Positions 1 through 64,000 of a stretch of DNA of 64,000 nucleotides are shown piece by piece; position 1 is the stretch's first letter; each line of letters opens with the position of its first letter. Source of the DNA: Hydrocarboniphaga effusa AP103 (GTDB taxonomy: Bacteria > Pseudomonadota > Gammaproteobacteria > Nevskiales > Nevskiaceae). The notes under the pieces are model-generated. The model did no database searches, was not told the DNA's origin, and worked only from the letters and a program-made list of their open reading frames with translations. Both the position numbers and the translations under genes were made by a program. The stretch is from positions 1,550,001 through 1,614,000 of the forward strand of contig NZ_AKGD01000001.1 in assembly GCF_000271305.1 (NCBI RefSeq), written 5' to 3'.

Positions 1-229
1 AGAACAGCGGCGCGGTGAGACTCGCGAGCCAGGCCAGCGAAAACAGCAGGCCCACGCGCGTGAGCAGCGCACCGGCCAGGCCGAGCGTGCGCGCCTTGCC
101 CTGCTGATGCTGAGGCAGCTTGGAGACGATGATCGAGATGAAGATGACGTTGTCGATGCCGAGCACGATCTCGAGCGCGGTGAGGGTCAACAACGCGGCC
201 CACATTTCGGGGTTGGCCAGAGCTTCCAT
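1..229 (-). CDS. TerC family integral membrane protein, N-terminal part (cut by window edge)
   Basis: Reading leftwards from an ATG at 229 gives an N-terminus with the stretch [16 protein letters not shown], the conserved first helix of TerC/YoaE membrane proteins, whose acidic residue and asparagine are family hallmarks. About 76 codons are visible and the rest lies beyond base 1. TerC proteins are multi-pass inner-membrane proteins linked to metal export and metalation of exported enzymes; the substrate here cannot be told. The gene is divergent from the glycosyltransferase at 389, with a 159 bp spacer holding an inverted repeat (CGAAGCT, 8 bp, AGCTTCG at 298-319). I saw no manganese riboswitch in the leader. 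Confidence 0.85.
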
Positions 230-388
230 TGTTCTCGCTAAAAGATGAGGGATTGCCCGTAAGGGGCGACAAACACCGCTGAATGATACCGGCTGCTCGA
301 AGCTGTCATGAAAGCTTCGCCGAATCTTCATCGATCTGGCAGAGACGCGATCTAGTCTGGCAGGCGTAAAAATCGACCGGAGATCGCC

Positions 389-1537
389 ATGCGCATCGCC
401 TATGGAGTCATGGGCTACGGCCGCGGCCACGCCATGCGCAGCCTCAGCGTGCTGCCCTCGCTGATGCAGGAGCACGAGGTCACCGTGTTCACGGCCGGCG
501 ACGCCTACGACGTGCTCGCCCCGCTGTTCCCGACCGTGCGCATCCCGATGATCGGCTATCGCTACAACAGCCGCGGCGGACATTCGATTCCGCGCACCGT
601 CGGCGAGAACCTGGGGCCGATGGCCGATCTGCTGCTGCACGGCCCGGGCATGGAGCAGGTCGAGCGCGAATTCCGCGACCGCGGCATCCAGCTGGTGATC
701 TCGGACTCCGAGGCCTGGTGCCACCGCGCCGCGGCCAAGCTCAAGCTGCCGCGCATCAGCTTCGACCACGTCGGCATCATCGCCTGGTGCAAGCCGCACT
801 TCCCGGCGGAGCTCTGGCTCTCCGGCATGCGCGACGCGGTCGGCTATCGCTCGCTGATGGGCCAGCCCGATCGCATCATCATTTCGAGCTTCTACCCGGC
901 CGAGCCGCGCCAGAGCGGCACCCGCATCGTCGGCCCGATGCTGCGCGACGAAGTGCTGCGCGCGAGCGCGGTCTCGCGCGGGGCCGCGCCCAAGGATTTC
1001 CTTCTCGCCTACTTCAACAAGGGCGAGCACCAGTACCGCCCGCACGTCGACCGCGCGCTGCGCCTGCTCGACTGCCCGGTGGTCGTCTATGGCACACCGA
1101 ACCGCGGCAGGAGCGACAACCTCGAGTTCCGCGCCCCGAGCAACGAGTGGTTCGTCAACGATCTCGCGAGTTGCCGCGGGGTCGTCAGCACGGCGGGCAA
1201 CCAGCTGATCGGCGAAGCGATCCACTTCGGCAAGCCGATCCTCGCGCTGCCCGAGCAGGCCTTCGAGCAGCGCCTGAACGCGCACATGATCGAACGCATG
1301 GGCGTGGGCATGCGCGGCAACCTCGCCACGCTGACGCCGAGCGACATCGATCGCTTCCTCGGCAACGAGAGCTACTACCGCAGCCACATGGGCGAGCACG
1401 CCCGCGACGGTCGCGCCGAGGCGATCGAAACGCTGCACCGCTTCATCGGCGAGCTCGTGCGCCAGCCGCGCACGGCGGCCAAGCGCCGGGCCCGGCCGGG
1501 CCGGCGGATCGGGGCGGGACAGGTGGTCAAGCCGTAG
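389..1537 (+). CDS. Glycosyltransferase, MJ1255/MurG-like family
   Basis: 382 residues. The N-terminus ([17 protein letters not shown]) carries the glycine-rich loop with G-x-GH typical of GT-B fold enzymes related to MurG and the MJ1255 family. The C-terminal half contains a [17 protein letters not shown] stretch that matches the nucleotide-sugar binding loop (G-x2-EA-x4-KP) of GT28-type enzymes. It presumably transfers a sugar from a nucleotide donor; the acceptor is unknown. GGAG lies a few bases before the ATG. The tail is basic ([10 protein letters not shown]). It appears monocistronic, with a REP-like block directly downstream. Confidence 0.75.
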
Positions 1538-1560
1538 TTTTTGATCGTCTGTTGATGTTC

Positions 1561-1690
1561 CCCTCTCCCGCTTGCGGGAGAGGGCGGCGCGCAGCGCCGG
1601 GAGAGGGTCGGCTCGTAAAGAGCGCGCATTTTCCGACCTGGCCCTCTCTCCCCGCCTTCGGCGGGACTCTCTCCCGCGAGCGGGAGAGAG
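1561..1690. repeat. REP-like palindromic block
   Basis: Two nearly identical palindromes (CCCTCTCCCGC-TT-GCGGGAGAGGG at 1561-1584; CTCTCTCCCGC-GA-GCGGGAGAGAG at 1667-1690) flank a third short hairpin (CCCGCC-TTC-GGCGGG). This is the arrangement of a paired repetitive extragenic palindrome. The same 11-base arms recur at 3054-3077 inside the broken efflux gene. It sits just after the glycosyltransferase and may also terminate its transcript. Confidence 0.8.
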
Positions 1691-1746
1691 GACAAGCATG
1701 CGGTCGCGGCGACACCAATCCTGCCGCTTGAAAATCCCAATTCCCA

Positions 1747-1803
1747 TTGACAAGCAGTAACTGCCAGATCACCATCTGCCGCCTCATTATCTGCTTAGGC
1801 AGA
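1747..1803 (+). promoter_or_regulatory. Candidate marR-emrAB promoter with two MarR-type operators
   Basis: A perfect TTGACA (1747-1752) is followed after 17 bp by a weak -10 (CACCAT, 1770-1775). Over this -10 lies the inverted repeat CAGAT-CACC-ATCTG (1765-1778), and a second of the same 5-4-5 layout, TCTGC-TTAG-GCAGA, lies at 1790-1803, with centres 25 bp apart. MarR proteins commonly repress their own operon from such sites. The assignment rests on position and symmetry only. Confidence 0.45.
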
Positions 1804-1822
1804 AATACGAATCGGCAGACAC

Positions 1823-2332
1823 ATGGTCCAGCACTACGACGCCAAGACGTTCCGTTCGAACAAGAGCCTCGGCTACCTGCTCAAGGTGGCGCACGCGCGC
1901 ATGCACGAGTGCGCCTCGCTGGCCTTCTCCGAGCACGATCTCAACTTCATGCAATGGATCGTGCTGACCAAGCTGCGCGAAGGCTCGGCGCGTACTGCGG
2001 GCGATCTCTGCAAGGGCATGTATTACGACACCGGTGCGGTGACCCGGCTGATCGATTCGCTTGAAGAGCGCGGCTACCTGAGCCGTGAACGCAGCCGCCA
2101 GGATCGCCGCGTCGTCGAGCTCGAAGTCACCGAAGCCGGGCTCGAAAAACTCGACGAGATGACGCCGCTGGCCGTCGCCAAGCTCAACGAGGCGCTCGCC
2201 GATTTCAGCTCGGCCGAGTTCGCCGAGTTCACGCGTCTGATCGAAAAGCTCATCGGCGGACTGTCGCGCACCGAGTCCGAGCTGAGTGCCTCAGAACTCA
2301 AAGGGTCCGAACCCAAAGGCAGCGCTTCATGA
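1823..2332 (+). CDS. MarR family transcriptional regulator of the adjacent efflux operon
   Basis: 169 residues with a winged helix-turn-helix of the MarR type: recognition region TAGDLCKGMYYDTGAVTRLIDSLEERGYL, then the wing SRQDRRVVELEVTEAG (the D-R-R signature). The C-terminal helix is followed by a short acidic/serine tail with an imperfect repeat (SELKGSEPKGS). Its stop overlaps the next start as ATGA. MarR regulators usually repress an efflux operon and release DNA on binding phenolic or aromatic ligands, which fits emrAB downstream. The ATG at 1823 has little Shine-Dalgarno sequence. Confidence 0.9.
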   Translation: MVQHYDAKTFRSNKSLGYLLKVAHARMHECASLAFSEHDLNFMQWIVLTKLREGSARTAGDLCKGMYYDTGAVTRLIDSLEERGYLSRERSRQDRRVVELEVTEAGLEKLDEMTPLAVAKLNEALADFSSAEFAEFTRLIEKLIGGLSRTESELSASELKGSEPKGSAS

Positions 2333-3000
2333 TCCGCCCATCCCGATTCGCGATCGCCGGCACGCTGGCCGGCGCCCTGCTCGCGCTCGCGGGCTGCGTC
2401 ACCCCGCAGGTCGAAGATCCGCGCGCCACCGCGCTGGCTCCGCAATCGCTCGGCCTGACCGGCACGCCGATGGCCCCGGTCGCCGCCGGCTGGTGGAAGG
2501 CCTTCGGCGACCCGCAGCTCGACAAGCTCGTCGACCAGGCGCTCGCCAACAGCCCGAGCCTGCAGGCCGGGCTCGCCCGCGTGCGCGCCGCGCAGGCGCA
2601 AAGCCTGTCGATCAGCGCCGAAGACCGGCCTGGCGTTTCGATCGACGGCGAGGCTTCGCGCCAGCGCTTGTCGGCCAATTACATCGTGCCGCCGCCCTAC
2701 GGCGGGCATACCTACTGGGTCAGCAACCTCGGCGCCAACCTGAGCTGGAACCTGGACTTCTGGGGCAAGCAGGCCGCGCAGCTGTCGCAGGCGCGCGACG
2801 CCCAGGCCGCGAGCGAGCTCGACGTCGAAGCCGCCCGGCTCGCGCTCGCCGGCGCCATCGCCCAGGCCTACGTCGACCTGCATCGCGCCTGGACGCTGTC
2901 CGACATCGCCGATCGCCAGCTCGCCCAGCGCGAACACTTGCTCAAGCTCACGCAGCAGCGCGTCGACACCGGGCTCGATACGCAGATCGAGCTGCGCTCT
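2329..3000 (+). pseudogene. Outer-membrane efflux lipoprotein (NodT/OMF family), truncated at a REP element
   Basis: The first ~224 codons encode a lipoprotein signal (lipobox ALAGC) followed by a typical NodT/TolC-family N-terminal half, including GWWKAFGDPQLDKLVDQAL and the beta-strand segment NLSWNLDFWGKQ. Homology stops after QRVDTGLDTQIELR, about halfway through the ~480 residues usual for the family. A REP palindrome then appears and emrA starts at 3158. The second half is nowhere in the interval, so the outer-membrane channel cannot be made and EmrAB would need another TolC-like partner. By chance the frame stays open through emrA into in-frame emrB (to 5895), which could mislead automated annotation into a giant fusion. 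Confidence 0.8.
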
Positions 3001-3030
3001 CGGAGCAAGCGCCTTCATCGGAAGAAGCCC

Positions 3031-3078
3031 CCTCACCCCTCGCTGACGCGAGACCCTCTCCCGCACGCGGGAGAGGGG
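3031..3078. repeat. REP-like element at the break of the OMF gene
   Basis: Contains CCCTCTCCCGC-AC-GCGGGAGAGGG at 3054-3077, the same 11-base arms as the palindrome at 1561-1584, preceded by a related CCTCACCCCTCGC...GCGAG stretch. It lies directly after the last recognisable codon of the outer-membrane factor. Confidence 0.75.
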
Positions 3079-3157
3079 AACAGCAACTGGCAGTCGTCGC
3101 GACTGACAGCGCTTCGCCCTGAATCAAGAAAATCAAGAAACAACAAGGCACCTCGCC

Positions 3158-4324
3158 ATGAACACTCCCAATCAAGAAGCACCCGCCCAAAACGGCAAAC
3201 GCCGCACGCGCCTGATCGCGCTCGGCGTCGCGGTCCTTGTCGGCGTCGGCCTCTACGGCAGCTACTGGTATCTGCACGCACGCCACTTCGAGGAAACCGA
3301 CGATGCCTACGTGGCCTCCGATCTCGTGCAGATCACCAGCGAAGTCGCCGGTGCGGTGACCGCGGTGTTCGTCGACGACACCCAGCACGTCGAACGCGGC
3401 CAGCTGCTCGTGCAGCTCGACGACGCCGATGCGCAAGTGTCGACGGCCGCGGCCGAAGCCGAACTCGCGCGCACGGTGCGCCAGGTGCGCGCCGTGTTCT
3501 CGCAAGCCGATGGCCTGAAGGCGCAGATCAACGAGCGCCAGATTGCGCTGCGCAGCGCGCGTGCGGATTTGCAGCGCCGGCAGAAGGTCGCCGCCGACGG
3601 CGCGGTGTCCGCCGAAGAACTGCAGCACGCCAAGGACCAGGTCGCGCAGCTCGAAGCCGCTTTGAACATCTCGCAGGAATCGCTGCGCACGACGCAGGCG
3701 CAGATCGCCGACACGCGGATCGAAACGCATCCGCAGGTGCTCGCGGCGGCGGCCAAGGTTCGCGAAGCCGGGCTCGCGCTGCGTCGCACCAGGATCGTCG
3801 CGCCGGTGTCGGGCACGGTGGCGCGTCGCGGCGTGCAGATCGGCGCGCGCATTGCGCCGGGCGCCGCGCTGATGGCGGTGGTGCCGCTCGATCGCGTCTG
3901 GGTCGATGCCAACTTCAAGGAGGTGCAGCTCGCCGGCATCCGCATCGGCCAGCCGGTGGAATTGCATTCCGACCTCTACGGCAAGGACGTGAACTATCAC
4001 GGCAAGATCGCCGGCCTCGGTGCCGGCAGCGGTGCGGCGTTCGCGCTGTTGCCCGCGCAGAACGCCTCGGGCAACTGGATCAAGATCGTGCAACGCGTTC
4101 CGGTGCGCATCGCGCTCGATCCGAAGGAGCTCAGCGATCATCCGCTGCGCGTGGGCCTGTCGATGACCGCGACGGTCGACCTGCACGACGGCTCCGGCCC
4201 GCTCGTCGCGACACAACTGCGCAGCGAGCCGCAGCGCGTGACGATCAACGAGCAGCGCGACGCCGAAGTGCAGCAGCAGATCGCGCGCATCATCGCCGAC
4301 AACGCCGGCCACGCCGCGCTGTGA
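3158..4324 (+). CDS. emrA: EmrA-like membrane fusion (periplasmic adaptor) protein
   Basis: 388 residues. A single N-terminal membrane anchor (about 18-42) is followed by the biotinyl-lipoyl domain (DDAYVASDLVQITSEVAG), a coiled-coil hairpin (about 90-200) and a second lipoyl half with IVAPVSGTVARRGVQIGA, the classic HlyD/EmrA layout. It bridges the inner-membrane pump EmrB to an outer-membrane channel. Its stop overlaps the GTG start of emrB as GTGA. The neighbouring outer-membrane gene is truncated, so the tripartite complex is incomplete locally. Confidence 0.9.
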   Translation: MNTPNQEAPAQNGKRRTRLIALGVAVLVGVGLYGSYWYLHARHFEETDDAYVASDLVQITSEVAGAVTAVFVDDTQHVERGQLLVQLDDADAQVSTAAAEAELARTVRQVRAVFSQADGLKAQINERQIALRSARADLQRRQKVAADGAVSAEELQHAKDQVAQLEAALNISQESLRTTQAQIADTRIETHPQVLAAAAKVREAGLALRRTRIVAPVSGTVARRGVQIGARIAPGAALMAVVPLDRVWVDANFKEVQLAGIRIGQPVELHSDLYGKDVNYHGKIAGLGAGSGAAFALLPAQNASGNWIKIVQRVPVRIALDPKELSDHPLRVGLSMTATVDLHDGSGPLVATQLRSEPQRVTINEQRDAEVQQQIARIIADNAGHAAL

Positions 4325-5895
4325 GCACCTCCGCCGCCAATCCGAACGCCGGAGGCGCAGCGCCGCAGGCTCAGGCGGCGATCCCGGGCGGTCGCGCGCT
4401 GGTGGCGACCGCGCTGGCGCTCGGCACCTTCATGCAGGTGCTCGACACGACCATCGCCAACGTGTCGATCCCGACCATCGCGGGCAACCTCGGCACCTCG
4501 ACCGACCAGGGCACCTGGGTCATCACGAGCTTCGCGGTCGCCAACGGCATCTCGGTGCCGCTGACGGGCTGGCTCATGCAGCGCTTCGGCGTGGTGCGCA
4601 CCTTCGTCGCCTCGGTGCTGCTGTTCACGATCGCCTCGTTCTTATGCGGCGCGGCCTGGAGTCTGTCGTCGCTGATCCTGTTCCGCATCCTGCAGGGCGC
4701 GGTGTCGGGGCCGATGATTCCGGGTTCGCAGGCTTTGCTGATTTCGCTGTTCCCGCCCGAGAAGAAAGGCTCGGCATTGGCGATCTGGTCGATGACGACC
4801 CTGGTTGCGCCGATCTGCGGGCCGATCCTCGGCGGGCATATCTCCGACGATTACTCGTGGCCGTGGATCTTCTACATCAACGTGCCGGTGGGTTTGTTCT
4901 GCGCCTTCATCTGCTGGAACGGGCTCAAGCACCGCGAGACGCCCACGCGCAAGATTCCGATCGACAGCATCGGCCTGTCGCTGCTGGTGCTATGGGTCGG
5001 AGCGCTGCAGATCATGCTCGACACCGGCAAGGACCAAGACTGGTTCTCGTCGCCGGTGATCGTCGCCGAAGCGATCGTCGCGGGCGTCGGCTTCATCGCC
5101 TTTCTGATCTGGGAGCTCGGCGAAAAGCATCCGATCATCGATCTGTCGCTGTTCAAGAACCGCAACTTCACGCTCGGCGTGCTGGTGTTCTGCGTCGGCT
5201 ACGGCGTGTTCTTCGGCGGCGTGGTGCTGCTGCCGCTGTGGATGCAGACCTGGCTCGGCTACACCGCGACCTGGGCCGGGCTGGTCGCCGCGCCGAGCGG
5301 CATGGTGGCGGTGCTGCTGTCGCCGCTCGTGGGCCGCAACATCGGCCGCGTCGATCCGCGCATTCTTGCGACCATCGCCTTCATCGCCTTCGGCATTTCG
5401 TACTTCATGCGCGCGGGCTACACCGCCAACGCCGAATTCATGGACTACGTGCTGCCGCTGCTCGTGCAGGGCGTGGGCATGTCGATGTTCTTCGTCGCCA
5501 TGCTGACGATCCTGCTCGACGGCGTGCCGGACGCGCGCCTGCCCGCGGCCTCGGGGCTGTCGAACTTCCTGCGCATCACCGCGGGTGCGTTCGCGACCAG
5601 CATCACGACCACGTTCTGGGACCGTCACGCGGCCTTGCACCAGACGCGGCTCGCCGAAGCCACGAGCATCACCGACCCGCGCCTGCAGCAGGCGATGGGC
5701 ACGCTGCAGGAACGTGGCCTGTCGGAAGGCCAGTCGATCGGCGCGCTCGCGCGGGAGCTCGCCAATCAGGCGTATTTGATGTCCACGCTCGATTTCTTCT
5801 GGATCTGCGCCTGGATCTCGATCGCCTCGATCGGCTTGGTCTGGCTCACGCGGCGTCCGCGTGGCGGGCCAGCGGTGCACGCGGCGGCGGATTGA
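4321..5895 (+). CDS. emrB: EmrB-like DHA2 family multidrug MFS transporter
   Basis: About 524 residues from a GTG start that overlaps the emrA stop. The N-terminus after a polar leader reads LALGTFMQVLDTTIANVSIP, the DHA2 (14-helix) motif, and the motif GPILGGHISDDYSWPWIFYINVP is also present. It is a proton-driven exporter of hydrophobic or aromatic compounds that works with EmrA. The preceding in-frame codons belong to unrelated reading through emrA and the broken outer-membrane gene, so I place the start at 4321. Confidence 0.9.
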   Translation: MSTSAANPNAGGAAPQAQAAIPGGRALVATALALGTFMQVLDTTIANVSIPTIAGNLGTSTDQGTWVITSFAVANGISVPLTGWLMQRFGVVRTFVASVLLFTIASFLCGAAWSLSSLILFRILQGAVSGPMIPGSQALLISLFPPEKKGSALAIWSMTTLVAPICGPILGGHISDDYSWPWIFYINVPVGLFCAFICWNGLKHRETPTRKIPIDSIGLSLLVLWVGALQIMLDTGKDQDWFSSPVIVAEAIVAGVGFIAFLIWELGEKHPIIDLSLFKNRNFTLGVLVFCVGYGVFFGGVVLLPLWMQTWLGYTATWAGLVAAPSGMVAVLLSPLVGRNIGRVDPRILATIAFIAFGISYFMRAGYTANAEFMDYVLPLLVQGVGMSMFFVAMLTILLDGVPDARLPAASGLSNFLRITAGAFATSITTTFWDRHAALHQTRLAEATSITDPRLQQAMGTLQERGLSEGQSIGALARELANQAYLMSTLDFFWICAWISIASIGLVWLTRRPRGGPAVHAAAD

Positions 5896-5959
5896 ATCGC
5901 GATCCGTGCACGCGCGAAGGCAGGACGACGCCGCTCGGGCGTTCGTCCGCAAGCCGGGC

Positions 5960-5979
5960 GCGCCGCAGCTGTGCGGCGC
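5960..5979. terminator. Hairpin between convergent emrB and lipoprotein genes
   Basis: GCGCCGCA-GCTG-TGCGGCGC forms a perfect 8 bp stem with a 4-base loop, in the 150 bp between convergent gene ends. There is no clear T-run on either side, so termination is inferred from position. Confidence 0.4.
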
Positions 5980-6045
5980 ACCCACTCTACCGGCCTCGTT
6001 TGGCAAGCTAAGGTCGGGCGAAGCCGCGACCTGCCCTCGGCGCCC

Positions 6046-6603
6046 TCACGGCTTCCCGTAAACCAAAGGTCTCAAGTTCGAAACCAGTTCGCGCGCGTTG
6101 TAAGACTCCACCGAGGCCGGCATCGGGTTGTTGCCGATCAGGATCTCGAGCTCCGAGGTGTACTGCGTGCTTGTCGTCGGCGCGATGTCGCCTCCGCTGA
6201 CGTAGCCCGGCGAGGTCGTCACCACCGCATCGCAGCGGATCAGGCCGCAGCGCTGATAGACCGTGGTCTGCGGCGGCGAGATGAACTCGGGCGAGCCGCC
6301 GAATTCGCGCGTGTTCTTGTCGGTGTTCCTGCCGACGATCTGGAACCAGTCGGCACCACGCTGCAGCGCGAGTTCGCCGGCGCGCAGCAGGGCGTAATTG
6401 CGCGTGGTCTCGGCCGGTGTAATGTCGTTGCCCTTGAAGCTGATGCGATAGCGGTCGGCCGCGAGCGCGGTCTCGGTGTAGCCGAAGCCGGCCGGCTTCT
6501 GCGCAGGCTGGTAAGGCGTCTGGCTCGCACAGCCGGCCAGTACAGCGACGGCGGCGGCAGCCGCGAGCAAGGACGAACGACACGGGAAGGCAAGCGATAT
6601 CAT
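6046..6603 (-). CDS. Lipoprotein resembling the CC0125/CC1285 family
   Basis: 185 residues from an ATG at 6603 preceded by AGGAG. Signal peptide SSLLAAAAAVAVLAGC has a lipobox (LAGC), so the mature protein is lipid-anchored. The conserved core GFGYTETALAADRYRISFKGN and the ALLRAGELALQRGADWF segment resemble the CC0125/CC1285 lipoprotein family, whose function is unknown. The open frame extends upstream, but that part lacks a signal sequence and a ribosome site. Convergent with emrB and divergent from dkgB. Confidence 0.7.
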   Translation of the reverse strand: MISLAFPCRSSLLAAAAAVAVLAGCASQTPYQPAQKPAGFGYTETALAADRYRISFKGNDITPAETTRNYALLRAGELALQRGADWFQIVGRNTDKNTREFGGSPEFISPPQTTVYQRCGLIRCDAVVTTSPGYVSGGDIAPTTSTQYTSELEILIGNNPMPASVESYNARELVSNLRPLVYGKP

Positions 6604-6820
6604 GGTCAACTCCTGACGCCGTCGGTGACGGCCGATGGCAAGCTGCAGTCCTACGTTGCCGGCATTCTCTGAAGACATCGTGAAGCTGCGGTTCCGATTC
6701 GTTCGCGGCCCGGCGCGACTTGGATTCACCGGCGCGGCCCTCAACTCAACGGACAAGGGCGCCCGATCGGGGCGCGGCTTTCCTCGGCACACGGCCCATC
6801 ATTCGACAAAAGGACTTTCC

Positions 6821-7624
6821 ATGAGCACTCCCGCTTTCGGCGTCGGCACCTTCCGCCTCAAAGACCAGGTGGTCATCGACTCGGTGCGCAACGCGCTCGA
6901 GCTGGGTTATCGGCTCGTCGACACCGCGCAGATTTACGAGAACGAGGCCGAAGTGGGCCGGGCGATCGCCGAATCGGGCGTTCCGCGCAAGGACTTGTTC
7001 GTCACCACCAAGATCTGGGTCGACAATTTCTCGCGCGACAAGCTCGTGCCGAGCCTGATCGAAAGCCTCGCCAGGCTGCGCCTGGATCACGTCGACCTGA
7101 CGCTGCTGCACTGGCCGTCGCCGGGCGGCGCCGTGCCGCTCGCCGAATCGCTGAACGCGCTCGCCGAGGCCAAGTCGCAGGGGCTCACCAAGGCGATCGG
7201 CGTCTCCAACTTCACGATCGATCTGCTGCGCCAGTCCATCGCCATCGTCGGCGCCGACCACATCGCGACCAACCAGGTGGAGCTGCATCCGTTTCTGCAG
7301 AACCGCAAGCTCGCCGAATTCGCCGCAGGCGCAGGTATCCACCTGACCTCGTACATGACGCTCGCGGTGGGCCGCGTGATGCAGGATCCGGTGCTGCAGC
7401 AGATCGCCGAACGCCATGACGCGACGGTCGCGCAGGTGGCGCTGGCCTGGGCGATGAAGCTCGGCCACGCGGTGATTCCGTCGTCCACCAAGCGCGAGAA
7501 TCTCGCGAGCAATCTCAAGGCGCTCGACCTTGCGCTCGACGACAGCGACATGCAGGCGATCGCCAGGCTCGATCGCGGCCAACGACTCGCGGCTCCGGCC
7601 CGGCTGCAGCCGGAATGGGATTGA
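6821..7624 (+). CDS. dkgB: 2,5-diketo-D-gluconate reductase B (aldo/keto reductase)
   Basis: 267 residues, the same length as Escherichia coli DkgB, and matching it in N-terminus ([15 protein letters not shown]), the YR[10 protein letters not shown] active-site segment (Asp and Tyr of the AKR tetrad), LLHWPSP (His), and the C-terminal [21 protein letters not shown]-binding region. It reduces small aldehydes such as methylglyoxal with NADPH in the cytoplasm. AGGA precedes the ATG at 6821. Convergent with the polyphosphate kinase gene. Confidence 0.93.
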
Positions 7625-7651
7625 CTCGCCCGACCGTTCGGCCGGCGCACC

Positions 7652-8539
7652 TTACTCGGCGAGCTTCTTGCGCATCTCGTCGAGCTGGTCGCGCTCGTGC
7701 TGCGCAAGCTCGGGCCAGCGCAGGTCGAGCCCGGCGAGCGTGCGCTCGATGATGTCAGCCACGGCCACGCGCATGTAGGACTTGCTGTCAGCCGGAATCG
7801 CATACCACGGCGCCCACGGGCGCGAGGTCTGGTTGAGCGCTTCTTCGTACGCGGCCTGATAGTCCTTCCAGTGCTCGCGAACGAGCAGGTCGGCCGATTC
7901 GAACTTCCAGTTCTTCTCGGGCTCGTCGAGCCTCGCGAGCAGGCGCGTGCGCTGTTCTTCGGCCGAGACGTTGAGCCAGAACTTCAGGATCACCGTGCCG
8001 TTGTGCGCGAGGTGTTTCTCGTGATCGCGGATCGATTCGTAGCGCTGGCCGAAGAGCTCCGGCAGCGGTGCCGGGTTCGGCAGGCGCTGCGCTTTCAGAA
8101 ACTGCGGCTTCACGCGCACCGCGAGCACTTCTTCGTAGTAGCTGCGGTTGAACACGCCGATGCGCCCGCGCTGCGGCAGGTGCTGGCTCGTGCGCCAGAG
8201 GAAATCGTGGCTCAACTCCTCTTCGGTCGGCCGCTTGAACGCATGCACTTCGCAGCCCGAAGGATCGATGCCCGTGAGCACTGCGCGGATCGTCGAATCC
8301 TTGCCGGCCGCGTCCATCGCCTGAAAGATCAACAGCAGCGAGTAGCGGTTGTCCGCGTACAGGATACGCTGCAGATCGGAGATGTTGGCGACGTGCTGCT
8401 GCAGCCTGGCTTCGCGCTCGCCCTTGCCGTCAAGCTGCAGCTTCTTCGCCGCTTTGGTGTCGAGCCTGGAAACGCGCAGATTGCCGTCGAACGGCACAAG
8501 GTAGGGACTGTCGACGGCTTTTTGATTCGGATGACCCAT
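7652..8539 (-). CDS. Polyphosphate kinase 2 family (class III-like) nucleotide phosphotransferase
   Basis: 295 residues from ATG 8539 (MGHPNQKAV). Walker A-like loop LLIFQAMDAAGKDSTIRAV, the second motif GRIGVFNRSYYEEVL, and the basic lid segment all match single-domain PPK2 enzymes, most like the class III group that uses polyphosphate to phosphorylate AMP/ADP. Cytoplasmic. The class call is from motif wording (MDAAGKD with NRSYYEEVL) and should be treated as likely. The frame continues upstream but without homology. Confidence 0.85.
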   Translation of the reverse strand: MGHPNQKAVDSPYLVPFDGNLRVSRLDTKAAKKLQLDGKGEREARLQQHVANISDLQRILYADNRYSLLLIFQAMDAAGKDSTIRAVLTGIDPSGCEVHAFKRPTEEELSHDFLWRTSQHLPQRGRIGVFNRSYYEEVLAVRVKPQFLKAQRLPNPAPLPELFGQRYESIRDHEKHLAHNGTVILKFWLNVSAEEQRTRLLARLDEPEKNWKFESADLLVREHWKDYQAAYEEALNQTSRPWAPWYAIPADSKSYMRVAVADIIERTLAGLDLRWPELAQHERDQLDEMRKKLAE

Positions 8540-8621
8540 GCGCTCGGCTCGTTGCAGGCGAGCGACGATCTTGCCACTGCGAACGAACCCGGTGTCTGAA
8601 CGGGCACTCGCCTGCGAACGA

Positions 8622-9950
8622 TCAGACCGCAGGCAGGCGCACGCGCGCGCTGAGCCCGCCTCCCTCGCGCGGCCTGAGTTCGAGTTCACCACCGAGCCGG
8701 CGCGCGATATCGGAAACGATCGCCAGGCCCAGGCCCGATCCGCCCGCATCGAGATTGCGCGAGCGATCACCTCGATAGAACGGCTCGGTGACGCGCTCGA
8801 TCTCGTCCGCCGCGATGCCCGGACCCCGATCTTCGACGCGCAGTTCGATCAGGCCGCGCCGCGACAGCACGCTGATCTGCGCCGAGCCTGCGTACTTGAG
8901 TGCGTTGTCGACGAGATTGTTCAGGAGCCGGGCCAGGGAAGCTTCGCGGGCACAGACGCGCGCAGGCTCGTCGAGTTCGCACAGCTGTATCGCCTGCGCC
9001 GGACCCGCATGGGCCGCGATCTCGCGAAGCACGAGCATCGACAGATCGACGATCTCCTGCGGACCGGCTTGCGTGTCACCCGTACTGCGCGGTCTTGCCA
9101 GCGCGAGCGTGTCGCTGAGCAATTGCCGCATCTGCAGGATGTCGCGTTCGGCTGCATCGCGCTGTCGCTCGTCGGGCAAGTCGTCGACGCGCAGGCGCAG
9201 CCGCGTGAGATAGGTGCCGAGATCGTGGCTGATCGCAGCGAACAGCTGGGCGCGGCCCTCCAGCAAACCGTGCATGCGTTCGCGCATGCGCGTGAACGCA
9301 TCGAGCAGGCGACGCACTTCGGGTGCGCCCTTGGGTGGCGGAGGTGGAATTTCGCGTGCGGTGCCAAAGCGCTCGACCGCCTCGACGAGTCGCTCGAGCG
9401 GCTGGATCTGCCGCTTGAGCGCCAGCAGGGAAAGTACGCCGATCATGAGCAGCGCGAGCATCATCAGCCGCACGAGCGGCCGTCCGAGCGCCGCACGCAT
9501 CAATGGGCCGCGCAGTTCGACCACCGCGATCTGTCCATCGCGCAAGCCGATGGCGATGCGCAGCGGGCCGCGAAAATCATCGTCCGCGCCTCTCTCGAGT
9601 TCGGCTCGCACCGGACGTTCGCCGAGTGCGTTGAGATAGCGCGCGGTCATCCAGGCGATGCGCGGCAGCGCGAACCCCTGCTCGGCTTTCGGTGGCCAAT
9701 GGTCTTGCAGGTTCACGCGCAGATCGACCGAACTCAGCGCACGCAGGACCAGCGGCCGCTGCTCGGCCGGGGTGCGATCGAGCAGCTCGGCGATCGCGGC
9801 CATCTGATCGGGCAGCGGCAGGCGCAGGTCTTGTCCGGTATCGGCATGCCGTTGCAGCTGAAAAACTCCATACATGGTCAACACCGCGAGCAGCAGCGCA
9901 GCGCTCGTGAGCAGGATCAGGCGTAGCGCCAGCCCGGGCCGCAGCCACAT
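8622..9950 (-). CDS. Sensor histidine kinase of an OmpR-type two-component system
   Basis: 442 residues. A first membrane helix near residues 7-27, a periplasmic sensor of about 150 residues, a second helix around LMMLALLMIGVLSLLAL, then HAMP, the H-box AAISHDLGTYLTRLR with the phospho-accepting His, the N-box NNLVDNALKYAG and the G-boxes DRGPGIA and GGSGLGLAIVSDI. Its ATG overlaps the response regulator stop as TGATG, so the two are translationally coupled. The open frame runs further upstream through the regulator gene in another frame; that part is not coding for the kinase. Confidence 0.92.
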   Translation of the reverse strand: MWLRPGLALRLILLTSAALLLAVLTMYGVFQLQRHADTGQDLRLPLPDQMAAIAELLDRTPAEQRPLVLRALSSVDLRVNLQDHWPPKAEQGFALPRIAWMTARYLNALGERPVRAELERGADDDFRGPLRIAIGLRDGQIAVVELRGPLMRAALGRPLVRLMMLALLMIGVLSLLALKRQIQPLERLVEAVERFGTAREIPPPPPKGAPEVRRLLDAFTRMRERMHGLLEGRAQLFAAISHDLGTYLTRLRLRVDDLPDERQRDAAERDILQMRQLLSDTLALARPRSTGDTQAGPQEIVDLSMLVLREIAAHAGPAQAIQLCELDEPARVCAREASLARLLNNLVDNALKYAGSAQISVLSRRGLIELRVEDRGPGIAADEIERVTEPFYRGDRSRNLDAGGSGLGLAIVSDIARRLGGELELRPREGGGLSARVRLPAV

Positions 9951-10666
9951 CAGCAGGGCTCGACCGGAACCGTGAACAGGTAGCCGCCGTTGCGCACGGT
10001 GCGCAGCAATGTCGGTTTCGCCGGATCGGGTTCGATCTTGCGGCGCAGACGCATCAGGGCGACATCGATCGAGCGATCGAAAGCCTCCCAGCTGCGGCCC
10101 TTGGTGTAATCCATGAGCTGGTCGCGCGAGAGCACGCGTTGCGGGTGATGCACGAAGGTGGCGAGCAGGTCGTAATCGCCGGCCGACAGCTCGATCTCGA
10201 CACCGTCGTCGCGCATGAGCCGGCGCGCAGCGAGGTCGAAGCGATAGCGATCGAAGCGCAGCAGCTCGGCGTTCGCATCGGCCGCCGGCGTGGCCGGCTC
10301 GCAGCGGCGCAGCACCGCGCGGATGCGGGCGAGCAGTTCGCGCGGATTGAAGGGCTTGGCGAGGTAATCGTCGGCGCCGATCTCGAGGCCGATGATGCGG
10401 TCCAGATCCTCGCCCCTGGCCGTGAGCATGATGATCGGCAGATTGCTCCGGGCGCGCACGCGCCGGCAGATCGACAGCCCGTCTTCGCCGGGCAGCATGA
10501 GGTCGAGCACGAGCAGCGAGGCGGGCTTCTGGGCCAGCGCGGCGTCCATCTCGACGCCATTGCGCACCCAGCGCGCCGCATAGCCGTCGCGCTGCAGGCG
10601 GTCGCGCACGAGCGGGCCGATCTCGGCGTCGTCCTCGACCACAAGCAGTTCGGTAATGGCGTGCAT
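9950..10666 (-). CDS. OmpR/PhoB-family response regulator
   Basis: 238 residues. The receiver domain shows the acidic pair VVEDD, the phospho-acceptor Asp in LLVLDLMLPGEDG, and the Lys in YLAKPFNPRELLARI. The C-terminal winged helix ends with TLLRTVRNGGYLFTVP, the OmpR-family wing. It is first in an operon with the kinase and divergent from the EF-hand gene. A GTAAC-N5-GTAAC direct repeat in the shared upstream region is a good candidate for its own binding site. Confidence 0.93.
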   Translation of the reverse strand: MHAITELLVVEDDAEIGPLVRDRLQRDGYAARWVRNGVEMDAALAQKPASLLVLDLMLPGEDGLSICRRVRARSNLPIIMLTARGEDLDRIIGLEIGADDYLAKPFNPRELLARIRAVLRRCEPATPAADANAELLRFDRYRFDLAARRLMRDDGVEIELSAGDYDLLATFVHHPQRVLSRDQLMDYTKGRSWEAFDRSIDVALMRLRRKIEPDPAKPTLLRTVRNGGYLFTVPVEPC

Positions 10667-10708
10667 GAGCGGATTTATACGGGAAGACGCGGCCCGCCGA
10701 ACCAGCCT

Positions 10709-10723
10709 GTAACCCGCCGTAAC
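10709..10723. promoter_or_regulatory. Candidate response-regulator box (GTAAC direct repeat, 10 bp period)
   Basis: GTAAC at 10709 and again at 10719, head to tail with a 10 bp period, lies in the 153 bp between the divergent response regulator and EF-hand genes. OmpR/PhoB-family regulators bind such tandem half sites on one face of the helix. Binding by this regulator is inferred. Confidence 0.45.
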
Positions 10724-10819
10724 ACGGGATCACGGTCCGTCATGCCCCGGTGATCGTGCCGAAACCGCGACGGCGCACCGTGATTCCACCGGCCGCGACG
10801 GCCATCACAGGAGCTTTCG

Positions 10820-11146
10820 ATGAGGTTCAGAACCCGCTTCACGCCCGCCGCTTGCGCGCTCGGCCTGGCAGGCCTGCTGGCGTTTCCGGCCATGGCCCAG
10901 CTGCCGATGGGCGAGATGGCCGGCGCCGATAGGGACGGCAACGGATCGATCAGCACGCAGGAAGTGCGCGATGCCGCAGCCCAGCAGTTCGCGCGCCTCG
11001 ATGGTGATCACAACGGCTCGCTGAGCCAGGCCGAGTTCGTCGATGCGCGGCTCGAAATGTTTTCCGCGCTCGATGCCGACGGCAACGGCGAAATCGACCG
11101 CAGCGAAATGCGCCAGGCCGCCAAGGCGGCACGCAGGAAACGCTGA
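10820..11146 (+). CDS. Exported EF-hand calcium-binding protein
   Basis: 108 residues: signal peptide ending in AMAQ, then three EF-hand-like loops (DRDGNGSISTQE, DGDHNGSLSQAE, DADGNGEIDRSE), each with the D-x-D-x-N/D-G pattern, and a basic C-terminus. It is expected to bind calcium in the periplasm or outside the cell. AGGAG precedes the start. Its position opposite a two-component system suggests it is part of that regulon, a common theme for small periplasmic partner proteins of sensor kinases. Confidence 0.85.
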   Translation: MRFRTRFTPAACALGLAGLLAFPAMAQLPMGEMAGADRDGNGSISTQEVRDAAAQQFARLDGDHNGSLSQAEFVDARLEMFSALDADGNGEIDRSEMRQAAKAARRKR

Positions 11147-11179
11147 TTCGCGCCCCTTTCTTCAACCGGAGTTGATCCC

Positions 11180-11686
11180 ATGACGCCTACATTTGCTTCA
11201 CAGCCGAAAACCGCAGGCCCGGTTCACAATCGCCTGGCCCTGATCACCGGCGCACTCGCGGTCGGGCTGGCCTTCTCGAGCATCGCCGATGCGCGCGAGC
11301 GCAATCGTTCGGTGAGCCGCGAAACGGCCGCCGGATCGTTCGAGCGCCAATCGCAGGTTCAGGCCGGCCCGGGCTATCGATCGGCCGCGCGCTCGCAAAG
11401 CGGCCCCAACGGCGGCTCGCGCAGCGTGGAGCGCGGCCACGAGGACGGCAACCGCTATCGCGAGGTCAGCGGCACCACGGCGTCCGGCGACGACTGGAGC
11501 CGCAGTCGCAGCACGAGTATCGAAGAGGGCTCGATGAGCCGATCGCGCAGCGTCAGCGGCCCCGGCGGCGCCAGCGCGGGCAGCAGCGTCAGCGTGAGCC
11601 ATGACGAAACCGGCGGCAGCCGCAGCGCGTATCGCTACGGACCCAACGGCGGCAGCGTGAGCCGCGAAACCTCGCACAAGCGCTGA
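11180..11686 (+). CDS. Exported Ser/Arg/Gly-rich low-complexity protein
   Basis: 168 residues, function not recognised. A hydrophobic segment (ALITGALAVGLAFSSIADA) after 20 polar residues looks like a signal peptide. The mature part is built from degenerate repeats such as SRSVERGHEDGNRY, YGPNGGSVSRETS and SQSGPNGGSRSVE, rich in Ser, Arg and Gly and probably disordered. It starts 33 bp after the EF-hand gene with CGGAG upstream, so the two are probably cotranscribed. Confidence 0.6.
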   Translation: MTPTFASQPKTAGPVHNRLALITGALAVGLAFSSIADARERNRSVSRETAAGSFERQSQVQAGPGYRSAARSQSGPNGGSRSVERGHEDGNRYREVSGTTASGDDWSRSRSTSIEEGSMSRSRSVSGPGGASAGSSVSVSHDETGGSRSAYRYGPNGGSVSRETSHKR

Positions 11687-11764
11687 GCGCCGAACCGCAC
11701 CGCACTTCATGGCGGGATGTGGCTCGATGGCCGCATCCCGTCTCCCTTCGACGGAAACCTCGCC

Positions 11765-12601
11765 ATGTCGATCGATGTCCTGCTGCCGCAGCACCGGCCC
11801 GGCGGGCTGCTGCTGTTCTTCATGCTGTTCGCGCTGCTCGAAATGCTGTGGCTGCACCGCCGTGCCGAAGCCGGGCGCGGCTATGATTGGCGCGAAAGCG
11901 GCGCGTCGACCGCGATCGCGCTCGGCAACGCGCTGATCCGTCCGTTGACGGCCGCGCTGCTGTTGCCGCTGTTCGACTTCGTCCACGAGCATCGCGTGTT
12001 CGACTGGAAGCTCGATGCGGCCCGCTTTGCACTGCTGCTCGTCGCGGTCGATTTCGCCTATTACGGCTTTCATCGGGCCAACCACCGTGTGCGCTGGCTC
12101 TGGGCCACCCATTCGGTGCATCACTCGACCACGCGCTTCAATCTGTCGGCGGCCTATCGCCTCGGCTGGACCGATCTGCTCGCCGGCGCCTGGCTGTTGG
12201 TGCTCGGCTTCGTCTGGCTCGGCGTTCCACCCGCAGCCGCGACCGGCGCGCTCGCGCTGAACCTGCTGTTCCAGTTCTTTCTGCACACCGAAGCCATCGG
12301 CCGGCTCGGCCCGCTCGAATGGATCTTCAACACACCGACCCATCATCGCGTGCATCACGCCTGCAACGAGAGCCTGCTCGACAAGAACTTCGGCGGCGTG
12401 CTGATCGTCTGGGATCGCCTGTTCGGAACCTACGCAGCGACGCCCGAGCACGAGCCGTTGCGCTTCGGCCTCGGCGGCGCATCGGTCGGCCACAACCCGC
12501 TGCGCATCGCCTTCGGCGAATGGCGCCGCCTGCTGGCCGACATGCGCAAGGCCGGCAGCCTGCGACGGGCCCTGCGGCAGGCCCTGGCACCGCCCGGCTA
12601 G
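11765..12601 (+). CDS. Fatty acid hydroxylase / sterol desaturase family membrane protein
   Basis: 278 residues from ATG 11765; an earlier in-frame ATG at 11717 would add a non-homologous leader. Three histidine boxes of the di-iron hydroxylase superfamily are present: HRANH, HSVHH and THHRVHHACN, in a protein with about four hydrophobic helices. It would hydroxylate or desaturate a lipid at the inner membrane; the substrate is unknown. Its TAG stop lies within a CTAG shared with the stop of the convergent LysR gene. Confidence 0.85.
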   Translation: MSIDVLLPQHRPGGLLLFFMLFALLEMLWLHRRAEAGRGYDWRESGASTAIALGNALIRPLTAALLLPLFDFVHEHRVFDWKLDAARFALLLVAVDFAYYGFHRANHRVRWLWATHSVHHSTTRFNLSAAYRLGWTDLLAGAWLLVLGFVWLGVPPAAATGALALNLLFQFFLHTEAIGRLGPLEWIFNTPTHHRVHHACNESLLDKNFGGVLIVWDRLFGTYAATPEHEPLRFGLGGASVGHNPLRIAFGEWRRLLADMRKAGSLRRALRQALAPPG

Positions 12602-13554
12602 CGATCAATCCCCGCGGTGCCACGGCCGCGCTGCCGGCTTGACGGCTTCGCAGCGCTCGCTTCCTGCCGCGGAGGAGTCGCAAAAGTACTGCGCACGAAA
12701 TCGGCGAACGCGCGCACCGCGATCGAGGCCTGTCGATGGCCCGGATACACCACGTGCACGCCCGCGATCGGCGGACGGAATTCGCCGAGGACCTTCACCA
12801 GGTCACCGCGTGCGATCGCGTCGCCGACGATGAAGGTCGGCAGATGCGCGATGCCGATCCCGGCGCAGGCCGCATCGCGCAGGATCTCGCCGTTGTTGCT
12901 GCACAAGCGCCCGTTGACGGCGACGAGCTTGCGCTTGCCCTGCACTTCGAAGCTCCATTCGACATGGCGCTTGTGTCCATACGGCAGGCATTCGTGCTGG
13001 CGCAGGTCGTCGGGCTTGAGTGGCCTGCCCCTGCGGCGCAGATAGTCCGGACTGCAGCAGGTCGCCATCTCCATCATCGTCACGCGCGTGGCGATCAGCG
13101 AGGAGTCGGGCAATACCCCGATGCGGATGCCGACGTCGTAGCCTTCGGCGACGAGATCGACGGTGCGATCGTTCAGGTCGAGCTCGAGCATCACGTCCGG
13201 ATAGGCGCTCAAGAAACGCGGAATCGCCGCACTCAGATGCATGGTTCCGAAAGTCATCGGCGCCGACACGCGCAGGCGCCCGCGCGGAGCTTCGTTGTGG
13301 CGTGAGATGGCCTGCTCGAGGCCATCGACTTCCTGCACGAGCCGGCTCGCCTGCTCGTAATACGACTGCCCGGCCTCGGTCATGCGCAGCGCCCGCGTGG
13401 TGCGAACGAGCAGGCGCACGCCGAGCCGCGCTTCGAGCGCGATGAGCCTTTTGCTGACGAACTGCTTGGACAGGCCGAGCTTGTCGGCCGCGGCGGTGAA
13501 ATTGCCCGAGTCCACGGTCTGGACGAACAGGCGCATGTCTTCGAGCTGGTTCAT
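12598..13554 (-). CDS. LysR family transcriptional regulator
   Basis: 318 residues from ATG 13554, which has GGAGAG upstream; an ATG seven codons earlier lacks one. N-terminal helix-turn-helix FTAAADKLGLSKQFVSKRLIALEARLGVRLL is followed by the two-lobed effector domain. The pattern resembles the DsdC/YafC-like group often placed next to pirin or oxidoreductase genes. It is divergent from the pirin gene at 13686, its probable target. The C-terminus is basic and low complexity. Confidence 0.88.
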   Translation of the reverse strand: MNQLEDMRLFVQTVDSGNFTAAADKLGLSKQFVSKRLIALEARLGVRLLVRTTRALRMTEAGQSYYEQASRLVQEVDGLEQAISRHNEAPRGRLRVSAPMTFGTMHLSAAIPRFLSAYPDVMLELDLNDRTVDLVAEGYDVGIRIGVLPDSSLIATRVTMMEMATCCSPDYLRRRGRPLKPDDLRQHECLPYGHKRHVEWSFEVQGKRKLVAVNGRLCSNNGEILRDAACAGIGIAHLPTFIVGDAIARGDLVKVLGEFRPPIAGVHVVYPGHRQASIAVRAFADFVRSTFATPPRQEASAAKPSSRQRGRGTAGIDR

Positions 13555-13685
13555 CGTCTCTCCGTATTTGTCCACTCGGCGGCGACAATCAGTCGCTCGT
13601 CAGCCGGTTTTTCGGATCATAGAGCGACATTACGATGGCCTCAATGGAGCTCGCACCGAGCGCCCGACTCGAAAGGAGAATCGCC

Positions 13686-14405
13686 ATGCAGATCACCCAG
13701 GCCAACGACCGCGGCTACGCCAATCACGGCTGGCTCAAGTCCCGTCATACGTTTTCGTTCGGCGGTTACTACAACCCCGAGCAGATCGGCTTCTCGGATC
13801 TGCGCGTGATCAACGACGATCGCGTGGACGGCGGCGAAGGCTTCGGCACGCATCCGCACCGCGACATGGAAATCTTCTCGTACGTGCTCGAAGGCGCGCT
13901 CGCTCACCGCGACACCATGGGCAACGGCTCGACGATCCGTCCGGGCGACGTGCAGATGATGAGCGCCGGCAGCGGCGTGGCGCACAGCGAGTTCAACGGC
14001 AGCCGCGACGAGCTCGTGCACTTCCTGCAGATCTGGATCGTGCCGAACGTGCGCGGTGCGACGCCGCGCTACGGTGAGCGCAACTTCAGCGCCGACGACA
14101 AGCGTGGCCGCCTGCGCCTGATCATCTCGCCCGAAGGCAACGAAGGCTCGCTGGAAGTCCGCCAGGACGTGAAGGTCTACGCCGGCCTGTTCGATGGCGC
14201 CGAAGCGGCCACGTTCACCATGCCCGAGAACCGCTACGCCTACGTGCACGTGGCCCGTGGCGAAGTCGAGCTCAATGGCCAGAAGCTCGTCGAAGGCGAT
14301 GGCGTGCGCATTCGCGAATCGCAAGCGCTGAGCTTCGCCAACGGCCGCGACAGCGAGGTGCTGCTGTTCGATCTGCGCCCCTACGAACTGCCGGGCCTGC
14401 AGTAA
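13686..14405 (+). CDS. Pirin family cupin protein (YhaK-like)
   Basis: 239 residues from ATG 13686, preceded by AAAGGAG. The opening (GYANHGWLKSRHTFSFGGYYNP) and the metal-binding segment FGTHPHRDMEIFSYVLEG, with the H-x-H and E typical of pirins, place it in the bicupin pirin family near E. coli YhaK. Members include quercetinase-like enzymes and redox sensors; the exact role is not shown. Divergent from a LysR regulator that probably controls it. Confidence 0.88.
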   Translation: MQITQANDRGYANHGWLKSRHTFSFGGYYNPEQIGFSDLRVINDDRVDGGEGFGTHPHRDMEIFSYVLEGALAHRDTMGNGSTIRPGDVQMMSAGSGVAHSEFNGSRDELVHFLQIWIVPNVRGATPRYGERNFSADDKRGRLRLIISPEGNEGSLEVRQDVKVYAGLFDGAEAATFTMPENRYAYVHVARGEVELNGQKLVEGDGVRIRESQALSFANGRDSEVLLFDLRPYELPGLQ

Positions 14406-14418
14406 GCGGTAGCGGCTG

Positions 14419-14454
14419 CTTTCTCCATCGAGGCGGAGTCCTCGGTGGAGAAAG
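14419..14454. terminator. Long hairpin after the pirin gene
   Basis: CTTTCTCCATCGAGG (14419-14433) pairs with CCTCGGTGGAGAAAG (14440-14454), 15 bp with one G-T wobble and a 6-base loop. It begins 13 bp after the pirin stop and ends 43 bp before the AraC start. There is no T-tract, so it could be a terminator or an operator. Confidence 0.5.
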
Positions 14455-14497
14455 TTCACACGCGGGTGACGCATTCAGATCGAGCTGGAGCCTGGAC

Positions 14498-15094
14498 ATG
14501 ATCGAGTCGAATCTTCAGATGCCGGATGCAGCGAGCAACGCCCATCAGGTGTTGTCGCGCGACGCACTCGAACGCTTCGCACGCGATCTCGCGGCGCGGA
14601 ACGAGGCGGTCGACGACAGCGAGCAACGCTGGATCGCCCTGCGCTTCGCGAGCGCCCTGCTGTCCGCGCTCGAGCATCCCGGCGAACAGGCTTTCATCGA
14701 GCAGATGCTCGTTACGCTGCGTACGCCGGCGCCGAAGCCCGTCGAGATTCCGAGCCGGCCGGTCAAGAGCGGGCTCGCGCACTGGCAGGAGCTTCGAGCC
14801 AAAGCCCTGCTGTCGGGCCGTGACTCGAACGAAGCGACGATCGCCGATGCCGCAAGCGCATGCCGGCTCTCGCGCAGCCACTTCAGCAAGGCCTTCAAGC
14901 AGACCACCGGCCGATCGCCGCAATGCTGGCTGCAGGAGTACAAGATCGAAAAGGCCAAGGCCCTGCTGCTCGACGGCATGGCGATCGCCGATGTCGCCGA
15001 TGCCTGCGGCTTCGCCGACCAGAGTCATCTGACCCGCCTGTTCACGCGCATCGCCGGCCTGCCGCCGGCTCGGTGGCGCCGCAATCGCAGCTAG
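14498..15094 (+). CDS. AraC family transcriptional regulator (short form)
   Basis: 198 residues. The C-terminal ~100 residues carry both helix-turn-helices of AraC/XylS proteins (SACRLSRSHFSKAFKQTTGRSP and VADACGFADQSHLTRLFTRIAG), ending in the usual P-x-RWRR. The N-terminal ~90 residues are helical without a cupin, so there is no obvious ligand domain. Its target cannot be read from the sequence; the upstream hairpin at 14419-14454 is the nearest candidate site. Confidence 0.85.
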   Translation: MIESNLQMPDAASNAHQVLSRDALERFARDLAARNEAVDDSEQRWIALRFASALLSALEHPGEQAFIEQMLVTLRTPAPKPVEIPSRPVKSGLAHWQELRAKALLSGRDSNEATIADAASACRLSRSHFSKAFKQTTGRSPQCWLQEYKIEKAKALLLDGMAIADVADACGFADQSHLTRLFTRIAGLPPARWRRNRS

Positions 15095-15425
15095 TGGTCG
15101 CCCGCCGCCAAGGAACGCCCAAGAAAACCCTGCTCGAGCATCGCAAGCGCAGCAGTTTGAACAGAGCTCCTAATCAACAAAAGCGTTCATATCGGGCCAG
15201 ACCGCACACAGCTCGCCTCAATCCTGATAGAACGTGGCGAAACAACCGCCGTCGCCAGGAGCCGATGCGATCCATGACAACGGCCAAGCCTCGACAGTCG
15301 CATCGTCGGCACTCGCGTTTCAGCTCAGCGCGGCCCACATCACGCAGATCAGCTAGCGCTTGCTTGCAAAGCGCTTCTGCGGCCGCATCTTGGATGCATC
15401 GAGCCACCATCAGGAGCGATGAGTC
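15095..15425. other. Intergenic stretch with no recognisable gene
   Basis: 331 bp between the AraC regulator and ybiI. I see no conserved open frame, RNA gene or strong terminator. The last 20 bases provide an AGGAG ribosome site for ybiI. Confidence 0.5.
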
Positions 15426-15692
15426 ATGGCAACCGGCTGGGCACGTGAAGGCGCCGTCCAGGATCAGATCGACGCCACCGTCGGCGATGCGGTGGCACGC
15501 GCACGCAGCGAGCTTTCTGCGGGCGAAAGCCTGGTGCACTGCGCAGAATGCGGCGAAGAAATTCCGCAGCGTCGCCGGCAGGCCATTGCAGGTGTACGGC
15601 TCTGCGTGAGCTGCCAGCAGGAACAGGACGACGAGGCGCAGGTGTTCAGCGGCTACAACCGGCGCGGCAGCAAGGACAGCCAGCTGCGGTGA
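15426..15692 (+). CDS. ybiI: DksA/TraR-type zinc finger protein YbiI
   Basis: 88 residues, the same length as E. coli YbiI, with matching ends (MATGWAREGAVQDQI and YNRRGSKDSQLR). The C4 zinc finger is CAECGEEIPQRRRQAI followed by CVSCQQEQD. DksA/TraR-type proteins bind the secondary channel of RNA polymerase; the role of this short form is not well defined. Confidence 0.92.
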   Translation: MATGWAREGAVQDQIDATVGDAVARARSELSAGESLVHCAECGEEIPQRRRQAIAGVRLCVSCQQEQDDEAQVFSGYNRRGSKDSQLR

Positions 15693-15737
15693 ATCAACGT
15701 GCTTGGTGTCAGCCGCATCGATTCAGCGTGTGTTGGC

Positions 15738-16655
15738 TCAGTGCTCCAGAACGTAATCGATCGCCGCGCAGACGGCCGTCACCTGCGCGACGATGCATTG
15801 CTCGGGCGTGGCCGATGGGCTGTCCGGATAAACCTCGGTCGTCGTCTTGTAAGCGGCCTGGGTAATTCCCGCGCATAACCCGAGCTGTTCGAGCGGATAC
15901 TCGATCACGCCCGGGGCGACGACCGGCGAGCCGATGATCTCGCCCTTGCGGTCGGCCGGGGCGATATGCGTAACCTGCGCCACGGCTGCGAGCACGGCCT
16001 GCTGAAACGCCGTCTGCGGATGCGCACTGTCGTCGACCAGATAGAAGCCGTCCGGAATTTCGCCGGGCTCGTAAGCGACACCATCGCGCGCCGCGAGCGC
16101 CGGACGAAATTCGCTTTCGTCGGTATCGGTGGTCTCGTGCAGATCGACATGCAGCCGCACGCGATCGCGATAAGGCGCGACCAGCTGCAGCAAGGCGGCC
16201 GATTCCGGTGCCGGGCTGTCGCCGAAGAACGATCGATTCGGATCGATCGCATCCGGATTCCAGCGCTGGATCACTTCATAGGCCCAAGGGCTCACGCACG
16301 GGACGACGAGCAGGTTCACGCGGCCCGCGTAGTGCGCCGCATGCCGGTCGATGAAGCGCAGCGCGCCGTGAACACCGCTGGTTTCGTAACCATGCACGCC
16401 GCCGGTCACGAGCACGATGGGCAGCGCGTCGTTCCATGCGCGGCTCCTGACCGCGAACAGCGGATAAGACGGCGCGGCGTACTCGAGTCGGCCGTATTCG
16501 ATGATGTCGAAACGCGTGCGGAAGCTCTCGATCACGCTCAGCACATCGTCAGCGTAGCGGCGCTGGCGCTGCCGCCGCGCACGCCAGGCCGAGATCTCGG
16601 CCGCGGCCCAGGGCGTGCCCGGCGTTCCGATCGCATAGTGCTCGCCTGAATTCAC
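15738..16655 (-). CDS. M14 family zinc carboxypeptidase-like protein
   Basis: 305 residues from a GTG at 16655 that has AGGAG seven bases upstream. Zinc ligands are visible as HGYETSG (H-x2-E) and the later His in LHVDLHETTDTDE; the active-site Glu is probably in VIEYPLEQLG. The protein matches the M14 succinylglutamate desuccinylase/carboxypeptidase fold and has no signal peptide, so it likely acts in the cytoplasm on a small amidated or peptide substrate. Divergent from the SGNH hydrolase across a 14 bp palindrome that may coregulate both. Confidence 0.8.
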   Translation of the reverse strand: MNSGEHYAIGTPGTPWAAAEISAWRARRQRQRRYADDVLSVIESFRTRFDIIEYGRLEYAAPSYPLFAVRSRAWNDALPIVLVTGGVHGYETSGVHGALRFIDRHAAHYAGRVNLLVVPCVSPWAYEVIQRWNPDAIDPNRSFFGDSPAPESAALLQLVAPYRDRVRLHVDLHETTDTDESEFRPALAARDGVAYEPGEIPDGFYLVDDSAHPQTAFQQAVLAAVAQVTHIAPADRKGEIIGSPVVAPGVIEYPLEQLGLCAGITQAAYKTTTEVYPDSPSATPEQCIVAQVTAVCAAIDYVLEH

Positions 16656-16789
16656 ATCGCTCTCCTGAAATGGACTGCCCTTCCCGGATTGAAACACGAG
16701 CCGCCGCATCGGGCTCCGATCACGGCCGCGCGCCACGAGTGACGGCTTGTCAGCCCGGCGCGGAGCGGATAAATTTCAGCCATCAGAGA

Positions 16790-16803
16790 CTAACGATCGT
16801 TAG
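16790..16803. promoter_or_regulatory. Perfect 14 bp palindrome, candidate TetR-type operator
   Basis: CTAACGATCGTTAG at 16790-16803 is fully self-complementary. It lies in the gap between the divergent M14 peptidase and SGNH hydrolase genes, 27 bp before the ATG of the latter. Uninterrupted 14-16 bp palindromes of this kind are typical TetR-family operators. No tetR gene is in the window next to it. Confidence 0.5.
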
Positions 16804-16829
16804 GAAGCCTGCAGGGCCGACCTGGTCCG

Positions 16830-17543
16830 ATGCACAGCGAGGAGAACCCGAATGCCCTTTCCAACCCCGACGCGACTCCGGCCGCCCTCGACGCCGTCGC
16901 TTCCCGCCGCTCGCCGCAGCCCCGCTCTTGGCCGGCGGAGAAACTGATGGGAGCCCTCGTGCGCGCCTTGACCGAGAAAGTCCTCGGTAAAACCTGGGAC
17001 GCCCTGCGCAGCGGCATCGCCGACAGCGTGGTGCCGGGCAGCGGCGGAATCGCGATGCTCGGCGACAGCATCACGCACTTCGGCCGCTGGGATCTGCTGT
17101 TCCCGGACGCGAGAACCCGCAACTTCGGCATCAGCGGCGAACGCAGCGGCCATCTGCTCATGCGACTCGATCCCCTCGTTCGATTGAAGCCCGACAAGGT
17201 CTTCATCCTGATCGGCACCAACGATCTGGCCTCGGGCCTCAAGCCGGACGACATTGCTTCGAACGTCGATTCGCTGCTCGGGCAGCTGCGTAACGCGCTG
17301 CCGGATGCCGCGCTCCACCTGCAGGGCGTGATGCCGCGTGCACGTCGATACGCCGATCGCATCAGATTCTTGAACGCCGCCTATCGCGATCTGGCGAGCC
17401 GGCACTCGGCTGCGTTCATCGACCTGTTCCCGGTCTTCGACGATGGCAGCGGCGAGCTGGATTCGCGTTGCACGCTCGATCGCCTGCATCTCAACGGCGC
17501 CGGTTATGCCCGCTGGCGCGACGCCCTGGCCGCTTACGTGTAA
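16830..17543 (+). CDS. SGNH/GDSL-family hydrolase
   Basis: 237 residues. Block I is MLGDSITHFGRWD with the nucleophilic Ser, block II the Gly in NFGISGERSG, block III GTNDLA with the Asn, and block V DRLHLNGAGY with the catalytic Asp and His. It therefore looks like an active esterase/acyl hydrolase. No signal peptide is evident; the N-terminus is polar. Followed 18 bp later by an exported protein gene, probably in the same transcript. Confidence 0.87.
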   Translation: MHSEENPNALSNPDATPAALDAVASRRSPQPRSWPAEKLMGALVRALTEKVLGKTWDALRSGIADSVVPGSGGIAMLGDSITHFGRWDLLFPDARTRNFGISGERSGHLLMRLDPLVRLKPDKVFILIGTNDLASGLKPDDIASNVDSLLGQLRNALPDAALHLQGVMPRARRYADRIRFLNAAYRDLASRHSAAFIDLFPVFDDGSGELDSRCTLDRLHLNGAGYARWRDALAAYV

Positions 17544-17561
17544 GCACCCCGACACCCGAAC

Positions 17562-18251
17562 ATGCTCATCAGAACTCCACTCATCGCAACGATCTGCGCG
17601 CTGCTGGCGCTCGGCCATTCGCACGCCGTGGCTGCGGAAGCTTCACCGACGCGGCTGCTCTACGACATCCTCGACGGAGACAAGCGCGTCGGCCAACTCG
17701 AGGTCTCGCTGCAGCCGTCGCCGCAGGGTTTGATCGCGCGCCAGCGCGGCCAGCTCGAGCTTCGGCGAATGATGCTGACGGCGAAGCTCGAGCAAACGGT
17801 CGAGGAGCGCTGGCAAGGCCAGAGCCTGCTCGCACTGAGCTCGGAAACGCGCTCCGACGTGGCGGTCGGCGCGTCGAAGAAATCGCTCGCGGTGACGCGT
17901 GAAACCTCGGGGACGCTTCGCGCCACCGTTGATGGGAAATCGCACGAGCTACCGCCCGACGCGCTGCCCTTGAGCATCTGGTCGGGCCGCACGCTGACCG
18001 AAGGCCCGCACTTCAATCTCGCCACCGGCGAGGTCATCGAGCTCAAGGCGAATTCATCAGCGAAATCCGATCCGCCACGGATCGTTCGCTACGAGGGCGA
18101 AGAGTGTCGGCACCGCCGCTTCGAAAGCGTGAACGGAAGCAAACGCAGCACGGTCGCGGCCTGGCTCGGGCGTGACGACATCGTCTGCCGGCTGAGCATC
18201 GCCTTCGGTCGAGACCTCCTGACCTACGTGCGCCGACCGGCACCGTCCTAG
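17562..18251 (+). CDS. Exported hypothetical protein (DUF6134/DUF3108-like)
   Basis: 229 residues: signal peptide ending around HAVAAEA, then a beta-rich domain opening LLYDILDGDKRVGQLEVSL and containing EERWQGQSLLALSSET. This resembles periplasmic beta-sheet families DUF6134 or DUF3108, whose function is unknown. Probably cotranscribed with the SGNH hydrolase. It is the last backbone gene before the tRNA fragment. Confidence 0.55.
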   Translation: MLIRTPLIATICALLALGHSHAVAAEASPTRLLYDILDGDKRVGQLEVSLQPSPQGLIARQRGQLELRRMMLTAKLEQTVEERWQGQSLLALSSETRSDVAVGASKKSLAVTRETSGTLRATVDGKSHELPPDALPLSIWSGRTLTEGPHFNLATGEVIELKANSSAKSDPPRIVRYEGEECRHRRFESVNGSKRSTVAAWLGRDDIVCRLSIAFGRDLLTYVRRPAPS

Positions 18252-18269
18252 CGCCAGTTTCTGGGTGAA

Positions 18270-18318
18270 TGGTGGGCCCAGCCGGACTTGAACCGACAAC
18301 CAAGAGATTATGAGTCGG
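18270..18318 (-). tRNA. ileX: 3' part of tRNA-Ile(CAU); attachment site at the island border
   Basis: Read leftwards, this strand gives the anticodon loop CTCATAA (anticodon CAT), the 3' side of the anticodon stem, variable loop, a pairing T-arm (GTCGG-TTCAAGT-CCGGC) and the acceptor end GGGCCCACCA, matching the 3' half of the tRNA-Ile that reads AUA through lysidine. Upstream of the anticodon loop the match fails: bases expected to pair as AGAGA read CCCGA, and no D-arm or 5' acceptor strand follows. A complete gene is therefore absent here. Such a 3' fragment is what remains when a tyrosine-recombinase element integrates at the anticodon loop; the restored gene should be at the other end of the island, outside the window. 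Confidence 0.8.
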
Positions 18319-18555
18319 GGCCTCAAGGCTTAACTATATGATAGTTAAGTAGTTGTTATCGCGCATCGGCGATGGTGAGTGTCGTTTATAACCAGTGGCT
18401 TAGCGCGCTTTCGCGCAGTTCAGCGCGCATGACGCGTGTACCTCCGGCGTACCTGCCTTGACTTGCAGCAGGTGGAGGTTATGTGTCGTTAGACTAGTAC
18501 TACGGACTAACAATTTGCCGTCCAAATGGGTTCTGATGACCAAATATTGACCAGG
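18319..18555. other. Left end of the genomic island, non-coding
   Basis: No convincing gene. Directly after the tRNA match is a perfect hairpin CTTAACTAT-ATG-ATAGTTAAG (18329-18349), placed where recombinase arm or core sites would be expected. Further on are GC-rich small repeats (GCGCGC...GCGCAG...GCGCGC). The last 15 bases before the insertion sequence, AATATTGACCAGG, resemble IS-internal end repeats (AAAATTGACCAGG). Confidence 0.45.
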
Positions 18556-18660
18556 TGTTGGCGCTCACCGAGAACTGACCATCACTGCTCGTTGAAAATT
18601 GACCAGGGATGGAGGCCGGCGGCGGATGCTGCCGGCGTGGTTTGATTCTATCGCTGGTCG

Positions 18661-19465
18661 TCAGATCGTCTCGTCGGTTTCCTCCTGTTGCCGGGTCTTG
18701 GCCTGCTCCCTGGACTTGATACGTGCTTTGGCGATGTGACTGCTGTGCCGGAAGCGATAGGACTCGTTGCCGGTCTCGACGATGTGGCAGTGATGCGTCA
18801 GTCGATCCAGTAGCGCCGTGGTCATCTTCGGATCGCCGAAGACGGACGCCCATTCGGCGAAGACCAGATTGGTCGTGATGATCACGCTGGTGTGCTCGTA
18901 GAGCTTCGACAGCAGGTGAAACAGCAGCGCGCCACCGGCCTGCGAAAACGGCAAGTAACCCAGCTCATCGAGGATCACGAGGTCCAGATGCATCAGCTGG
19001 TGCGCCAGCCGGCCAGCCCTTCCAGCGGCTTTCTCCTTCTCCAGCGTGTTGACCAGCTCGATGGTCGAGTAGAAGCGCACCCGCTTGCCATGGCGGGCGA
19101 CGGCTTCGATCCCCAGCGCCGTGGCCAGATGCGTCTTGCCGGTGCCAGTACCGCCGATCAGCACGATGTTCTCGGCCTTCTCGGTGAAGGCGGTCGTGGC
19201 AAAGGTGGTGATCTGCCGGCGGTCGACCTTCGACTGCTCGAAATCGAAACCCGCCAGATCGCGGTGGATCGGAAAGCGCGCGACGTGCATCTGGTAGCGG
19301 ATCGAGCGCATCGCCCGGTCCGTTGATTTCGGCCTGTACCAGCTGCGTCAGCAGGGTCTCGTAGCTGGTCAGGCCCGTCGTCGAGCCTTGTTCCAGGCCC
19401 TCGGCATAGCAAGCCGCCATGCCATACAGGCGCAGCCGCTTCAGATCATTGATCAGATCAGCCAT
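18661..19465 (-). CDS. istB: IstB-like AAA+ transposition helper, frameshifted (copy 1)
   Basis: The N-terminus starts at ATG 19465 ([20 protein letters not shown]) and overlaps the end of istA. After [11 protein letters not shown] the frame is lost; the expected continuation ([22 protein letters not shown]) resumes one base later and runs to 18661. One extra G near 19320 explains it. The C-terminal part has Walker [12 protein letters not shown] and Walker [11 protein letters not shown], intact. A protein could start at the internal ATG 19311 (216 residues) or arise by +1 frameshifting. The identical lesion is in copy 2, so it predates the duplication. Confidence 0.8.
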
Positions 19466-20954
19466 GGCTCAGCTCCGTACGCAGCGTGTCGTAACGCTCG
19501 GTATCGGCAATCGGCGCCGCCTTCACCTGCAGGGAGGTCTCGACCGTCTGCGGTGGTGGTCCCTCCCTAAGTCGCGCGAGGACATTGAGGACGTGCTCGG
19601 CGCTGGGCCGACCGCTGTCGAGCACCAGTTCGACGGCGACCAGCACCGCCTCCAATCCGTGCGTCGGCACCGTCATGAGCACCTGTGCCATGACCTTGTC
19701 GCCGCCGTCACGTTTGAGCAAAGCCCGACGCAGCCGTTGCAGCGGGTCCGGCAGATCGGCAAACGGCGCACCGTTTCGCAGCGCACCGGGCTTGCGCTCG
19801 ATCAGCGGCAGGTAGTGCTGCCAGTCGTAGACGACATGATCGCGATCGACGGCGCGGGCATGCTCGGCCACGATCGACTGATCGGCGACGATGACAATGC
19901 GCTCCGGATACAGCCGCACGCTGACGCGATGGCCCGCCAGCCGACACGGCACTGAGTAGCGATTGCGGGCGACCGACACCAGACTCGTGCTCGACACTCT
20001 GGCCGGCAGCTCGACGTAGCCGTCAAACGGTGTGGGCATCGGCATCAGCTGTGGCTGCTCGTGCTCCCAGGCCTCGCGGATCGTCATGCCGGAGAAGTCC
20101 GGGTGCGGCGCTGACCAGGCCTCCATGCACTGGGTCGCCAGCCAGACATTGAGCTCGGCGAAGCTGCCGAATCGCTGCTGCGTAGCGTCGAGCCAGATCC
20201 GGCGACGGGCATCCTGCACGCCTTTTTCGACGCGACCCTTCTCCCAGCCGGAGGCGACGTTGCAGAAGTCGGGATCGAAGAGATAGTGCGCCGTCATCGC
20301 GGCGAAGCGCGCGTTGACGACGCGACCGCGATCCTTGCGCGGGGTCTGGTCGACCGCCGTCTTCATATTGTCGTAGATGCCGCGCCGGGCGACCCCGCCC
20401 AGCCCGGTCAGGCAGCGCGTGTGGGCGTCGAAGAGCATCTCGTGGCCCTGGCTCGGATAGGCCACGAGCCAGAAGGCGCGAGAGGCGCACAGCTTCATGT
20501 GTGCCAGCTGCACCTTGCGCCAGATGCTGCCGATCACGAGGCGCTCCTCGCTCCAGTCAAACTGGAAGGCCTCGCCCCAGGTGAAGGTCAGCGGCACGTA
20601 GACCGCTCGGGCGCTGACCGCACCCAGCTCGGCGCGCCACTTACGGACAAACTCTGTGACGCGCGCGTAGCTGCCGGTGAAGCCCTGGTCCTTGAGCTGC
20701 GCATGCAGCTTCAGGGCGGTGCGTTGCTCTCGACGCGGACGGCGCGAATCGGCCTCCAGCGCCTTGCGCAGCCACTGCTCGTGGTCCGTGATCTTCTTGG
20801 GGCCGGCAGGGCGCCGGTACTTCATCTCGCTGCGGGTCGCCTCCCGCAGCCACGCCTTGATCGTGTTTCTCGACAGGCTCGTGCGTCGTGCGATCTCGCT
20901 GATCGATAGCCCGTCCCGAAGCCGCATCCTGCGGACTTTCGCGTATGTCGCCAT
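19458..20954 (-). CDS. istA: IstA transposase of IS21 family (copy 1)
   Basis: 498 residues from ATG 20954. An N-terminal helix-turn-helix (SISEIARRTSLSRNTIKAWL) is followed by the rve/DDE integrase core: the first Asp in FQFDWSEE, the second in RRGIYDNMKTAVD, the Glu in EKGRVEKGVQ. The length fits IS21 IstA (about 500). It catalyses transposition together with IstB. GAGG lies before the start. The istB ATG overlaps its final codons. Confidence 0.92.
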   Translation of the reverse strand: MATYAKVRRMRLRDGLSISEIARRTSLSRNTIKAWLREATRSEMKYRRPAGPKKITDHEQWLRKALEADSRRPRREQRTALKLHAQLKDQGFTGSYARVTEFVRKWRAELGAVSARAVYVPLTFTWGEAFQFDWSEERLVIGSIWRKVQLAHMKLCASRAFWLVAYPSQGHEMLFDAHTRCLTGLGGVARRGIYDNMKTAVDQTPRKDRGRVVNARFAAMTAHYLFDPDFCNVASGWEKGRVEKGVQDARRRIWLDATQQRFGSFAELNVWLATQCMEAWSAPHPDFSGMTIREAWEHEQPQLMPMPTPFDGYVELPARVSSTSLVSVARNRYSVPCRLAGHRVSVRLYPERIVIVADQSIVAEHARAVDRDHVVYDWQHYLPLIERKPGALRNGAPFADLPDPLQRLRRALLKRDGGDKVMAQVLMTVPTHGLEAVLVAVELVLDSGRPSAEHVLNVLARLREGPPPQTVETSLQVKAAPIADTERYDTLRTELSHG

Positions 20955-21072
20955 GGTGTGCACCTCTTCTCCCTGCTGGGCCTTAAACCCCGCAGGCTAA
21001 GTCGGAACACCCTATTCAATTTTCCGCGAGCAGATCCTCGATTTGCTGGTCAGTTTTCAGCGAGCGGCAACA

Positions 21073-21252
21073 GGCCTCGCCATCGGCATCGAACTGAAAG
21101 ACGAGGACTACGCGGGCAAAATCGGTGCTACGTGCAGGAAAGGCGGCTTGCTGATCTCCGCCGAAGAGAACGTCCTCATGCTGATGCCCGCCCTCACCAT
21201 CGACCGCGCCACCTCCGAGCGCGGTCTCGACATCCTCGAAAGAGCCATTTAG
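21073..21252 (+). pseudogene. 3' remnant of a class III aminotransferase gene, cut by the IS
   Basis: The first codon after the IS opens GLAIGIELKDEDYAGKIG and runs 59 codons to a TAG, including GGLLISAEENVLMLMPALTID and ERGLDILERAI. This is the C-terminal end of a pyridoxal-phosphate class III (acetylornithine/GABA-type) aminotransferase, normally about 400-450 residues. The N-terminal 85% is missing; the IS right end sits exactly at the break, so the loss came from IS insertion plus deletion or rearrangement. Confidence 0.7.
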
Positions 21253-21269
21253 CGACGCGGCGCCGACCA

Positions 21270-21887
21270 TCAGGCGGCGAGCTTCTCCGCTTCTATGTTC
21301 AGCATCTCCATGTCGGGTACGGAGCCCAGCAGCGTGAGCGCGTGCTTCGCCAGCTCTCGCGGCACGTGCCCCACCAGATGGGAAAAGCGGCCGCCGTTGT
21401 CCGGAAATACGTCGAATATTCCGTATTCACCTTCGGAAGTGTGGATCGCGAACCACGCGGTGGTTTTCGGCTCTTCCTTCACCAGGTTCTCGGCATCGCG
21501 CAGGAAGCTTTCGACCTCCTGCTCATGACCCGCCTTGGCCTTGAAGGTGAGCAGCAGCCCCTTGGTGTCCTGCTGCGGGACGCTGCCCACAGGCAGCTTG
21601 CTGGCGAGCACGTCCAGTTTCTGGATGCGCGGCGTCCGCGAGAAGAGCTTTTCGCCGCGCGCTTGCAGCCCCTTTGCGACCTCACCGGCCAGGTGCGCAT
21701 CGCGGCTGGCGTCGTCCGGAAAGACATCGAAGATCCCGTACTCGCCCCGCCCAAACCGAACGGCGAACCACGCGGTGGTGCCGGCTTCCTTTTGCACGAG
21801 CGGTAGCGACGATCGGAGGAAATCCTCCACCGCCGACTCTTCGCCTGGCTTGGCTTCCAGGCGAACCAGCAGGCCACGGGTAATCAT
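21270..21887 (-). CDS. Tandem ABM-like (dimeric alpha-beta barrel) protein
   Basis: 205 residues that are two copies of one ~100-residue domain: TRGLLVRLEAKPGEESAVEDF with TTAWFAVRFGRGEYGIFDVFPDD, then TKGLLLTFKAKAGHEQEVESF with TTAWFAIHTSEGEYGIFDVFPDN. The fold is that of antibiotic biosynthesis monooxygenase-like proteins. It may be a small monooxygenase or a scavenger; no cofactor site can be assigned. A single-domain relative lies at 23590-23895. Confidence 0.7.
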   Translation of the reverse strand: MITRGLLVRLEAKPGEESAVEDFLRSSLPLVQKEAGTTAWFAVRFGRGEYGIFDVFPDDASRDAHLAGEVAKGLQARGEKLFSRTPRIQKLDVLASKLPVGSVPQQDTKGLLLTFKAKAGHEQEVESFLRDAENLVKEEPKTTAWFAIHTSEGEYGIFDVFPDNGGRFSHLVGHVPRELAKHALTLLGSVPDMEMLNIEAEKLAA

Positions 21888-22404
21888 CTCGCACCTCCGG
21901 GAAATTGAACGACAGGTCCCTCGCTGCCGGGTTACATAGACAGCGCAGGGGTGTTTCCGTTCCCTCGGGCGCGCGCCCGTCGCCCTCCGTCGTCACGCGT
22001 TTGTGGCGTTCGAACGTCTCTCCGAACTGGGCAAGTCGTCGCTCGTTCGGAACTCGTCGCCGCCGCGGATTGGATCATCGACATCGGCCGGCCGCCAGCC
22101 ACCGAGGCGGCCGCATCGTCACGGCTGCCCCCGGAAGAAGTCGCTCGTTCGCAAGAGAGCGGTCCGGCCATGTGTCGCCGCAATGTTGCAGTCAGGGCCG
22201 TGTCGACAGCACGCCCGTCCGCTCGCGTTGGATCGGCGACCTTCCAGAGTCGGACCGCCAATGGCGACTTTGGGCTGATCAGCGACTGTCGCTGAGGTGC
22301 CAGAAGCGGTCCTTCAAGTCGAGTTGCTCCGGCTGATCAGCCGCACTAAACCGCTAGTCGGCATTTAGGGTTTGACCTTCTGGAGCTGCAGGCCCGAGAC
22401 CTGG
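21888..22404. other. Intergenic stretch with no recognisable gene
   Basis: 517 bp without a conserved open frame; GC-rich frames here look random. It contains the first copy of a 26 bp direct repeat (22268-22293). Confidence 0.5.
22268..22293. repeat. 26 bp direct repeat, left copy
   Basis: CTTTGGGCTGATCAGCGACT followed by GTCGCT; an identical 26-mer occurs at 25052-25077 in the same orientation. The match continues imperfectly for about 10 more bases (GAGGTGCCAG versus TAAGTGTCAG). The two copies bracket the heme-binding, ABM and GlxA-like genes. Confidence 0.7.
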
Positions 22405-22632
22405 CTACTTTCTCCAATAGTTGTTTGCGGCTGCGATCGTGGCGAACTCGATGGCGACCGTTTGGCCGACCTGCAGTAAAGCCATCGCGTCGTTCGCATA
22501 GACATCGCGCAGCCTGGATCGCACCGCGTCATCCGGTTGCGTGGTTTTGATGACCAGCCTGGATATCGTCATGGCAAGCTGGCGACCCTCCTCTGGCGTG
22601 GCGGTGATCAACGAATTGCCAGGGATCAGCAT
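22405..22632 (-). CDS. Small hypothetical protein
   Basis: 75 residues, not recognised. The sequence (starting MLIPGNSLITATPEEGRQLAM and ending EFATIAAANNYWRK) is non-repetitive and of normal composition. The ribosome site is weak. It could be a fragment of a larger protein; no function is proposed. Confidence 0.35.
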   Translation of the reverse strand: MLIPGNSLITATPEEGRQLAMTISRLVIKTTQPDDAVRSRLRDVYANDAMALLQVGQTVAIEFATIAAANNYWRK

Positions 22633-22716
22633 GATGATTCTCGAGAGGATGGTTGAGCCTCAGATTTGTCCGACCGATTGCAAAGGGACACGCGATGGCC
22701 AGTCACTGCGGACCAA

Positions 22717-22750
22717 GGCCCCAGTGGCCTTGTACTGATCCACTGGGGCC
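22717..22750 (-). terminator. Hairpin downstream of the heme-binding protein gene
   Basis: GGCCCCAGTGG (22717-22727) and CCACTGGGGCC (22740-22750) form a perfect 11 bp stem with a 12-base loop, 42 bp after the stop of the minus-strand gene at 22792. It lacks a T-tract. Confidence 0.5.
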
Positions 22751-22791
22751 GAGCAACGACAATCTGAGAAATTTGAGAAGCGATCAGCGGG

Positions 22792-23556
22792 TTACTGACC
22801 GGCTTTCCGGGTAAGCGGCAGGTTCTTCACCACCTCTTCGTGCGCCTTGAGGTCGCCGCAGACCGGCTGGCTCCACTGGCCGGAGAAGGCAATCTGATCC
22901 ACGCCGTTGGGGCCCAGGCCTGCCGGCACGTAGTCGAGCTTCAAGCTGCTGCGCGTGCGCCAGCTGATGAAGTGATCCGCACAACTGCTATCGCCCGAGG
23001 TGCCCAGCGCGCCAATCAGTTCGCCCTTGGCGTTGTAGAGCGGCAGGCCGCCGCCGAAGACGTTGAAGCCGCCCACGCGCTCACCCACCATAGGGTCGTT
23101 GGGCTGGCCCCAGTATGCGGTGGGGCCGGCGTAGGCGCGTTCCGGCGTGATGGGGTTGGACTCCTGGATGCCAAAGGCGAAGCCGCCCGGCTGGGCGATG
23201 CTGTAGAGATTGGCTGTTGCCATCGCGAGTTTGGGCAGGCTGAAATTGTTGCTGGTGTAGGCCTTTTGCGCGGCGATCACGCGGCTGCCGGGCCACTGAT
23301 CGCCCCAATTGTCGCCGGTGAAGGCGACAGCGCAGACCACGCCGGCGCGGTTCACCACCGCACCCCACATGTTGAGGCCGAAGGCGGCGTTCTTTTCTTT
23401 CTGCGCCGCTTGCAGTGCGGCTTTGAACTCGGCGTGCGTCGGCAGGCCCGCGCAGCTTTTGTCGGCGGCCAGCAGCTTGGCGGTGGCAGCGGGTGCGGCC
23501 TGGGCCGTCGTGGCCGTAGCGAGGGCAAGTGCGACCAGGGAGATGGTCGTTTTCAT
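22792..23556 (-). CDS. HbpS/GlcG-family heme-binding protein, exported (paralog 1)
   Basis: 254 residues: signal peptide with AQAAPAATA, then a GlcG/HbpS (DUF336) domain with ALQAAQKEKNAAFGLNMWGAVV, the GSRVIAAQKAYTSNNFSLP segment and the glycine-rich GGFNVFGGGLPLYNAKGELIGALGTSGDSSCADH. Such proteins bind heme or degradation products and are frequent in aromatic-degradation islands, where their role is unsettled. A clear paralog is at 55581-56315, near the other end of the catabolic region. Confidence 0.8.
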   Translation of the reverse strand: MKTTISLVALALATATTAQAAPAATAKLLAADKSCAGLPTHAEFKAALQAAQKEKNAAFGLNMWGAVVNRAGVVCAVAFTGDNWGDQWPGSRVIAAQKAYTSNNFSLPKLAMATANLYSIAQPGGFAFGIQESNPITPERAYAGPTAYWGQPNDPMVGERVGGFNVFGGGLPLYNAKGELIGALGTSGDSSCADHFISWRTRSSLKLDYVPAGLGPNGVDQIAFSGQWSQPVCGDLKAHEEVVKNLPLTRKAGQ

Positions 23557-23589
23557 GAGTTCCGGTGCGGTGTTTCAGGTGAGGGGGAT

Positions 23590-23895
23590 TCAGAGACCCT
23601 TGGCGGCAACGAGCCGCATGGGGGCTATGTCGAGAGGCGCTGCGAGATGCGGTGGCACGGTGGCGATGATCTGGGCGGCAGTGGTGTCGCGCAGGTGGTT
23701 GTCGCGTCCGGCGGCGTCCACGAACACATCGACGATATGGACGACGTCCGGGTTGGCCTCGGAGTGCAGCACCAGCCACAGCGGCATGGGGGTTTCCTTG
23801 AGGGCTTCCGGCAGGGCGGCACCGACCAGGCGAGCGACTTCCGCGCCCTTTCCGGGCTGGGCTTTGAAGGTGACGACGGCAGCGACGTGGCTCAT
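23590..23895 (-). CDS. ABM-domain protein, single domain
   Basis: 101 residues with the antibiotic-biosynthesis-monooxygenase pattern: AAVVTFKAQPGKGAEVARLV at the start and VVHIVDVFVDAAGRDNHL in the middle. It precedes the heme-binding protein gene by 33 bp on the same strand, suggesting an operon; ABM proteins of the IsdG type act on heme, which makes the pairing suggestive. No heme-ligand residue can be assigned with confidence. Confidence 0.7.
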   Translation of the reverse strand: MSHVAAVVTFKAQPGKGAEVARLVGAALPEALKETPMPLWLVLHSEANPDVVHIVDVFVDAAGRDNHLRDTTAAQIIATVPPHLAAPLDIAPMRLVAAKGL

Positions 23896-24032
23896 GGGGT
23901 GCTCCGGCTAACGGTTTGGGAATACAGCGACTGCGGGGCGCAGTATGGACGTGTCCAACCTCCACCTGGCTGTGGCGGGTCGGACAATTAACCGGCAAAA
24001 TCCGCCATCACTCCAAACCGCCGGAATCCGCC

Positions 24033-25031
24033 ATGCATGTCGTGCTGCTCGCCCTCGACGGTAACCTGCCCTCCGGTTTGGTCGGTCTCGCGGATGTGTT
24101 CTGGCTGGCCGGCAAGGCGGGCGAGAGCCAACCCAAGGCGCGGCGCTGGCCGCTATGCGAGGTGATCGTCGCCAGTCCCGATGGCCGCGCCGTAACCGAT
24201 GGCCGGGGCCGCCGGCTCGCCGTGGATGCCGCGCTCAAGGACATCCCCCGCGCCGACGCTGTGCTCATCCCCGGCCTCATGCCCGCCAGTGATGGCCTGC
24301 CGCCTCAAAACGCGCAGACCGCCAAGGCCGCCGCCTGGCTTCGCCAGCAGCACGCACACGGTGCTTACATCTGCAGCAGCTGCGCGGGCGTGTTCGTGGT
24401 GGGCGAGGCCGGCCTGCTCAATGGCCGTCGCTGCACCACCACCTGGTGGCTGCACGACGAGCTCAAGCACCGCTTTCCGAAAGCCGACCCGGCCTGGGGA
24501 AGCGCCCTGATCGAGGATGGCCGGGTGGTGACGGCAGGCGGCCCCTTGTCGTGGATTGATCTCGCCCTGCACACCATCCGCGTGCTGGCCGGGCCGGAGG
24601 CGGCGCGCACTGCCGCCGATTTCGCCGTGGTCGATACCGCGCCGTTGGCGCAGAGCGTGTATGTGCCGCCCAGCCACATGCAAGCGCATGATCCTTTTCT
24701 GCTGGCAGCCGAGAAAGCCGTGCGCAGTCACCGGGGCGACGCAGGACTGACACCGAGTGCGCTAGCCGCACAGCTTTCCACCAGCGAGCGCACCCTGCAC
24801 CGGCGTCTGAAGAATCTTGGACTGGAGTCGCCCAAGGGTTTTATTGCCCGCGTGCAATTGGAGACCGCCCGCACCCTGCTGGAAACCAGCCGCACCGCGG
24901 TCAAGGCCGTAGCGCAGCATTGCGGCTGGCGTGATGAGGGCAGCTTCCGCCGCGCCTTCGTGCGGCATACGGGCATGACACCCACGGCCTATCGTGCATG
25001 GATAGGAAGACGAGGCGGAATGGACGGGTAG
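24033..25031 (+). CDS. GlxA-like AraC family regulator (DJ-1/PfpI plus AraC HTH)
   Basis: 332 residues from ATG 24033. Residues ~1-190 form a DJ-1/PfpI-like domain with the nucleophile-elbow Cys region YICSSCAGVFVVGEAGLL; the C-terminal ~100 residues hold the AraC helix-turn-helix pair (LSTSERTLHRRLKNLGLESPKGF and AQHCGWRDEGSFRRAFVRHTGMTP). It is divergent from the ABM/heme-binding pair, which it probably controls. Confidence 0.88.
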   Translation: MHVVLLALDGNLPSGLVGLADVFWLAGKAGESQPKARRWPLCEVIVASPDGRAVTDGRGRRLAVDAALKDIPRADAVLIPGLMPASDGLPPQNAQTAKAAAWLRQQHAHGAYICSSCAGVFVVGEAGLLNGRRCTTTWWLHDELKHRFPKADPAWGSALIEDGRVVTAGGPLSWIDLALHTIRVLAGPEAARTAADFAVVDTAPLAQSVYVPPSHMQAHDPFLLAAEKAVRSHRGDAGLTPSALAAQLSTSERTLHRRLKNLGLESPKGFIARVQLETARTLLETSRTAVKAVAQHCGWRDEGSFRRAFVRHTGMTPTAYRAWIGRRGGMDG

Positions 25032-25051
25032 AGACGTACGCTAAACGTCTG

Positions 25052-25077
25052 CTTTGGGCTGATCAGCGACTGTCGCT
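25052..25077. repeat. 26 bp direct repeat, right copy
   Basis: Identical to 22268-22293 and in the same orientation; starts 20 bp after the stop of the GlxA-like regulator. The intervening 2.8 kb may have moved as a unit or the repeat may be a duplicated gene-end segment. Confidence 0.7.
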
Positions 25078-25258
25078 TAAGTGTCAGTTATCGCCTTCGA
25101 AAATGACCGCCTCCGAGATGCTCGGATGAAGACCTAAGGGCACATGCGTATATGGGCGGGAGAAGCGAAGTGGCCGTCTCGCTTGCTCGGCCTCCTGCTA
25201 CAACGTGATGCCTATGCATGCCAGGATGAGTAGGCTTCCTCACCAGCATCAAACCTTC

Positions 25259-25471
25259 TCACGGCATCCAGGCGCGACCTACTCCCAGCTTCGAGTAAAG
25301 ATTCTTTCGATGAAACTTGATGGTGTTGATTGACACCCCCAACGCCTTTGCAGTCTCGGGAGCGGTCAACCCGTCCCGCAAGGCTTGGAAGACGAGCTTC
25401 TCACGGTTCGTCAGGACCTCTACTCTTACTCTGGAGTTGCGACCACGCAAACCGATCCCAGCAAATGACAT
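25259..25471 (-). pseudogene. LuxR-type helix-turn-helix fragment
   Basis: About 70 codons read LTNREKLVFQALRDGLTAPE and SINTIKFHRKNLYSKLGV, the C-terminal DNA-binding domain of LuxR/MalT-type regulators. The end is abnormal (GRAWMP in place of the usual R-x-E-A helix) and there is no sensory domain: the upstream frame runs into the isomerase gene at 25518. Most likely a remnant of a large regulator. Confidence 0.55.
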
Positions 25472-25517
25472 CGAAGTTTCCCGGTCAGGAACATTAAGTG
25501 CCGGCTGCCGGCTCGCA

Positions 25518-26162
25518 TCACTCCGCATCCGGTTGATTCGCCGGATGTGCATTCTGGAAAGCCTTCAGAATATTGCAGGCCTGCTCGATGCGCCGCAGGG
25601 TCGGATAGGCGTCCAGCGCCATCCCGAAGCGCTCCGCATTGAATAACTGGGGCACCAGGCAACAATCCGCCAAAGTCGGTCGATCGCCGAAGCAAAATGC
25701 ACCGCGGCGCGGCGATGTGGCCAGCCTGCTCTCGAGCGCTTGTAGCCCGAGATCGATCCAATGGCGTATCCAGGTCTGCTTCTGCTCCTCCGACAAGCCT
25801 ATCGGGCCGGTCAAGTACTTCAGGACGCGCAGATTGTTTAGCGGGTGAATATCGCAGGCGATGGCCAGCGCGATCTGCCGGACCCAGGCACGGTCGGCGG
25901 CGGAGGCCGGCAGCAACGGCGATTCCGGGTAACGCTCGTCGAGATATTCAATGATTGCCAATGACTGGGCGATACGTTCGCTACCGTCTTCCAGCACCGG
26001 TACTAGCGCCGCGGGGTTTGTAGCGCGGAACTTCGCCAGGAACTGCTCGCCCCCATCTCGCGTCAGATGCACGGGCAGATGTTCGGCCTCCAGCCCCTTG
26101 AGGTTAAGCGCGATGCGGACGCGGTAGGAGGCGGAACTGCGGTAGTAGGTGTGAAGTTTCAT
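25518..26162 (-). CDS. nagL: Maleylpyruvate isomerase (zeta-class glutathione transferase, NagL-like)
   Basis: 214 residues with the zeta-class signature YYRSSASYRVRIALNLKG (glutathione-activating Ser) and the C-terminal FGDRPTLADCCLVPQLFNAERF. It isomerises maleylpyruvate to fumarylpyruvate, or maleylacetoacetate in the homologous tyrosine route; the gentisate dioxygenase and fumarylpyruvate hydrolase in the same operon favour maleylpyruvate. Its start overlaps the MFS stop (ATGA). It is the last gene of the salicylate/gentisate operon. Confidence 0.87.
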   Translation of the reverse strand: MKLHTYYRSSASYRVRIALNLKGLEAEHLPVHLTRDGGEQFLAKFRATNPAALVPVLEDGSERIAQSLAIIEYLDERYPESPLLPASAADRAWVRQIALAIACDIHPLNNLRVLKYLTGPIGLSEEQKQTWIRHWIDLGLQALESRLATSPRRGAFCFGDRPTLADCCLVPQLFNAERFGMALDAYPTLRRIEQACNILKAFQNAHPANQPDAE

Positions 26163-27502
26163 GGAAGCAGGTTCCGGGACGAGGGGCCGGGAGCCGGGGC
26201 GCTCAGCCGCGCCAGGCCGAAGATCGCCGCTGCCGTGACCAGCGCCGGGATCGCGCAGGCCAGCACCAGTTGGTCTGGGGACCACCCCCAGCCCAGCAGA
26301 AGTCCACCCAGCAGCGGACCGGCGACCGAGCCTATTCGACCGATGCCCAGCGCCCAACCGACACCGGTAGCACGGATCGCGGTCGGATAGGCCTCGGCAG
26401 CCAAGGCGTTGAGGCAGAATTGCGCGCCGACTACGCCCGCGCCGGCCAAGAAGATCGCTGGCAGTGTCAGCCGCGGTAGCGCCGTCACGTGGGCCAGCGC
26501 CGCCACGATGGCGGCAACCAGCACGAAGGCAGCTCCCAGCGTCCGGTAGGGGCCATAGCGTCGCACCAAGGCAGCCAACAGGATGCCCCCGCCGATCCCG
26601 CCCAAGTTGAGCAACGACGAGGCCAGGATCGCCAAGCTTAGCGAGTAGCCGGTCAGCGTCAGCAGGGTCGGCAGCCAGTTGACCATGAAGTACATGACCA
26701 GTAGGTTCATGAAGAACGCGGTCCACAGCAGCAAGGTGACCTTCGTGCGCCGACCGCGGAACAACTCCCGTAGAGGAAATCCCGGATGCGGCGGTTCGCC
26801 GGCGATAACGCTTCGCAAATCATGACGTCTGCCCGGCTCCAGCCGTTCCAGCACGCGCTGGAGTTCACGGCTCCGCGCGCGCCGCAAAAGCAGGAAGCCC
26901 GGCGATTCCGGCAAGCGCCAGGCCAGCACCAACGCCAGCAGCAGGGGGACAGCGCCACCCAACACGAAAAGCGCCGGCCAGCCCAGGCTTGGAATCCACA
27001 GCGCGCTAAGCACGCCACCGAGGATCGAGCCCAGCGGGAAGCCGCAGAACATCAGCGTCACCAGCATGGTGCGCAGTCGCGCCGGAGCATACTCGGAGGT
27101 CAGCGCGACCAGGTTGGGCATCGCGCTGCCCAGGCCTAGCCCGGTCAGCAGGCGCAAGGCCAGCAAATGTCCGGGCGTCTGCGCCCAGGCTGTCGCCAGC
27201 GCGAACACACCGAACAGCAGAGTCGAAACCACGATCGTCCACTTGCGCCCCCAACGGTCGGCCAGCAGCCCGCCGATAAGCGCGCCGGCCATTAGACCCA
27301 GCAGCCCGGCACCGAACACCGGCCCCAGCGCCGACGGCGCCATGCCCCATTGCTCGGCAATCGCGGGAGCGACGTAGGCGATGACTTGGGTGTCGAAGCC
27401 GTCAAGCAAGGCCACCAGAGCGCACAGCGTGACAACCTCAAGCTGCAGGCGTCCCAGCGGGCGCGTGTCGATCAGCTCGGTGATCCGAAATACGCCGGTC
27501 AT
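26159..27502 (-). CDS. Aromatic acid:proton symporter, AAHS family MFS
   Basis: 447 residues with 12 predicted helices. The first helix has the AAHS motif LLDGFDTQVIAYVAP and the helix 2-3 loop GGLLADRWGRKW. AAHS carriers import benzoate- or gentisate-type acids; in this operon the likely substrate is salicylate or gentisate. It lies between the hydroxylase small subunit and the isomerase, with 7 bp and an overlap at its borders. Confidence 0.87.
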   Translation of the reverse strand: MTGVFRITELIDTRPLGRLQLEVVTLCALVALLDGFDTQVIAYVAPAIAEQWGMAPSALGPVFGAGLLGLMAGALIGGLLADRWGRKWTIVVSTLLFGVFALATAWAQTPGHLLALRLLTGLGLGSAMPNLVALTSEYAPARLRTMLVTLMFCGFPLGSILGGVLSALWIPSLGWPALFVLGGAVPLLLALVLAWRLPESPGFLLLRRARSRELQRVLERLEPGRRHDLRSVIAGEPPHPGFPLRELFRGRRTKVTLLLWTAFFMNLLVMYFMVNWLPTLLTLTGYSLSLAILASSLLNLGGIGGGILLAALVRRYGPYRTLGAAFVLVAAIVAALAHVTALPRLTLPAIFLAGAGVVGAQFCLNALAAEAYPTAIRATGVGWALGIGRIGSVAGPLLGGLLLGWGWSPDQLVLACAIPALVTAAAIFGLARLSAPAPGPSSRNLLP

Positions 27503-27509
27503 TAGGTTC

Positions 27510-27992
27510 CTAGATTGGGTAGATGATCGCGTTGGGGATCATTTCGCTGTCGTAAATGCAGAAGCGCGACGCGAACTTCAGCGCACCATCTACCCTCACC
27601 ACTTCGTCCAGGTAGCGGCCGACATTGAACACTGTGCTGATTTCCCCAAGCTTGGTACGGAACACCGCGTAGTTCGCCTCCAGAAACCAGCGGCCGCGGT
27701 CCACCGCCAGGACGCGCGGCAGGCTCACGACATGCCGTTGGTAGTAGGGGTCATGGAACAGGGTCTCGCGGATTCCGTAGACGCGGTCCTGCAGCATGCC
27801 CTTGCTATGGAAATGCAGCGTCGCCAGCGGCAGCCCACGCTCATGGTTTTCGCGCGGCTGGAGCTTGTAGACGCAATCCTCGGTGAAGAACTCGGGCCAG
27901 CGGTCCCAGTTGCCCGCATCGACGGTGGCCGTATACTCGGCGTAGAGCTGCAAAAGCTCGGTGTACACCAGCGGTTCAAGTGCCTGATTCAT
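27510..27992 (-). CDS. nagH: Salicylate 5-hydroxylase-like oxygenase, small (beta) subunit
   Basis: 160 residues of the ring-hydroxylating dioxygenase beta-subunit (NTF2-like) family: LLQLYAEYTATVDAGNWDRWPEFF followed by DCVYKLQPRENHERGLPLATL and RHVVSLPRVLA. It is structural and pairs with the alpha subunit directly upstream, whose stop overlaps its ATG. Naming follows the alpha subunit and the gentisate genes alongside. Confidence 0.82.
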   Translation of the reverse strand: MNQALEPLVYTELLQLYAEYTATVDAGNWDRWPEFFTEDCVYKLQPRENHERGLPLATLHFHSKGMLQDRVYGIRETLFHDPYYQRHVVSLPRVLAVDRGRWFLEANYAVFRTKLGEISTVFNVGRYLDEVVRVDGALKFASRFCIYDSEMIPNAIIYPI

Positions 27993-29251
27993 ACGCCCAT
28001 CACCCGCCGCCAGTATTGATACATGCCCCGAATCAGTGTCTCCGAGGCGATGTTGGTTGCCTCTTCGCTATCGTGCCCACCCATTTCCAGCAGGCATTGC
28101 TGGTCTGGCTTTTCCTGGAACCCCATCTGCGAGAACTCGATTACCTCGCCGTCGTCCGCGGAAACATAGCCGGACGGGCCGAACAGGTTGGCTTGCAGCA
28201 AGCGCCGCTGGATCATCTCGTCGCTGTCGTCTTCGAAGGCGAAGTGAGTCCACACGAAATCAAACACGCCAGGCCCGCGCGGTTGGATATGCCGCATTGA
28301 GAGACTATTGACCTGCTGCTGAATGATCAGGCTCGGAAACAGCGTCAACATCACCGCGGTCGGACCCTTCCACCATTCCTCTGGCACGATGTCGAGTTGG
28401 CGCGGGTCGCGCAGGCTCATGTCGGCTTTGTAGCTGGTCACGCCGGAGACGACGTCCCCGGCCGGCTTGCCGACGCTGCGCACGCCGATCATCGCGGCAT
28501 GGCGCTTGTGCGGGTCCATCTTCAGTGAGGTCTTGCTGTCGGCGCGCCACAAGCCGAAGGTCACGAACCAGCTATGCAACAGGCCCGGATGATAGGGATC
28601 CTTGATGTTTTCCTGCATCAGCTTCCAGTTTCCCGGAATTCGTTGCCGGTTGTAGCCCAGTATCTTCAGCTTGCGGCCGTCGAAAACGCGGTCGAAGTAG
28701 GACAGGATCGTCGGACCGAGGTAGTCCTCAAAGGACTCCAGCGAGTGGTCGAAGCTGGCAAACACCACGCCGCCGCGCACCGCGACCTTGAGCGAGGTCA
28801 GGCCGCGGCCCTCCATCTGGAAATCAGCCGGCATGCCGCCATTGAGCTGACCGTCCTGGCGGATACCTCGGCGATAGGGAATGCCGCGCAACTTGCCCTC
28901 AAGATCGTAGGCCCACTGATGGTAGGGGCAGACGAATTCCTTGCGGTTACCCTGGCGCTCGCGGCAGAACTGCGCGCCGCGATGGGCGCAGACGTTCTCC
29001 AGCACCCGCACGCCGCCGTCCTGGGTGCGCACCATGATGACCGAACGCTCTCCGACAACCGAGCGGCGGAAGTCGCCCGGGTGCGGGATCTCGGCCTCCA
29101 GGCCGATATAGCACCAGTGACCGGCGTAGTAGAAGCGATCGAGTTCGCGTCGATAGGTATCCGGATCCGTGTAGACCCAATAGGGCACGCGGTGCACCCC
29201 GTCGCCCGGCCAACCCGGCGACGAAGGGAGAGTGATGGGGGCGTCGTTCAT
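27989..29251 (-). CDS. nagG: Salicylate 5-hydroxylase-like oxygenase, large (alpha) subunit
   Basis: 420 residues. Rieske centre C88-x-H90...C108-x2-H111 (CAHRGAQFC and CPYHQW); mononuclear iron site D218, H221, H226 in NIKDPYHPGLLHSW. The opening (HRVPYWVYTDPDTY, IGLEAEIPHPGDF) and GGMPADF segment resemble NagG of the nag pathway, which hydroxylates salicylate to gentisate using a ferredoxin and the NagAa reductase. A reductase gene of that type heads this operon. Substrate is inferred from neighbours. Confidence 0.85.
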   Translation of the reverse strand: MNDAPITLPSSPGWPGDGVHRVPYWVYTDPDTYRRELDRFYYAGHWCYIGLEAEIPHPGDFRRSVVGERSVIMVRTQDGGVRVLENVCAHRGAQFCRERQGNRKEFVCPYHQWAYDLEGKLRGIPYRRGIRQDGQLNGGMPADFQMEGRGLTSLKVAVRGGVVFASFDHSLESFEDYLGPTILSYFDRVFDGRKLKILGYNRQRIPGNWKLMQENIKDPYHPGLLHSWFVTFGLWRADSKTSLKMDPHKRHAAMIGVRSVGKPAGDVVSGVTSYKADMSLRDPRQLDIVPEEWWKGPTAVMLTLFPSLIIQQQVNSLSMRHIQPRGPGVFDFVWTHFAFEDDSDEMIQRRLLQANLFGPSGYVSADDGEVIEFSQMGFQEKPDQQCLLEMGGHDSEEATNIASETLIRGMYQYWRRVMGV

Positions 29252-29269
29252 GGCGGTTCTCCTGAGCGG

Positions 29270-29965
29270 TCAGCCCGCCACGCGTACCTGGATTTCGCCT
29301 AGACCATCGATCCGTCCCACCATCAGGTCGCCGACGACCACCGCGCCGACGCCTTCCGGCGTGCCGGTCATGATCAGATCGCCCGGTTGCAGGGTCTCGA
29401 ACTGCGACAAGAAGGCGATGCACTCCGGCACGCTCCAGATGAGCTTGGCGATATCCGAAGCCTGGCGCGGCTGGCCATTGACAGCGACCGATATGGAAGC
29501 GGATTTCGGATGGCCCACGTCGGCGACCCGACGGATCGCGCCGATCGGCGCAGACTGCGAAAAAGATTTGCCGAACTCCCAGGGGCGCCCCTTGTCGCGA
29601 GCCTCCAGCTGCAGGTCACGGCGCGTCATGTCCAGGCCCACGGCGTAGCCGTAGACCAGCGACTCGGCCTCGTCCTGCGACACCGCCCTGCCCTGCCGGC
29701 CGATCGCCACCACCAGCTCGATCTCATGATGGAAGTTGCCGGTCATCGGCGGATACGGAATCTCCGCGGTCTGGCCGTTGACGGCCACGGTCGCGGAAGC
29801 GGGTTTCATGAAGAAGAACGGCGGCTCGCGCTCGTCCTGGCCCATTTCACGGGCATGGGCCGCGTAGTTGCGGCCGACGCAGAAAATGCGATTGACCGGA
29901 AACTGTTCGTCGCTGCCGGCCACCGGCAGCACATAGCCCGGCGCGGGCGAAAATGTGTACTTCAC
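29270..29965 (-). CDS. nagK: Fumarylpyruvate hydrolase (FAH family, NagK-like)
   Basis: 231 residues from a GTG at 29965 with GAGGAG upstream (a TTG one codon earlier is possible). FAH fold markers: IFCVGRNYAAHAREMG, the metal-binding MTGNFHHEIELVVAIG (E-x-E), and LQPGDLIMTGTPEGVGAV. It would split fumarylpyruvate into fumarate and pyruvate, the last step of the gentisate route. Tight operon with gentisate dioxygenase and the hydroxylase. Confidence 0.87.
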   Translation of the reverse strand: MKYTFSPAPGYVLPVAGSDEQFPVNRIFCVGRNYAAHAREMGQDEREPPFFFMKPASATVAVNGQTAEIPYPPMTGNFHHEIELVVAIGRQGRAVSQDEAESLVYGYAVGLDMTRRDLQLEARDKGRPWEFGKSFSQSAPIGAIRRVADVGHPKSASISVAVNGQPRQASDIAKLIWSVPECIAFLSQFETLQPGDLIMTGTPEGVGAVVVGDLMVGRIDGLGEIQVRVAG

Positions 29966-30014
29966 CAAACTCTCCTCGAGTACTGTGAATCGGGTTGTGA
30001 ACCTGGATGTGTAA

Positions 30015-31064
30015 TCAGGCCTTTTGCTCGCGCCACAGACCCAGCAGTCGCTGGACCGGGCGGTCGGAATAGCTGAACAGGATGGTTTCGCAGGTCACCT
30101 GGAGATGCAGTTCATTCCAGGAGGGCACGACGAACACGTCGTTCTCGCCAAAGCTCAGTTCGGTCTCGCCGATGCGCGCCGCACCACCGCCCTGCAGGCA
30201 GACAAAGATGCTGCTGTCGGTACTGCGGCAACCGCGGGTCTCGAAGCCGGCGGGCAGCAATTGAGCCGCCGCGCCGATCGTCGGCATCGGGGAACCTCCG
30301 GTGGCCGGGTTGACGTAGCGAAGCTTGTAACCGTGATGCGGATCGATGTCGCCTGATGCGATCCCACGCAGCGCCTCTCGCGTCCGGGCGTAGGGATAGA
30401 CGAAGACCTTGGTCGGATCCTGGCGCTGCGGCTCGAAATCCACCGGCAGCATGTTGTACCCGTAGCGCGCGAGTGCATCGCCCTCGCGCCGTATCACCGC
30501 TTGCTCGTCTTGCGCGCTCTTTTCAGCGAAGCCGGCGTCGAGCAGTTGCACGATCGGGATGTCGAGGCCATCGAGCCAGATCACCGGCTGTGTGCCGGAG
30601 TTTCCGTGATCGTGGAAGGTCCAAGCCGGGGTGATGATGAAATCACCCCGGCGCATCGTCGTGCGCTCGCCGTCCACCGCGGTGTAGGCGCCCTCGCCCT
30701 CCAGCACCAGGCGCAGCGCCGACTGCGTGTGGCGATGCGCTGGCGCGACTTCACCCGGCAGGATCAGCTGTAGGCCGGCATAAAGGCTCTGAGTGATGCG
30801 CGACTGCCCCCGCAATCCGGGATTCTCCAGCACCAGCACCCGGCGCTCGGCCTCGTGCGCACTGATCAACCCGCCGGCTTCAAGCAGATAGGCGCGGGCC
30901 TGGTTGTAGCGCCACAGTGCCGCCTGTGCCGGGCTTCTCGGCGTCGGCGGCACCAACGTCCCTAGCACTTCCCAGAGCGGCGTGAGGTGGTGGCGGTCGA
31001 TGCGTTCGTAGTACTCGCGGCGGGCATCGAGGCCAGCGGGGTCGATCATGGCAGCGGAGGTCAT
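30015..31064 (-). CDS. nagI: Gentisate 1,2-dioxygenase
   Basis: 349 residues from ATG 31064, two cupin domains. The first has the iron-binding PAHRHTQSALRLVLEGEGAYT and the later His in TPAWTFHDHGNSG; the second cupin near the C-terminus (IFVCLQGGGAARIGETELSF) has lost the histidines, as usual in the bicupin family. It cleaves gentisate to maleylpyruvate with Fe(II) and O2. The start lies 10 bp after the reductase stop. Confidence 0.9.
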   Translation of the reverse strand: MTSAAMIDPAGLDARREYYERIDRHHLTPLWEVLGTLVPPTPRSPAQAALWRYNQARAYLLEAGGLISAHEAERRVLVLENPGLRGQSRITQSLYAGLQLILPGEVAPAHRHTQSALRLVLEGEGAYTAVDGERTTMRRGDFIITPAWTFHDHGNSGTQPVIWLDGLDIPIVQLLDAGFAEKSAQDEQAVIRREGDALARYGYNMLPVDFEPQRQDPTKVFVYPYARTREALRGIASGDIDPHHGYKLRYVNPATGGSPMPTIGAAAQLLPAGFETRGCRSTDSSIFVCLQGGGAARIGETELSFGENDVFVVPSWNELHLQVTCETILFSYSDRPVQRLLGLWREQKA

Positions 31065-31074
31065 GGGAGCCTGG

Positions 31075-32058
31075 CTAGTTTCCGGTGATGTGAAAGGGTT
31101 CCGCGTAGATGCTCTGTTCCGCCATCTGCTTCTCCCGCAGCGTACGAACCGTGGCGTCCACCGCGTGCGGCGATCCAAAAACGTAGCCGCGCCAGCCCGC
31201 AAGGCTGGGGAAATCAGCCGCGATCGCGCTTGTCAGCAGGCCACGCCTCATGCCACGGTCGAGGGCTCCGGTCGCGACCACGGTGTGCGCACACGCCGCC
31301 GGCAAATGCTCCAGGAGCTGCGCCAGTTCGTCCTGGCCATAGACGTCTTCCCGACAGGTGAACCCCAAGTAGATCTGCAGCGGATTCTTCATTCCTGCGG
31401 CGGCGATGCCGCGCAGGATCGACAGCGTCGGTGCCAGACCGGTGCCGGCACCCACACAGAGGATGGGATCTTCATTGCGAGATCGCAGGAAGGTGCTTCC
31501 CAGCGGCCCACGCAGCTTGAGCATGTCGCCGGGCTTGAGCTCTCCGGAAAGGCGGGCGGAAGCACGGCCCCCTGGATGGAGACGAGCGTGAAACTCCAGT
31601 TCGTTTCCCGGCAATCCGCACATCGAGTACGGACGAGCAAGGCCGCGCTCGAATTCCAGCTCGACGTACTGTCCCGGGGAAAACGACAGCGCCGCCTGTG
31701 GCCGCAACCTCAGCCGCAGGGTGTCGCGGCACAGCGGCGCCACCGCCACGACCTCGGCCCTCATCGTGCGCGCCGGGTGAACTACAACCTCTTCCGGCGC
31801 GGGAATCTCGATCACACAGTCTTCGGTCAGCACGCTCTGGCAGGCCAGCACGCAGGACGACCCCGGAACCGGCGACGGACGCATCTGCCGCGCCGGCCCC
31901 ACGACCTTGCCGCGCAGGAGCCGGCAGCGACAGACGCCGCAGCGTCCGTCCTTGCAGCTGTGCGAGATAGGAACCTGGTTGGCCAATAGCGCGTTCAGCA
32001 GGGTCTCCCCCGCCTGTACTTCCAGGACACGCCCGCTGGGTCGCACCACCAGTTCCAC
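31075..32058 (-). CDS. nagAa: Ring-hydroxylating oxygenase ferredoxin reductase (NagAa-like)
   Basis: 327 residues from a GTG at 32058 preceded by AGGAG; NagAa-type reductases are about 328. N-terminal plant-type 2Fe-2S domain with C35-x4-C40-x2-C43 and C73 (SCKDGRCGVC, LACQ), FAD domain LARPYSMCGLPG and NAD domain ILCVGAGTGLAPTLSILRGI. It passes electrons from NADH to a Rieske ferredoxin for the salicylate hydroxylase. First gene of the lower-pathway operon, divergent from the CoA-transferase gene. Confidence 0.9.
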   Translation of the reverse strand: MELVVRPSGRVLEVQAGETLLNALLANQVPISHSCKDGRCGVCRCRLLRGKVVGPARQMRPSPVPGSSCVLACQSVLTEDCVIEIPAPEEVVVHPARTMRAEVVAVAPLCRDTLRLRLRPQAALSFSPGQYVELEFERGLARPYSMCGLPGNELEFHARLHPGGRASARLSGELKPGDMLKLRGPLGSTFLRSRNEDPILCVGAGTGLAPTLSILRGIAAAGMKNPLQIYLGFTCREDVYGQDELAQLLEHLPAACAHTVVATGALDRGMRRGLLTSAIAADFPSLAGWRGYVFGSPHAVDATVRTLREKQMAEQSIYAEPFHITGN

Positions 32059-32126
32059 TCTCGTTGCTCCTCTGATCCACTTCGATTGCAGAATCGGAGA
32101 TGCCCCACCATAAGTAAATCGTATGA

Positions 32127-32156
32127 GGTGAATGATGCAGTTCACTCTGGTGAATG
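32127..32156. promoter_or_regulatory. Candidate LysR-type operator between divergent operons
   Basis: GGTGAATG occurs twice (32127-32134, 32149-32156), 22 bp apart, and TTCAC lies between them, giving overlapping inverted repeats GTGAA-N8-TTCAC and TTCAC-TCTG-GTGAA. The site is in the 155 bp between the reductase and CoA-transferase starts. Half-site GAATG also forms the palindrome at 35323-35336, suggesting a shared regulator. Confidence 0.5.
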
Positions 32157-32213
32157 TTGTATCCGGAGGATCGCGGGCTAGTCTGCGCACTCCGACACCG
32201 ACAGGGATCAACG

Positions 32214-33422
32214 ATGAGCAGCGATGCACGTACCGACCCGCCGCCTCTGACAGGACTCAAGGTTCTCGAATTTGGCCAGCTGATAGGCGGTCCCTTCGCC
32301 GGCAAGATTCTCGGCGACTTCGGCGCCGAAGTGATCAAGATCGAGCCGCCGGGACAGGGCGATCCGCTGCGCAACTGGCGCCTGCTTCGCAACGGCACCT
32401 CGGTCTGGTGGCAGATACAGTCGCGCAACAAACGTTCGGTGACGCTGGACCTGCGCCAGCCCGAGGCGCAGGACATCGCGCGACGTCTCGCGGAAGAGGC
32501 CGACGTGCTGATCGAGAATTTCCGCCCCGGGGTGCTGGAGGACTGGGGACTGGGCTGGAAGCAGTTATCGGCGCTTAACCCGGGCCTGGTGATGCTGCGC
32601 ATCTCCGGTTATGGCCAGACCGGCCCTTACCGCGACCGTCCGGGCTTTGGCGTCATCGGCGAAGCCATGGGCGGCCTGCGCCACCTCAGCGGCGAGCCCG
32701 GACGCCTGCCGGTTCGGGTTGGCGTCAGCATCGGCGATACCCTGGCCGCACTGCACGGCGTGATCGGCATACTGCTGGCGCTGTACCACCGCAAGGTCAA
32801 CGGCGGGGCCGGCCAGATGATCGACGTGGCGCTGTACGAGGCCGTGTTCAACTGCATGGAGAGCCTGCTATCGGAGTACAGCGCCGCCGGCGTCATACGT
32901 GAACCAGCGGGCAGCGCGCTGCCGGGTATCGCACCCAGCAACGCCTATCCCTGCAGCGACGGCCACGTCCTGATCGCCGGCAACGGCGACAGCATCTTCA
33001 GGCGGTTGATGGAGACGATCGGCCGCCAAGACCTGGCGCAGGACACGGCACTAGCCGACAACGAAGGCCGTGTTGCCCGCGCCGCGCAGCTCGATGAAGC
33101 GATCGGCGCCTGGACCCGGCTACGCCGCGTCGAGGAGGTACTAGGGACACTGCAGGCAGTACGCGTGCCCTGCGGCCGGGTCTACTCCGCCCGAGACATC
33201 GCCGAGGACCCGCAATACCGTGCACGCGGCATGATACAGACCGTGACCACGCGGGAGGGCGACATGCTGGAAGTTCCGGGCATCATCCCCCAGCTGTCGC
33301 TAAGTCCTGGCGGAATTCGCCACCCCGCGCCGCGGCTAGGTGAGGACACCGAGGCCGTGCTGGCCAGCCTTGGGATCGAGGGCGAGCGCCTTTCTGCCTT
33401 GCGCGGGGCGCGCATCGTATGA
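32214..33422 (+). CDS. Class III CoA-transferase (CaiB/BaiF family)
   Basis: 402 residues from ATG 32214 with AGGGA upstream. Family markers: LKVLEFGQLIGGPFAGKILGDFGAEVIKIEPP at the start and VALYEAVFNCMESL, plus the catalytic Asp region GQMIDVALYE. It would activate a carboxylic acid by CoA transfer from another thioester. It overlaps (ATGA) with a lyase of the HMG-CoA lyase family, so the pair probably makes a 3-hydroxyacyl-CoA and cleaves it. The physiological acid is unknown. Confidence 0.87.
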   Translation: MSSDARTDPPPLTGLKVLEFGQLIGGPFAGKILGDFGAEVIKIEPPGQGDPLRNWRLLRNGTSVWWQIQSRNKRSVTLDLRQPEAQDIARRLAEEADVLIENFRPGVLEDWGLGWKQLSALNPGLVMLRISGYGQTGPYRDRPGFGVIGEAMGGLRHLSGEPGRLPVRVGVSIGDTLAALHGVIGILLALYHRKVNGGAGQMIDVALYEAVFNCMESLLSEYSAAGVIREPAGSALPGIAPSNAYPCSDGHVLIAGNGDSIFRRLMETIGRQDLAQDTALADNEGRVARAAQLDEAIGAWTRLRRVEEVLGTLQAVRVPCGRVYSARDIAEDPQYRARGMIQTVTTREGDMLEVPGIIPQLSLSPGGIRHPAPRLGEDTEAVLASLGIEGERLSALRGARIV

Positions 33423-34360
33423 CCCATGCAATGAATCCGCGTCCCCGCATCCACCTCACCGAGGTCGCCCCGCGCGACGGCCTACAGGCCGAAGCCTGCT
33501 TTGTGCCCAGTGCCGACAAGATCGCGCTGATCGACATGCTGTCGCGCAGCGGCCTGGCCAAGATCGAAGTCACGTCCTTCGTATCGCCCCAGGCCATCCC
33601 GGCGCTGGCCGATGCGGACGCCGTGCTAGGCACGATCCATCGCGCGCCGGAGATCATCTACACGGTCCTGGTGCCGAACCTGCGGGGAGCCGAACGCGCA
33701 CTGCCATTGCGGCCGGACGAATTCAACCTGGTGATGTCGGTCAGTGAGAGTCACAACCGTGCCAACCTGCGACGCAGCTGCGAAGAGTCCTTCAGCGCCT
33801 TGCGCGAGGTCGTCGCCCTGGCACGCACGGCCGGCATCGCCATCAACGTCTCGCTATCAACCGCCTTCGGCTGTCCTTACGAAGGTGAGGTCGCTCAGGC
33901 ACGTGTGCTCGACTGGGCATGGCAGTTCTTCGATCTCGGCGTGGACAGCATTGCGCTCTGCGATACCACCGGAATGGCCTACCCCGCCCAGGTTTCCACG
34001 ATCAGCGCCGCCTGGGCGCGACGATGGCCGCTGGAGACGCTGACACTGCACTTCCACAACACCCGCGGCATGGGCCTGGCCAACGTGCTGGCCGGCGCAG
34101 CTGCAGGCGTCAGGCGCTTCGACGCTTCGCTGGGCGGATTGGGCGGCTGCCCGTATGCGCCGGGTGCCACAGGAAATGTCTGCACCGAGGACGTCGCGCA
34201 CATGCTGGAGTTGCAGGGCTACGACTGCGGCATCGACATCGACATCCTGCTCGCCGCTTCCGAGAGGCTGCAGAAGCTGGTCGGCCACGAAGTCCCCGGT
34301 CAAATCCTCAAGGCCGGGCGGCGCCTGGAACGGCGCCCCGCGGCCATCGTCAAACGGTAA
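33419..34360 (+). CDS. HMG-CoA lyase family (DRE-TIM) acyl-CoA lyase
   Basis: 313 residues with the DRE-TIM barrel signatures: EVAPRDGLQAE (metal Asp and Arg), SVSESHN, the LSTAFGCPYEG segment, TLHFHNTRGMGL (metal His) and GGLGGCPYAPGATGNVCTED with the catalytic Cys. Close to bacterial hydroxymethylglutaryl-CoA lyases, which yield acetyl-CoA; related enzymes cleave other 3-hydroxy-3-methylacyl-CoAs. Translationally coupled to the CoA-transferase. Its end overlaps the convergent LysR gene by 11 bp. Confidence 0.85.
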   Translation: MTHAMNPRPRIHLTEVAPRDGLQAEACFVPSADKIALIDMLSRSGLAKIEVTSFVSPQAIPALADADAVLGTIHRAPEIIYTVLVPNLRGAERALPLRPDEFNLVMSVSESHNRANLRRSCEESFSALREVVALARTAGIAINVSLSTAFGCPYEGEVAQARVLDWAWQFFDLGVDSIALCDTTGMAYPAQVSTISAAWARRWPLETLTLHFHNTRGMGLANVLAGAAAGVRRFDASLGGLGGCPYAPGATGNVCTEDVAHMLELQGYDCGIDIDILLAASERLQKLVGHEVPGQILKAGRRLERRPAAIVKR

Positions 34361-35255
34361 ACAGTTCGAACAGCAATCGCCGCAGCCACTGGTTGGCCGG
34401 GTCGCGATGCAGCTTGGCATGCCAAAACAAGTCGATGGAGTGATCCGGCAGTTTGACCGGATGCGGCACGCATGTGAGCTTGAAGGGACCTTCGAGGCGT
34501 TTCGCGAGACGCTCCGGCAGAGTCGCGATCAGGTCGGTTTCCTGCAGGATATGGCCCATCGCAACGAAATGCGGCACTGACAACTGTATCCTGCGCTCGG
34601 CGCCCTTGCCGTCAATCAGCTTGTCAATTTCTCCGTGACCGGTGCCATGGAGCACCACCACGGCGTGTTTCGCCGAGTAGAAATCTTCCTTGCTGACGAT
34701 CTTGCGCTTGGCCAGCGGATGCTGGTTGCGGAACACGCAGACGAAGCGCTGACGAAACAGGCGCTGGCGGAAGAAGCTGCCCTGCAGCTGCGGCAGCAGG
34801 CCGATCGCAAAATCCGCGCGGCCGCTCTCCATGTCGTCCTTCAGGTTTGCCGGGTTGTGGCGGATCGTCGACAGGGTGACGCCCGGCGCCATCTCCGCGA
34901 GCCGGTTCAGCAGCGGCGGAAGGAAATAGATCTCGCCGATGTCGGTCGCCGCAATGGTGAAGCTGCGCGTGCTGGTCGCCGGTTCGAACACACTCTCCTG
35001 GCTCAGCGCGCTCTTGATCGTATCGATCGCGTAGGCGATCGGTTCGGCCAGCTGCAGCGCACGAGGCGTGGGTTCCATGCCGTGAGAGGTACGAAGGAAC
35101 AGGTCATCGTTGAGCAGCTTGCGCAGGCGGTTAAGCGCATTGCTCACCGCTGGCTGCGAGATCCCCAGGCTTTCGGCGACGCGCGACACGCGCCGCTCGA
35201 TTACCAGCTGGTTGAACACAAGCAATAGGTTCAGGTCGACTTTATTCAGATCCAT
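34350..35255 (-). CDS. nahR: NahR/NagR-like LysR family activator
   Basis: 301 residues from ATG 35255 with GGAGG upstream. It follows NahR closely in length and wording: VDLNLLLVFNQLVIERRVS, LGISQPAVSNALNRLRKLL, HGMEPTPRALQLAEPI, AATDIGEIYFLPPLL, GTGHGEIDK and the C-terminal DLFWHAKLHRDPANQWLR. NahR-type proteins activate naphthalene and salicylate operons with salicylate as inducer. Divergent from the ferredoxin operon. The target sites proposed are the GAATG/CATTC repeats at 35323-35336 and 32127-32156. Confidence 0.88.
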   Translation of the reverse strand: MDLNKVDLNLLLVFNQLVIERRVSRVAESLGISQPAVSNALNRLRKLLNDDLFLRTSHGMEPTPRALQLAEPIAYAIDTIKSALSQESVFEPATSTRSFTIAATDIGEIYFLPPLLNRLAEMAPGVTLSTIRHNPANLKDDMESGRADFAIGLLPQLQGSFFRQRLFRQRFVCVFRNQHPLAKRKIVSKEDFYSAKHAVVVLHGTGHGEIDKLIDGKGAERRIQLSVPHFVAMGHILQETDLIATLPERLAKRLEGPFKLTCVPHPVKLPDHSIDLFWHAKLHRDPANQWLRRLLFELFTV

Positions 35256-35322
35256 GGCGCCTCCATTTGAACCTGACGCGCGCTGGACCGACATTCAGCG
35301 GAGTGATGAGGTCCATTACTCT

Positions 35323-35336
35323 CATTCTATTGAATG
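35323..35336. promoter_or_regulatory. Candidate NahR-like operator (CATTC-TATT-GAATG)
   Basis: A perfect 5-4-5 inverted repeat in the 152 bp between the LysR gene and the ferredoxin operon. Just upstream GAGTGATG-AGGTC-CATTACTC (35301-35321) is a second imperfect one. LysR activators bind such paired dyads between divergent promoters. Confidence 0.5.
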
Positions 35337-35407
35337 ATGCTCTGCCGTTCACGATCCTTTGGCAACAGCTGACAGACCAACGGTCGAGAATCGGAGAGCG
35401 CACTTCA

Positions 35408-35728
35408 ATGACAAGAAAAATACGGCTTTGTAGCAGGGCCGACGTCCCCGCTGCCGGCATGCTGCCCCTGGACATCGCCGGCCTTCCGCCGGTTGCCGCC
35501 TTCGACGTCGGCGGCGAAATCTACGTCACCAGCAACGTCTGCACGCACAACGTCGCCCTGCTGAGCGACGGCTTCTTCGAGGGCGACACCATCGAGTGCC
35601 CCCTCCACGGGGGTTGCTTCAACGTAAGGACCGGTGAGGCCACGCAGTTCCCCTGTGAAGTGCCGCTGCAGACCTACCCGGTGATCGTCGAGGGCGGCGA
35701 TCTCTATACCGAAATCAAGGATCACTGA
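35408..35728 (+). CDS. Rieske-type 2Fe-2S ferredoxin of an aromatic dioxygenase
   Basis: 106 residues from ATG 35408 with GGAGAG upstream. Rieske ligands: CTHNVALL (C-x-H) and CPLHGGCF (C-x2-H), spaced as in NahAb/BphF ferredoxins. It carries electrons from a reductase to the oxygenase. It is the only Rieske ferredoxin gene seen in the island, so it may serve both the naphthalene-type dioxygenase and the salicylate hydroxylase. First gene of a three-gene plus-strand operon. Confidence 0.9.
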   Translation: MTRKIRLCSRADVPAAGMLPLDIAGLPPVAAFDVGGEIYVTSNVCTHNVALLSDGFFEGDTIECPLHGGCFNVRTGEATQFPCEVPLQTYPVIVEGGDLYTEIKDH

Positions 35729-35762
35729 CGGACAAGCCGCCAGTCGAACGAGGAGACCAGAA

Positions 35763-37289
35763 ATGACCAAGAGCGAATTCCCGGACCGCAACGGCGATGC
35801 CGCCTATGCAGCGAAATACTTCCAGAAGGAGTATGGCCACTTCATAGGCGGCACATGGGTCCAGGGTGCCAGCGGCGAGCGCATCCCGATGATCAATCCC
35901 GCCAACGGTCAGACTCTGTCGTATATCCAGTCCGGCAACGCCGAGGACGCGCGCCGAGCTGTCGATGCCGCAGCGCAAGCCTTTCCGGCCTGGTCGCTGA
36001 CGCCGCGCTCCGAGCGCCAGCGCGTCCTCTACGAGATGGCGCGCCGCCTGCGTGCGCGAATGGCCGACTACGCGATGATGGATTGCCTGGACAATGGCAA
36101 ACCCGCTATGGAAGCGATGCATTTCGACCTGCCGATGGCCATCGAGCAGTTCGAGATATTCTCCGGAGCTCCTTGGTTCCTTCATGGCCAGTCGATCGAC
36201 GCACCTAATACCCTGGGTATCGTGCTGCGTGAACCGCTGGGGGTGGTGGCGCAGATCATTCCCTGGAACGTTCCGCTGATCATGATGGCCGCGAAGCTGG
36301 CGCCGGCTCTGGCTGCTGGCAACACCGTGGTGCTGAAGCCCTCCGAGATCGTCTGCCTGTCGGTGCTGGAGTTCTTCCGCGAGATGGCAGATCTTCTGCC
36401 GCCAGGCGTGGTCAACGTCGTCACCGGATATGGCCCCAGCGTCGGTGAGGCACTGGTGACGCACCCGAAGGTGCGCAAGGTCGCCTTCACCGGCTCCCGT
36501 CCGACGGCACAAAAGCTGATGCAGTACGCCAGCGTCAACATCATTCCGCAGACCATGGAGTTGGGTGGCAAGTCCGCCAATATCGTCTGCGAGGATGCCG
36601 ACCTGGATGCCGCCGCCGAGGGCGCGGCGATGTCGACCGTGCTCAACAAGGGCGAGGTTTGCCTGGCTGGCAGCCGCGTCTTCGTGCACGAAAAGGTCAA
36701 GGATGTCTTCCTCGACAAGTTCACCTCCCTGCTCAAGCGCGTGAAGGCAGGAGACCCGCGCGAGCCGACGACGCAGATCGGCCCGCAGGTCTCCAGGACG
36801 CAGTACGACAAGATCATGGGTTACCTCGAACTCGGCCAGCAGGAGGGCGCCAAGCTCGCCGCCGGTGGCCGCAAGGCCGCCCCGGCCGGATTCGAGGATG
36901 GTCTGTTCATCGAACCGACGGTGTTCTTCGACGTCGACAACAGCATGCGCATCGCCCAGGAAGAAATCTTCGGGCCGGTCAGCTGCGTCATCGGCTTTCG
37001 CGACGACGAAGAGGTGGTGCGCATGGCAAACGACTCGGTCTACGGTCTCGGTGGCGGACTGTGGACCAGGGACCTCTCCCGCGCCCATCGCATCGCGCGG
37101 GGCTTGGAAACCGGCACGGTCTGGGTCAACCGTTACTACAACTTCCTTGGCGGCATGCCGGTCGGCGGCTACAAGCAGAGCGGTTTCGGCCGCGAGTTTG
37201 CCGCCGAGGTGATGAACCACTACACCCTGACCAAGAGCGTGATCGTCAACCTTGCTGAAGGTCCGATCGGCGTCTTCGGGCAGCAGTAA
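35763..37289 (+). CDS. Aldehyde dehydrogenase, probably salicylaldehyde dehydrogenase
   Basis: 508 residues, NAD(P)-dependent ALDH fold: VVAQIIPWNVPLIMMAAKLAPALAAGN, the general base Glu in MELGGKSANIV, catalytic Cys in NKGEVCLAGSR, and the C-terminal EEIFGPV and GGYKQSGFGRE. In the nah pathway NahF oxidises salicylaldehyde to salicylate; position between a ferredoxin and its reductase supports the same role, but the sequence alone does not fix the substrate (NahF is about 25 residues shorter). Confidence 0.85.
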   Translation: MTKSEFPDRNGDAAYAAKYFQKEYGHFIGGTWVQGASGERIPMINPANGQTLSYIQSGNAEDARRAVDAAAQAFPAWSLTPRSERQRVLYEMARRLRARMADYAMMDCLDNGKPAMEAMHFDLPMAIEQFEIFSGAPWFLHGQSIDAPNTLGIVLREPLGVVAQIIPWNVPLIMMAAKLAPALAAGNTVVLKPSEIVCLSVLEFFREMADLLPPGVVNVVTGYGPSVGEALVTHPKVRKVAFTGSRPTAQKLMQYASVNIIPQTMELGGKSANIVCEDADLDAAAEGAAMSTVLNKGEVCLAGSRVFVHEKVKDVFLDKFTSLLKRVKAGDPREPTTQIGPQVSRTQYDKIMGYLELGQQEGAKLAAGGRKAAPAGFEDGLFIEPTVFFDVDNSMRIAQEEIFGPVSCVIGFRDDEEVVRMANDSVYGLGGGLWTRDLSRAHRIARGLETGTVWVNRYYNFLGGMPVGGYKQSGFGREFAAEVMNHYTLTKSVIVNLAEGPIGVFGQQ

Positions 37290-37360
37290 GCCTCCCTGCT
37301 CCTCCTTGGCGGCCACGTCGGCAGTGTCGACGCCGGCCGCCTTTTCTATTCCATAACACA

Positions 37361-38383
37361 ATGGCCAGACACCTGATTACCCTCGAAGCCAGCGGTCAGA
37401 GCTTTCCTTGCGATGCCGGAGATACGGTGCTGCGTGCCGCGCTGCGTGCCGGAATCGCCTTCCCCTACGAGTGCAATTCCGGTGGCTGCGGCTCCTGCCA
37501 GTTCGAAAGGGTTTCCGGCGACCTCGAAGAATTGTGGCCTCAGGCCCCGGGCCTCACGCCACGGGCCCGCGAGCGCGGGCGGCAGTTGGCCTGCCAAACG
37601 GTCCCCAGCGGTGACTGCACACTGCGCGTCCGGCTCAAGCCAGACTGCCAGCCGTCGCTGCGACCCACGCGGCGGCGTGCGACCCTGGTATCGAGAACGC
37701 GGCTGACCGCCGACATGGCCGAGTTCAGCTTCCGCGCAGGGGACCCGGCGGATTTCCTGCCTGGCCAGTACGCCTTGCTGGACCTGCCGGGCGTCGCTGG
37801 CGCGCGCGCCTACTCCATGTCGAATCTGCCGAACGGCGAGGGCCTCTGGCAGTTCGTGATCAAACAAATAGGCGCCGGTCGCGGCGGCGCGGCTCTGTTC
37901 GAGGGCCTGCAGCCCGGCGATACGATCGGCCTGGACGGCCCCTACGGCATGGCACACCTGCGCCCGGACAATGACCGCGACATCGTCTGCGTCGGCGGCG
38001 GCTCGGGCATTTCGCCACTGCTGTCGATCTTGGCCGCTGCGGCACGGGCACCGCAGCTGGCGTCAAAGCGGCTGCTGCTGTTCTACGGCGGCCGTACGCC
38101 GGCAGACCTCTGCGCGCCGGCCCTGCTGGCGCGCGATGAGGCGCTGGCCAGAAGAGTCGAGTGCGTCACCGCGATCTCCGACCCAGCGCATGCCGGGGCC
38201 TGGGAAGGCCAGCGCGGCTTCGTGCACCAGGTGCTGCAGGGGTGGCTGGAGTCGGCGGGCGATGCCAGCAGATACGACTACTACTTCTGTGGCCCGCCGC
38301 CGATGACGGACGCACTGCAGCGACTACTGATGCTGGAAAAGCGCGTGCCAACCGCACAGCTGCATTTCGACCGTTTCGTCTAA
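37361..38383 (+). CDS. Oxygenase ferredoxin reductase, second copy
   Basis: 340 residues. Plant-type 2Fe-2S domain with C38-x4-C43-x2-C46 and C78 (ECNSGGCGSC, LACQT), FAD domain ARAYSMSNLPN, NAD domain IVCVGGGSGISPLLSILAAA, ending YFCGPPPMTDAL. Same architecture as the reductase at 31075 but clearly diverged. It probably serves the upper-pathway dioxygenase. Its end faces a strong hairpin terminator. Confidence 0.88.
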   Translation: MARHLITLEASGQSFPCDAGDTVLRAALRAGIAFPYECNSGGCGSCQFERVSGDLEELWPQAPGLTPRARERGRQLACQTVPSGDCTLRVRLKPDCQPSLRPTRRRATLVSRTRLTADMAEFSFRAGDPADFLPGQYALLDLPGVAGARAYSMSNLPNGEGLWQFVIKQIGAGRGGAALFEGLQPGDTIGLDGPYGMAHLRPDNDRDIVCVGGGSGISPLLSILAAAARAPQLASKRLLLFYGGRTPADLCAPALLARDEALARRVECVTAISDPAHAGAWEGQRGFVHQVLQGWLESAGDASRYDYYFCGPPPMTDALQRLLMLEKRVPTAQLHFDRFV

Positions 38384-38390
38384 GCGGACA

Positions 38391-38419
38391 CACCGCGCCG
38401 GCAAAATGCCGGCGCGGTG
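38391..38419. terminator. Strong hairpin between convergent catabolic operons
   Basis: CACCGCGCCGGC-AAAAT-GCCGGCGCGGTG: perfect 12 bp stem, 5-base loop, 7 bp after the reductase stop and 24 bp before the stop of the convergent hydrolase gene. Likely to serve both strands. Confidence 0.75.
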
Positions 38420-38443
38420 ATTGGAGACGAGCCTTCTGTACGA

Positions 38444-39310
38444 TCAGACGTAGCGGTCCGCCACCTGGATGCTGAAACGGCCAATCTGCGCGATTTCCGC
38501 GTCCACCCGGTCACCGGGCAGCAACGGCCCCACCCCCTCCGGCGTGCCCGTGAAGATCAGATCGCCCGGATGGAGCGTGTAGAAGCTGGAGGCGTATTCG
38601 ATCAGGCGCGGCACATCGTAAATCAGCTGCCGGGTATTGGCCGACTGCCGCAGTTCGTTGTTGACCCAGAGGCGCAGATCCAATACGCCGGGATCCGGAA
38701 TCTCGTCCCGCGTCGCCAGCCAGGGCCCGCATACCGCATAGGTGTCCGGCGACTTGCGAAAGCTCTGCAACTCGGGGCCGCGGATCGTGATGTCCAGGCC
38801 GATGGCGTAGCCGGCGACGTAGTTCAAGGCCTCCTCGCGGGACACTTGGTGGCAGCGCCGACCGATGACCACCGCCAGTTCCACTTCGTGGTCATTTCGG
38901 CGATCGGGAAAGCGCAGGCGAATCTGTTCGGAGGGACCGATCAGCGCGCTGCTGGCCTTCAGGAACAGGCCCCAGTCCCAGATGCTCCGGGTCATGTCGC
39001 GCCCATGCGCAATGGCTGCGTCCTGGCTGGTCTCGTCGATGTGTGCCCGGTAGTTGATCGGCGCATTGACGATCTTGCCGGGATTGGCCACCGGTGAATC
39101 CAGCGCCAGGCGATCCAGCGCCAGGCGCGGTGCCTCGGGCAGCAGCTCCCGCACTCGCTCCAGTACAGTGTCGAAATGCAGGATCAGGGGATCGCCCTGT
39201 GCCAACGGCCAATGCTGCAGGGGGATCGCGGCCAGCGCCGGCGTCACGTCCAGAACGCCGTCTCCTACCAGAACTCCGAGGCGGTTGCCGTTGAATCGAC
39301 AGATTTTCAT
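38444..39310 (-). CDS. FAH family hydrolase/isomerase (second copy)
   Basis: 288 residues with the FAH core: FPDRRNDHEVELAVVIGRRC (metal-binding E-x-E), SFYTLHPGDLIFTGTPEGVGP and an N-terminal extension (ICRFNGNRLGVLVGDGVLD) like homoprotocatechuate-type isomerase/decarboxylases and fumarylacetoacetases. It lies at the 3' end of the upper-pathway operon. Since nagK already covers fumarylpyruvate, it may act on another ring-cleavage product; no specific substrate can be read. Confidence 0.8.
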   Translation of the reverse strand: MKICRFNGNRLGVLVGDGVLDVTPALAAIPLQHWPLAQGDPLILHFDTVLERVRELLPEAPRLALDRLALDSPVANPGKIVNAPINYRAHIDETSQDAAIAHGRDMTRSIWDWGLFLKASSALIGPSEQIRLRFPDRRNDHEVELAVVIGRRCHQVSREEALNYVAGYAIGLDITIRGPELQSFRKSPDTYAVCGPWLATRDEIPDPGVLDLRLWVNNELRQSANTRQLIYDVPRLIEYASSFYTLHPGDLIFTGTPEGVGPLLPGDRVDAEIAQIGRFSIQVADRYV

Positions 39311-39325
39311 GTCATGCCCCGCGCT

Positions 39326-39946
39326 TCAGGTCATATCCTTCAGCAAGCCCTCCGCGCGCAACGCGGCCTGCACCGCCTGGCGGGCGGCGATGCGCTGCTG
39401 GTATGCCCCGATCACCGGCCAGCGGCCAAGATCGAAACCGATGAAAGCGCCCCAGCCATTGACCGTGAACAGGTAAGCGTCGGCTATCGTGAAGCAATCG
39501 CCGACCAGATAGGTGCGGTCGCGCAGCTCGTTGGCCAGCCAGATATAGCGCCGCTCCAGCGCGGCTATCGCTGTCTGGCGCTGCTCGGCGGTGCAAGCCG
39601 GGTTGAACAGCGGGCTGTACTGCTTGTGCAGTTCGGAGGAGAAGAAGTTCAGCCAGGCCTGTAGTTGGTAGCGCTCTCGGCTGCCGACTGGCGGCGCCAG
39701 TCGCAGCCCCGGATTCTGGTCCGCGACGTACTGCAGGATCGCCGGCCCCTCAGTCAATACCGAGCCGTCGGCAAACTGCAGCGCCGGCACATAGCCCTTG
39801 GAATTGATCGAGAGATAGTCGCCGCCGGAGGCGGTCCGGCGGCTGGCCAAGTCGACCTTCTCCAGCTCGAAGGACAGGCCTGACTCGCACAAGGCGATGT
39901 GTGCCGCCAGCGAGCAGGCACCGGGACTGTAGTACAGCTTCAGCAT
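39326..39946 (-). CDS. Beta-class glutathione S-transferase (BphK-like)
   Basis: 206 residues opening LKLYYSPGACSLAAHIALCE, the beta-class motif with the reactive Cys10, followed by the thioredoxin-fold SKGYVPALQFADGSVLTEGPAI and all-helical C-terminal domain with FTIADAYLFTVNGW. GSTs of this class (BphK type) are often carried in biphenyl and PAH operons, where they may detoxify electrophilic or chlorinated intermediates. In the operon it sits between the dihydrodiol dehydrogenase and the FAH gene. Confidence 0.88.
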   Translation of the reverse strand: MLKLYYSPGACSLAAHIALCESGLSFELEKVDLASRRTASGGDYLSINSKGYVPALQFADGSVLTEGPAILQYVADQNPGLRLAPPVGSRERYQLQAWLNFFSSELHKQYSPLFNPACTAEQRQTAIAALERRYIWLANELRDRTYLVGDCFTIADAYLFTVNGWGAFIGFDLGRWPVIGAYQQRIAARQAVQAALRAEGLLKDMT

Positions 39947-39969
39947 GGGTTTTCCCCTATGTAATGGAG

Positions 39970-40785
39970 TTACAGGTTCTCGCCGCCGCAGACATTCATG
40001 ATGCCGCGCACGCCGAAGCCGCCATCGCTGTTGATGACGACACCGGTGATGGGCGCCGCGTTTTCGCGCGAGGCCAAAAGGACGTAGGGTCCGCAGGTCT
40101 GTGCCGTCGTCGGCGCCATACGCAAAGGCGTGATTCCGACGATCATCTGGTCGAATTCATCGATCTGGTTCAGCGCCTGCTGCGCGGTCCCCGTCGCGGC
40201 CAGGCCGCTGAGGTTGGTGCGCAGGCCACCGGGGGCGACGCCGTTGACGCGCACCTTCGGTGCCAGCTCATGCGCCAGCTGCTTCACCAGGCCGACCAGC
40301 GCATGCTTGGAGGCGGTATAGATCGGGCCGCCTCCGCCGGCATAGAAGCCGGAATTGGAGATCGTGAAGATGATGCTGCCCTGGCTCTTCAGCAACTCCG
40401 GCAACGCTGCCCGGGCCCCGAGGAGGCCGCCCTTGACGTTGACCGCGAACAATTCATCGAAGGCCGCGGAAATCTTCTCAGGCTCCAGCTGCGGCAGGGC
40501 CTGGAAAAAATCAAAGATGCCCGCGTTGGCGATAAAGGTGTCCAGCCGGCCGAAGCGCGCGGCGGTCCGTTCCACCACACGGGCATTGTCCTCCCAGGTC
40601 GTGACATCGCCCGTTACGACCTCGACCTGATCGCCGAAATCGCGCCGCAGTTCCTCGCCGCGCTCGGCGCTGCGCTCCAGTACGCCCACCCTTGCGCCTT
40701 CCTTGATGAAGCGCTCGACCAGCGCCCTGCCAAGCCCGGAACCGCCGCCGGTGACGATTGCCACATTGCCTTCAAGCCATCCCAT
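39970..40785 (-). CDS. cis-Dihydrodiol dehydrogenase (SDR, NahB/BphB-like)
   Basis: 271 residues from ATG 40785, which has GGAG upstream; an ATG five codons earlier is weaker. Cofactor loop AIVTGGGSGLGRALVERF, NAG motif IANAGIFDF, active-site YTASK and the SDR catalytic Ser in FTISNSGFY. The overall sequence follows BphB/NahB enzymes that oxidise cis-dihydrodiols to catechol-type diols with NAD. It is next to the oxygenase subunits in the operon. Confidence 0.87.
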   Translation of the reverse strand: MGWLEGNVAIVTGGGSGLGRALVERFIKEGARVGVLERSAERGEELRRDFGDQVEVVTGDVTTWEDNARVVERTAARFGRLDTFIANAGIFDFFQALPQLEPEKISAAFDELFAVNVKGGLLGARAALPELLKSQGSIIFTISNSGFYAGGGGPIYTASKHALVGLVKQLAHELAPKVRVNGVAPGGLRTNLSGLAATGTAQQALNQIDEFDQMIVGITPLRMAPTTAQTCGPYVLLASRENAAPITGVVINSDGGFGVRGIMNVCGGENL

Positions 40786-40815
40786 GCTTCGCTCCGCCAT
40801 GTTGTTTCTCGTCTG

Positions 40816-41388
40816 TCAAAGGATCATCACCAGATTGCGGCCAGCCACCGAGCGCTCGTCGAAGTCGATACGTCGCTGCACCAGCCGCAGCGTGCCGAAG
40901 GGGCAGCGCCTCAGGACGTCCTCCCGGCAGTACACGAACTGGTCGATCTCGTAGGCGCGGCGCGTGCGGACCGCCAGGCAATTGCTGCGCGCCGCGAACT
41001 CGCCGTCCTTGCCGGTCTCGAACACCTCGACATTCGTCACCAGACGCCGGTAGCGCTCCGGCGGATCGACGCGCCACTGCATGCCGCTGTGGAACTGGTC
41101 GACACGCGCCTTGAGGAAGCCATAGTCGTCGTCGTACATGAAGACCTCCGCGGGCTGTCCATAGCGTTTCTCCTTGCGAAAGCGCAGTTCCCTGCTCACC
41201 ACCATGTAGCGAATCGTCGGATCCACGATCTGCTCCAGCCAGTCGGACAAGCGCTCGGTGTCGAGCAACCGGGCCTCGCGGTACAACAGCCGCTCGGCCT
41301 CGCGCCAGACCGCGTCCGGAGCGTACTGTTCCGGCGGCACGGTTCCGGCCGTGTCCTGCTTCACCGCTACCGCTGCATCGTTTGCCAT
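40816..41388 (-). CDS. Aromatic ring-hydroxylating dioxygenase, beta subunit
   Basis: 190 residues of the NTF2-like beta-subunit family: EAERLLYREARLLDTERLSDWLEQI, DPTIRYMVVSRELRFR, and the C-terminal LRLVQRRIDFDERSVAGRNLVMIL. It forms the trimeric base of an alpha3beta3 oxygenase with the product of the gene 16 bp upstream. Confidence 0.9.
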   Translation of the reverse strand: MANDAAVAVKQDTAGTVPPEQYAPDAVWREAERLLYREARLLDTERLSDWLEQIVDPTIRYMVVSRELRFRKEKRYGQPAEVFMYDDDYGFLKARVDQFHSGMQWRVDPPERYRRLVTNVEVFETGKDGEFAARSNCLAVRTRRAYEIDQFVYCREDVLRRCPFGTLRLVQRRIDFDERSVAGRNLVMIL

Positions 41389-41404
41389 ATAGGGTCTCCG
41401 GGGA

Positions 41405-42772
41405 TCAGGCCGCTGCCGCGACGGTGGTCGGATCGGCTCCTGCCTCGATAAGCTGGCGCTTCCACTGCGAGTCGTTGGGATCCATGTCGTGCCAGTCCTT
41501 CGCGGCCATCACTTCCTGGTAGAAGCGGAAGTAGCCACGGTAGGAGGTCTCGCCGATGGCCGACTCGCCGACCACGCCCGGCAGTTCCGGGTCCTCGCGG
41601 TCACCACCGATACCCATTTGCGCGTTCATGAAGCCCTGGCGCGTGACATAGCCGCGAGACAGCTGGCTTTCCGATTCCATGTTGTCGTTGTCATCCGCCT
41701 CCCAGTAGCCCGCCACGCCGAAGGTGCGGTGCATGGAATTGGCGATGCGCTGCTTGAGCTCCGCCGGCATGTCCTTCTCCACAATCGCCCAGGTGAAGCA
41801 CTCGGTGCGATCGGGCCCGTGAGGCTGCCAGACCTTGAACAGGTTGGATCCCCAGAGGTAGGTATTGTTGGGAAACACCGAACCGTTGATGTGCGAACCG
41901 TAGTAGCGCGCGCGCAGGGCGCCCACCGCTTTCTCGATCGCGGGACGCTTCTGGGCCTGCCACGCCAGTAGGTCGGCGGCCAGCTTGCCGTCGTGGGAGC
42001 CGGGGGCGACGTCGTAGAGGATGCCCAAACCGTGGCCGTAGCGCGTCGCCACCTGCAGGCCGGCGCCCTCCGGCGGCAGGCCCGCATTGCCGGCCATCGG
42101 CGCCAGCATGCCGCCACCGGCTTTCAGCGCGGCAGCATGGGTCCATCCAACGTGATAGGCATCGCCAACGAAGTTCTCGCTCGGCGCCTTCCAGTTGCAA
42201 TGCACCATAGAGCGCCCGGGCGGTCCGATCAACTCGACGCCGCCGCTGGCTTCCATCCAGATATCCAGGTACCAGCGCGCCTCGCCCAGGTAGTCCTCCA
42301 GGCTCGGGGCGGCGGCATCAAAGCAGCCATAAACAAAACCGTGATAACTCTTCACTTTGGCTACTTCGCGCAGGCCATGCGTGGCCTTGTCCAGTCGACC
42401 CTTGTACAGCTCCTTCTCGAACGGCACGGACTGCAACGAACCATCCGAGCCATAGGACCAGCCGTGGTAGTTGCAGACGAAGCCCCGCGAATTTCCGGCT
42501 TCGACCGGACACAGGCGCGCTCCGCGGTGACGGCACACGTTGAGGAAGGCCTTGATGCCCCGGTCCTGCTGTCGCACGACGATGACCTCATCCTGGCCCA
42601 TGCGCGCGGTAACGAAGTCACCCGGATTCGGGATCGCGCTCTCATGCGTCAGGAACAGCCAGCAGCGCGCGAAAATCTGCGCCATCTCCTGCTCGTAGAT
42701 ATCACGGTCATGATAGATGCGCGCGCTCTGCAGACCGTTCCGCACATCGATCAAGGTATTGATGGAACTCAT
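41405..42772 (-). CDS. Aromatic ring-hydroxylating dioxygenase, alpha subunit (naphthalene/PAH type)
   Basis: 455 residues from ATG 42772 with AGGAG upstream. Rieske centre C80-x-H82...C100-x2-H103 (CRHRGARLC, CNYHGW); iron site D204, H207, H212 (GDAYHVGWTH) and an acidic residue near 361 (EADDNDNME). It belongs with naphthalene/phenanthrene-type oxygenases in length (NahAc 449) and motif wording. It should add O2 to an aromatic ring giving a cis-dihydrodiol. Neighbouring isomerase and aldolase genes suggest a naphthalene-type substrate; methylated or larger PAHs are possible. Confidence 0.88.
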   Translation of the reverse strand: MSSINTLIDVRNGLQSARIYHDRDIYEQEMAQIFARCWLFLTHESAIPNPGDFVTARMGQDEVIVVRQQDRGIKAFLNVCRHRGARLCPVEAGNSRGFVCNYHGWSYGSDGSLQSVPFEKELYKGRLDKATHGLREVAKVKSYHGFVYGCFDAAAPSLEDYLGEARWYLDIWMEASGGVELIGPPGRSMVHCNWKAPSENFVGDAYHVGWTHAAALKAGGGMLAPMAGNAGLPPEGAGLQVATRYGHGLGILYDVAPGSHDGKLAADLLAWQAQKRPAIEKAVGALRARYYGSHINGSVFPNNTYLWGSNLFKVWQPHGPDRTECFTWAIVEKDMPAELKQRIANSMHRTFGVAGYWEADDNDNMESESQLSRGYVTRQGFMNAQMGIGGDREDPELPGVVGESAIGETSYRGYFRFYQEVMAAKDWHDMDPNDSQWKRQLIEAGADPTTVAAAA

Positions 42773-43392
42773 GGTACTTTCTCCTGTATCGCAAACTTCA
42801 AATCGGGCTGCGCGAGGTACTCCTCGAGGAAGTCCAGGCGGTCGTTGCCCCACCACATCTGATCGCCGATCAGTATCGTCGGCACCCCAAAAACACCCAG
42901 TTCCTGGGCGCGCCTGTTGCTGGCGTCGTACCGCGCCTCGGCGTCCTCCGAATGGAGAAACCCGAGGAACTCGCCCGCGTCCCAGCCGAGCTCTTCCGCA
43001 ACCTCCTGCAGAAGCGCGGGGTCACCCATATCGCCGCCCTCGCCCCAACAGCGGCGCCAGGCGACGCCTGCATAGGATTCCGCCTGGGCTCGGTCGATGG
43101 CATAGAACAGACCCTTGTTCATCAGGCCCGAGTCCAGCGACACCGGGAATTTCAGCGGTACGCCGTAGCGCCGCGCCCAGCGATCCATGTCGGTCACCAG
43201 GTAGCGCAGCTTCACCGGGATCTTCACGTTGGGTGGGCCGCTGTTGCCGGCAGCACGCTTGGCTGCCGGCAGGTCGATCGGGCAGTAGGTGATGCCGCGC
43301 CCATAGCGGCGCGCAAGCGACGGCAGCCGCTGGTGCGCCAGGTAGGCGAAGGGACTCATGAAGTCTAGGAAGAACTGCAGGTTGTGGGACAC
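42769..43392 (-). CDS. nahD: 2-Hydroxychromene-2-carboxylate isomerase (NahD-like)
   Basis: 207 residues from a GTG at 43392. DsbA/GST-kappa-like fold with the glutathione-binding FFLDFMSPFAYLAHQRL (Ser) and ELGVFGVPTILIGDQMWWGNDRLDFL. It interconverts hydroxychromene carboxylate and trans-o-hydroxybenzylidenepyruvate in naphthalene breakdown. Its stop overlaps the alpha-subunit ATG (ATGA), so the two are translationally coupled. Confidence 0.88.
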   Translation of the reverse strand: MSHNLQFFLDFMSPFAYLAHQRLPSLARRYGRGITYCPIDLPAAKRAAGNSGPPNVKIPVKLRYLVTDMDRWARRYGVPLKFPVSLDSGLMNKGLFYAIDRAQAESYAGVAWRRCWGEGGDMGDPALLQEVAEELGWDAGEFLGFLHSEDAEARYDASNRRAQELGVFGVPTILIGDQMWWGNDRLDFLEEYLAQPDLKFAIQEKVP

Positions 43393-43399
43393 GGGGAGC

Positions 43400-44227
43400 T
43401 CAGGCCGCCTTCAGTTCGGCGAATCCGATGCCGGTGATCCACTGCGGCACCGGCTCGTACAGCATCAGCTCGGCCCTGGATTCTCCGAGAGCAGCCATGG
43501 CGCAGATCCAGTTGCGGATCTCCAGAGCGCCGTTGCCGCCCTCGCGCAGGATCTCCTCGTCGGACAGCGCGATCAGACCCTCGACGTCACCGGCGCCCGC
43601 AAGCGCCAGGATGCGGCGGTCGAAGCTCTCGTTGATGCGGCCCATTTCTGCACTGCCGACCCAGTGACTGATGCCGCCGGTTCCGAACACCACCACCCGC
43701 TCCTTGCCACCCCAACTGCCGATAGCGCGGCGGATGCTCTGGCCAATCTGCTGGGCACGACGCCCCTGCACCACCGGCATCACACCGCAGTTGAGATACA
43801 CGGGAATGGTGCGCAGCCCGACATTGGACTTGACGCAGTAGTGATGCGGCACAGCCACCCCGTGGTCCACCGTCAGGGCCTTGGCAAAGGACCAGTCGAT
43901 ACCATCGTCATAGCCACTGAACAGGATGTGCTTGGCCAGCGGCTCGTTGTTCTCGATCACGCCGGTCTCGAAGCCGAGCCACTTCTCGGCCGGCCCCTCG
44001 ACATCGCCAATGCCGATCAGGCAGCGCGGGATGCAGTGCGGCCCAAACAGCGCGTAGTGATCGTCTCCGATGATGATCGCAGTGTCGGCATCAAGTTCAT
44101 CGACCCGGCGCGCGACCTTCTCGAAGGCACCGAGCACGCGGTCGCACTGCGCCGGTTCCGCCGCATCGGTAATGCTCGGGATCAAGGGGTCATGCGGCAT
44201 CAGGAAGCCGCCCACTATTTCTGCCAT
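43400..44227 (-). CDS. Class III (LigB-type) extradiol dioxygenase, catalytic subunit
   Basis: 275 residues with a good AAGGAG site. LigB-fold metal ligands: H12 in FLMPHDP, H57 in IIGDDHYALF, and probably E236 (GNGALEIRNW); H188 in GTGGISHWVG matches the catalytic base. A small LigA-type subunit gene lies just upstream, as in protocatechuate 4,5-dioxygenase. In the pathway drawn here it fills the slot of 1,2-dihydroxynaphthalene dioxygenase, normally a vicinal-oxygen-chelate enzyme (NahC). Confidence 0.88.
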   Translation of the reverse strand: MAEIVGGFLMPHDPLIPSITDAAEPAQCDRVLGAFEKVARRVDELDADTAIIIGDDHYALFGPHCIPRCLIGIGDVEGPAEKWLGFETGVIENNEPLAKHILFSGYDDGIDWSFAKALTVDHGVAVPHHYCVKSNVGLRTIPVYLNCGVMPVVQGRRAQQIGQSIRRAIGSWGGKERVVVFGTGGISHWVGSAEMGRINESFDRRILALAGAGDVEGLIALSDEEILREGGNGALEIRNWICAMAALGESRAELMLYEPVPQWITGIGFAELKAA

Positions 44228-44251
44228 TTCTATCTCCTTCGTAGGTCGGCC

Positions 44252-44512
44252 TCAGGCCGGACGGTTCATGCTCTGCATGTACTCGCCCATCGATCCAGGC
44301 CCGCGCACCGCCAGGAAAGCCATCATCAGCAGCAGCGTGCTGGTTTCGCGCCGCGCCATCGCGCCGACATCCAGATCAGCCAGGATGGCCCGCTCCGCTT
44401 CGTCCAGCCGGAACTCGGCCGCATAGGTCTGCGGGCAGGCGCGGTAGCGCTCTGTCTCCACCGGGTTGGTGCCGATCTGCCACAAGGCCTTTTCCAGTGC
44501 ATTGGTACTCAT
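44252..44512 (-). CDS. LigA-type small subunit of the extradiol dioxygenase
   Basis: 86 residues from ATG 44512 with GGGAGG upstream. The helical core ALWQIGTNPVETERYRACPQTYAAEF and LDVGAMARRETSTLLLMMAF match the LigA/PCA-dioxygenase alpha family. It caps the active site of the LigB subunit 24 bp downstream. The longer open frame upstream overlaps the aldolase gene and is not coding. Confidence 0.8.
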   Translation of the reverse strand: MSTNALEKALWQIGTNPVETERYRACPQTYAAEFRLDEAERAILADLDVGAMARRETSTLLLMMAFLAVRGPGSMGEYMQSMNRPA

Positions 44513-44513
44513 G

Positions 44514-45506
44514 TCACCCTCCCCTGCTGTCATATTCGCGGTGCAGCTGTGCCCAACGCCGGCCAGACTCGCGGGCGCCTTCGAGATAAGCCTCCGGCAC
44601 CAGCGTGTACGGCGGCCGGGCCGGGCCCGCTCGCATCCAGCCGGCGGCGTCCATGCGCGCCTTCTCCAGGCCAATGTTGTAAAGCGAGAACTCCTTGAAC
44701 GAGCCTTGCGGGAACAGTGTCTGGTAAGTGCGGCCGATAGCTCCGGTCAGCGCCTGCGCCTGCGCCCAGTCGCCGCACTTCTTCGCCCGTTCCACCTCGT
44801 CGCGCAGCCGCAGCACCGGCGCCGGGCCGCAGACTGCGCCGCTGGTCCAGAACGCGGTGCAGGCCTCCGGCGCGATACGTGCGGCGGCGTAGTAGTCGGC
44901 GTCAATCGGCAGGAAGCGGATGCGTCCCTTGGTCAGATTCAGATCCGCCATCAGTGCGCCGATACCCAGGTACTTCGCCGTGATGACCTGCGGGATCTCC
45001 GCGACCTGTGCCCAGAACGGCCGCGGGAAATCGAACTTGAAGGCCTCCGGGTTGGCGTAAATGCAGATCGCCGTGTCCGGGCATGCCTCGGCGACGTCGC
45101 GGTAGAACTGCACCGCGGTCGGCACATCAGGCGCGCACCACATCGGCGGTCCGAGCATGACGCCGTCAATACCGATGTCGCGTGCCTCGCGCGTCTGCCG
45201 GATGGTCTCGCGCGTGCCCAGGCTGCTGGTGCCGCCGAACAGCGGCACGCGGCCACGCACGGTCTCGACCAGCGTCCCCAGGTAGGCGCGCTTCTCCTCC
45301 CAGGTCAGCGTCGCGCACTCGCCCAGGGAGCCCAGGGTCACGATCGCATCGACTCCGGCGGCGATCAGCTTTTCGGCCGCTCTCGCGGTTTCGTCGAGGT
45401 CAACGGTGTTCTGGACGCGCCAGTCGCCGGCGTCCGGGGTCGCGGGTGTGGGCATGATCGCCCAACACCCACGAACCTCATCGACAGTGAGCAACTGCCT
45501 GCCCAT
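44514..45506 (-). CDS. nahE: trans-o-Hydroxybenzylidenepyruvate hydratase-aldolase (NahE-like)
   Basis: 330 residues from ATG 45506. DHDPS-superfamily aldolase following NahE closely: [84 protein letters not shown] and the Schiff-base Lys in [12 protein letters not shown]. It splits hydroxybenzylidenepyruvate into salicylaldehyde (or a larger aldehyde) and pyruvate. Start overlaps the DUF1329 stop (TGATG). Confidence 0.92.
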
Positions 45507-46819
45507 CAAGCACCACCGCTGCGCATGAACTGCGGGTTGAACATGCGCACCGGGCTCTTGCTTCCGTCAATCTCGGTGCGGAACTGCCCGGTGGTGCAGC
45601 GCTGGTTCTGCACGTCGAACATGCTGAAGCTATCGTAGATCGCCGCAAACTTGCCCTTGTTGCTCGGCAGATGATGCTCGGTAGAGGTGTGGCCGATCAT
45701 CCAGGACTTCCACAGCTTTCCGGCGCGGTCATAGACCAGCGTGCGCGGCGCGACGAAAGTCTGGGAGTCGAGGTACATCACGCGGCGACCAACCGGCGAG
45801 GATTTATCAACCGGCGTCATCTCCACTTCGTGCACCTGCCGCAGCTGCCAGGTGACGTCGGGGAAGCACTCGCCCTTGCCGGTCATCGCAACGAACTTGT
45901 AGCCGTCCGGCTGCTTGTACTCATCCGAAAGCTTCTGCTCGTTATGGCGGTACAGCGGCATCAGCAGGGTCTTGGTTCCCTTGAACTTCCAGTTCATCTC
46001 GGCCACGCGCCCGAAGTAACCCTCGAAGTCCTGGATCATCAGGTCGGAACCGAGGAAGGCATCCGTGGTCTGGCTGGTCTCCAGGCGACGCACGCGGCGC
46101 TGGAAGCCCAGATACAGGTAGCCGTCGCTGGCCTTCTGGTCCTGGTCGAAGTTCAGAATCATCAGCTGCGTGTCCTGAACGTCCTGCGGGCTGAACGCCT
46201 TGCCGTAGATGCCGCGGAAGTAGTCGTTGGGATTGGGCGAAACCGCCGGGATCGGCTCCTCGGCGACACGGTGCTTGAAGTTCAGGAAGTTGAACTGGAA
46301 TTCGACCGTGCGATCCACCTTTCCGGTGGCGGCGTTGCGGTACTTCCAGTAGAACGGCTTGATCTGGACGTTGTCGCCAGCCGAGAAGGTGTGACGGAAA
46401 TTGAACGCCAGCTTGCGGCCGGCGTCGGGATCGCTGCTCGACGGCAGCTCCGGAAACGGTCGGCCGGCGCTGTAGCCTTCGAGGTTGCCACCGACGATCT
46501 TGACCTTGCCGATGTTCTGCCGTGTCGCCTCCACGTACTTCGGATGCACATCGAAGGAATCGGTAGGGCCAACCTTGATAGCCGGCTGCTCACCTTTCTT
46601 CAGCAGGTCGTAGGTGACCGGGTCCAGCACCGCCTTGAACTGGTCGGCATTGTTCTTGTCGATCACGACCCCGACGTTAACGCCGGGCGCCGTCGGCGCG
46701 CCGGCCTTGTAGGGGTAAAAGGACTGGTTGATGACTTCGTCGGCGCTCTGCGCCAGCGCCGGAGCAGTGAACAGCGTTCCGGCGAGCATCGCCAATACGG
46801 ATCGGGTGATTCTCTTCAT
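45506..46819 (-). CDS. DUF1329 family exported outer-membrane-associated protein
   Basis: 437 residues from ATG 46819 with AGAGGA upstream; signal peptide [18 protein letters not shown]. The DUF1329 core ([42 protein letters not shown]) is related to LolA/LolB-like lipid carriers. DUF1329 genes travel with DUF1302 and RND genes in hydrophobic-compound loci; here all are in one operon with the catabolic genes. A role in moving hydrophobic substrate or modifying the outer membrane is inference. Confidence 0.85.
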
Positions 46820-46856
46820 CTTGGATTCCTCTCGGGGGTTTATGCGTGGGGCCGGA

Positions 46857-48932
46857 TCAGAAGAACTGGTAGCCCAGGGTGATAAAGACCTCGTCTTCCT
46901 TGTCCGATGAGCCCAGGGGGCCCTGGCGGAAACGGCCCAGCGGCTCGAAGCCGGTGAGACCGATGGGGCCGGCCTCCAGCAAGGGGCCGCCGGATGAGGC
47001 ATAGGCGGTAAACGGCGGATAGGGGTTGCAGTCGCGGCAGTCGTTGAACTTCTGCGCACCGTCGCCGAACTTGACGTTGGCACCGATCGAGATCTTGAAG
47101 TTCTGCGATAGCAGGTAGTCGACCGAAGGCTGCATCGCGTAGGCACCAGCCTTCCAGTCGCGCGCCATCACCAGCTTGGGCTGCAAGCGGTCTTGCAGGT
47201 ACCAGGTCTGGATGAAGAGCGTGCCGGTCCAGTTGTCCTTCCAGTCCGGCATGCCGATCTGGCCAAGCTGCGCCTGCTCCAGTTCGTGATCGAGCAGGTG
47301 CTGGCCGAAAATCTGCAGCGAGAACAGGAAGGTTCGGTCGGCGTTCAGGAAGGGAATGAACGTCAGGCGATCAAGCCCGACGACGTAGCGCGCGACGCGC
47401 GACTTGCTGTACAGCTCGGGGCGCAGGGTATTGGGAAACTCTTCGCCCCAAGTCATCGCCGCTTCGATGCGTGCCACTGTCTTGATCGGCGCGATGGTGA
47501 AGTCGAGCGAACCGCCGAGCAGCTTGACGCGCGGGAAGGCGATGTCGAAGGCGATCAGGTAAGGCACCGGGCGTGGCACGGTGTTGTACTGGCCCACCCC
47601 CGGCAGCAGTTCCGGCAGTTGCAGGTCCACCGGCAGCAGCAGGTTGGCGAAGGGACTGATCGCTGGCGGTCCCCCGGAGCCACCATGCAGGCTGGGCAGC
47701 TGCGAACGGTAGAGCAGGCCATTGAGCGAGAAGCTGACGTCGCCGAGCACGCCCTCGAACTTGGTGCCGATCTGCGTGTTGGACAGCGTCCAGTTCGGCA
47801 GCTGCACCTCGCGGATGCCGACCTGGTTGGGGCCGAAGTCCGTAGTCATGGCCGTACCCGGCTGCCCGAGGATTGGCGGCACCAGGGCAAAGTTGGACAC
47901 CGTACCGCCGTTATCCCAGAGATTCTTCATGCCGCGGAAGAAGCAGCCGGCATCCAGGATGACGTTGGCGGTGCCGCATTGGCCCAGGCTGTTGGGGCGG
48001 AACTTGTCGAAGTTCCATACCACCTGCCAGTTGAGATCCTGCAGGGCCCCCACCGGGCCCATTCGGTACTCTGCCGTGGCGATCCACATCGGGATGCGAA
48101 TGTCCTGCAATTCGTCATAGATGTTGTTGCGCGAGTAGTCGACCGGGTTGATGACGTCGAGCACGCGAAACAGATCGGTACGGCCCCAGATGACCTGCTG
48201 CTTGCCTACGCGGAAGAACAGTTCCTGCTCCTCGTCGCTGAGCGGCGATGAGAACAGCAGGGAACTGTCGAAGTAGGCTTCGCGCAGCCAGTCGAGGCGG
48301 TCGGCATCAGCGAATTCCGGGAAGCGCAGATCGTTCTCGCTGCCGTCCATGTAGCCGCGGAGGCAGCCGCGGGAATCCACGTCGCAGGGCCGCACCGGAA
48401 CGCCGAATGCGACACCGCCGCCCGGCCGGTGCAGGGGCTCGCCCAGCACGATCATGCCGTCGTTGGGATTGTTGGCCAGGTTGAAACCGAATTGGCCGAG
48501 GCCCGCGCCCGGCACGCCGTTGAACACCCCGTACTGCAGGTTATTGCCGCCGAAGGCGCCGCGGCCATGCGCCACGCAGCCGGCCGGGATCAAGCCGGAG
48601 GTGTCCTCCAGGCAGATCGGGCCACCGGCATTGCGGCCGTACTCCTTCGAATTGAGGTCATAAACACCGTCGTAGGTGCCACGCAGCTTCAAGGTCAAGG
48701 AGTTGCCGGTGAAGGCACCGAGATCGTCGAACTCGCGATCTGCCTCGAGGCGCAGGGTATTGCGCTCCTTCGACAGGCCGACATCCTGGCGGACGCGGGT
48801 ATCGTTCTCCAGGAAGCCATTGATGCGCCATGCGCCCAATTCCCCGGCCTGTACCGTCTTGCCATGCAGGGCCAAGCCCCATGCGCACAATCCCATCACG
48901 AGGCTTCCCAATGCCTTTCCGGCAATCCTCAT
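46857..48932 (-). CDS. DUF1302 family outer-membrane beta-barrel-like protein
   Basis: 691 residues from ATG 48932; signal region LVMGLCAWGLALHGKTVQAGE. Typical DUF1302: WRINGFLENDTRVRQ near the start, FFRVGKQQVIWGRTDLFRVLDVINPVDYS in the middle, and a terminal aromatic residue (LGYQFF) as in outer-membrane barrels. Two cysteine-containing insertions (GPICLEDTSGLIPAGC, RPCDVDSRGC) are visible. Pairs with DUF1329 37 bp downstream. Confidence 0.87.
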   Translation of the reverse strand: MRIAGKALGSLVMGLCAWGLALHGKTVQAGELGAWRINGFLENDTRVRQDVGLSKERNTLRLEADREFDDLGAFTGNSLTLKLRGTYDGVYDLNSKEYGRNAGGPICLEDTSGLIPAGCVAHGRGAFGGNNLQYGVFNGVPGAGLGQFGFNLANNPNDGMIVLGEPLHRPGGGVAFGVPVRPCDVDSRGCLRGYMDGSENDLRFPEFADADRLDWLREAYFDSSLLFSSPLSDEEQELFFRVGKQQVIWGRTDLFRVLDVINPVDYSRNNIYDELQDIRIPMWIATAEYRMGPVGALQDLNWQVVWNFDKFRPNSLGQCGTANVILDAGCFFRGMKNLWDNGGTVSNFALVPPILGQPGTAMTTDFGPNQVGIREVQLPNWTLSNTQIGTKFEGVLGDVSFSLNGLLYRSQLPSLHGGSGGPPAISPFANLLLPVDLQLPELLPGVGQYNTVPRPVPYLIAFDIAFPRVKLLGGSLDFTIAPIKTVARIEAAMTWGEEFPNTLRPELYSKSRVARYVVGLDRLTFIPFLNADRTFLFSLQIFGQHLLDHELEQAQLGQIGMPDWKDNWTGTLFIQTWYLQDRLQPKLVMARDWKAGAYAMQPSVDYLLSQNFKISIGANVKFGDGAQKFNDCRDCNPYPPFTAYASSGGPLLEAGPIGLTGFEPLGRFRQGPLGSSDKEDEVFITLGYQFF

Positions 48933-48960
48933 CTGATTCACTCCTCTCTCAGGTCTCTGG

Positions 48961-51393
48961 TTATTCGGCGGCTGACTGGCGCTCGCAGCCGGGCGTGGCG
49001 AAAGCCGGGGACGATGCCGCCTTGGTTGCACCCGCGGGCGCGGCGGACGAGGCCGTCACGAAGCCGGGGCGGAAGGCGAGAATCCAGGCGGGTACGACGA
49101 CCATGGCGCCAATGGCGTTGAGCACCAGCATCACAATCAGCAGCAGTGCGGCCGAGGACTGGAAGCGCAGGTCTGAGAAGAACACCCACATGACCACACC
49201 AGCGACGAGGGTCGTTGCGGTGAACATCACCGCAAGGCCAGTGGTGCTGATGGCATGGGCGACGGCATCGTGCAGCGCTCGTCCCTTCTCTATCTCGTCG
49301 CGAACGCGGTCCATCACATAGATCGCATAGTCGATGCCCACGCCCATTCCCACCGCGACCACCGGGATGATGTTGACGTTTATGCCTACATTGGCGATGC
49401 CCAGATAGCCGTAGCTGAGCACCGTGGCGAAGATCATCGGCAGGATCATCAGCCAGCCGGCGTGCGCCGAGTTGTAGTAGGTCGCCACCATCAGGAACGA
49501 TGCGATCAACACGAAAGCCGTGACCATGACGCTGTCATGGAAGTTGGCCTGATTGATAGCGGCGTTGACGCCGACGACACCGGCCGCCGGCTCGATCGTG
49601 AAGCCCTCGATACCCTTGCCGTAAAGCTCGGCGCCCTGCTTCGCGCGCTGCACCGCCGCCTCGATCGTCTTCGCCTGCAGGTCCGGCAGGTAGAAGCTCA
49701 GGTTTGCCAGCGTCTCCTCGGGGTTGACGTACTCGCGCAGGGCTCCGGGTACCGGACTGGAGTACTCGAAGGCATACATCAGGCTGCCCACGCCGCGTGC
49801 GTCTCCGGGTATTTGCAGCCAGCGCGGATCGCCCTCGTGGGTCAGGCGATTGACCTGCTTCACCAGGTCAGGGAGGCCCTTGGCGGCGCCCACCACCGGC
49901 TCCTCAAGCATGTAGCGCTCGAATTTCTCCATGGCTGCCATCGCCTCGGGGCTGCGCAAGCCCTCGCGCTCGCTGGAGCGGGCCACCACGAACAGTTCCT
50001 CACTGCCGGGGAAGCTCTCCGAGATCAGGTGCGCCGAGCGGTTGTAGTCGTGGTCACGCTTGAGAATCGGCGAGCCAGGCTCGGACTCTCCGAACTGCAC
50101 CTGGGACGCGCCCCATGCACCCAGCCCGAGCAGCACCAGGGCGCCCAACAACACCGCACGGCCGACGCCGGCGTTGGAGACCGGCTCCACCATCCGGTGC
50201 AGCGTCGCCGAAGTCTGGTCACGGCTGTTCTCAGTGCGCCGGGGCTGCGGTAGCACGGTCAGCGCCAGCGGCACCATGAAGTGCACTGTGAAGATCACCG
50301 AGAAGGCCCAGAAGCCGGCAAAGGCGCCGAGATGCTTGTTGAACGGCGCCGCGCCGATCGCCACCGCGGCGATACCGATGGCGTCGACGATGATCGCCAG
50401 GGAGCCCGGGCGGAACAGCGCGTCCAATGCATTGCGCGCAGCCTGACGACCGTTCTGGGTGCGCGCCAGTTCGTAGTAGTAGCGCTCGACCAACTGCACC
50501 CCGTGCGAGGTCGCACGGGCGGCAATCAGAAAAGGGATCGGCATCGACAGCGGATCGAGATGAATGCCGACCAGATTCATGAAGCCCAGGCCCCAGGCCG
50601 AGGACAGGAGAATGCCCAGCAATGGCAACACGATGCCGTAGAGGCGGCGGAAGTATCCCGCCAGCAACAGGATTATCAAGGCCGTGGTGTAGAGCAGAAT
50701 CTCGACGATCTGCGGCAGATAGGTGTAGACCCAGCCGGTCAGCACCGGGTTTCCCACCGCGTAGATGCGCAGGCCGTTGCGTGCTTCCGCCTCGCGGATC
50801 TTCTGCAGCCCGGCGAAGGCTTCGAGCAGTTCGTCGGAGGTCGAACTGTTCATCTGTGCCCGGATGATCGCCACCTTGCCATCGGCCGACACCAGGCGCC
50901 CGCTGATGCGTGGATCCGCCTGCACCTGCAACTGCAAGGTCTTCAGTTGCGCCGGCGTCAGCGCCTCGGCATTCGGGTCGTAGTAGGGATCGGAGCGGAT
51001 CGTGCCGGCTTCATTGATGTAGACCCGGCGCGTCGTGCGATGCGTGATGCTGGCCACGAGGTTGTGATTGACCCCCGGCAGCATGTCGATGCCCTGCGTA
51101 ATGCGTTCGATCGCGGCGAGTGCTTCGTTGCTGAAGATCGTGCCCTGCCCGACCTCCACCGCAACCGTGATGACGTTGGCCCCGCCAAAAATCCCGCGCA
51201 CCTCGTTGTGCAGCTGGATATAGGAATGCTGCTGCGGCAGAAGGTCCTCGAAATCCGACGCCATTTTCATGCCGGGGATCTGGCTGGCGAAGAACGCCGA
51301 CAGGCCGAGAATCAGCGCGAGCACGAAGCGCGGGCTGGCAAAAATCCACTCTTCGCCCCGCTGCAGCGCGGCGACTATCTTTTGGCGAATCAA
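48961..51393 (-). CDS. RND/MMPL-family transporter
   Basis: About 810 residues from a TTG at 51393 that has GGAGGG upstream and overlaps the YCF48-like stop (TTGA). Layout: one N-terminal helix (FVLALILGLSAFFASQIPG), large extracytoplasmic loop, helix block with a GIHLDPLSMPIPFLIAARATSHGVQLVERYYYE sterol-sensing/RND signature, second loop, and a second block with VVAVGMGVGIDYAIYVMDRVRDE. Members of this group move lipids or hydrophobic molecules using the proton gradient. Confidence 0.87.
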   Translation of the reverse strand: MIRQKIVAALQRGEEWIFASPRFVLALILGLSAFFASQIPGMKMASDFEDLLPQQHSYIQLHNEVRGIFGGANVITVAVEVGQGTIFSNEALAAIERITQGIDMLPGVNHNLVASITHRTTRRVYINEAGTIRSDPYYDPNAEALTPAQLKTLQLQVQADPRISGRLVSADGKVAIIRAQMNSSTSDELLEAFAGLQKIREAEARNGLRIYAVGNPVLTGWVYTYLPQIVEILLYTTALIILLLAGYFRRLYGIVLPLLGILLSSAWGLGFMNLVGIHLDPLSMPIPFLIAARATSHGVQLVERYYYELARTQNGRQAARNALDALFRPGSLAIIVDAIGIAAVAIGAAPFNKHLGAFAGFWAFSVIFTVHFMVPLALTVLPQPRRTENSRDQTSATLHRMVEPVSNAGVGRAVLLGALVLLGLGAWGASQVQFGESEPGSPILKRDHDYNRSAHLISESFPGSEELFVVARSSEREGLRSPEAMAAMEKFERYMLEEPVVGAAKGLPDLVKQVNRLTHEGDPRWLQIPGDARGVGSLMYAFEYSSPVPGALREYVNPEETLANLSFYLPDLQAKTIEAAVQRAKQGAELYGKGIEGFTIEPAAGVVGVNAAINQANFHDSVMVTAFVLIASFLMVATYYNSAHAGWLMILPMIFATVLSYGYLGIANVGINVNIIPVVAVGMGVGIDYAIYVMDRVRDEIEKGRALHDAVAHAISTTGLAVMFTATTLVAGVVMWVFFSDLRFQSSAALLLIVMLVLNAIGAMVVVPAWILAFRPGFVTASSAAPAGATKAASSPAFATPGCERQSAAE

Positions 51394-52361
51394 TGGATGC
51401 CCTCCGATTCGATATTCACCATCGCCGGCGTGCTGGCGCCGGAACCGCCGACCACGATCAGGGACGAGCGGCCCGGGAGGGCGACGCCGCCACGGAGGTA
51501 ACCGCTGCCGGAGGTAGCGCTCGGCAAAACCCGCCATTTGCCGTTGGATCCGCGCTGCTGGATCAAACCGAGTTCGCCGACAGCAAATAGGCGGCCACCG
51601 GCACCCGAAAGAAACCCGTACATCGGCACACCGGCGGCATTGGTTTCCGGCGTCCAGCTCTGTCCGCCATCGCGGGTGCCGAGGATGATCCCGCCGCGAC
51701 CCGTCAGCCAGCCGGTATCGGCGTCGGTGAACCAGACGTCGAAGGCGTAGAAATCGTCCGGGATGGGGGGCAGCATCTCCCAGCTGGCGCCGCCATCGCT
51801 GCTGCGCGCAACGATGCCAAACTCACCGGCGACAACCGCATTGCCGGCGTCGATGAATCGGATGGTGGTGAGGATCGCGTCTTGGCCAAACTCGGTCTTC
51901 TGCCAGCTCACTCCGCGATCGCCGCTATGCAGAACAGTGGAATAGGTCCCAACGACCCAGAATCCGCCGTCCGGAGCACACGCCAGGGCCATAGGGGTGA
52001 AGTCCTCCGGCATCGAGCCCGCGGCAAGGCGCCAGCCGGTGCCTTGTGCATTCCCAGTCCAGACACGGCGATGGAAGTCGAGTGCGACAAAGCTTCTGTC
52101 CGCGCAGGCCGCGACGTCGATCAGCGCCGCTCGGCTCTCCAGCTTTTGCGCTTCCCAGGTCTTGCCGGAATCGGTCGAACGGGACAGTAGGTCATTGCCG
52201 ACAGCCACGATCGCCTGGCCATTCGACGCAATTTTTTGCAGGTCGTCAGCGACGTGCGTGGCGCCATGGGCGATCGGCGAAAAGGCGGCAGCCACAGCAA
52301 AAATGGCCAGGATCGCGCTGGGCAATCCAAGATGGAGCGCCAGTGGCGCGGGACGGCTCAT
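51390..52361 (-). CDS. YCF48/BNR-repeat beta-propeller protein, exported
   Basis: 323 residues with a signal peptide (PSAILAIFAVAAAFSPIAHGA) and repeated propeller blades: RSTDSGKTWEAQ, HSGDRGVSWQK, RSSDGGASWEM, TRDGGQSWTPE (Asp-box S/T-x-D-x-G-x-x-W). YCF48-like proteins accompany RND/MMPL genes in several lipid or hydrocarbon loci and are thought to assist assembly. First gene of the ~14 kb upper-pathway operon; strong GGAGGAG ribosome site. Confidence 0.85.
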   Translation of the reverse strand: MSRPAPLALHLGLPSAILAIFAVAAAFSPIAHGATHVADDLQKIASNGQAIVAVGNDLLSRSTDSGKTWEAQKLESRAALIDVAACADRSFVALDFHRRVWTGNAQGTGWRLAAGSMPEDFTPMALACAPDGGFWVVGTYSTVLHSGDRGVSWQKTEFGQDAILTTIRFIDAGNAVVAGEFGIVARSSDGGASWEMLPPIPDDFYAFDVWFTDADTGWLTGRGGIILGTRDGGQSWTPETNAAGVPMYGFLSGAGGRLFAVGELGLIQQRGSNGKWRVLPSATSGSGYLRGGVALPGRSSLIVVGGSGASTPAMVNIESEGIH

Positions 52362-52828
52362 TGCCGAGTCTCCTCCGAGTAGTAATAAACTGCGGAGGGA
52401 GAATCAGTGAAGCAGCGATATAAGTGAACCCGATTGCGGGAATGATCGCCATCACTGGGATGAATAAACTGGTGCTATCCCTCGGTCGACAAAAAGGGAA
52501 CCGCGTTTCCTGCAGAAAAAGCGGATTTTGGTAGCGGAAATCGCCGCGCGGCCGCTCGCTCTTGGCACCAGCGGGGAGCAACCTCGATCTGCAACGTAAC
52601 GCGGATGAGCGTGCAATTTGCCGGGGCGGAGTGGCGCTCTATCCCGGGCCTGCTTTGTGGGAACCTACTGGATGCCCCGGCGGCCTCCGAGCGGGCAGTC
52701 GCGTGTTCAGCTGCTCGCTGCGACAGCAAGCATCATTACCGCATGGTCTTTGTCGCTTCTGTGCTTGAGCCCTGCCAAGGCGTCGCGGCTTCGCAAGGGT
52801 TCCGACCTGCGGAAGTAAGAAAGGCCCG
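52362..52828. other. Upstream region of the upper-pathway operon, non-coding
   Basis: 467 bp with no convincing gene. It should contain the promoter of the long minus-strand operon beginning at 52361. AATAAACTG occurs twice (about 52385 and 52463), and AT-rich TTATAT-like sequence lies near 52418. I could not fix a -35/-10 pair or a clear GAATG-type dyad. Confidence 0.4.
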
Positions 52829-55501
52829 TCATTTCACCGGCGCTATATTGCGGGGATGGCCCTGCAGCTCTTGCGCGAGAAATAGAGCGGTTCGACTGCC
52901 CGTTTCCTGAGATACTTGATGCGGCGTGCCGCTCGCCACCAGCCGGCCACCGGCGTCGCCCGCGCCCGGACCCACGTCGATCACCCAGTCGGCTTGCATC
53001 ACCGCGCGCATGTCATGCTCGATCATCACTACCGTGTTGCCCGCATCGACCAGGCGCTGCAATTGAACCAGCAGCCGATCGGCATCCGATGCATGCAGCC
53101 CGGTGGTCGGCTCGTCGAGCACGTACAGGTTGCGGCCGCGCTGGCTGCGCTGCAGTTCAGTGGCCAGCTTGATGCGCTGCGCCTCGCCTCCGGACAGCTC
53201 GGTAGCCGGCTGTCCCAGGCGCAGGTAGCCCAGCCCGATCTCGATCAGCAACTGCAGTGGGCGCGCCACTGCATCCTCGCCGCCGAAGAATTCATGCGCC
53301 TCCTCCACGGTCATCTGCAGCACCTGGGCAATGTTGCGCCCCTTCCAGAGCACCTTCAGTGTGGCTTCGTTGTAACGCGCGCCATGACAGGTCGAGCAGG
53401 GCGCGTACACACTGGGCATGAACAGCAACTCCACGCTAACGAATCCCTCTCCCTCGCAGGTTTCGCAGCGTCCCTTCGGCACATTGAACGAGAACCGGCC
53501 CGCATCGAAACGGCGGCGTCGCGCATCGGGGGTAGCGGCGAAAAGCCTGCGCACGTGATCGAACAGCCCGGTGTACGTCGCCAGGTTGGAACGCGGCGTG
53601 CGGCCGATCGGCTTCTGGTCTACCTGCACCAGGCGCTGCACGGCGTCCACATCGCCGGCGAGGTGGCCTCCGGTGGTCTCGATCACCGCAGGCCCATCAC
53701 CGTCCTCTGCTTCGACCGGATCGTCCTCGGGCTCGTGCCCCAGGTGCAGCAGCACCAGCTCGGGCAGCGCCTGCGCCACGAGGCTGGACTTGCCGGAGCC
53801 GGAGATGCCGGTGACGGCCGTCAGGACGCCCAGCGGTATGCGCGCATCCACCCCACGCAGGTTATGTCGACGGATACCCTGCAACTCCAGCCAGCCGGCG
53901 GGTGTGCGCCCGCGGCTGCCCGGCGCGGGGATCTTGGCGAACAGGTAGCCCGCAGTGCGCGACTCGGCGACGTCGCGCAGGCCGGCAGGCACGCCGCTGT
54001 AGAGAACGCGGCCGCCGCGCTCACCGGCCTCCGGGCCGACATCCACCAGCCATTGCGCTCGGCGCATCAGATCCAGGTCGTGCTCCACCACGAGCACCGA
54101 ATTGCCCGCGTCGCGCAGCCTTTCGAGTGCGCCGTATAAAGCCTGGCTGTCCGAGGGATGCAGGCCCGCCGAGGGCTCGTCGAGCACATAAACCACGCCG
54201 AACAGCAGGGAACTCAGCTGCGTGGCAAGCCGCAGGCGCTGCAGTTCGCCGGCCGAGAGGGTCGGCGTTGCGCGGTCCAGCGTCAGGTAGCCCAGGCCCA
54301 GCTCCCGCAACTGGCGCAAGCGCGCCAATACCCCGTCGGCCAGCCGCTGCGCGGCGAGGCGCTTTTCCTCCGACAGCGCGGAGCTGCGACGTACATCGGG
54401 CGATGCCGCATGGACAGCCCGGCCCGAGGCCGCACGCGCGGCACGGTCGCGGCGCGTGACCTCCTTGTCGGCGCCCGCTCCAGCGGCATGCGCACGGAAA
54501 TCGCCCTTGGCAATGGGTTCCAGCAAGGACGCCACCTGGTCCAGCGGCATTTTCAGGAATTCGCCGATGTCCGCCCCGGCGAAGGTCACCGAAAGCGCCT
54601 CGGGCTTGAGCCGCTTGCCGTGGCAGGCCGGACACGGCTGGCCCTTCATGAAGCGGGATACGCGCTTTCTCATCAGCGCGCTCTGCGTGTTGGCGAAGGT
54701 CTGCAGGACGTAGCGCCGTGCGCCGGTGAAGGTCCCCATATAGCTGGGCTCCAGCTTGCGCCTGAGCGCCGCGCGGGTTTCGGCAGCTGTGAAGCCCGCG
54801 TAAACCGGCACGGTGGGCGTTTCCTCGGTGAACAGGATCCAGTTGCGGTCTTTCCTGGAGAGGTCCTTCCATGGCCGGTCGATGTCGTAGCCCAGGGTCA
54901 CCAGGATGTCGCGCAGGTTCTGCCCGTGCCAGGCCGGCGGCCAGGCGGCGACCGCACGTTCGCGAATGCTCAGTGACGGGTCCGGCACCATGCTGGCTTC
55001 GGTCACCTCGTACACATGTCCGAGGCCATGGCAGCTCGGGCATGCTCCCTGGGGCGTGTTTGGCGAGAAATCCTCGGCATACAGCATCGGCTGGCATGGC
55101 GGGTAAGCGCCGGCGCGGGAATACATCATCCGCACCAGGCTCGACAAGGTAGTCACGCTGCCCACGGAGGAACGTGCGTTACTGGATCCGCGCTGCTGCT
55201 GCAGCGCCACTGCAGGAGGCAGGCCGTCGATCGCATCGACATCCGGCACGCCCGCCTGATCGATCAGGCGCCGCGCGTACGGCGCCACCGACTCGAAGTA
55301 GCGCCGCTGCGCCTCGGCATAGATGGTGCCGAAGGCGAGCGAGGACTTGCCGGATCCGGAGACGCCGGAAAACACGACCAGCGCATTGCGTGGGATGGCG
55401 ACGTCAACGTCCTCGAGGTTGTTCTCGCGTGCGCCACGCACTTCCAGGAAACCGCTGGCCCCTGCGGTGCGGGATGAACCACCGGAAGCAGGTTTCGTCA
55501 T
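52829..55501 (-). CDS. UvrA-like ABC ATPase, accessory class (UvrA2-like)
   Basis: 890 residues with two ABC modules: Walker [15 protein letters not shown] and [13 protein letters not shown], signatures [15 protein letters not shown] and [15 protein letters not shown], Walker [16 protein letters not shown] and [15 protein letters not shown], and zinc fingers CPSCHGLG and CETCEGEG...CSTCHG. At 890 residues it is shorter than canonical UvrA (about 940) and appears to lack much of the UvrB-binding insertion, as in UvrA2 proteins linked to tolerance of DNA-damaging compounds. Its presence among PAH genes could protect against reactive metabolites. Confidence 0.88.
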
Positions 55502-55542
55502 TTTTTCCCCCGAAGGTTGTGAGCCGCATGTTTCGGAAACAG

Positions 55543-55573
55543 CGCGCAGGGCGGGTTATGCCCGCCCTGCGCG
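55543..55573 (-). terminator. Hairpin between the heme-binding and uvrA-like genes
   Basis: CGCGCAGGGCGGG-TTATG-CCCGCCCTGCGCG: perfect 13 bp stem with a 5-base loop, 8 bp after the heme-binding gene stop on the minus strand and 42 bp before the uvrA-like start. No long T-tract follows. Confidence 0.65.
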
Positions 55574-55580
55574 GGCTGAT

Positions 55581-56315
55581 TTACTTCTTTCTCACCACCG
55601 ACAGCTTCACCTTCTCCTCGGTTCCCCCGCAGAGTGGATGCTTGAAGCCGCTCGACTTCTCGGTCTGGCCGAGGAAGATGATGTTGTCGTCCTTCGCGGG
55701 GCTGACACCACCCGGCATGTAGTCGAGCGCGAACGCTTGGCGCGTCTTCCAGGCGATGTTGTGGTCCGCGCACGAAGAATCGCCGCTTACGCCCAGTGCT
55801 CCCACGCGATCGCCTTTCGCGTTGTATAGCGCCAGTCCGCCGCCGAACACGTTCACGCCGCCGATCCGCTTGCCCGTCATGGGGTCCTTCGCGGTGCCGA
55901 AATACGCGGCGTTGCCGGCGTAGGCCACGCCGGTGTCCACCGGGTTGGAGTGCTGCAAGCCGTAGAGGCTGCCGCCCGGCTGCGTGGCCGAGTAGAGATT
56001 GGCGGTGGAAAGCGCGAGGCCCGGAAGGCTGAAGGCATTCGCGGTATTCGCCTTCTGCGCGGAGATCACGCGGCTACCGAGCCACTGGTCGCCGTACTCC
56101 GCGCCGGTGAAGGCCACGGCACACACGGTGCCGTCGGTGCTGACAACCGTGCCCCACATGTCGAGGTTGAAGCCGCCATTGGATTCCTTGCGGGCGGCGG
56201 TGAGCGTTTCCTTGAGCTGCTGCCAGCCAGGAAGGCGGTCGCACGCGCCCGCGTGAGCCGCGAGCGGCAGAAGGAGAGAGGAGAACATCAGGGTTAGAAC
56301 AGGGAGCTTCGTCAT
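55581..56315 (-). CDS. HbpS/GlcG-family heme-binding protein, exported (paralog 2)
   Basis: 244 residues: signal peptide ending PLAAHAGACD, then the same DUF336 fold as 22792-23556, with SNGGFNLDMWGTVVSTDGTVCAVAFTG, GSRVISAQKANTANAFSLPG, GGVNVFGGGLALYNAKGDRVGALGVSGDSSCADHNIAW. The two paralogs share most motifs but differ throughout, so duplication is not recent. Likely a monocistronic unit ending at the hairpin. Confidence 0.8.
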   Translation of the reverse strand: MTKLPVLTLMFSSLLLPLAAHAGACDRLPGWQQLKETLTAARKESNGGFNLDMWGTVVSTDGTVCAVAFTGAEYGDQWLGSRVISAQKANTANAFSLPGLALSTANLYSATQPGGSLYGLQHSNPVDTGVAYAGNAAYFGTAKDPMTGKRIGGVNVFGGGLALYNAKGDRVGALGVSGDSSCADHNIAWKTRQAFALDYMPGGVSPAKDDNIIFLGQTEKSSGFKHPLCGGTEEKVKLSVVRKK

Positions 56316-56393
56316 GATTGAAACCTCTGGGTTGAGATGAACCCGATGGCGGGCGATCCGCCTGGGGTCCGGGTGGTGGTTGGGAAAAACCAG

Positions 56394-57276
56394 CTACGGA
56401 TTCGCATGCCGAGCCCTCTGGAGAGCCGGCATCTTCTGCCCATCCCAGTCGCGGTCAACCGCGACCTGGGCCTGTGCCCGGTGCTTTTCAAGCGCCTCGA
56501 AGTCCAGATCGGCGATCGCCCACAACTGCTCGCCGCGGGCCATGGCGAGAATGCCGCCTTCCGGAAAGCCATGATCCATCGGTGCATAGATCGTGGCCTC
56601 GCCGGTGTTCGTGTCCAGCGCAGGGCTCCAGCCGGCGGTTCCAGTCGTCACCGCCTGCGCGACGAACATCCGGTTCTCCAGGGCGCGTGCCATGCAGCCC
56701 ACGCGGACCCGTGTCGCGCCCGCCGCGGTGTCCGTGCAACTCGGGACCAGCAGCAGGCGGGCGCCGGCCTCGCGCTGGGCGCGTACGGGCAAGGGGAATT
56801 CGCTGTCGTAGCAGACGGAGATGCCGGCACGCACACCGTTGAGATCGAACACCTTGAGGTCGTCGCCGCCCTCGATGATGCCGGCCGCCCTCTCGAACCC
56901 CGTCAGCTGCAACTTGTCCTGATAACCGCGCGTGCCGTCTGGCGCAAACCACCAGGCCCGATTGCGATAGCGCTGCGGGGCCACCTCGGTGAGGAACGTG
57001 CCGGCCTGGAGGGTCATGCGCAGCTCGCGCGCCAGATCAGCGTACAGCGTCAACCACGCCGGCTGCAGAGGCTGCAGCGCGGCCAGCGAGGCGCTCAGGT
57101 CGCGGCTGATCTCGGGGGGCAAACGTCGCCGCCAGCTCGAGGGCAAGGTACTCGGGCAGCACCGCCAGTTCGGCGCCGGCGCGACTCGCTTCCTCCAAGA
57201 TCAGCCGCTGGCGTGCGGCGAATTCCCCGAAGTCCGCGGGTTTGCCCACGGAGTACTTGGCCACGGCAAGCTTCAT
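56394..57276 (-). pseudogene. Carbon-nitrogen hydrolase (nitrilase superfamily), frameshifted at a C6 tract
   Basis: The N-terminal part starts at ATG 57276 (MKLAVAKYSVGKPADF, with catalytic Glu in VLPEYLALELAATF). At 57113-57118 a run of six C on this strand breaks the frame; the next part (PEISRDLSASLAALQPLQPAW...) continues in another frame to 56394, with catalytic Lys in YQDKLQLTGFE and Cys in GISVCYDSEF. With five C the frame would read straight through (about 293 residues). It could be a real mutation, a phase-variable tract or a read error. The insertion sequence lies 46 bp upstream and has probably removed the native promoter. Confidence 0.75.
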
Positions 57277-57427
57277 CGGCGGGCCTCCAGGGGCCGCAGC
57301 CACATGGTCAGCGTCTGCCCGGTGTTGGCGCTCACCGAGAACTGACCATCACTGCTCGTTGAAAATTGACCAGGGATGGAGGCCGGCGGCGGATGCTGCC
57401 GGCGTGGTTTGATTCTATCGCTGGTCG

Positions 57428-58232
57428 TCAGATCGTCTCGTCGGTTTCCTCCTGTTGCCGGGTCTTGGCCTGCTCCCTGGACTTGATACGTGCTTTGGCG
57501 ATGTGACTGCTGTGCCGGAAGCGATAGGACTCGTTGCCGGTCTCGACGATGTGGCAGTGATGCGTCAGTCGATCCAGTAGCGCCGTGGTCATCTTCGGAT
57601 CGCCGAAGACGGACGCCCATTCGGCGAAGACCAGATTGGTCGTGATGATCACGCTGGTGTGCTCGTAGAGCTTCGACAGCAGGTGAAACAGCAGCGCGCC
57701 ACCGGCCTGCGAAAACGGCAAGTAACCCAGCTCATCGAGGATCACGAGGTCCAGATGCATCAGCTGGTGCGCCAGCCGGCCAGCCCTTCCAGCGGCTTTC
57801 TCCTTCTCCAGCGTGTTGACCAGCTCGATGGTCGAGTAGAAGCGCACCCGCTTGCCATGGCGGGCGACGGCTTCGATCCCCAGCGCCGTGGCCAGATGCG
57901 TCTTGCCGGTGCCAGTACCGCCGATCAGCACGATGTTCTCGGCCTTCTCGGTGAAGGCGGTCGTGGCAAAGGTGGTGATCTGCCGGCGGTCGACCTTCGA
58001 CTGCTCGAAATCGAAACCCGCCAGATCGCGGTGGATCGGAAAGCGCGCGACGTGCATCTGGTAGCGGATCGAGCGCATCGCCCGGTCCGTTGATTTCGGC
58101 CTGTACCAGCTGCGTCAGCAGGGTCTCGTAGCTGGTCAGGCCCGTCGTCGAGCCTTGTTCCAGGCCCTCGGCATAGCAAGCCGCCATGCCATACAGGCGC
58201 AGCCGCTTCAGATCATTGATCAGATCAGCCAT
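57428..58232 (-). CDS. istB: IstB-like AAA+ transposition helper, frameshifted (copy 2)
   Basis: Identical to copy 1 including the extra G after QAEIN. N-terminal part from ATG 58232, C-terminal part (Walker A and B intact) from the internal ATG 58078 to 57428. Confidence 0.8.
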
Positions 58233-59721
58233 GGCTCAGCTCCGTACGCAGCGTGTCGTAACGCTCGGTATCGGCAATCGGCGCCGCCTTCACCTGCAGG
58301 GAGGTCTCGACCGTCTGCGGTGGTGGTCCCTCCCTAAGTCGCGCGAGGACATTGAGGACGTGCTCGGCGCTGGGCCGACCGCTGTCGAGCACCAGTTCGA
58401 CGGCGACCAGCACCGCCTCCAATCCGTGCGTCGGCACCGTCATGAGCACCTGTGCCATGACCTTGTCGCCGCCGTCACGTTTGAGCAAAGCCCGACGCAG
58501 CCGTTGCAGCGGGTCCGGCAGATCGGCAAACGGCGCACCGTTTCGCAGCGCACCGGGCTTGCGCTCGATCAGCGGCAGGTAGTGCTGCCAGTCGTAGACG
58601 ACATGATCGCGATCGACGGCGCGGGCATGCTCGGCCACGATCGACTGATCGGCGACGATGACAATGCGCTCCGGATACAGCCGCACGCTGACGCGATGGC
58701 CCGCCAGCCGACACGGCACTGAGTAGCGATTGCGGGCGACCGACACCAGACTCGTGCTCGACACTCTGGCCGGCAGCTCGACGTAGCCGTCAAACGGTGT
58801 GGGCATCGGCATCAGCTGTGGCTGCTCGTGCTCCCAGGCCTCGCGGATCGTCATGCCGGAGAAGTCCGGGTGCGGCGCTGACCAGGCCTCCATGCACTGG
58901 GTCGCCAGCCAGACATTGAGCTCGGCGAAGCTGCCGAATCGCTGCTGCGTAGCGTCGAGCCAGATCCGGCGACGGGCATCCTGCACGCCTTTTTCGACGC
59001 GACCCTTCTCCCAGCCGGAGGCGACGTTGCAGAAGTCGGGATCGAAGAGATAGTGCGCCGTCATCGCGGCGAAGCGCGCGTTGACGACGCGACCGCGATC
59101 CTTGCGCGGGGTCTGGTCGACCGCCGTCTTCATATTGTCGTAGATGCCGCGCCGGGCGACCCCGCCCAGCCCGGTCAGGCAGCGCGTGTGGGCGTCGAAG
59201 AGCATCTCGTGGCCCTGGCTCGGATAGGCCACGAGCCAGAAGGCGCGAGAGGCGCACAGCTTCATGTGTGCCAGCTGCACCTTGCGCCAGATGCTGCCGA
59301 TCACGAGGCGCTCCTCGCTCCAGTCAAACTGGAAGGCCTCGCCCCAGGTGAAGGTCAGCGGCACGTAGACCGCTCGGGCGCTGACCGCACCCAGCTCGGC
59401 GCGCCACTTACGGACAAACTCTGTGACGCGCGCGTAGCTGCCGGTGAAGCCCTGGTCCTTGAGCTGCGCATGCAGCTTCAGGGCGGTGCGTTGCTCTCGA
59501 CGCGGACGGCGCGAATCGGCCTCCAGCGCCTTGCGCAGCCACTGCTCGTGGTCCGTGATCTTCTTGGGGCCGGCAGGGCGCCGGTACTTCATCTCGCTGC
59601 GGGTCGCCTCCCGCAGCCACGCCTTGATCGTGTTTCTCGACAGGCTCGTGCGTCGTGCGATCTCGCTGATCGATAGCCCGTCCCGAAGCCGCATCCTGCG
59701 GACTTTCGCGTATGTCGCCAT
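58225..59721 (-). CDS. istA: IstA transposase of IS21 family (copy 2)
   Basis: 498 residues with the same sequence as copy 1 (HTH SISEIARRTSLSRNTIKAWL; DDE residues in FDWSEE, YDNMK and EKGRVE). Intact, so it could act on both copies in trans. Confidence 0.92.
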   Translation of the reverse strand: MATYAKVRRMRLRDGLSISEIARRTSLSRNTIKAWLREATRSEMKYRRPAGPKKITDHEQWLRKALEADSRRPRREQRTALKLHAQLKDQGFTGSYARVTEFVRKWRAELGAVSARAVYVPLTFTWGEAFQFDWSEERLVIGSIWRKVQLAHMKLCASRAFWLVAYPSQGHEMLFDAHTRCLTGLGGVARRGIYDNMKTAVDQTPRKDRGRVVNARFAAMTAHYLFDPDFCNVASGWEKGRVEKGVQDARRRIWLDATQQRFGSFAELNVWLATQCMEAWSAPHPDFSGMTIREAWEHEQPQLMPMPTPFDGYVELPARVSSTSLVSVARNRYSVPCRLAGHRVSVRLYPERIVIVADQSIVAEHARAVDRDHVVYDWQHYLPLIERKPGALRNGAPFADLPDPLQRLRRALLKRDGGDKVMAQVLMTVPTHGLEAVLVAVELVLDSGRPSAEHVLNVLARLREGPPPQTVETSLQVKAAPIADTERYDTLRTELSHG

Positions 59722-59839
59722 GGTGTGCACCTCTTCTCCCTGCTGGGCCTTAAACCCCGCAGGCTAAGTCGGAACACCCTGGTCAATTTTCCGCGAGCAG
59801 ATCCTCGATTTGCTGGTCAGTTTTCAGCGAGCGGCAACA

Positions 59840-60171
59840 TGGTTCTTGATCCCAAGATGACGGACGAGAAAAAAGAGTCAAGCAGGAGGCGTTTTGTTGC
59901 CACAATGAACGTGGCCCAAAAATTTGCATTCCTGATTTTTTCTTGTAACAGAGAAAAATCTTGCCGGTCGGTGAAAAGGAGTCACCATATATGTAAGAAC
60001 CGGAGTTGATCCAAAGAACAAGGGTGGCCCTCAAAAGCCACACCCAAAGCGAAGCGTAAAGCGCGGTTATGCAAACGATGAAGCCGTTTGCCCGCGCAAG
60101 GGGATGAAGCCCCCTTGACCCCAACAGCAGAAGCGAAAGATTTTCCCTTGTTATTTAGGTCTGCAAAATGG
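59840..60171 (+). other. Candidate origin of transfer upstream of the relaxase gene
   Basis: 332 bp with no gene and visibly lower GC. It contains two adjacent hairpins with the same 7-base loop: GCAAACG-ATGAAGC-CGTTTGC (60071-60091) and CAAGGGG-ATGAAGC-CCCCTTG (60097-60117). Just before them AGCGTAAAGCGCGG (about 60052-60065) resembles nick regions of MOBQ plasmids. The position right upstream of a MobA/MobL relaxase makes an oriT likely; the nick site is a guess. Confidence 0.5.
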
Positions 60172-61458
60172 ATGGCAATCTACAGGTGTGAGGTCAAAAC
60201 TTTTTCCCGGTCTGCTGGACATTCAGCGGTCGCAAAAGCTGCCTATCGTGCTAGGGACAATTTGCTGGATGAAAGCACCGGCCTGAGATATGACTACAGC
60301 AAGCGCCCTGGTCTTGCTCATTCTGAAATCCTGCTGCCCAAGAACTCACCTGCATGGGCCAAGGATCAATCCACCCTCTGGAACCAGGTCGAGAAAGCAG
60401 AGAAGCGCAAGAACTCCACGGTTGCACGTGAATTCCTGATCGCTCTGCCCCACGAACTCAGTCCAGAACAGAGGATCGAGCTTTGCAGGGACTTGGGTTC
60501 AAAGCTGGTTGAACGCTTTGGCTTTGCCTTGCAGTTCAATATCCATCTGCCAGACAAGCCCGGTGGCCTCAACCATCATGTACACATGCTGGCTTCAACC
60601 AGAATGCTGGAAGCAGAAGGCTTCACCGACAAAACCCGCGACCTCGATGAGATAGCCAAGGCCAAGGATGAAGACGGCAAGCGCTTCAACCCTGCCATTC
60701 TCGAAGTCAGAAAGCTGGTTGCCGATATCACCAACGAACACCTTGCCCATGCAGGCTTCAGCGCGCGTGTTGACCATCGTTCCTTGTTGGATCAACAGCA
60801 GGCAGCAGCAGATGCTGGCGATCTCAAAGCTTTGGTCCATGCCAACAGACAGCCCACCATCAAGGAAGGGCATGGAGCAGGCAGCGAACACAGAAAGGCA
60901 GTGAATGTTCAGATTAGGGCTGAGAACTTCCAGCAGCAGCGTGAATTCATCGACCTGCTGAAAGCAGAGATCAATCCCATCGAGATCAAGAAGGAAGCGC
61001 TGGCAATGCTGGGCCTGAGCGCCGAACCCAGCAAGGCAAAACCTTCTGGACCCATTGCCACCTCAAGCCCACATGCTCGCTTTGAGCAGTTTGGAAATCT
61101 GGTTGCACATCTGGCGGGCCAGCAAAACCCATCAGTGGGCAGCAGTGGTGGCAGTTCAATGGATGGCTCGATAGAAGCCACCATCAGCCAAATCGATGCC
61201 CTAGAAGCTAAGCTTGCAGCGTTACCCGGTGCTTTTAACCCCAAGGTCAGCCAGCAGCGTGCCAGCCTCAAGAAGCAGATTGAAAACCTGAAAGCCCAGC
61301 TTGCTCAGCAGTTGGACCAGAAGACGAAGCAGAAGGGGGGCGGCAGCACAGGCCCCACATTCCCAAGCAGGCCAGCGGCCGCACCAGTAGCCACAGGTCC
61401 ACCTGTGCCAGCTATGAGCTTGCCACCACCAACGCCAATGAAGCCAAGGGGGTGGTGA
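60172..61458 (+). CDS. MobA/MobL family conjugative relaxase
   Basis: 428 residues from ATG 60172 (MAIYRCEVKTFSRSAGHSAV). The relaxase domain has AAYRARDNLLDESTG with a candidate nicking Tyr, the conserved EFLIALPHELSPEQR, and the metal-binding histidines in LNHHVHMLASTR, all typical of MOBQ-type MobA/MobL proteins. The C-terminus is coiled-coil-like and Pro-rich (no primase domain). It would nick oriT and lead the strand during mobilization; no mating-pair genes are in the window. The stop overlaps the next ATG (TGATG). Confidence 0.87.
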   Translation: MAIYRCEVKTFSRSAGHSAVAKAAYRARDNLLDESTGLRYDYSKRPGLAHSEILLPKNSPAWAKDQSTLWNQVEKAEKRKNSTVAREFLIALPHELSPEQRIELCRDLGSKLVERFGFALQFNIHLPDKPGGLNHHVHMLASTRMLEAEGFTDKTRDLDEIAKAKDEDGKRFNPAILEVRKLVADITNEHLAHAGFSARVDHRSLLDQQQAAADAGDLKALVHANRQPTIKEGHGAGSEHRKAVNVQIRAENFQQQREFIDLLKAEINPIEIKKEALAMLGLSAEPSKAKPSGPIATSSPHARFEQFGNLVAHLAGQQNPSVGSSGGSSMDGSIEATISQIDALEAKLAALPGAFNPKVSQQRASLKKQIENLKAQLAQQLDQKTKQKGGGSTGPTFPSRPAAAPVATGPPVPAMSLPPPTPMKPRGW

Positions 61459-61808
61459 TGGCCGACGACGACTTCATAAAATTCATGACCGAACTGCTCT
61501 TTTGGAATTGCCAGCAGTATCAGTGGCTAGAGGAGCACAGACTGTGCAAGCTCCAAGAAAATCACTTGAGCATGATCAAGTCATGCATCAAGGGTGGCGC
61601 AGATATCACGGCCACCAATGACAAGGGCCAGACAGTGTTTGACTGCCTCAACCAGCAGGACTGCCTGCATTTGGAGCAGTGGTTAGCGGAAAACGTAGAG
61701 TCCTTCAAGCCTCACCAGCGCGAACCAATCGAGCAGGTTCTGATGAAGCGACTGCTGGAAAGAAAGGAACTGCAAACCGTCACGAAGAGAAAAAGGCTTG
61801 TCCTGTAA
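61458..61808 (+). CDS. Small ankyrin-like protein coupled to the relaxase
   Basis: 116 residues from ATG 61458, overlapping the relaxase stop by one base, with AGGGGG upstream. The middle (MIKSCIKGGADITATNDKGQTVFDCL) fits one ankyrin repeat, preceded by an aromatic-rich N-terminus (ELLFWNCQQYQWLEEH). Function unknown; translational coupling suggests an accessory mobilization role. Confidence 0.6.
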   Translation: MADDDFIKFMTELLFWNCQQYQWLEEHRLCKLQENHLSMIKSCIKGGADITATNDKGQTVFDCLNQQDCLHLEQWLAENVESFKPHQREPIEQVLMKRLLERKELQTVTKRKRLVL

Positions 61809-61907
61809 ATCGACGCTTCCATGCTAGCCAATGCAGAGGATCTGAAGCAGGCAAAGAAAAACCCGCCACCAAGCAATTGATGGCAGGTTCTGTTGAGTGC
61901 CAAGAAA

Positions 61908-62654
61908 TCAGCGGAAGCCCATGATGTCAGCAACTTCTTTCATAAGGCCATAAGCCTGCGCTTCATTCAGTGCGCTGCCGATGATGTGCCTGTTTCCACT
62001 TGCCTCGAAGCAAACCATGTTACCCACTGCTGCCACCTGAGCTTGACGGGCTTCACGAATTCCCTCTGTAACGGCATTCATCAATCCTGCGGCCATCATG
62101 GTTCCTGACGTGCCCACAATCGTCGTGCTGATGGACTCCTTGCCTGTCATGACATTGCGCGTCAGAAACCGAGCAATCGAATGCGCAGGATAGGTTCGGC
62201 CATCGATCGACAGTTCATTTTCACTGACCACAAATTCGTAAGGGCGGCCTAGCGTCTGCTTCTGGAAGCCCTTCTTTGCATGATGACGCCAGAACACTGT
62301 CAGCCAAACAGCAAAGACGATGGAGGTGATCAAGCCGGCAGGCACAGCCAGAAAATTCATGGCTCCAAAATCTGGATCACCACCCCTTGTTCCAGCAGCA
62401 AGGGCGGCTAACACCATCATGCCAATTGATCCACCGATGAAACCCCCAACCAACGCAATGAAGGAGGTGCCAAGGTATTTGCCTTGGTCTACATGCGGGG
62501 AAACGGTGAACTTCCATTCCCCAGCCCCGGCCTGCGCTCTTTGGTAGCCCGGTATCGCTTTGGTGGAAATCCGCCTTGAGCGCATCACTTGCAGATGGGT
62601 CCACATGAAGAAGCAAAGGCCACCACACATCGCCAAGTAGATAAGCCCTCTCAT
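61908..62654 (-). CDS. Membrane protein of unknown function
   Basis: 248 residues. An N-terminal hydrophobic segment (LIYLAMCGGLCFFMWTHL), a glycine-rich membrane helix (FIALVGGFIGGSIGMMVLAALAAG) and a third (AVPAGLITSIVFAVWLTVFW) precede a soluble domain of about 110 residues. Not recognised. Moderately lower GC like its neighbours; 10 bp from the lipoprotein gene, probably one operon. Confidence 0.6.
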   Translation of the reverse strand: MRGLIYLAMCGGLCFFMWTHLQVMRSRRISTKAIPGYQRAQAGAGEWKFTVSPHVDQGKYLGTSFIALVGGFIGGSIGMMVLAALAAGTRGGDPDFGAMNFLAVPAGLITSIVFAVWLTVFWRHHAKKGFQKQTLGRPYEFVVSENELSIDGRTYPAHSIARFLTRNVMTGKESISTTIVGTSGTMMAAGLMNAVTEGIREARQAQVAAVGNMVCFEASGNRHIIGSALNEAQAYGLMKEVADIMGFR

Positions 62655-62664
62655 GGTGACCGCC

Positions 62665-62964
62665 TTACTTACCGGTCAGAGGATTAACAGCAGGTTTCCC
62701 CTTCTCGTTGCACATGGCATCGGAGACGTTCTTGCCAGTGATGCCAATGGTGCCCATCACATAGCAGTTGTACTGCTTGCCGGCCTTCGTCTTCACCGAG
62801 TACGTCGTTTTCAGCCCTTCATCCATGCGGTTTGCGATCGTGAAATCTCCCACGTCCAGACCCAGGGCAAAAGCTGTGTTCTGTTCCAGCCTCTGATCTG
62901 TGACAGCCATTGAAGCGCAGGCCGACAACAGGACAGCAAAACCCCCAACCGCTACTTTTTTCAC
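62665..62964 (-). CDS. Small lipoprotein
   Basis: 99 residues from a GTG at 62964 with GGGAG upstream (the frame is open to an ATG at 62988). The signal VKKVAVGGFAVLLSAC ends in a lipobox LSAC. The mature part (TYSVKTKAGKQYNCYVMGTIG) has two Cys and is not recognised. Upstream of the membrane protein gene and divergent from the XRE regulator. Confidence 0.65.
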   Translation of the reverse strand: MKKVAVGGFAVLLSACASMAVTDQRLEQNTAFALGLDVGDFTIANRMDEGLKTTYSVKTKAGKQYNCYVMGTIGITGKNVSDAMCNEKGKPAVNPLTGK

Positions 62965-62981
62965 GCGTGGCTCCCGTAATT

Positions 62982-63023
62982 CTCCCAAAATGGGAGTACA
63001 ACTAGCCTAGCGGTAGCCTAGTT
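62982..63023. promoter_or_regulatory. Candidate operator of the XRE regulator
   Basis: Between divergent genes: an inverted repeat CTCCCA-AAA-TGGGAG (62982-62996), then the direct repeat TAGCCTAG at 63003-63010 and 63014-63021 (11 bp period), itself framed by AACTAG and CTAGTT. Repressors of the XRE family often act at such sites. Confidence 0.4.
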
Positions 63024-63061
63024 GGCTGTATAGGCGGCATGTCTCCCGAGAACATGGGCGA

Positions 63062-63415
63062 ATGCCAAAAGGAGCACGAAACACAACCATCCGCCGCCAT
63101 CTTGGGATGAACCTCAAGTACGGCAGGACCCTGCTGGGGCTGACTCAGGAACAGTTGGCAGAGCGGGTCAATGTAGACCGCAGCCTTGTGGGTGCCATCG
63201 AGCGGGGAGCCAGCGGGGCCAGCATCGACTCACTGGTAACGCTGGGGGCTGCCATCCATGTGCCTGCCCATGTCCTCATCATGCCACCGGCAGAAGCGCA
63301 TCCCCTGATACTGGCTGGCATCCAACCACTGCTGCAGAAGGCGCAGATTGATAGCTTGATTGAAGGCAAAAACCTTCCAGCAGGAAAGAAGCGGAAACGC
63401 TACACCGGCTTATAG
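63062..63415 (+). CDS. XRE family transcriptional regulator
   Basis: 117 residues with a Cro/CI-type helix-turn-helix at about 16-70 (LKYGRTLLGLTQEQLAERVNVDRSLVGAIERG) and a short C-terminal part ending in basic residues. Probably controls the divergent lipoprotein/membrane operon and/or mobilization functions. Its end overlaps the convergent gene by 6 bp. Confidence 0.87.
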   Translation: MPKGARNTTIRRHLGMNLKYGRTLLGLTQEQLAERVNVDRSLVGAIERGASGASIDSLVTLGAAIHVPAHVLIMPPAEAHPLILAGIQPLLQKAQIDSLIEGKNLPAGKKRKRYTGL

Positions 63416-64000
63416 AACTGGGCGGCCTTCACCAGTCGGCAAGTCTTTGTGGGCCATGTCAGCCTTAATCGTTGCGTCCTGTTCGGACGCCCTCTCGGCA
63501 TCTAAGTGCCTCTGCCTTGCTGCCAGATACTGAGGAAGCGTCAGCCACTCGCCTGCTGCGTCTTCAGATAGGTTCTGGGTCAGGGAGTAGAAGAATTCCA
63601 GCGGTTTCCCGGCCTCAACCATAAAGGGCCACAGTGAGTCATGACCTTCGTTCATAAAGGCACTGAAAGAAGCACTCACCAAGCCACTGGTGAGCTTGCG
63701 TTCATGGCTTGAAGCTTGGGCAGTGCTCTTGAACGTATTGCCTCGAACGTACTCACGTATTGCCTGAATGCTGTACCGGTTCGATCCGCCCACCTTTGTG
63801 AATGGCGGGGGACGGCCTGCCGCTCGGTCATCACTGAGTTGCTTCGGTGTTCTTGAAAGAATGATGGCCGCCTGCTGGGGGGTCACCAACAGCATCCCAT
63901 CAAGCTGCGACAACTCACGCAGCAGCACTTCCGTAGGAATGCCAGGGATTTCTTTTGGCACAGGCAACTCCGAGGCTCTTTTTCTCAGGTGAGGATACCT
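63410..64000 (-). CDS. Excisionase/MerR-like helix-turn-helix protein (may extend beyond the window)
   Basis: At least 185 residues. A TTG at 63967 could start it, but the frame stays open to the window edge (RYPHLRKRASE), so the true start may be outside. Residues ~28-75 from that TTG (VTPQQAAIILSRTPKQLSDDRAAGRPPPFTKVGGSNRYSIQAIREYV) form an excisionase-type winged HTH with the Y/R-I-x-x-I-x-x-Y ending. The C-terminal ~110 residues are unrecognised. Such proteins are frequent next to recombination functions of plasmids and islands. Confidence 0.6.
   Translation of the reverse strand, partial: RYPHLRKRASELPVPKEIPGIPTEVLLRELSQLDGMLLVTPQQAAIILSRTPKQLSDDRAAGRPPPFTKVGGSNRYSIQAIREYVRGNTFKSTAQASSHERKLTSGLVSASFSAFMNEGHDSLWPFMVEAGKPLEFFYSLTQNLSEDAAGEWLTLPQYLAARQRHLDAERASEQDATIKADMAHKDLPTGEGRPVL

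Follow-up and report, generated by a model that had tools for sequence, protein, structure and literature searches.

In Hydrocarboniphaga effusa AP103, positions 21,073 to 57,322 of the 64,000-nucleotide stretch analysed here (the window) contain a candidate gene for each step in the conversion of naphthalene to fumarate and pyruvate by way of salicylate and gentisate, based on Pfam, NCBIfam, and PDB sequence searches. We interpret this region as a self-contained naphthalene module of the phn/nag kind that spread recently, is bounded by insertion sequences, and lies inside a tRNA-Met island; judged from sequence, this account as a whole has a probability of about 0.8. The sequences directly show the genes, boxes, spread, and junctions, from which enzyme activities, induction, and the way the block moved are predicted. 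The pathway type is known, and what is new is this arrangement of the cluster. An earlier note on this DNA had proposed a naphthalene-to-fumarate/pyruvate gene set, which the profile and PDB matches bear out, including both ferredoxin reductases and the maleylpyruvate isomerase that it listed. Features beyond that note are a LigAB-type two-subunit ring-cleavage enzyme, AmeABCD-like genes, a CoA-transferase/lyase pair, and the island ends (Table 1).

Table 1. Features of the window, with the matches on which their assignments are based.
Feature	Position	Strand	Evidence
tRNA-Met, 3' part, with left attachment core GATTATGAGTC (18306-18316)	18270..18316	-	
IS21-family copy 1	18556..21072	-	istA 19458-20963; istB 18661-19311, split over two frames
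Class-III aminotransferase, C-terminal remnant beside IS copy 1	21073..21252	+	Aminotran_3 342-403/403, 23.4 bits, cut-off 30.5
NagL/MaiA-type maleylpyruvate isomerase	25518..26159	-	TIGR01262 297 bits, cut-off 171; 49% to MaiA of JS3065 nag cluster
MFS aromatic-acid transporter, PcaK/AAHS-like	26159..27502	-	TIGR00895 378 bits, below cut-off 419
NagH-like salicylate 5-hydroxylase small subunit	27510..27992	-	56-60% to three NagH-type proteins
NagG-like salicylate 5-hydroxylase large subunit	27989..29251	-	PDB 7c8z E 1e-213; 68-70% to three NagG-type proteins
NagK-like fumarylpyruvate hydrolase, FAH family	29270..29968	-	51-52% to FAH proteins of two nag clusters
Gentisate 1,2-dioxygenase	30015..31064	-	TIGR02272 506 bits, cut-off 442; 35-36% to JS3065 and BN5 proteins; start inferred, ORF to 31202
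Ferredoxin reductase 2, NagAa-like	31075..32058	-	Fer2, FAD_binding_6, NAD_binding_1; 45-47% to NagAa/NdoR-type reductases; start inferred
NagR-type box, divergent promoter of lower operon/CoA-transferase gene	32141..32155	-	pattern scan
Class III (CaiB/BaiF) CoA-transferase	32214..33422	+	Pfam CoA_transf_3 423 bits; start inferred, ORF from 32154
HMG-CoA-lyase-like lyase	33419..34360	+	PRK05692 341 bits, above cut-off 246; PDB 6nds E 2e-86
NagR/NahR-like LysR regulator	34350..35294	-	58% to NagR of JS3065, 52% to NahR of pDTG1
NagR-type box between regulator and ferredoxin genes	35293..35307	+	pattern scan
Rieske ferredoxin	35408..35728	+	46% to NagAb; start inferred, ORF from 35267
Aldehyde dehydrogenase, presumed salicylaldehyde dehydrogenase	35763..37289	+	only 31-32% to nah/nag cluster enzymes
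Ferredoxin reductase 1	37361..38383	+	29-30% to NagAa/NdoR
Second FAH-family hydrolase, no role given	38444..39310	-	profile search
GstA-type glutathione transferase, NagJ/BphK-like	39326..39946	-	NF007831 235 bits, above 198; best PDB matches 2dsa, 2gdr; 52% to GstA of JS3065 and pDTG1
cis-Dihydrodiol dehydrogenase, NahB-like	39970..40800	-	47% to pDTG1 enzyme
Ring-hydroxylating dioxygenase beta subunit	40816..41388	-	37% to NdoC
Naphthalene dioxygenase-type alpha subunit	41405..42856	-	PDB 1eg9 E 3e-168; 54% to NdoB
2-Hydroxychromene-2-carboxylate (HCCA) isomerase, NahD-like	42769..43392	-	PDB 2imd E 1e-53
LigB-like extradiol dioxygenase, PhnCb/McbB type	43400..44227	-	52% to XWY-1 carbaryl locus enzyme, 58% to US6-1 enzyme
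LigA-like small subunit, PhnCa type	44252..44512	-	Pfam LigA 16.3 bits (longer frame), below cut-off 25.3; 34%/41% to small ORFs before LigB in XWY-1/US6-1
trans-o-Hydroxybenzylidenepyruvate hydratase-aldolase, NahE-like	44514..45509	-	PDB 6dao E 3e-149; 65% to pDTG1 enzyme
DUF1329, AmeB-like periplasmic protein	45506..47146	-	profile; PMC6394551 (excerpt)
DUF1302, AmeA-like outer-membrane protein	46857..49031	-	profile; PMC6394551 (excerpt)
HAE3-type RND/MMPL exporter, AmeD-like	48961..51537	-	TIGR00921 150 bits, below cut-off 352; PMC6394551 (excerpt)
YCF48-like, AmeC-like periplasmic protein	51390..52361	-	profile; PMC6394551 (excerpt)
NagR-type box upstream of upper operon	52451..52465	-	pattern scan
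CN_hydrolase-family gene, truncated by IS copy 2	56394..57322	-	ORF 250 aa, to 57146; profile 64-251/256
IS21-family copy 2	57323..59839	-	Pfam run on this copy
MobA/MobL relaxase of island	60088..61458	+	94-95% nucleotide identity to two contigs of genome G046

The predicted route would start with a naphthalene dioxygenase that dihydroxylates naphthalene and an SDR that oxidises the diol, after which a PhnC-type LigAB extradiol dioxygenase would cut the ring of the oxidised product. The HCCA isomerase and the NahE-like enzyme would convert the ring-cleavage product to salicylaldehyde and pyruvate, the aldehyde dehydrogenase would form salicylate, and NagGH would form gentisate. Gentisate dioxygenase, a MaiA-type maleylpyruvate isomerase, and an FAH-family fumarylpyruvate hydrolase, all three present by family and identity, would then release fumarate and pyruvate. 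The naphthalene-to-gentisate interpretation agrees with the PDB matches of the oxygenase, the aldolase, and the salicylate 5-hydroxylase. The closest match of the oxygenase in the PDB sequence search is naphthalene 1,2-dioxygenase (NDO), and its alpha subunit keeps the NDO iron ligands H235, H240, and D389 and the Rieske residues C108, H110, C128, and H131; F379 stands at the F352 position. We assume the known functional roles for these ligands and for the F352-position residue, and likewise for Lys 183 and Tyr 155, both kept in the NahE-like enzyme. The aldehyde dehydrogenase, reductase 1, and the gentisate dioxygenase are far from nah/nag proteins, which counts against the main account.

No NahC-type (VOC) 1,2-dihydroxynaphthalene dioxygenase was found, since none of the window ORFs scanned matched a VOC family, and the ring-cleavage genes are LigAB-like, so we class the cluster as a phn variant. 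Both subunits of a LigAB-type PhnC are encoded, the small one matching below the Pfam cut-off, and the LigB-like enzyme contains the DHY, DHG, and GxSH motifs, taken as a PhnC-type hallmark (excerpt of PMC5141477).

The upper and lower pathway genes form separate operons with a NahR/NagR-like regulator, as described earlier. The NagR-type box pattern ATTCA-N6-TGAW occurs four times in the window (0.35 expected; at least four in 0 of 100 shuffles). Three of the four boxes sit in promoters, each kept in 7/7 genomes. Each stretch retrieved from BN5, JS3065, and XWY-1 has a single occurrence of the pattern, always at the regulator/reductase promoter, and the pattern also stands 0.1 kb before ndoR on pDTG1; it was not found in the nahR stretch of pDTG1. 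Salicylate is the most likely signal for the NagR-like regulator, which would act at the three conserved boxes.

All 23 tested genes of a 27-kb core (25.5 to 52.5 kb) occur in the same order in 6/6 other family genomes examined, which excludes chance. Solimonas aquatica DSM 25927 carries this core. Nucleotide identity of the core to these six relatives is 90.8-98.0% over 27-32 kb, against 79.3-84.1% for rpoB (found in five of the six), and the core was therefore transferred recently; it has spread between genera of one family, the Nevskiaceae.

The island is 45.9 kb long, splits a tRNA-Met gene, and holds the IS-bounded block. The partner attachment core lies just beyond the window (G000:C1:1614212-1614222), and the joined island flanks give a complete tRNA-Met(cat) (ARAGORN). 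Genomes G005 and G006 have a fragment that matches this tRNA-Met at most 0.4 kb from the same right-hand flank. A Pfam search that covered the island ORFs apart from some small ones found no integrase; a related island in G046 keeps an integrase and TraD. In the AP103 genome, IS21-family copies flank a Solimonas-like version of the cassette, and in our main account the block has entered this mobilisable tRNA-Met island, apparently replacing the integrase-bearing segment of the G046 island.

The cassette had been described as composite-transposon-like and framed by identical, directly repeated IS21 elements. The direct repeat stands, with two copies in the same orientation bounding the cargo (inner edges 21072 and 57323), but they differ at 2 of 2518 compared bases. 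The composite structure is also supported, as the inner edges cut genes or gene remnants and the island splits the tRNA-Met, but no target-site duplication was found at either window copy or between the outer ends: the only agreement between flanks is of two bases, at copy 1. In G049, which has no IS here, the sequence continues leftward into the front part of the aminotransferase, which is read in a different frame (213.6 bits over profile positions 7-306), and this gene is itself in two frames; the front part was not found in the AP103 genome. The CN_hydrolase of G049 has 478 aa (profile 2-251). Without an IS, G049 runs past both inner edges, G050 past the right inner edge, and G046 along the outer right flank. 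Compared with the window, G049 has ~0.2 kb less near 23.1 kb and ~1.6 kb more near 25.06 kb.

We give slightly less than even odds to a history of the block without composite transposition, in which separate IS insertions were combined with homologous recombination or adjacent deletion between IS copies. The missing target-site duplications favour it, as does istB: in each window copy it is spread over two frames, with istA open, so that the copies' own activity is doubtful. Neither of the G046 stretches retrieved matches the 239 bp that separate the left core from IS copy 1, the AP103 island lacks the 5.2-kb integrase segment of G046, and a third IS copy in the genome (G000:C1:2225679-2228198) offers recombination. 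However, both istA and istB are open in that third copy, which could have supplied IstB (istB is also open in the copy of the relative G001), and the inner flanks match a donor-like context up to the IS edge whereas the outer flanks differ, which is the pattern of a moved IS-bounded unit.

Much less probable is an assembly error that joined a contaminating Solimonas contig to the host at the near-identical IS copies. A join error at the IS retains a small probability because the assembly shows 8.28% contamination and a long stretch elsewhere in this contig is duplicated exactly; the cassette is also 97-98% identical to two Solimonas genomes. Yet the duplication lies ~1.1 Mb away and could alone account for a higher contamination value, the assembly of 5.2 Mb into only four contigs suggests long reads, and related IS21 copies also adjoin the cassette in G001 and G050.

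The CoA-transferase/HMG-CoA-lyase-like pair matches no naphthalene step. Among named families, its best matches are succinate--glutarate CoA-transferase, which stays below its cut-off, and HMG-CoA lyase, which exceeds its own; the lyase-like protein has a GGLGGCPYA stretch. The citramalate CoA-transferase/citramalyl-CoA lyase pair is Sct/Rcl of Chloroflexus, and the methylgentisate/citramalate branch has long been known biochemically. The pair and the gentisate operon have a common boxed divergent promoter in 7/7 genomes; in N. pentaromativorans US6-1, a distant pair adjoins LigB and NahE-like genes and is preceded by leuCD-type hydratase genes. That the cassette also mineralises methylnaphthalenes through citramalyl-CoA cleavage is a tentative idea that we consider rather unlikely. 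Cleavage of methylgentisate would yield citraconate or mesaconate, a host enzyme would hydrate this to citramalate, and the CoA-transferase and HMGL-type lyase would split citramalate into acetyl-CoA and pyruvate. If true, this reading supplies genes for the known branch.

Sequence does not settle the choice between naphthalene and phenanthrene. We doubt that phenanthrene or another larger or methylated PAH is the main natural substrate and naphthalene secondary: the oxygenase matches naphthalene dioxygenase above the 2ckf/2gbw type (564 versus 477 bits), and a general profile scan of the cassette ORFs revealed no obvious additional genes for 1-hydroxy-2-naphthoate breakdown. Pointing towards such a substrate are one pocket position unlike NdoB (V260 to S), the FAH hydrolase without an assigned role, the CoA-transferase/lyase pair, and PhnC-type ring cleavage, a feature of the reported naphthalene and phenanthrene clusters of RP007 and FM-2 (excerpts of PMC12472010 and PMC5141477).

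Among known systems, the phn/nag PAH cluster of Burkholderia sp. FM-2, which resembles those of RP007 and C3, likewise has phnAc/phnAd, phnCa (LigA) and phnCb (LigB), nagG/nagH, nagI, and maiA; it has dntR, phnR, and phnS regulators where one NagR-like regulator is found here, and the present cluster differs in its added AmeABCD-like export genes and CoA-transferase/lyase pair and in its host order (excerpt of PMC12472010). The nag clusters of Paraburkholderia BN5 pBN2 and Sphingobium JS3065 pNIN2 share the NDO, salicylate 5-hydroxylase, and gentisate genes and a NagR-type regulator with the same box in its promoter. They differ from the cluster here in that their ring-cleavage gene is annotated nahC, they have a single reductase, and all their catabolic genes lie on the strand opposite the regulator. 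The carbaryl mcb locus (Pseudomonas C5pp, excerpt of PMC5141477; pXWY) shares a PhnC-type 1,2-dihydroxynaphthalene dioxygenase, NagGH, and IS21 around catabolic genes. In the same excerpt, however, TnC5ppSal carries only the middle pathway between inverted IS21 copies, whereas direct copies enclose the whole pathway here, and, unlike this cassette, the pXWY stretch examined has no gene annotated as a naphthalene dioxygenase.

All four AmeABCD-type components stand together at the head of the upper operon, the HAE3 match being below cut-off, and this export set probably limits the hydrocarbon load in membranes. AmeABCD of Castellaniella defragrans, associated with monoterpenes, consists of DUF1302, DUF1329, COG4447, and HAE3 RND proteins (excerpt of PMC6394551). 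The same four-protein set lies beside hydrocarbon catabolic genes in both organisms; here, unlike in C. defragrans, it heads a naphthalene operon, in the order C-D-A-B.

Pfam, NCBIfam and PDB sequence searches recovered a full naphthalene route in the 36 kb between two copies of an IS21-family element. The earlier note had read this stretch as a naphthalene-to-gentisate cassette between two direct IS21 copies; observation and interpretation both stand, with additions, and profile searches confirmed the isomerase and the second reductase that it had claimed. A complete naphthalene-to-central-metabolism module thus lies in one 27-kb block (the core, 25.5-52.5 kb, conserved in six relatives) with its own regulator sites and exporter set. 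The kind of pathway is already known; as far as the literature searched shows, the novelty lies in the gene combination, the host group, the exporter set, the accessory pair of CoA genes, and the nested mobile setting. A glutathione S-transferase (GST) gene in the upper operon was considered as the isomerase and ruled out, as its NCBIfam match and best PDB matches are of the GstA type. The same operon holds a second FAH-family hydrolase that is 94-100% identical in all six relatives and has no obvious step.

Features of the cassette, its insertion sequences and related loci (window positions unless a genome, G, or record, L, is named; G000 is the own genome)
Feature	Position	Strand	Content or order
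Part of split tRNA-Met	18270-18316		
IS copy 1; istB frames	18556-21072; 18661-19311		
Aminotransferase tail	21073-21252		
Lower operon	32.1 -> 25.5 kb	minus	second reductase, gentisate dioxygenase, FAH hydrolase, NagG, NagH, MFS transporter, MaiA-type isomerase
CoA-transferase; lyase-like gene	32214-33422; 33419-34360	plus	between LysR gene and lower operon
LysR gene		minus	between ferredoxin unit and CoA pair
Ferredoxin unit	35.4-38.4 kb	plus	Rieske ferredoxin, aldehyde dehydrogenase, reductase
Upper operon	52.4 -> 38.4 kb	minus	YCF48-like, HAE3-type RND exporter, DUF1302, DUF1329, NahE-like aldolase, then ring-cleavage genes LigA-like and LigB-like, HCCA isomerase, dioxygenase alpha, beta, dihydrodiol dehydrogenase, GstA-type GST, FAH hydrolase
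Second FAH-family hydrolase	38444-39310		
GstA-type GST	39326-39946		
UvrA-like protein	52829-55501		890 aa
IS copy 2; istB frames	57323-59839; 57428-58078		
Third IS copy	G000:C1:2225679-2228198		istB open
IS21 elements in relatives	G001:C1:641842-644360; G050:C21:125-2244		
US6-1 pLA3 run	L095:526949-539776		leuC-leuD-CoA-transferase-lyase-aldolase-small ORF-LigB
MbnB/TglH/ChrH-family gene	G000:C1:1614758-1615600		
Apparent tandem repeat	G000:C1:1-203532 and 203533-407064		

Among PDB entries, the best match of the oxygenase alpha subunit is naphthalene 1,2-dioxygenase (E 3e-168, 564 bits), with 3-nitrotoluene (543 bits), nitrobenzene (533), 2ckf/2gbw-type (477), cinnamate (329), and biphenyl (295) enzymes below it. 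It shares 54% identity with NdoB of the nah plasmid pDTG1, retains the Rieske and iron ligands, and keeps four of the five pocket positions compared (N201, F202, V260, W316, and F352), V260 being replaced by S. The aldolase and NagG have PDB matches at E 3e-149 and 1e-213, and the regulator has 58% identity to NagR of Sphingobium JS3065 and 52% to NahR of pDTG1. Least secure among the assignments are those of the aldehyde dehydrogenase (31-32%), reductase 1 (29-30%), and gentisate dioxygenase (35-36%), the last nevertheless scoring above the curated cut-off of its family. Ring cleavage is predicted to be of the PhnC type: the LigB-like enzyme shares 52% identity with the corresponding enzyme of the pXWY carbaryl locus and carries DHY, DHG, and GxSH, which the searched text of PMC5141477 gives as motifs of the type-II 1,2-dihydroxynaphthalene dioxygenases McbB and PhnC. 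The small ORF before it resembles equally placed small ORFs in pXWY (34%) and Novosphingobium pentaromativorans US6-1 (41%), and its LigA assignment has a Pfam score under the cut-off; the order of the two genes is like that of phnCa/phnCb in Burkholderia FM-2 (PMC12472010, in part). The four-gene export set has the composition of AmeABCD in Castellaniella defragrans (excerpts of PMC6394551) and would serve hydrocarbon export or membrane protection here; its RND protein reaches 150 bits against the HAE3 model, under the cut-off of 352.

The window contains four instances of the NagR-type pattern ATTCA-N6-TGAW, where 0.35 would be expected, and 0 of 100 shuffles reached four, an optimistic figure since the choice of the pattern drew in part on the window's own promoters. 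Three of these boxes lie in promoter regions (regulator/ferredoxin, reductase 2/CoA-transferase, and upper operon) and the fourth within the lyase gene. Every promoter box is kept in all seven genomes, own included; because the relatives are 84-99% identical there, the independent check comes from reference loci. The fetched stretches of Paraburkholderia BN5, JS3065, and XWY-1 (the pXWY host) hold exactly one box each, always between regulator and reductase gene, and in the first 35 kb of pDTG1 one box precedes ndoR by 0.1 kb and another is within ndoB; the pattern was not found in the pDTG1 nahR stretch (35-70 kb). Given boxes in three promoters, in seven of seven genomes, and in reference loci, it is likely that one regulator acts on all units. 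The NahR consensus gave 20 matches with up to three mismatches against 12 expected, which is weak alone. The searched text of PMC3180648 yielded no box sequence.

A class III CoA-transferase and an HMG-CoA-lyase-like gene lie inside the core in all seven genomes, and the boxed promoter region before them also serves, divergently, the gentisate operon. No step from naphthalene to fumarate requires the pair. It is conceivable, if doubtful, that the pair finishes methylgentisate breakdown via citramalyl-CoA; an HMG-type role, or the pair being a passenger, is just as open. A distant pair (46-47% and 37%) stands in US6-1 between leuCD-type and NahE/LigAB-like genes, the single independent association. 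Among 33 LigB-bearing loci, the lyase was found in four, all of them copies of this cassette, and one further locus has a distant CoA-transferase (28-29%). The pair search matched 78 of 369 genomes at E 1e-60 or better, and a panel search of eight neighbourhoods (around the seven best matches from other genomes and one lower-ranking match; one of the contigs spans just 5.8 kb) found gentisate dioxygenase, naphthalene oxygenase, and LigB in none; one has a MaiA-like gene (50%) about 7 kb off and another a distant LeuC-like match (29%). No LeuC above the TIGR00170 cut-off was found in the own genome, a result unfavourable to a local citraconate hydratase of the LeuC kind. Among the matches listed from the open PMC literature was no paper on genes of a gentisate-citramalate branch. 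The pair makes the gene basis of methylgentisate breakdown directly testable. The gene run on the US6-1 plasmid pLA3 may itself encode an aromatic pathway into which a citraconate/citramalate ending is built.

Searching 58 family genomes with the alpha subunit gave copies of at least 94% identity in seven (own included), copies of 83-84% in three more, and one of 63% in another. All 23 tested core genes are collinear in the six relatives, which align over 27-32 kb at 90.8-98.0% nucleotide identity; rpoB identity is 79.3-84.1% in five of them, and no rpoB was found in the sixth, MAG G049. Four of these genomes correspond to Solimonas sp. SE-A11, Solimonas MAG BWSM_106, and the Nevskiaceae Solimonas aquatica DSM 25927 and Sinimarinibacterium flocculans DSM 104150. 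The seven core-bearing genomes carry five genus labels of one family. The plain reading is recent horizontal transfer of the core. Aromatic-degradation potential is reported for the family (PMC9535955, in part), and no Nevskiaceae naphthalene cluster is described in the open PMC literature among the matches listed. More distant upper-pathway clusters occur in the same family (G010:C11, G025:C324, G028:C1, and G031:C1; oxygenase 63-84% identical); their fetched stretches contained no close NagG/NagH or gentisate dioxygenase, and G031 has distant NagG/NagH matches (40% and 35%).

The core, the IS pair, and the tRNA island are nested, and relatives that lack one layer or another provide a stepwise record of the mobilisation of a catabolic block. 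The IS copies are in direct orientation and differ at 2 of 2,518 compared bases. Homology of G049 with the interior starts exactly at 21073 and ends at 57323, interrupted to the left of the core by two length changes of about 0.2 kb and about 1.6 kb, and its DNA runs on without an IS at both points, as does that of a second relative, G050, at the right inner edge. The window retains an aminotransferase tail at the left inner edge; G049 has the front part of an aminotransferase-type gene, in a different frame, immediately before that junction, and a search of the own genome for this front part gave only short IS-end matches. IS copy 2 interrupts a CN_hydrolase-family gene that has 478 codons in G049. 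Outside the IS copies, the window has no match to the fetched G049 or G050 stretches, and the DNA following IS copy 2 runs on without an IS in G046, a genome with a related island. Because DNA continues without an IS past both inner edges in G049, past the right one in G050, and past the right outer edge in G046, a Solimonas-like block with the IS copies at its ends has come to lie in another island. Two results speak against a clean transposition: no target-site duplication was found, and in each window copy istB is divided between two frames. The third copy and an IS of the relative G001 (93% identical) have istB open, so the two window copies share a change. Related IS21 elements near the isomerase end of the cassette in G001 (93%, about 0.15 kb away) and G050 (82%, about 3.3 kb) suggest repeated involvement of this IS family, and IS21 copies around such catabolic genes are already known from TnC5ppSal (parts of PMC5141477 and PMC6723655). 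Beyond the shared core, a UvrA-like protein (TIGR00630, 871 bits, cut-off 730) is 98-99% conserved in G049 and G050.

A tRNA-Met gene is split, with its remainder just past the window end, and ARAGORN recognised a complete tRNA-Met(cat) in the joined flanks; G005 and G006, two further genomes, have a piece matching the split tRNA at most 0.4 kb from the right-hand flank. The island spans 45.9 kb between its two attachment cores and has another complete tRNA-Met and a MobA/MobL relaxase. The related G046 island, pieced together from two contigs by inference, carries an integrase and TraD within 5.2 kb adjoining its left end. That segment is absent from the present island, and the 239 bp to the left of IS copy 1 match neither G046 piece, so this island probably cannot leave on its own. 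The contig appears to start with about 203.5 kb given twice in exact tandem (each of the three stretches that were compared is 100% identical). This is probably an artefact of assembly and may explain the 8.28% contamination figure. Immediately beyond the right end of the island, an MbnB/TglH/ChrH-family gene (Pfam PF05114, 303 bits) may mark a flanking RiPP modification locus.

Follow-up and report, generated by a model that had tools for sequence, protein, structure and literature searches.

A LigA/LigB-type extradiol dioxygenase of the PhnC/McbB family, probably for 1,2-dihydroxynaphthalene, in a naphthalene-type gene block of Hydrocarboniphaga effusa AP103

Described LigB-type enzymes and the gene pair

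Cleavage of 1,2-dihydroxynaphthalene by extradiol dioxygenases of the LigB type has been reported from several sources. PhnC of Burkholderia sp. RP007, a degrader of phenanthrene and naphthalene, (Laurie and Lloyd-Jones 1999, cited here through PMC5141477), is described as a type-II (LigB-type) extradiol dioxygenase encoded by 828 bp (275 aa), with an activity of 564 umol/min/mg on 1,2-dihydroxynaphthalene. The same source presents McbB, from the carbaryl pathway of Pseudomonas sp. C5pp, as a further type-II enzyme of 828 bp and 275 aa that is active on 1,2-dihydroxynaphthalene and without activity on protocatechuate; the only subunit whose expression is described in the available part of that paper is LigB, with low activity (PMC5141477). 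In 2025, Burkholderia sp. FM-2 was reported to carry phnCa, coding for a LigA subunit, and its partner phnCb in a PAH-induced phn-nag cluster with nagG, nagH and nagI (PMC12472010), and AromaDeg already includes enzymes of the LigB type among those for bi- and polycyclic aromatics (PMC4250580). As PhnC, McbB, the FM-2 phnCa/phnCb pair and the AromaDeg enzymes are already documented, the system analyzed here is not novel in kind.

The window, i.e. the whole stretch of DNA that was analyzed, comprises 64,000 nucleotides of H. effusa AP103 (contig NZ_AKGD01000001.1, positions 1,550,001 to 1,614,000). On its minus strand lie two adjoining ORFs, one at 43400-44227 encoding a LigB-type catalytic subunit of 275 aa and the other at 44252-44512 encoding a LigA-like small subunit of 86 aa. 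In a profile search, LigB matched PF02900 over residues 8-267 with 121.2 bits (cut-off 26.3), and an alignment with 25 relatives showed that H12, H57, E236, H122 and H188 are all invariant, giving the 2-His-1-Glu metal ligands and the two catalytic histidines of the LigB superfamily. The predicted structure (pLDDT 92) agrees with the fold of that superfamily, with a TM-score of 0.87/0.81 to LigAB beta (1bou_B) and a resemblance to DesB and MhpB, and the fold is thus LigB instead of the vicinal-oxygen-chelate (VOC)/BphC fold of NahC. The earlier note had placed a two-subunit LigA/LigB-fold enzyme between NahE-type and NahD-type genes, with H12, H57 and probably E236 as metal ligands; both ORFs and all three residues are present where it put them.

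The small subunit, of the PhnCa type, scores 17.8 bits against PF07746, below the cut-off of 25.3; several of its positional orthologues score above it (26.0, 28.3, 28.5, 33.6 and 41.4 bits), and the window copy and the orthologues in the same position align end to end. Its predicted structure is all-helical, and the best PDB matches found by Foldseek are to DesB, at a TM-score of 0.62-0.72 with an E-value of only 0.24, which is not significant. With this LigA gene adjoining the LigB gene, the pair is of the two-subunit LigAB type.

PhnC of RP007, likened here by description with McbB as its sequence proxy, shares with the window LigB its 275 aa, its LigB type and a PAH operon, but comes from a different host group. 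The order E-C-D-Ac-Ad-B of the window is also that of the RP007 phn cluster; a LigA gene was added to phn only in the FM-2 description, whereas the window has LigA next to LigB. The FM-2 LigA/LigB pair, again likened by description, lies in a phn-nag cluster neighboured by OmpW, whereas the neighbours in the window are DUF1302, DUF1329 and MMPL proteins. The McbB homologue on pXWY has 275 aa and 52% identity to the window LigB, with a LigA-like ORF directly upstream and NahE-/NahD-type genes nearby. Unlike the window, the McbB system starts from carbaryl with a 1-naphthol hydroxylase, does without a ring-hydroxylating dioxygenase, and has the order E-D-monooxygenase-LigA-LigB. The LigA-like ORF on pXWY (L038 7687-7953) is annotated as a hypothetical protein. 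Its presence upstream of the McbB homologue, set against the description of LigB as the expressed McbB subunit, with low activity, marks a testable gap.

Placed in a tree of class III dioxygenases, as the earlier note had proposed, the window LigB groups with the McbB homologue in a supported clade (96/95), and the gallate and protocatechuate enzymes and MhpB lie outside it; sequence L053 was left out of the alignments used. LigAB, DesB, CarBaBb and MhpB share the LigB superfamily and the ligand set with the window LigB, and the first three have a LigA partner or domain, as in the window, but the identities are 22-36%, the tree branches are separate and the substrates are others. Within the clade of the window enzyme, 15 sequences form a branch of their own (100/96), most of them linked to 3-phenylpropionate-dioxygenase-like genes, and clade members L036 and L041 adjoin such genes and hydrolases. 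Because of these neighbours, the clade is taken to cover more than one substrate and not dihydroxynaphthalene alone.

Gene neighbourhood and proposed reaction

In the direction of transcription, the minus strand carries MMPL, DUF1302, DUF1329, hydratase-aldolase, LigA, LigB, isomerase, dioxygenase alpha, dioxygenase beta, dihydrodiol dehydrogenase, GST and FAA-hydrolase genes, and the plus strand carries ferredoxin, aldehyde dehydrogenase and ferredoxin reductase genes. The hydratase-aldolase (44514-45509, minus) is a trans-o-hydroxybenzylidenepyruvate hydratase-aldolase of the NahE type, scoring 500 bits to the NahE-type sequence against 318 bits to PhdJ in a PDB sequence search, with 68% identity to the NAH7 NahE gene. 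The isomerase (42769-43392, minus) is a DSBA-family 2-hydroxychromene-2-carboxylate isomerase of the NahD type (PF01323, 181.7 bits; 48% to NAH7 NahD). The alpha subunit at 41405-42772 (minus) is of the naphthalene 1,2-dioxygenase type, with 1eg9_A as its best PDB match (563.8 bits) and 54% identity to NAH7 NdoB, and is followed by the beta subunit at 40816-41388 (minus; PF00866; 37% to the NAH7 NdoC gene) and a NahB/BphB-type cis-dihydrodiol dehydrogenase at 39970-40800 (minus; NCBIfam NF004849, 382.8 bits, above cut-off; 46% to the NAH7 homologue). The GST-family protein at 39326-39946 (minus; PF13409/PF02798/PF00043) may be a maleylpyruvate isomerase, and a second fumarylacetoacetate-hydrolase family protein is encoded at 38444-39310 (minus; PF01557).

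On the plus strand lie a ferredoxin reductase for oxygenases (37361-38383; Fer2, FAD- and NAD-binding domains), an aldehyde dehydrogenase (35763-37289; PF00171) that, judged by the pathway, is probably a salicylaldehyde dehydrogenase, and the Rieske ferredoxin of the dioxygenase, whose coordinates 35408-35692 are the extent of the match, not of the ORF (44% over 95 aa to NAH7 NdoA, E 2e-21). A NahR-like LysR regulator follows at 34350-35294 (minus; LysR domains; 51% to translated NAH7 43478-44350). Further along the minus strand are a gentisate 1,2-dioxygenase (30015-31202; TIGR02272, 506 bits, cut-off 442), a fumarylpyruvate-hydrolase-type protein (29270-29968; PF01557) and salicylate 5-hydroxylase, with its large subunit at 27989-29251 (713 bits to 7c8z salicylate 5-hydroxylase) and its small subunit at 27510-27992 (SnoaL_4/PF00866). 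Directly upstream of the hydratase-aldolase, 45506-52361 (minus) encodes DUF1329, DUF1302, MMPL and BNR-repeat proteins, which are kept with the hydratase-aldolase in the Solimonas relatives and possibly serve hydrocarbon uptake or efflux.

Since the alpha subunit, the NahE-like aldolase and the salicylate and gentisate enzymes are naphthalene-type neighbours, the most economical reading of the genes is that the block would encode a nag-type route from naphthalene via salicylate to gentisate. On sequence and structure prediction, we regard 43400-44512 as encoding a PhnC/McbB-family extradiol dioxygenase of class III (LigB superfamily) that has two subunits and very probably acts on 1,2-dihydroxynaphthalene (probability roughly 0.88). 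We infer its substrate, metal, product and the role of LigA as follows. A ferrous iron with H12, H57 and E236 of LigB as its ligands would bind both hydroxyls of 1,2-dihydroxynaphthalene together with O2, with H122 and H188 as the likely acid-base and oxygen-activating residues, as in LigAB, and the small LigA subunit probably capping the active site. The ring would be opened beside the diol to give 2-hydroxychromene-2-carboxylate, which the isomerase and the hydratase-aldolase would turn into salicylaldehyde and pyruvate, and the aldehyde dehydrogenase, salicylate 5-hydroxylase and gentisate dioxygenase of the same block would finish the nag-type pathway.

Displacement of NahC and possible alternative substrates

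The same step is catalyzed in NAH7 and in Paraburkholderia aromaticivorans BN5 by NahC, a VOC-fold enzyme unrelated to the window LigB. At E<=1, a query with NAH7 NahC gave no match in the window, and all 14 PF00903 matches of the genome fall outside it, in line with the earlier note, which had reported no VOC dioxygenase gene there. It could be argued that the ring is cleaved by a NahC-type enzyme from another part of the genome and that LigAB is secondary, as the query does find three distant VOC matches in the whole genome (29%, 23% and 21% identity), and in Novosphingobium pentaromativorans US6-1 pLA3 a LigAB lies directly beside a NahC-like VOC protein. The best genome match (29%), however, fits the HsaC and biphenyl-diol dioxygenase (BphC) models, though below cut-off, and its neighbours, which code for an enoyl-CoA hydratase and one CoA-transferase subunit, give it a steroid-like setting. 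The second match scores above cut-off as a catechol 2,3-dioxygenase, and none of the three lies in the island. That such an enzyme does the ring cleavage, with LigAB secondary, we consider very improbable. The genome's other LigB gene is 4,5-DOPA-dioxygenase-like, below the cut-off of that model.

The earlier note had further described the enzyme as a non-orthologous replacement occupying the classical nahC slot between nahE and nahD. That slot does not exist in the references: nahC of NAH7 and BN5 adjoins the aldehyde dehydrogenase gene, so LigAB takes the role of nahC, not its position. Displacement is borne out by the fold, the active site, the neighbours and the absence of NahC, and it is well supported that a LigAB-fold enzyme displaces NahC non-orthologously in the naphthalene pathway. 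Novelty is not, as PhnC, McbB and phnCa/phnCb had been reported already; the window enzyme adds to the documented LigB-type 1,2-dihydroxynaphthalene dioxygenases and is not a novel replacement.

Nothing directly supports the altered substrate range suggested in the earlier note (hydroxynaphthoate, methylated diols); 1,2-dihydroxynaphthalene is the substrate reported for the known members, and McbB is not active on protocatechuate. One might nonetheless picture an enzyme tuned to methylated dihydroxynaphthalenes, in which case methylsalicylate and methylgentisate would arise further along the pathway and a CoA-transferase/HMG-CoA-lyase-like pair would turn a methylated dicarboxylic acid into acetyl-CoA and pyruvate. 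In its favour, a CoA-transferase III gene (32154-33422, plus) and an HMGL-like gene (33419-34360, plus) sit inside the conserved block and are 96% identical in the related genome G032; US6-1 pLA3 has the same pair, and LeuCD-like genes as well, immediately upstream of the genes for its hydratase-aldolase, LigA and LigB. Against the model for succinyl-CoA:mesaconate CoA-transferase, the transferase reaches 227 bits, short of the cut-off of 700. The lyase is above the cut-off of the generic hydroxymethylglutaryl-CoA lyase model, the block showed no hydratase gene, and naphthalene itself accounts for all core genes. A literature link between citramalyl-CoA lyase and gentisate was sought and none was found. 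With the transferase below the mesaconate-model cut-off and the lyase fitting a generic model, the methylnaphthalene branch is a weak lead and we hold this tuning to be unlikely; a little less likely still is the wider proposal that the Solimonas group has in this island a mobile pathway for methylnaphthalene, with a PhnC-type enzyme that takes methylated diols and a CoA-transferase/lyase pair that salvages the methylated fragment.

Three-ring diols such as 3,4-dihydroxyphenanthrene as the main substrate, as in phenanthrene degraders, would fit the origin of PhnC in a strain that degrades both phenanthrene and naphthalene (PMC5141477), and the link of the group's LigB-type enzymes to polycyclic aromatics (PMC4250580). 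Yet the aldolase resembles NahE much more closely than PhdJ (500 against 318 bits), the encoded pathway leads to salicylate and gentisate, and the window annotation identified no 1-hydroxy-2-naphthoate dioxygenase, which FM-2 likewise lacks (PMC12472010); this main task appears quite improbable. A protocatechuate or gallate dioxygenase merely located among nah-type genes is brought to mind by the top NCBIfam models (3-carboxyethylcatechol, protocatechuate and gallate dioxygenases) and by relatives automatically annotated as "protocatechuate dioxygenase". All those models, however, score far below their cut-offs, and this identity, scarcely credible, was rejected on those scores, the separate tree position and the lack of protocatechuate activity reported for McbB (PMC5141477).

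Distribution and possible mobility of the gene block

The 1,2-dihydroxynaphthalene dioxygenase proposed here recurs with 95-98% identity and the same gene order in Solimonas aquatica, Solimonas sp. SE-A11, a Solimonas MAG and Sinimarinibacterium flocculans, and a relative is present in 10 of the 58 genomes of the family. The hydratase-aldolase/LigA/LigB arrangement is also found, with more distant relatives, in Haliea and Halieaceae MAGs, in Novosphingobium and in family member G028; the three genes are contiguous in L007, L008, L037 and L069 and, with LigA read by eye, in L012, and the isomerase directly follows LigB in L007, L008, L012 and L069. A McbB search of a 369-genome sample of the class returned no recognisable phn cluster. 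In US6-1 pLA3 (L037 10001-11823), the LigA and LigB genes adjoin one for a VOC protein with 52% identity to NahC, and by sequence this one cluster appears to combine the two kinds of dihydroxynaphthalene-type enzyme.

The genes of the window belong to a 28-kb block that is found again, at about 90-98% DNA identity, in Solimonas and relatives. With S. aquatica the homology (96%) extends over about 25.05-53.0 kb, with G032 (about 90%) over about 25.5-52.5 kb, and with G050 (98%) it continues to 57.32 kb, the edge of an IS copy. The documented LigB-type dihydroxynaphthalene route is thereby extended to a block common to Solimonas and relatives, and surveys that search for nahC alone would miss such probable naphthalene degraders. 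That H. effusa AP103, a Solimonas relative, uses a LigAB-fold enzyme rather than the textbook NahC looks real.

The distribution of the block, as read from these alignments, would fit horizontal spread. Two IS21-like copies that point the same way and are 99.88% identical lie on either side of the catabolic region, at 18551-21072 and 57318-59839, and no target-site duplication was evident in the flanking sequence inspected; the pair is possibly a composite transposon or a site of homologous exchange. In G032 (L068 14536-17236 against window 42769-45509), the genes on either side, for the alpha subunit (95%) and the aldolase (98%), are closer to those of the window than are the isomerase (70%), LigB (89%) and LigA (86%) genes, which suggests local recombination. 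HbpS-like genes at 22923-23386 and 55712-56175, near both IS copies, are 70% identical in DNA. The GC content is 54% at 60001-64000, compared with about 64-67% elsewhere in the window.
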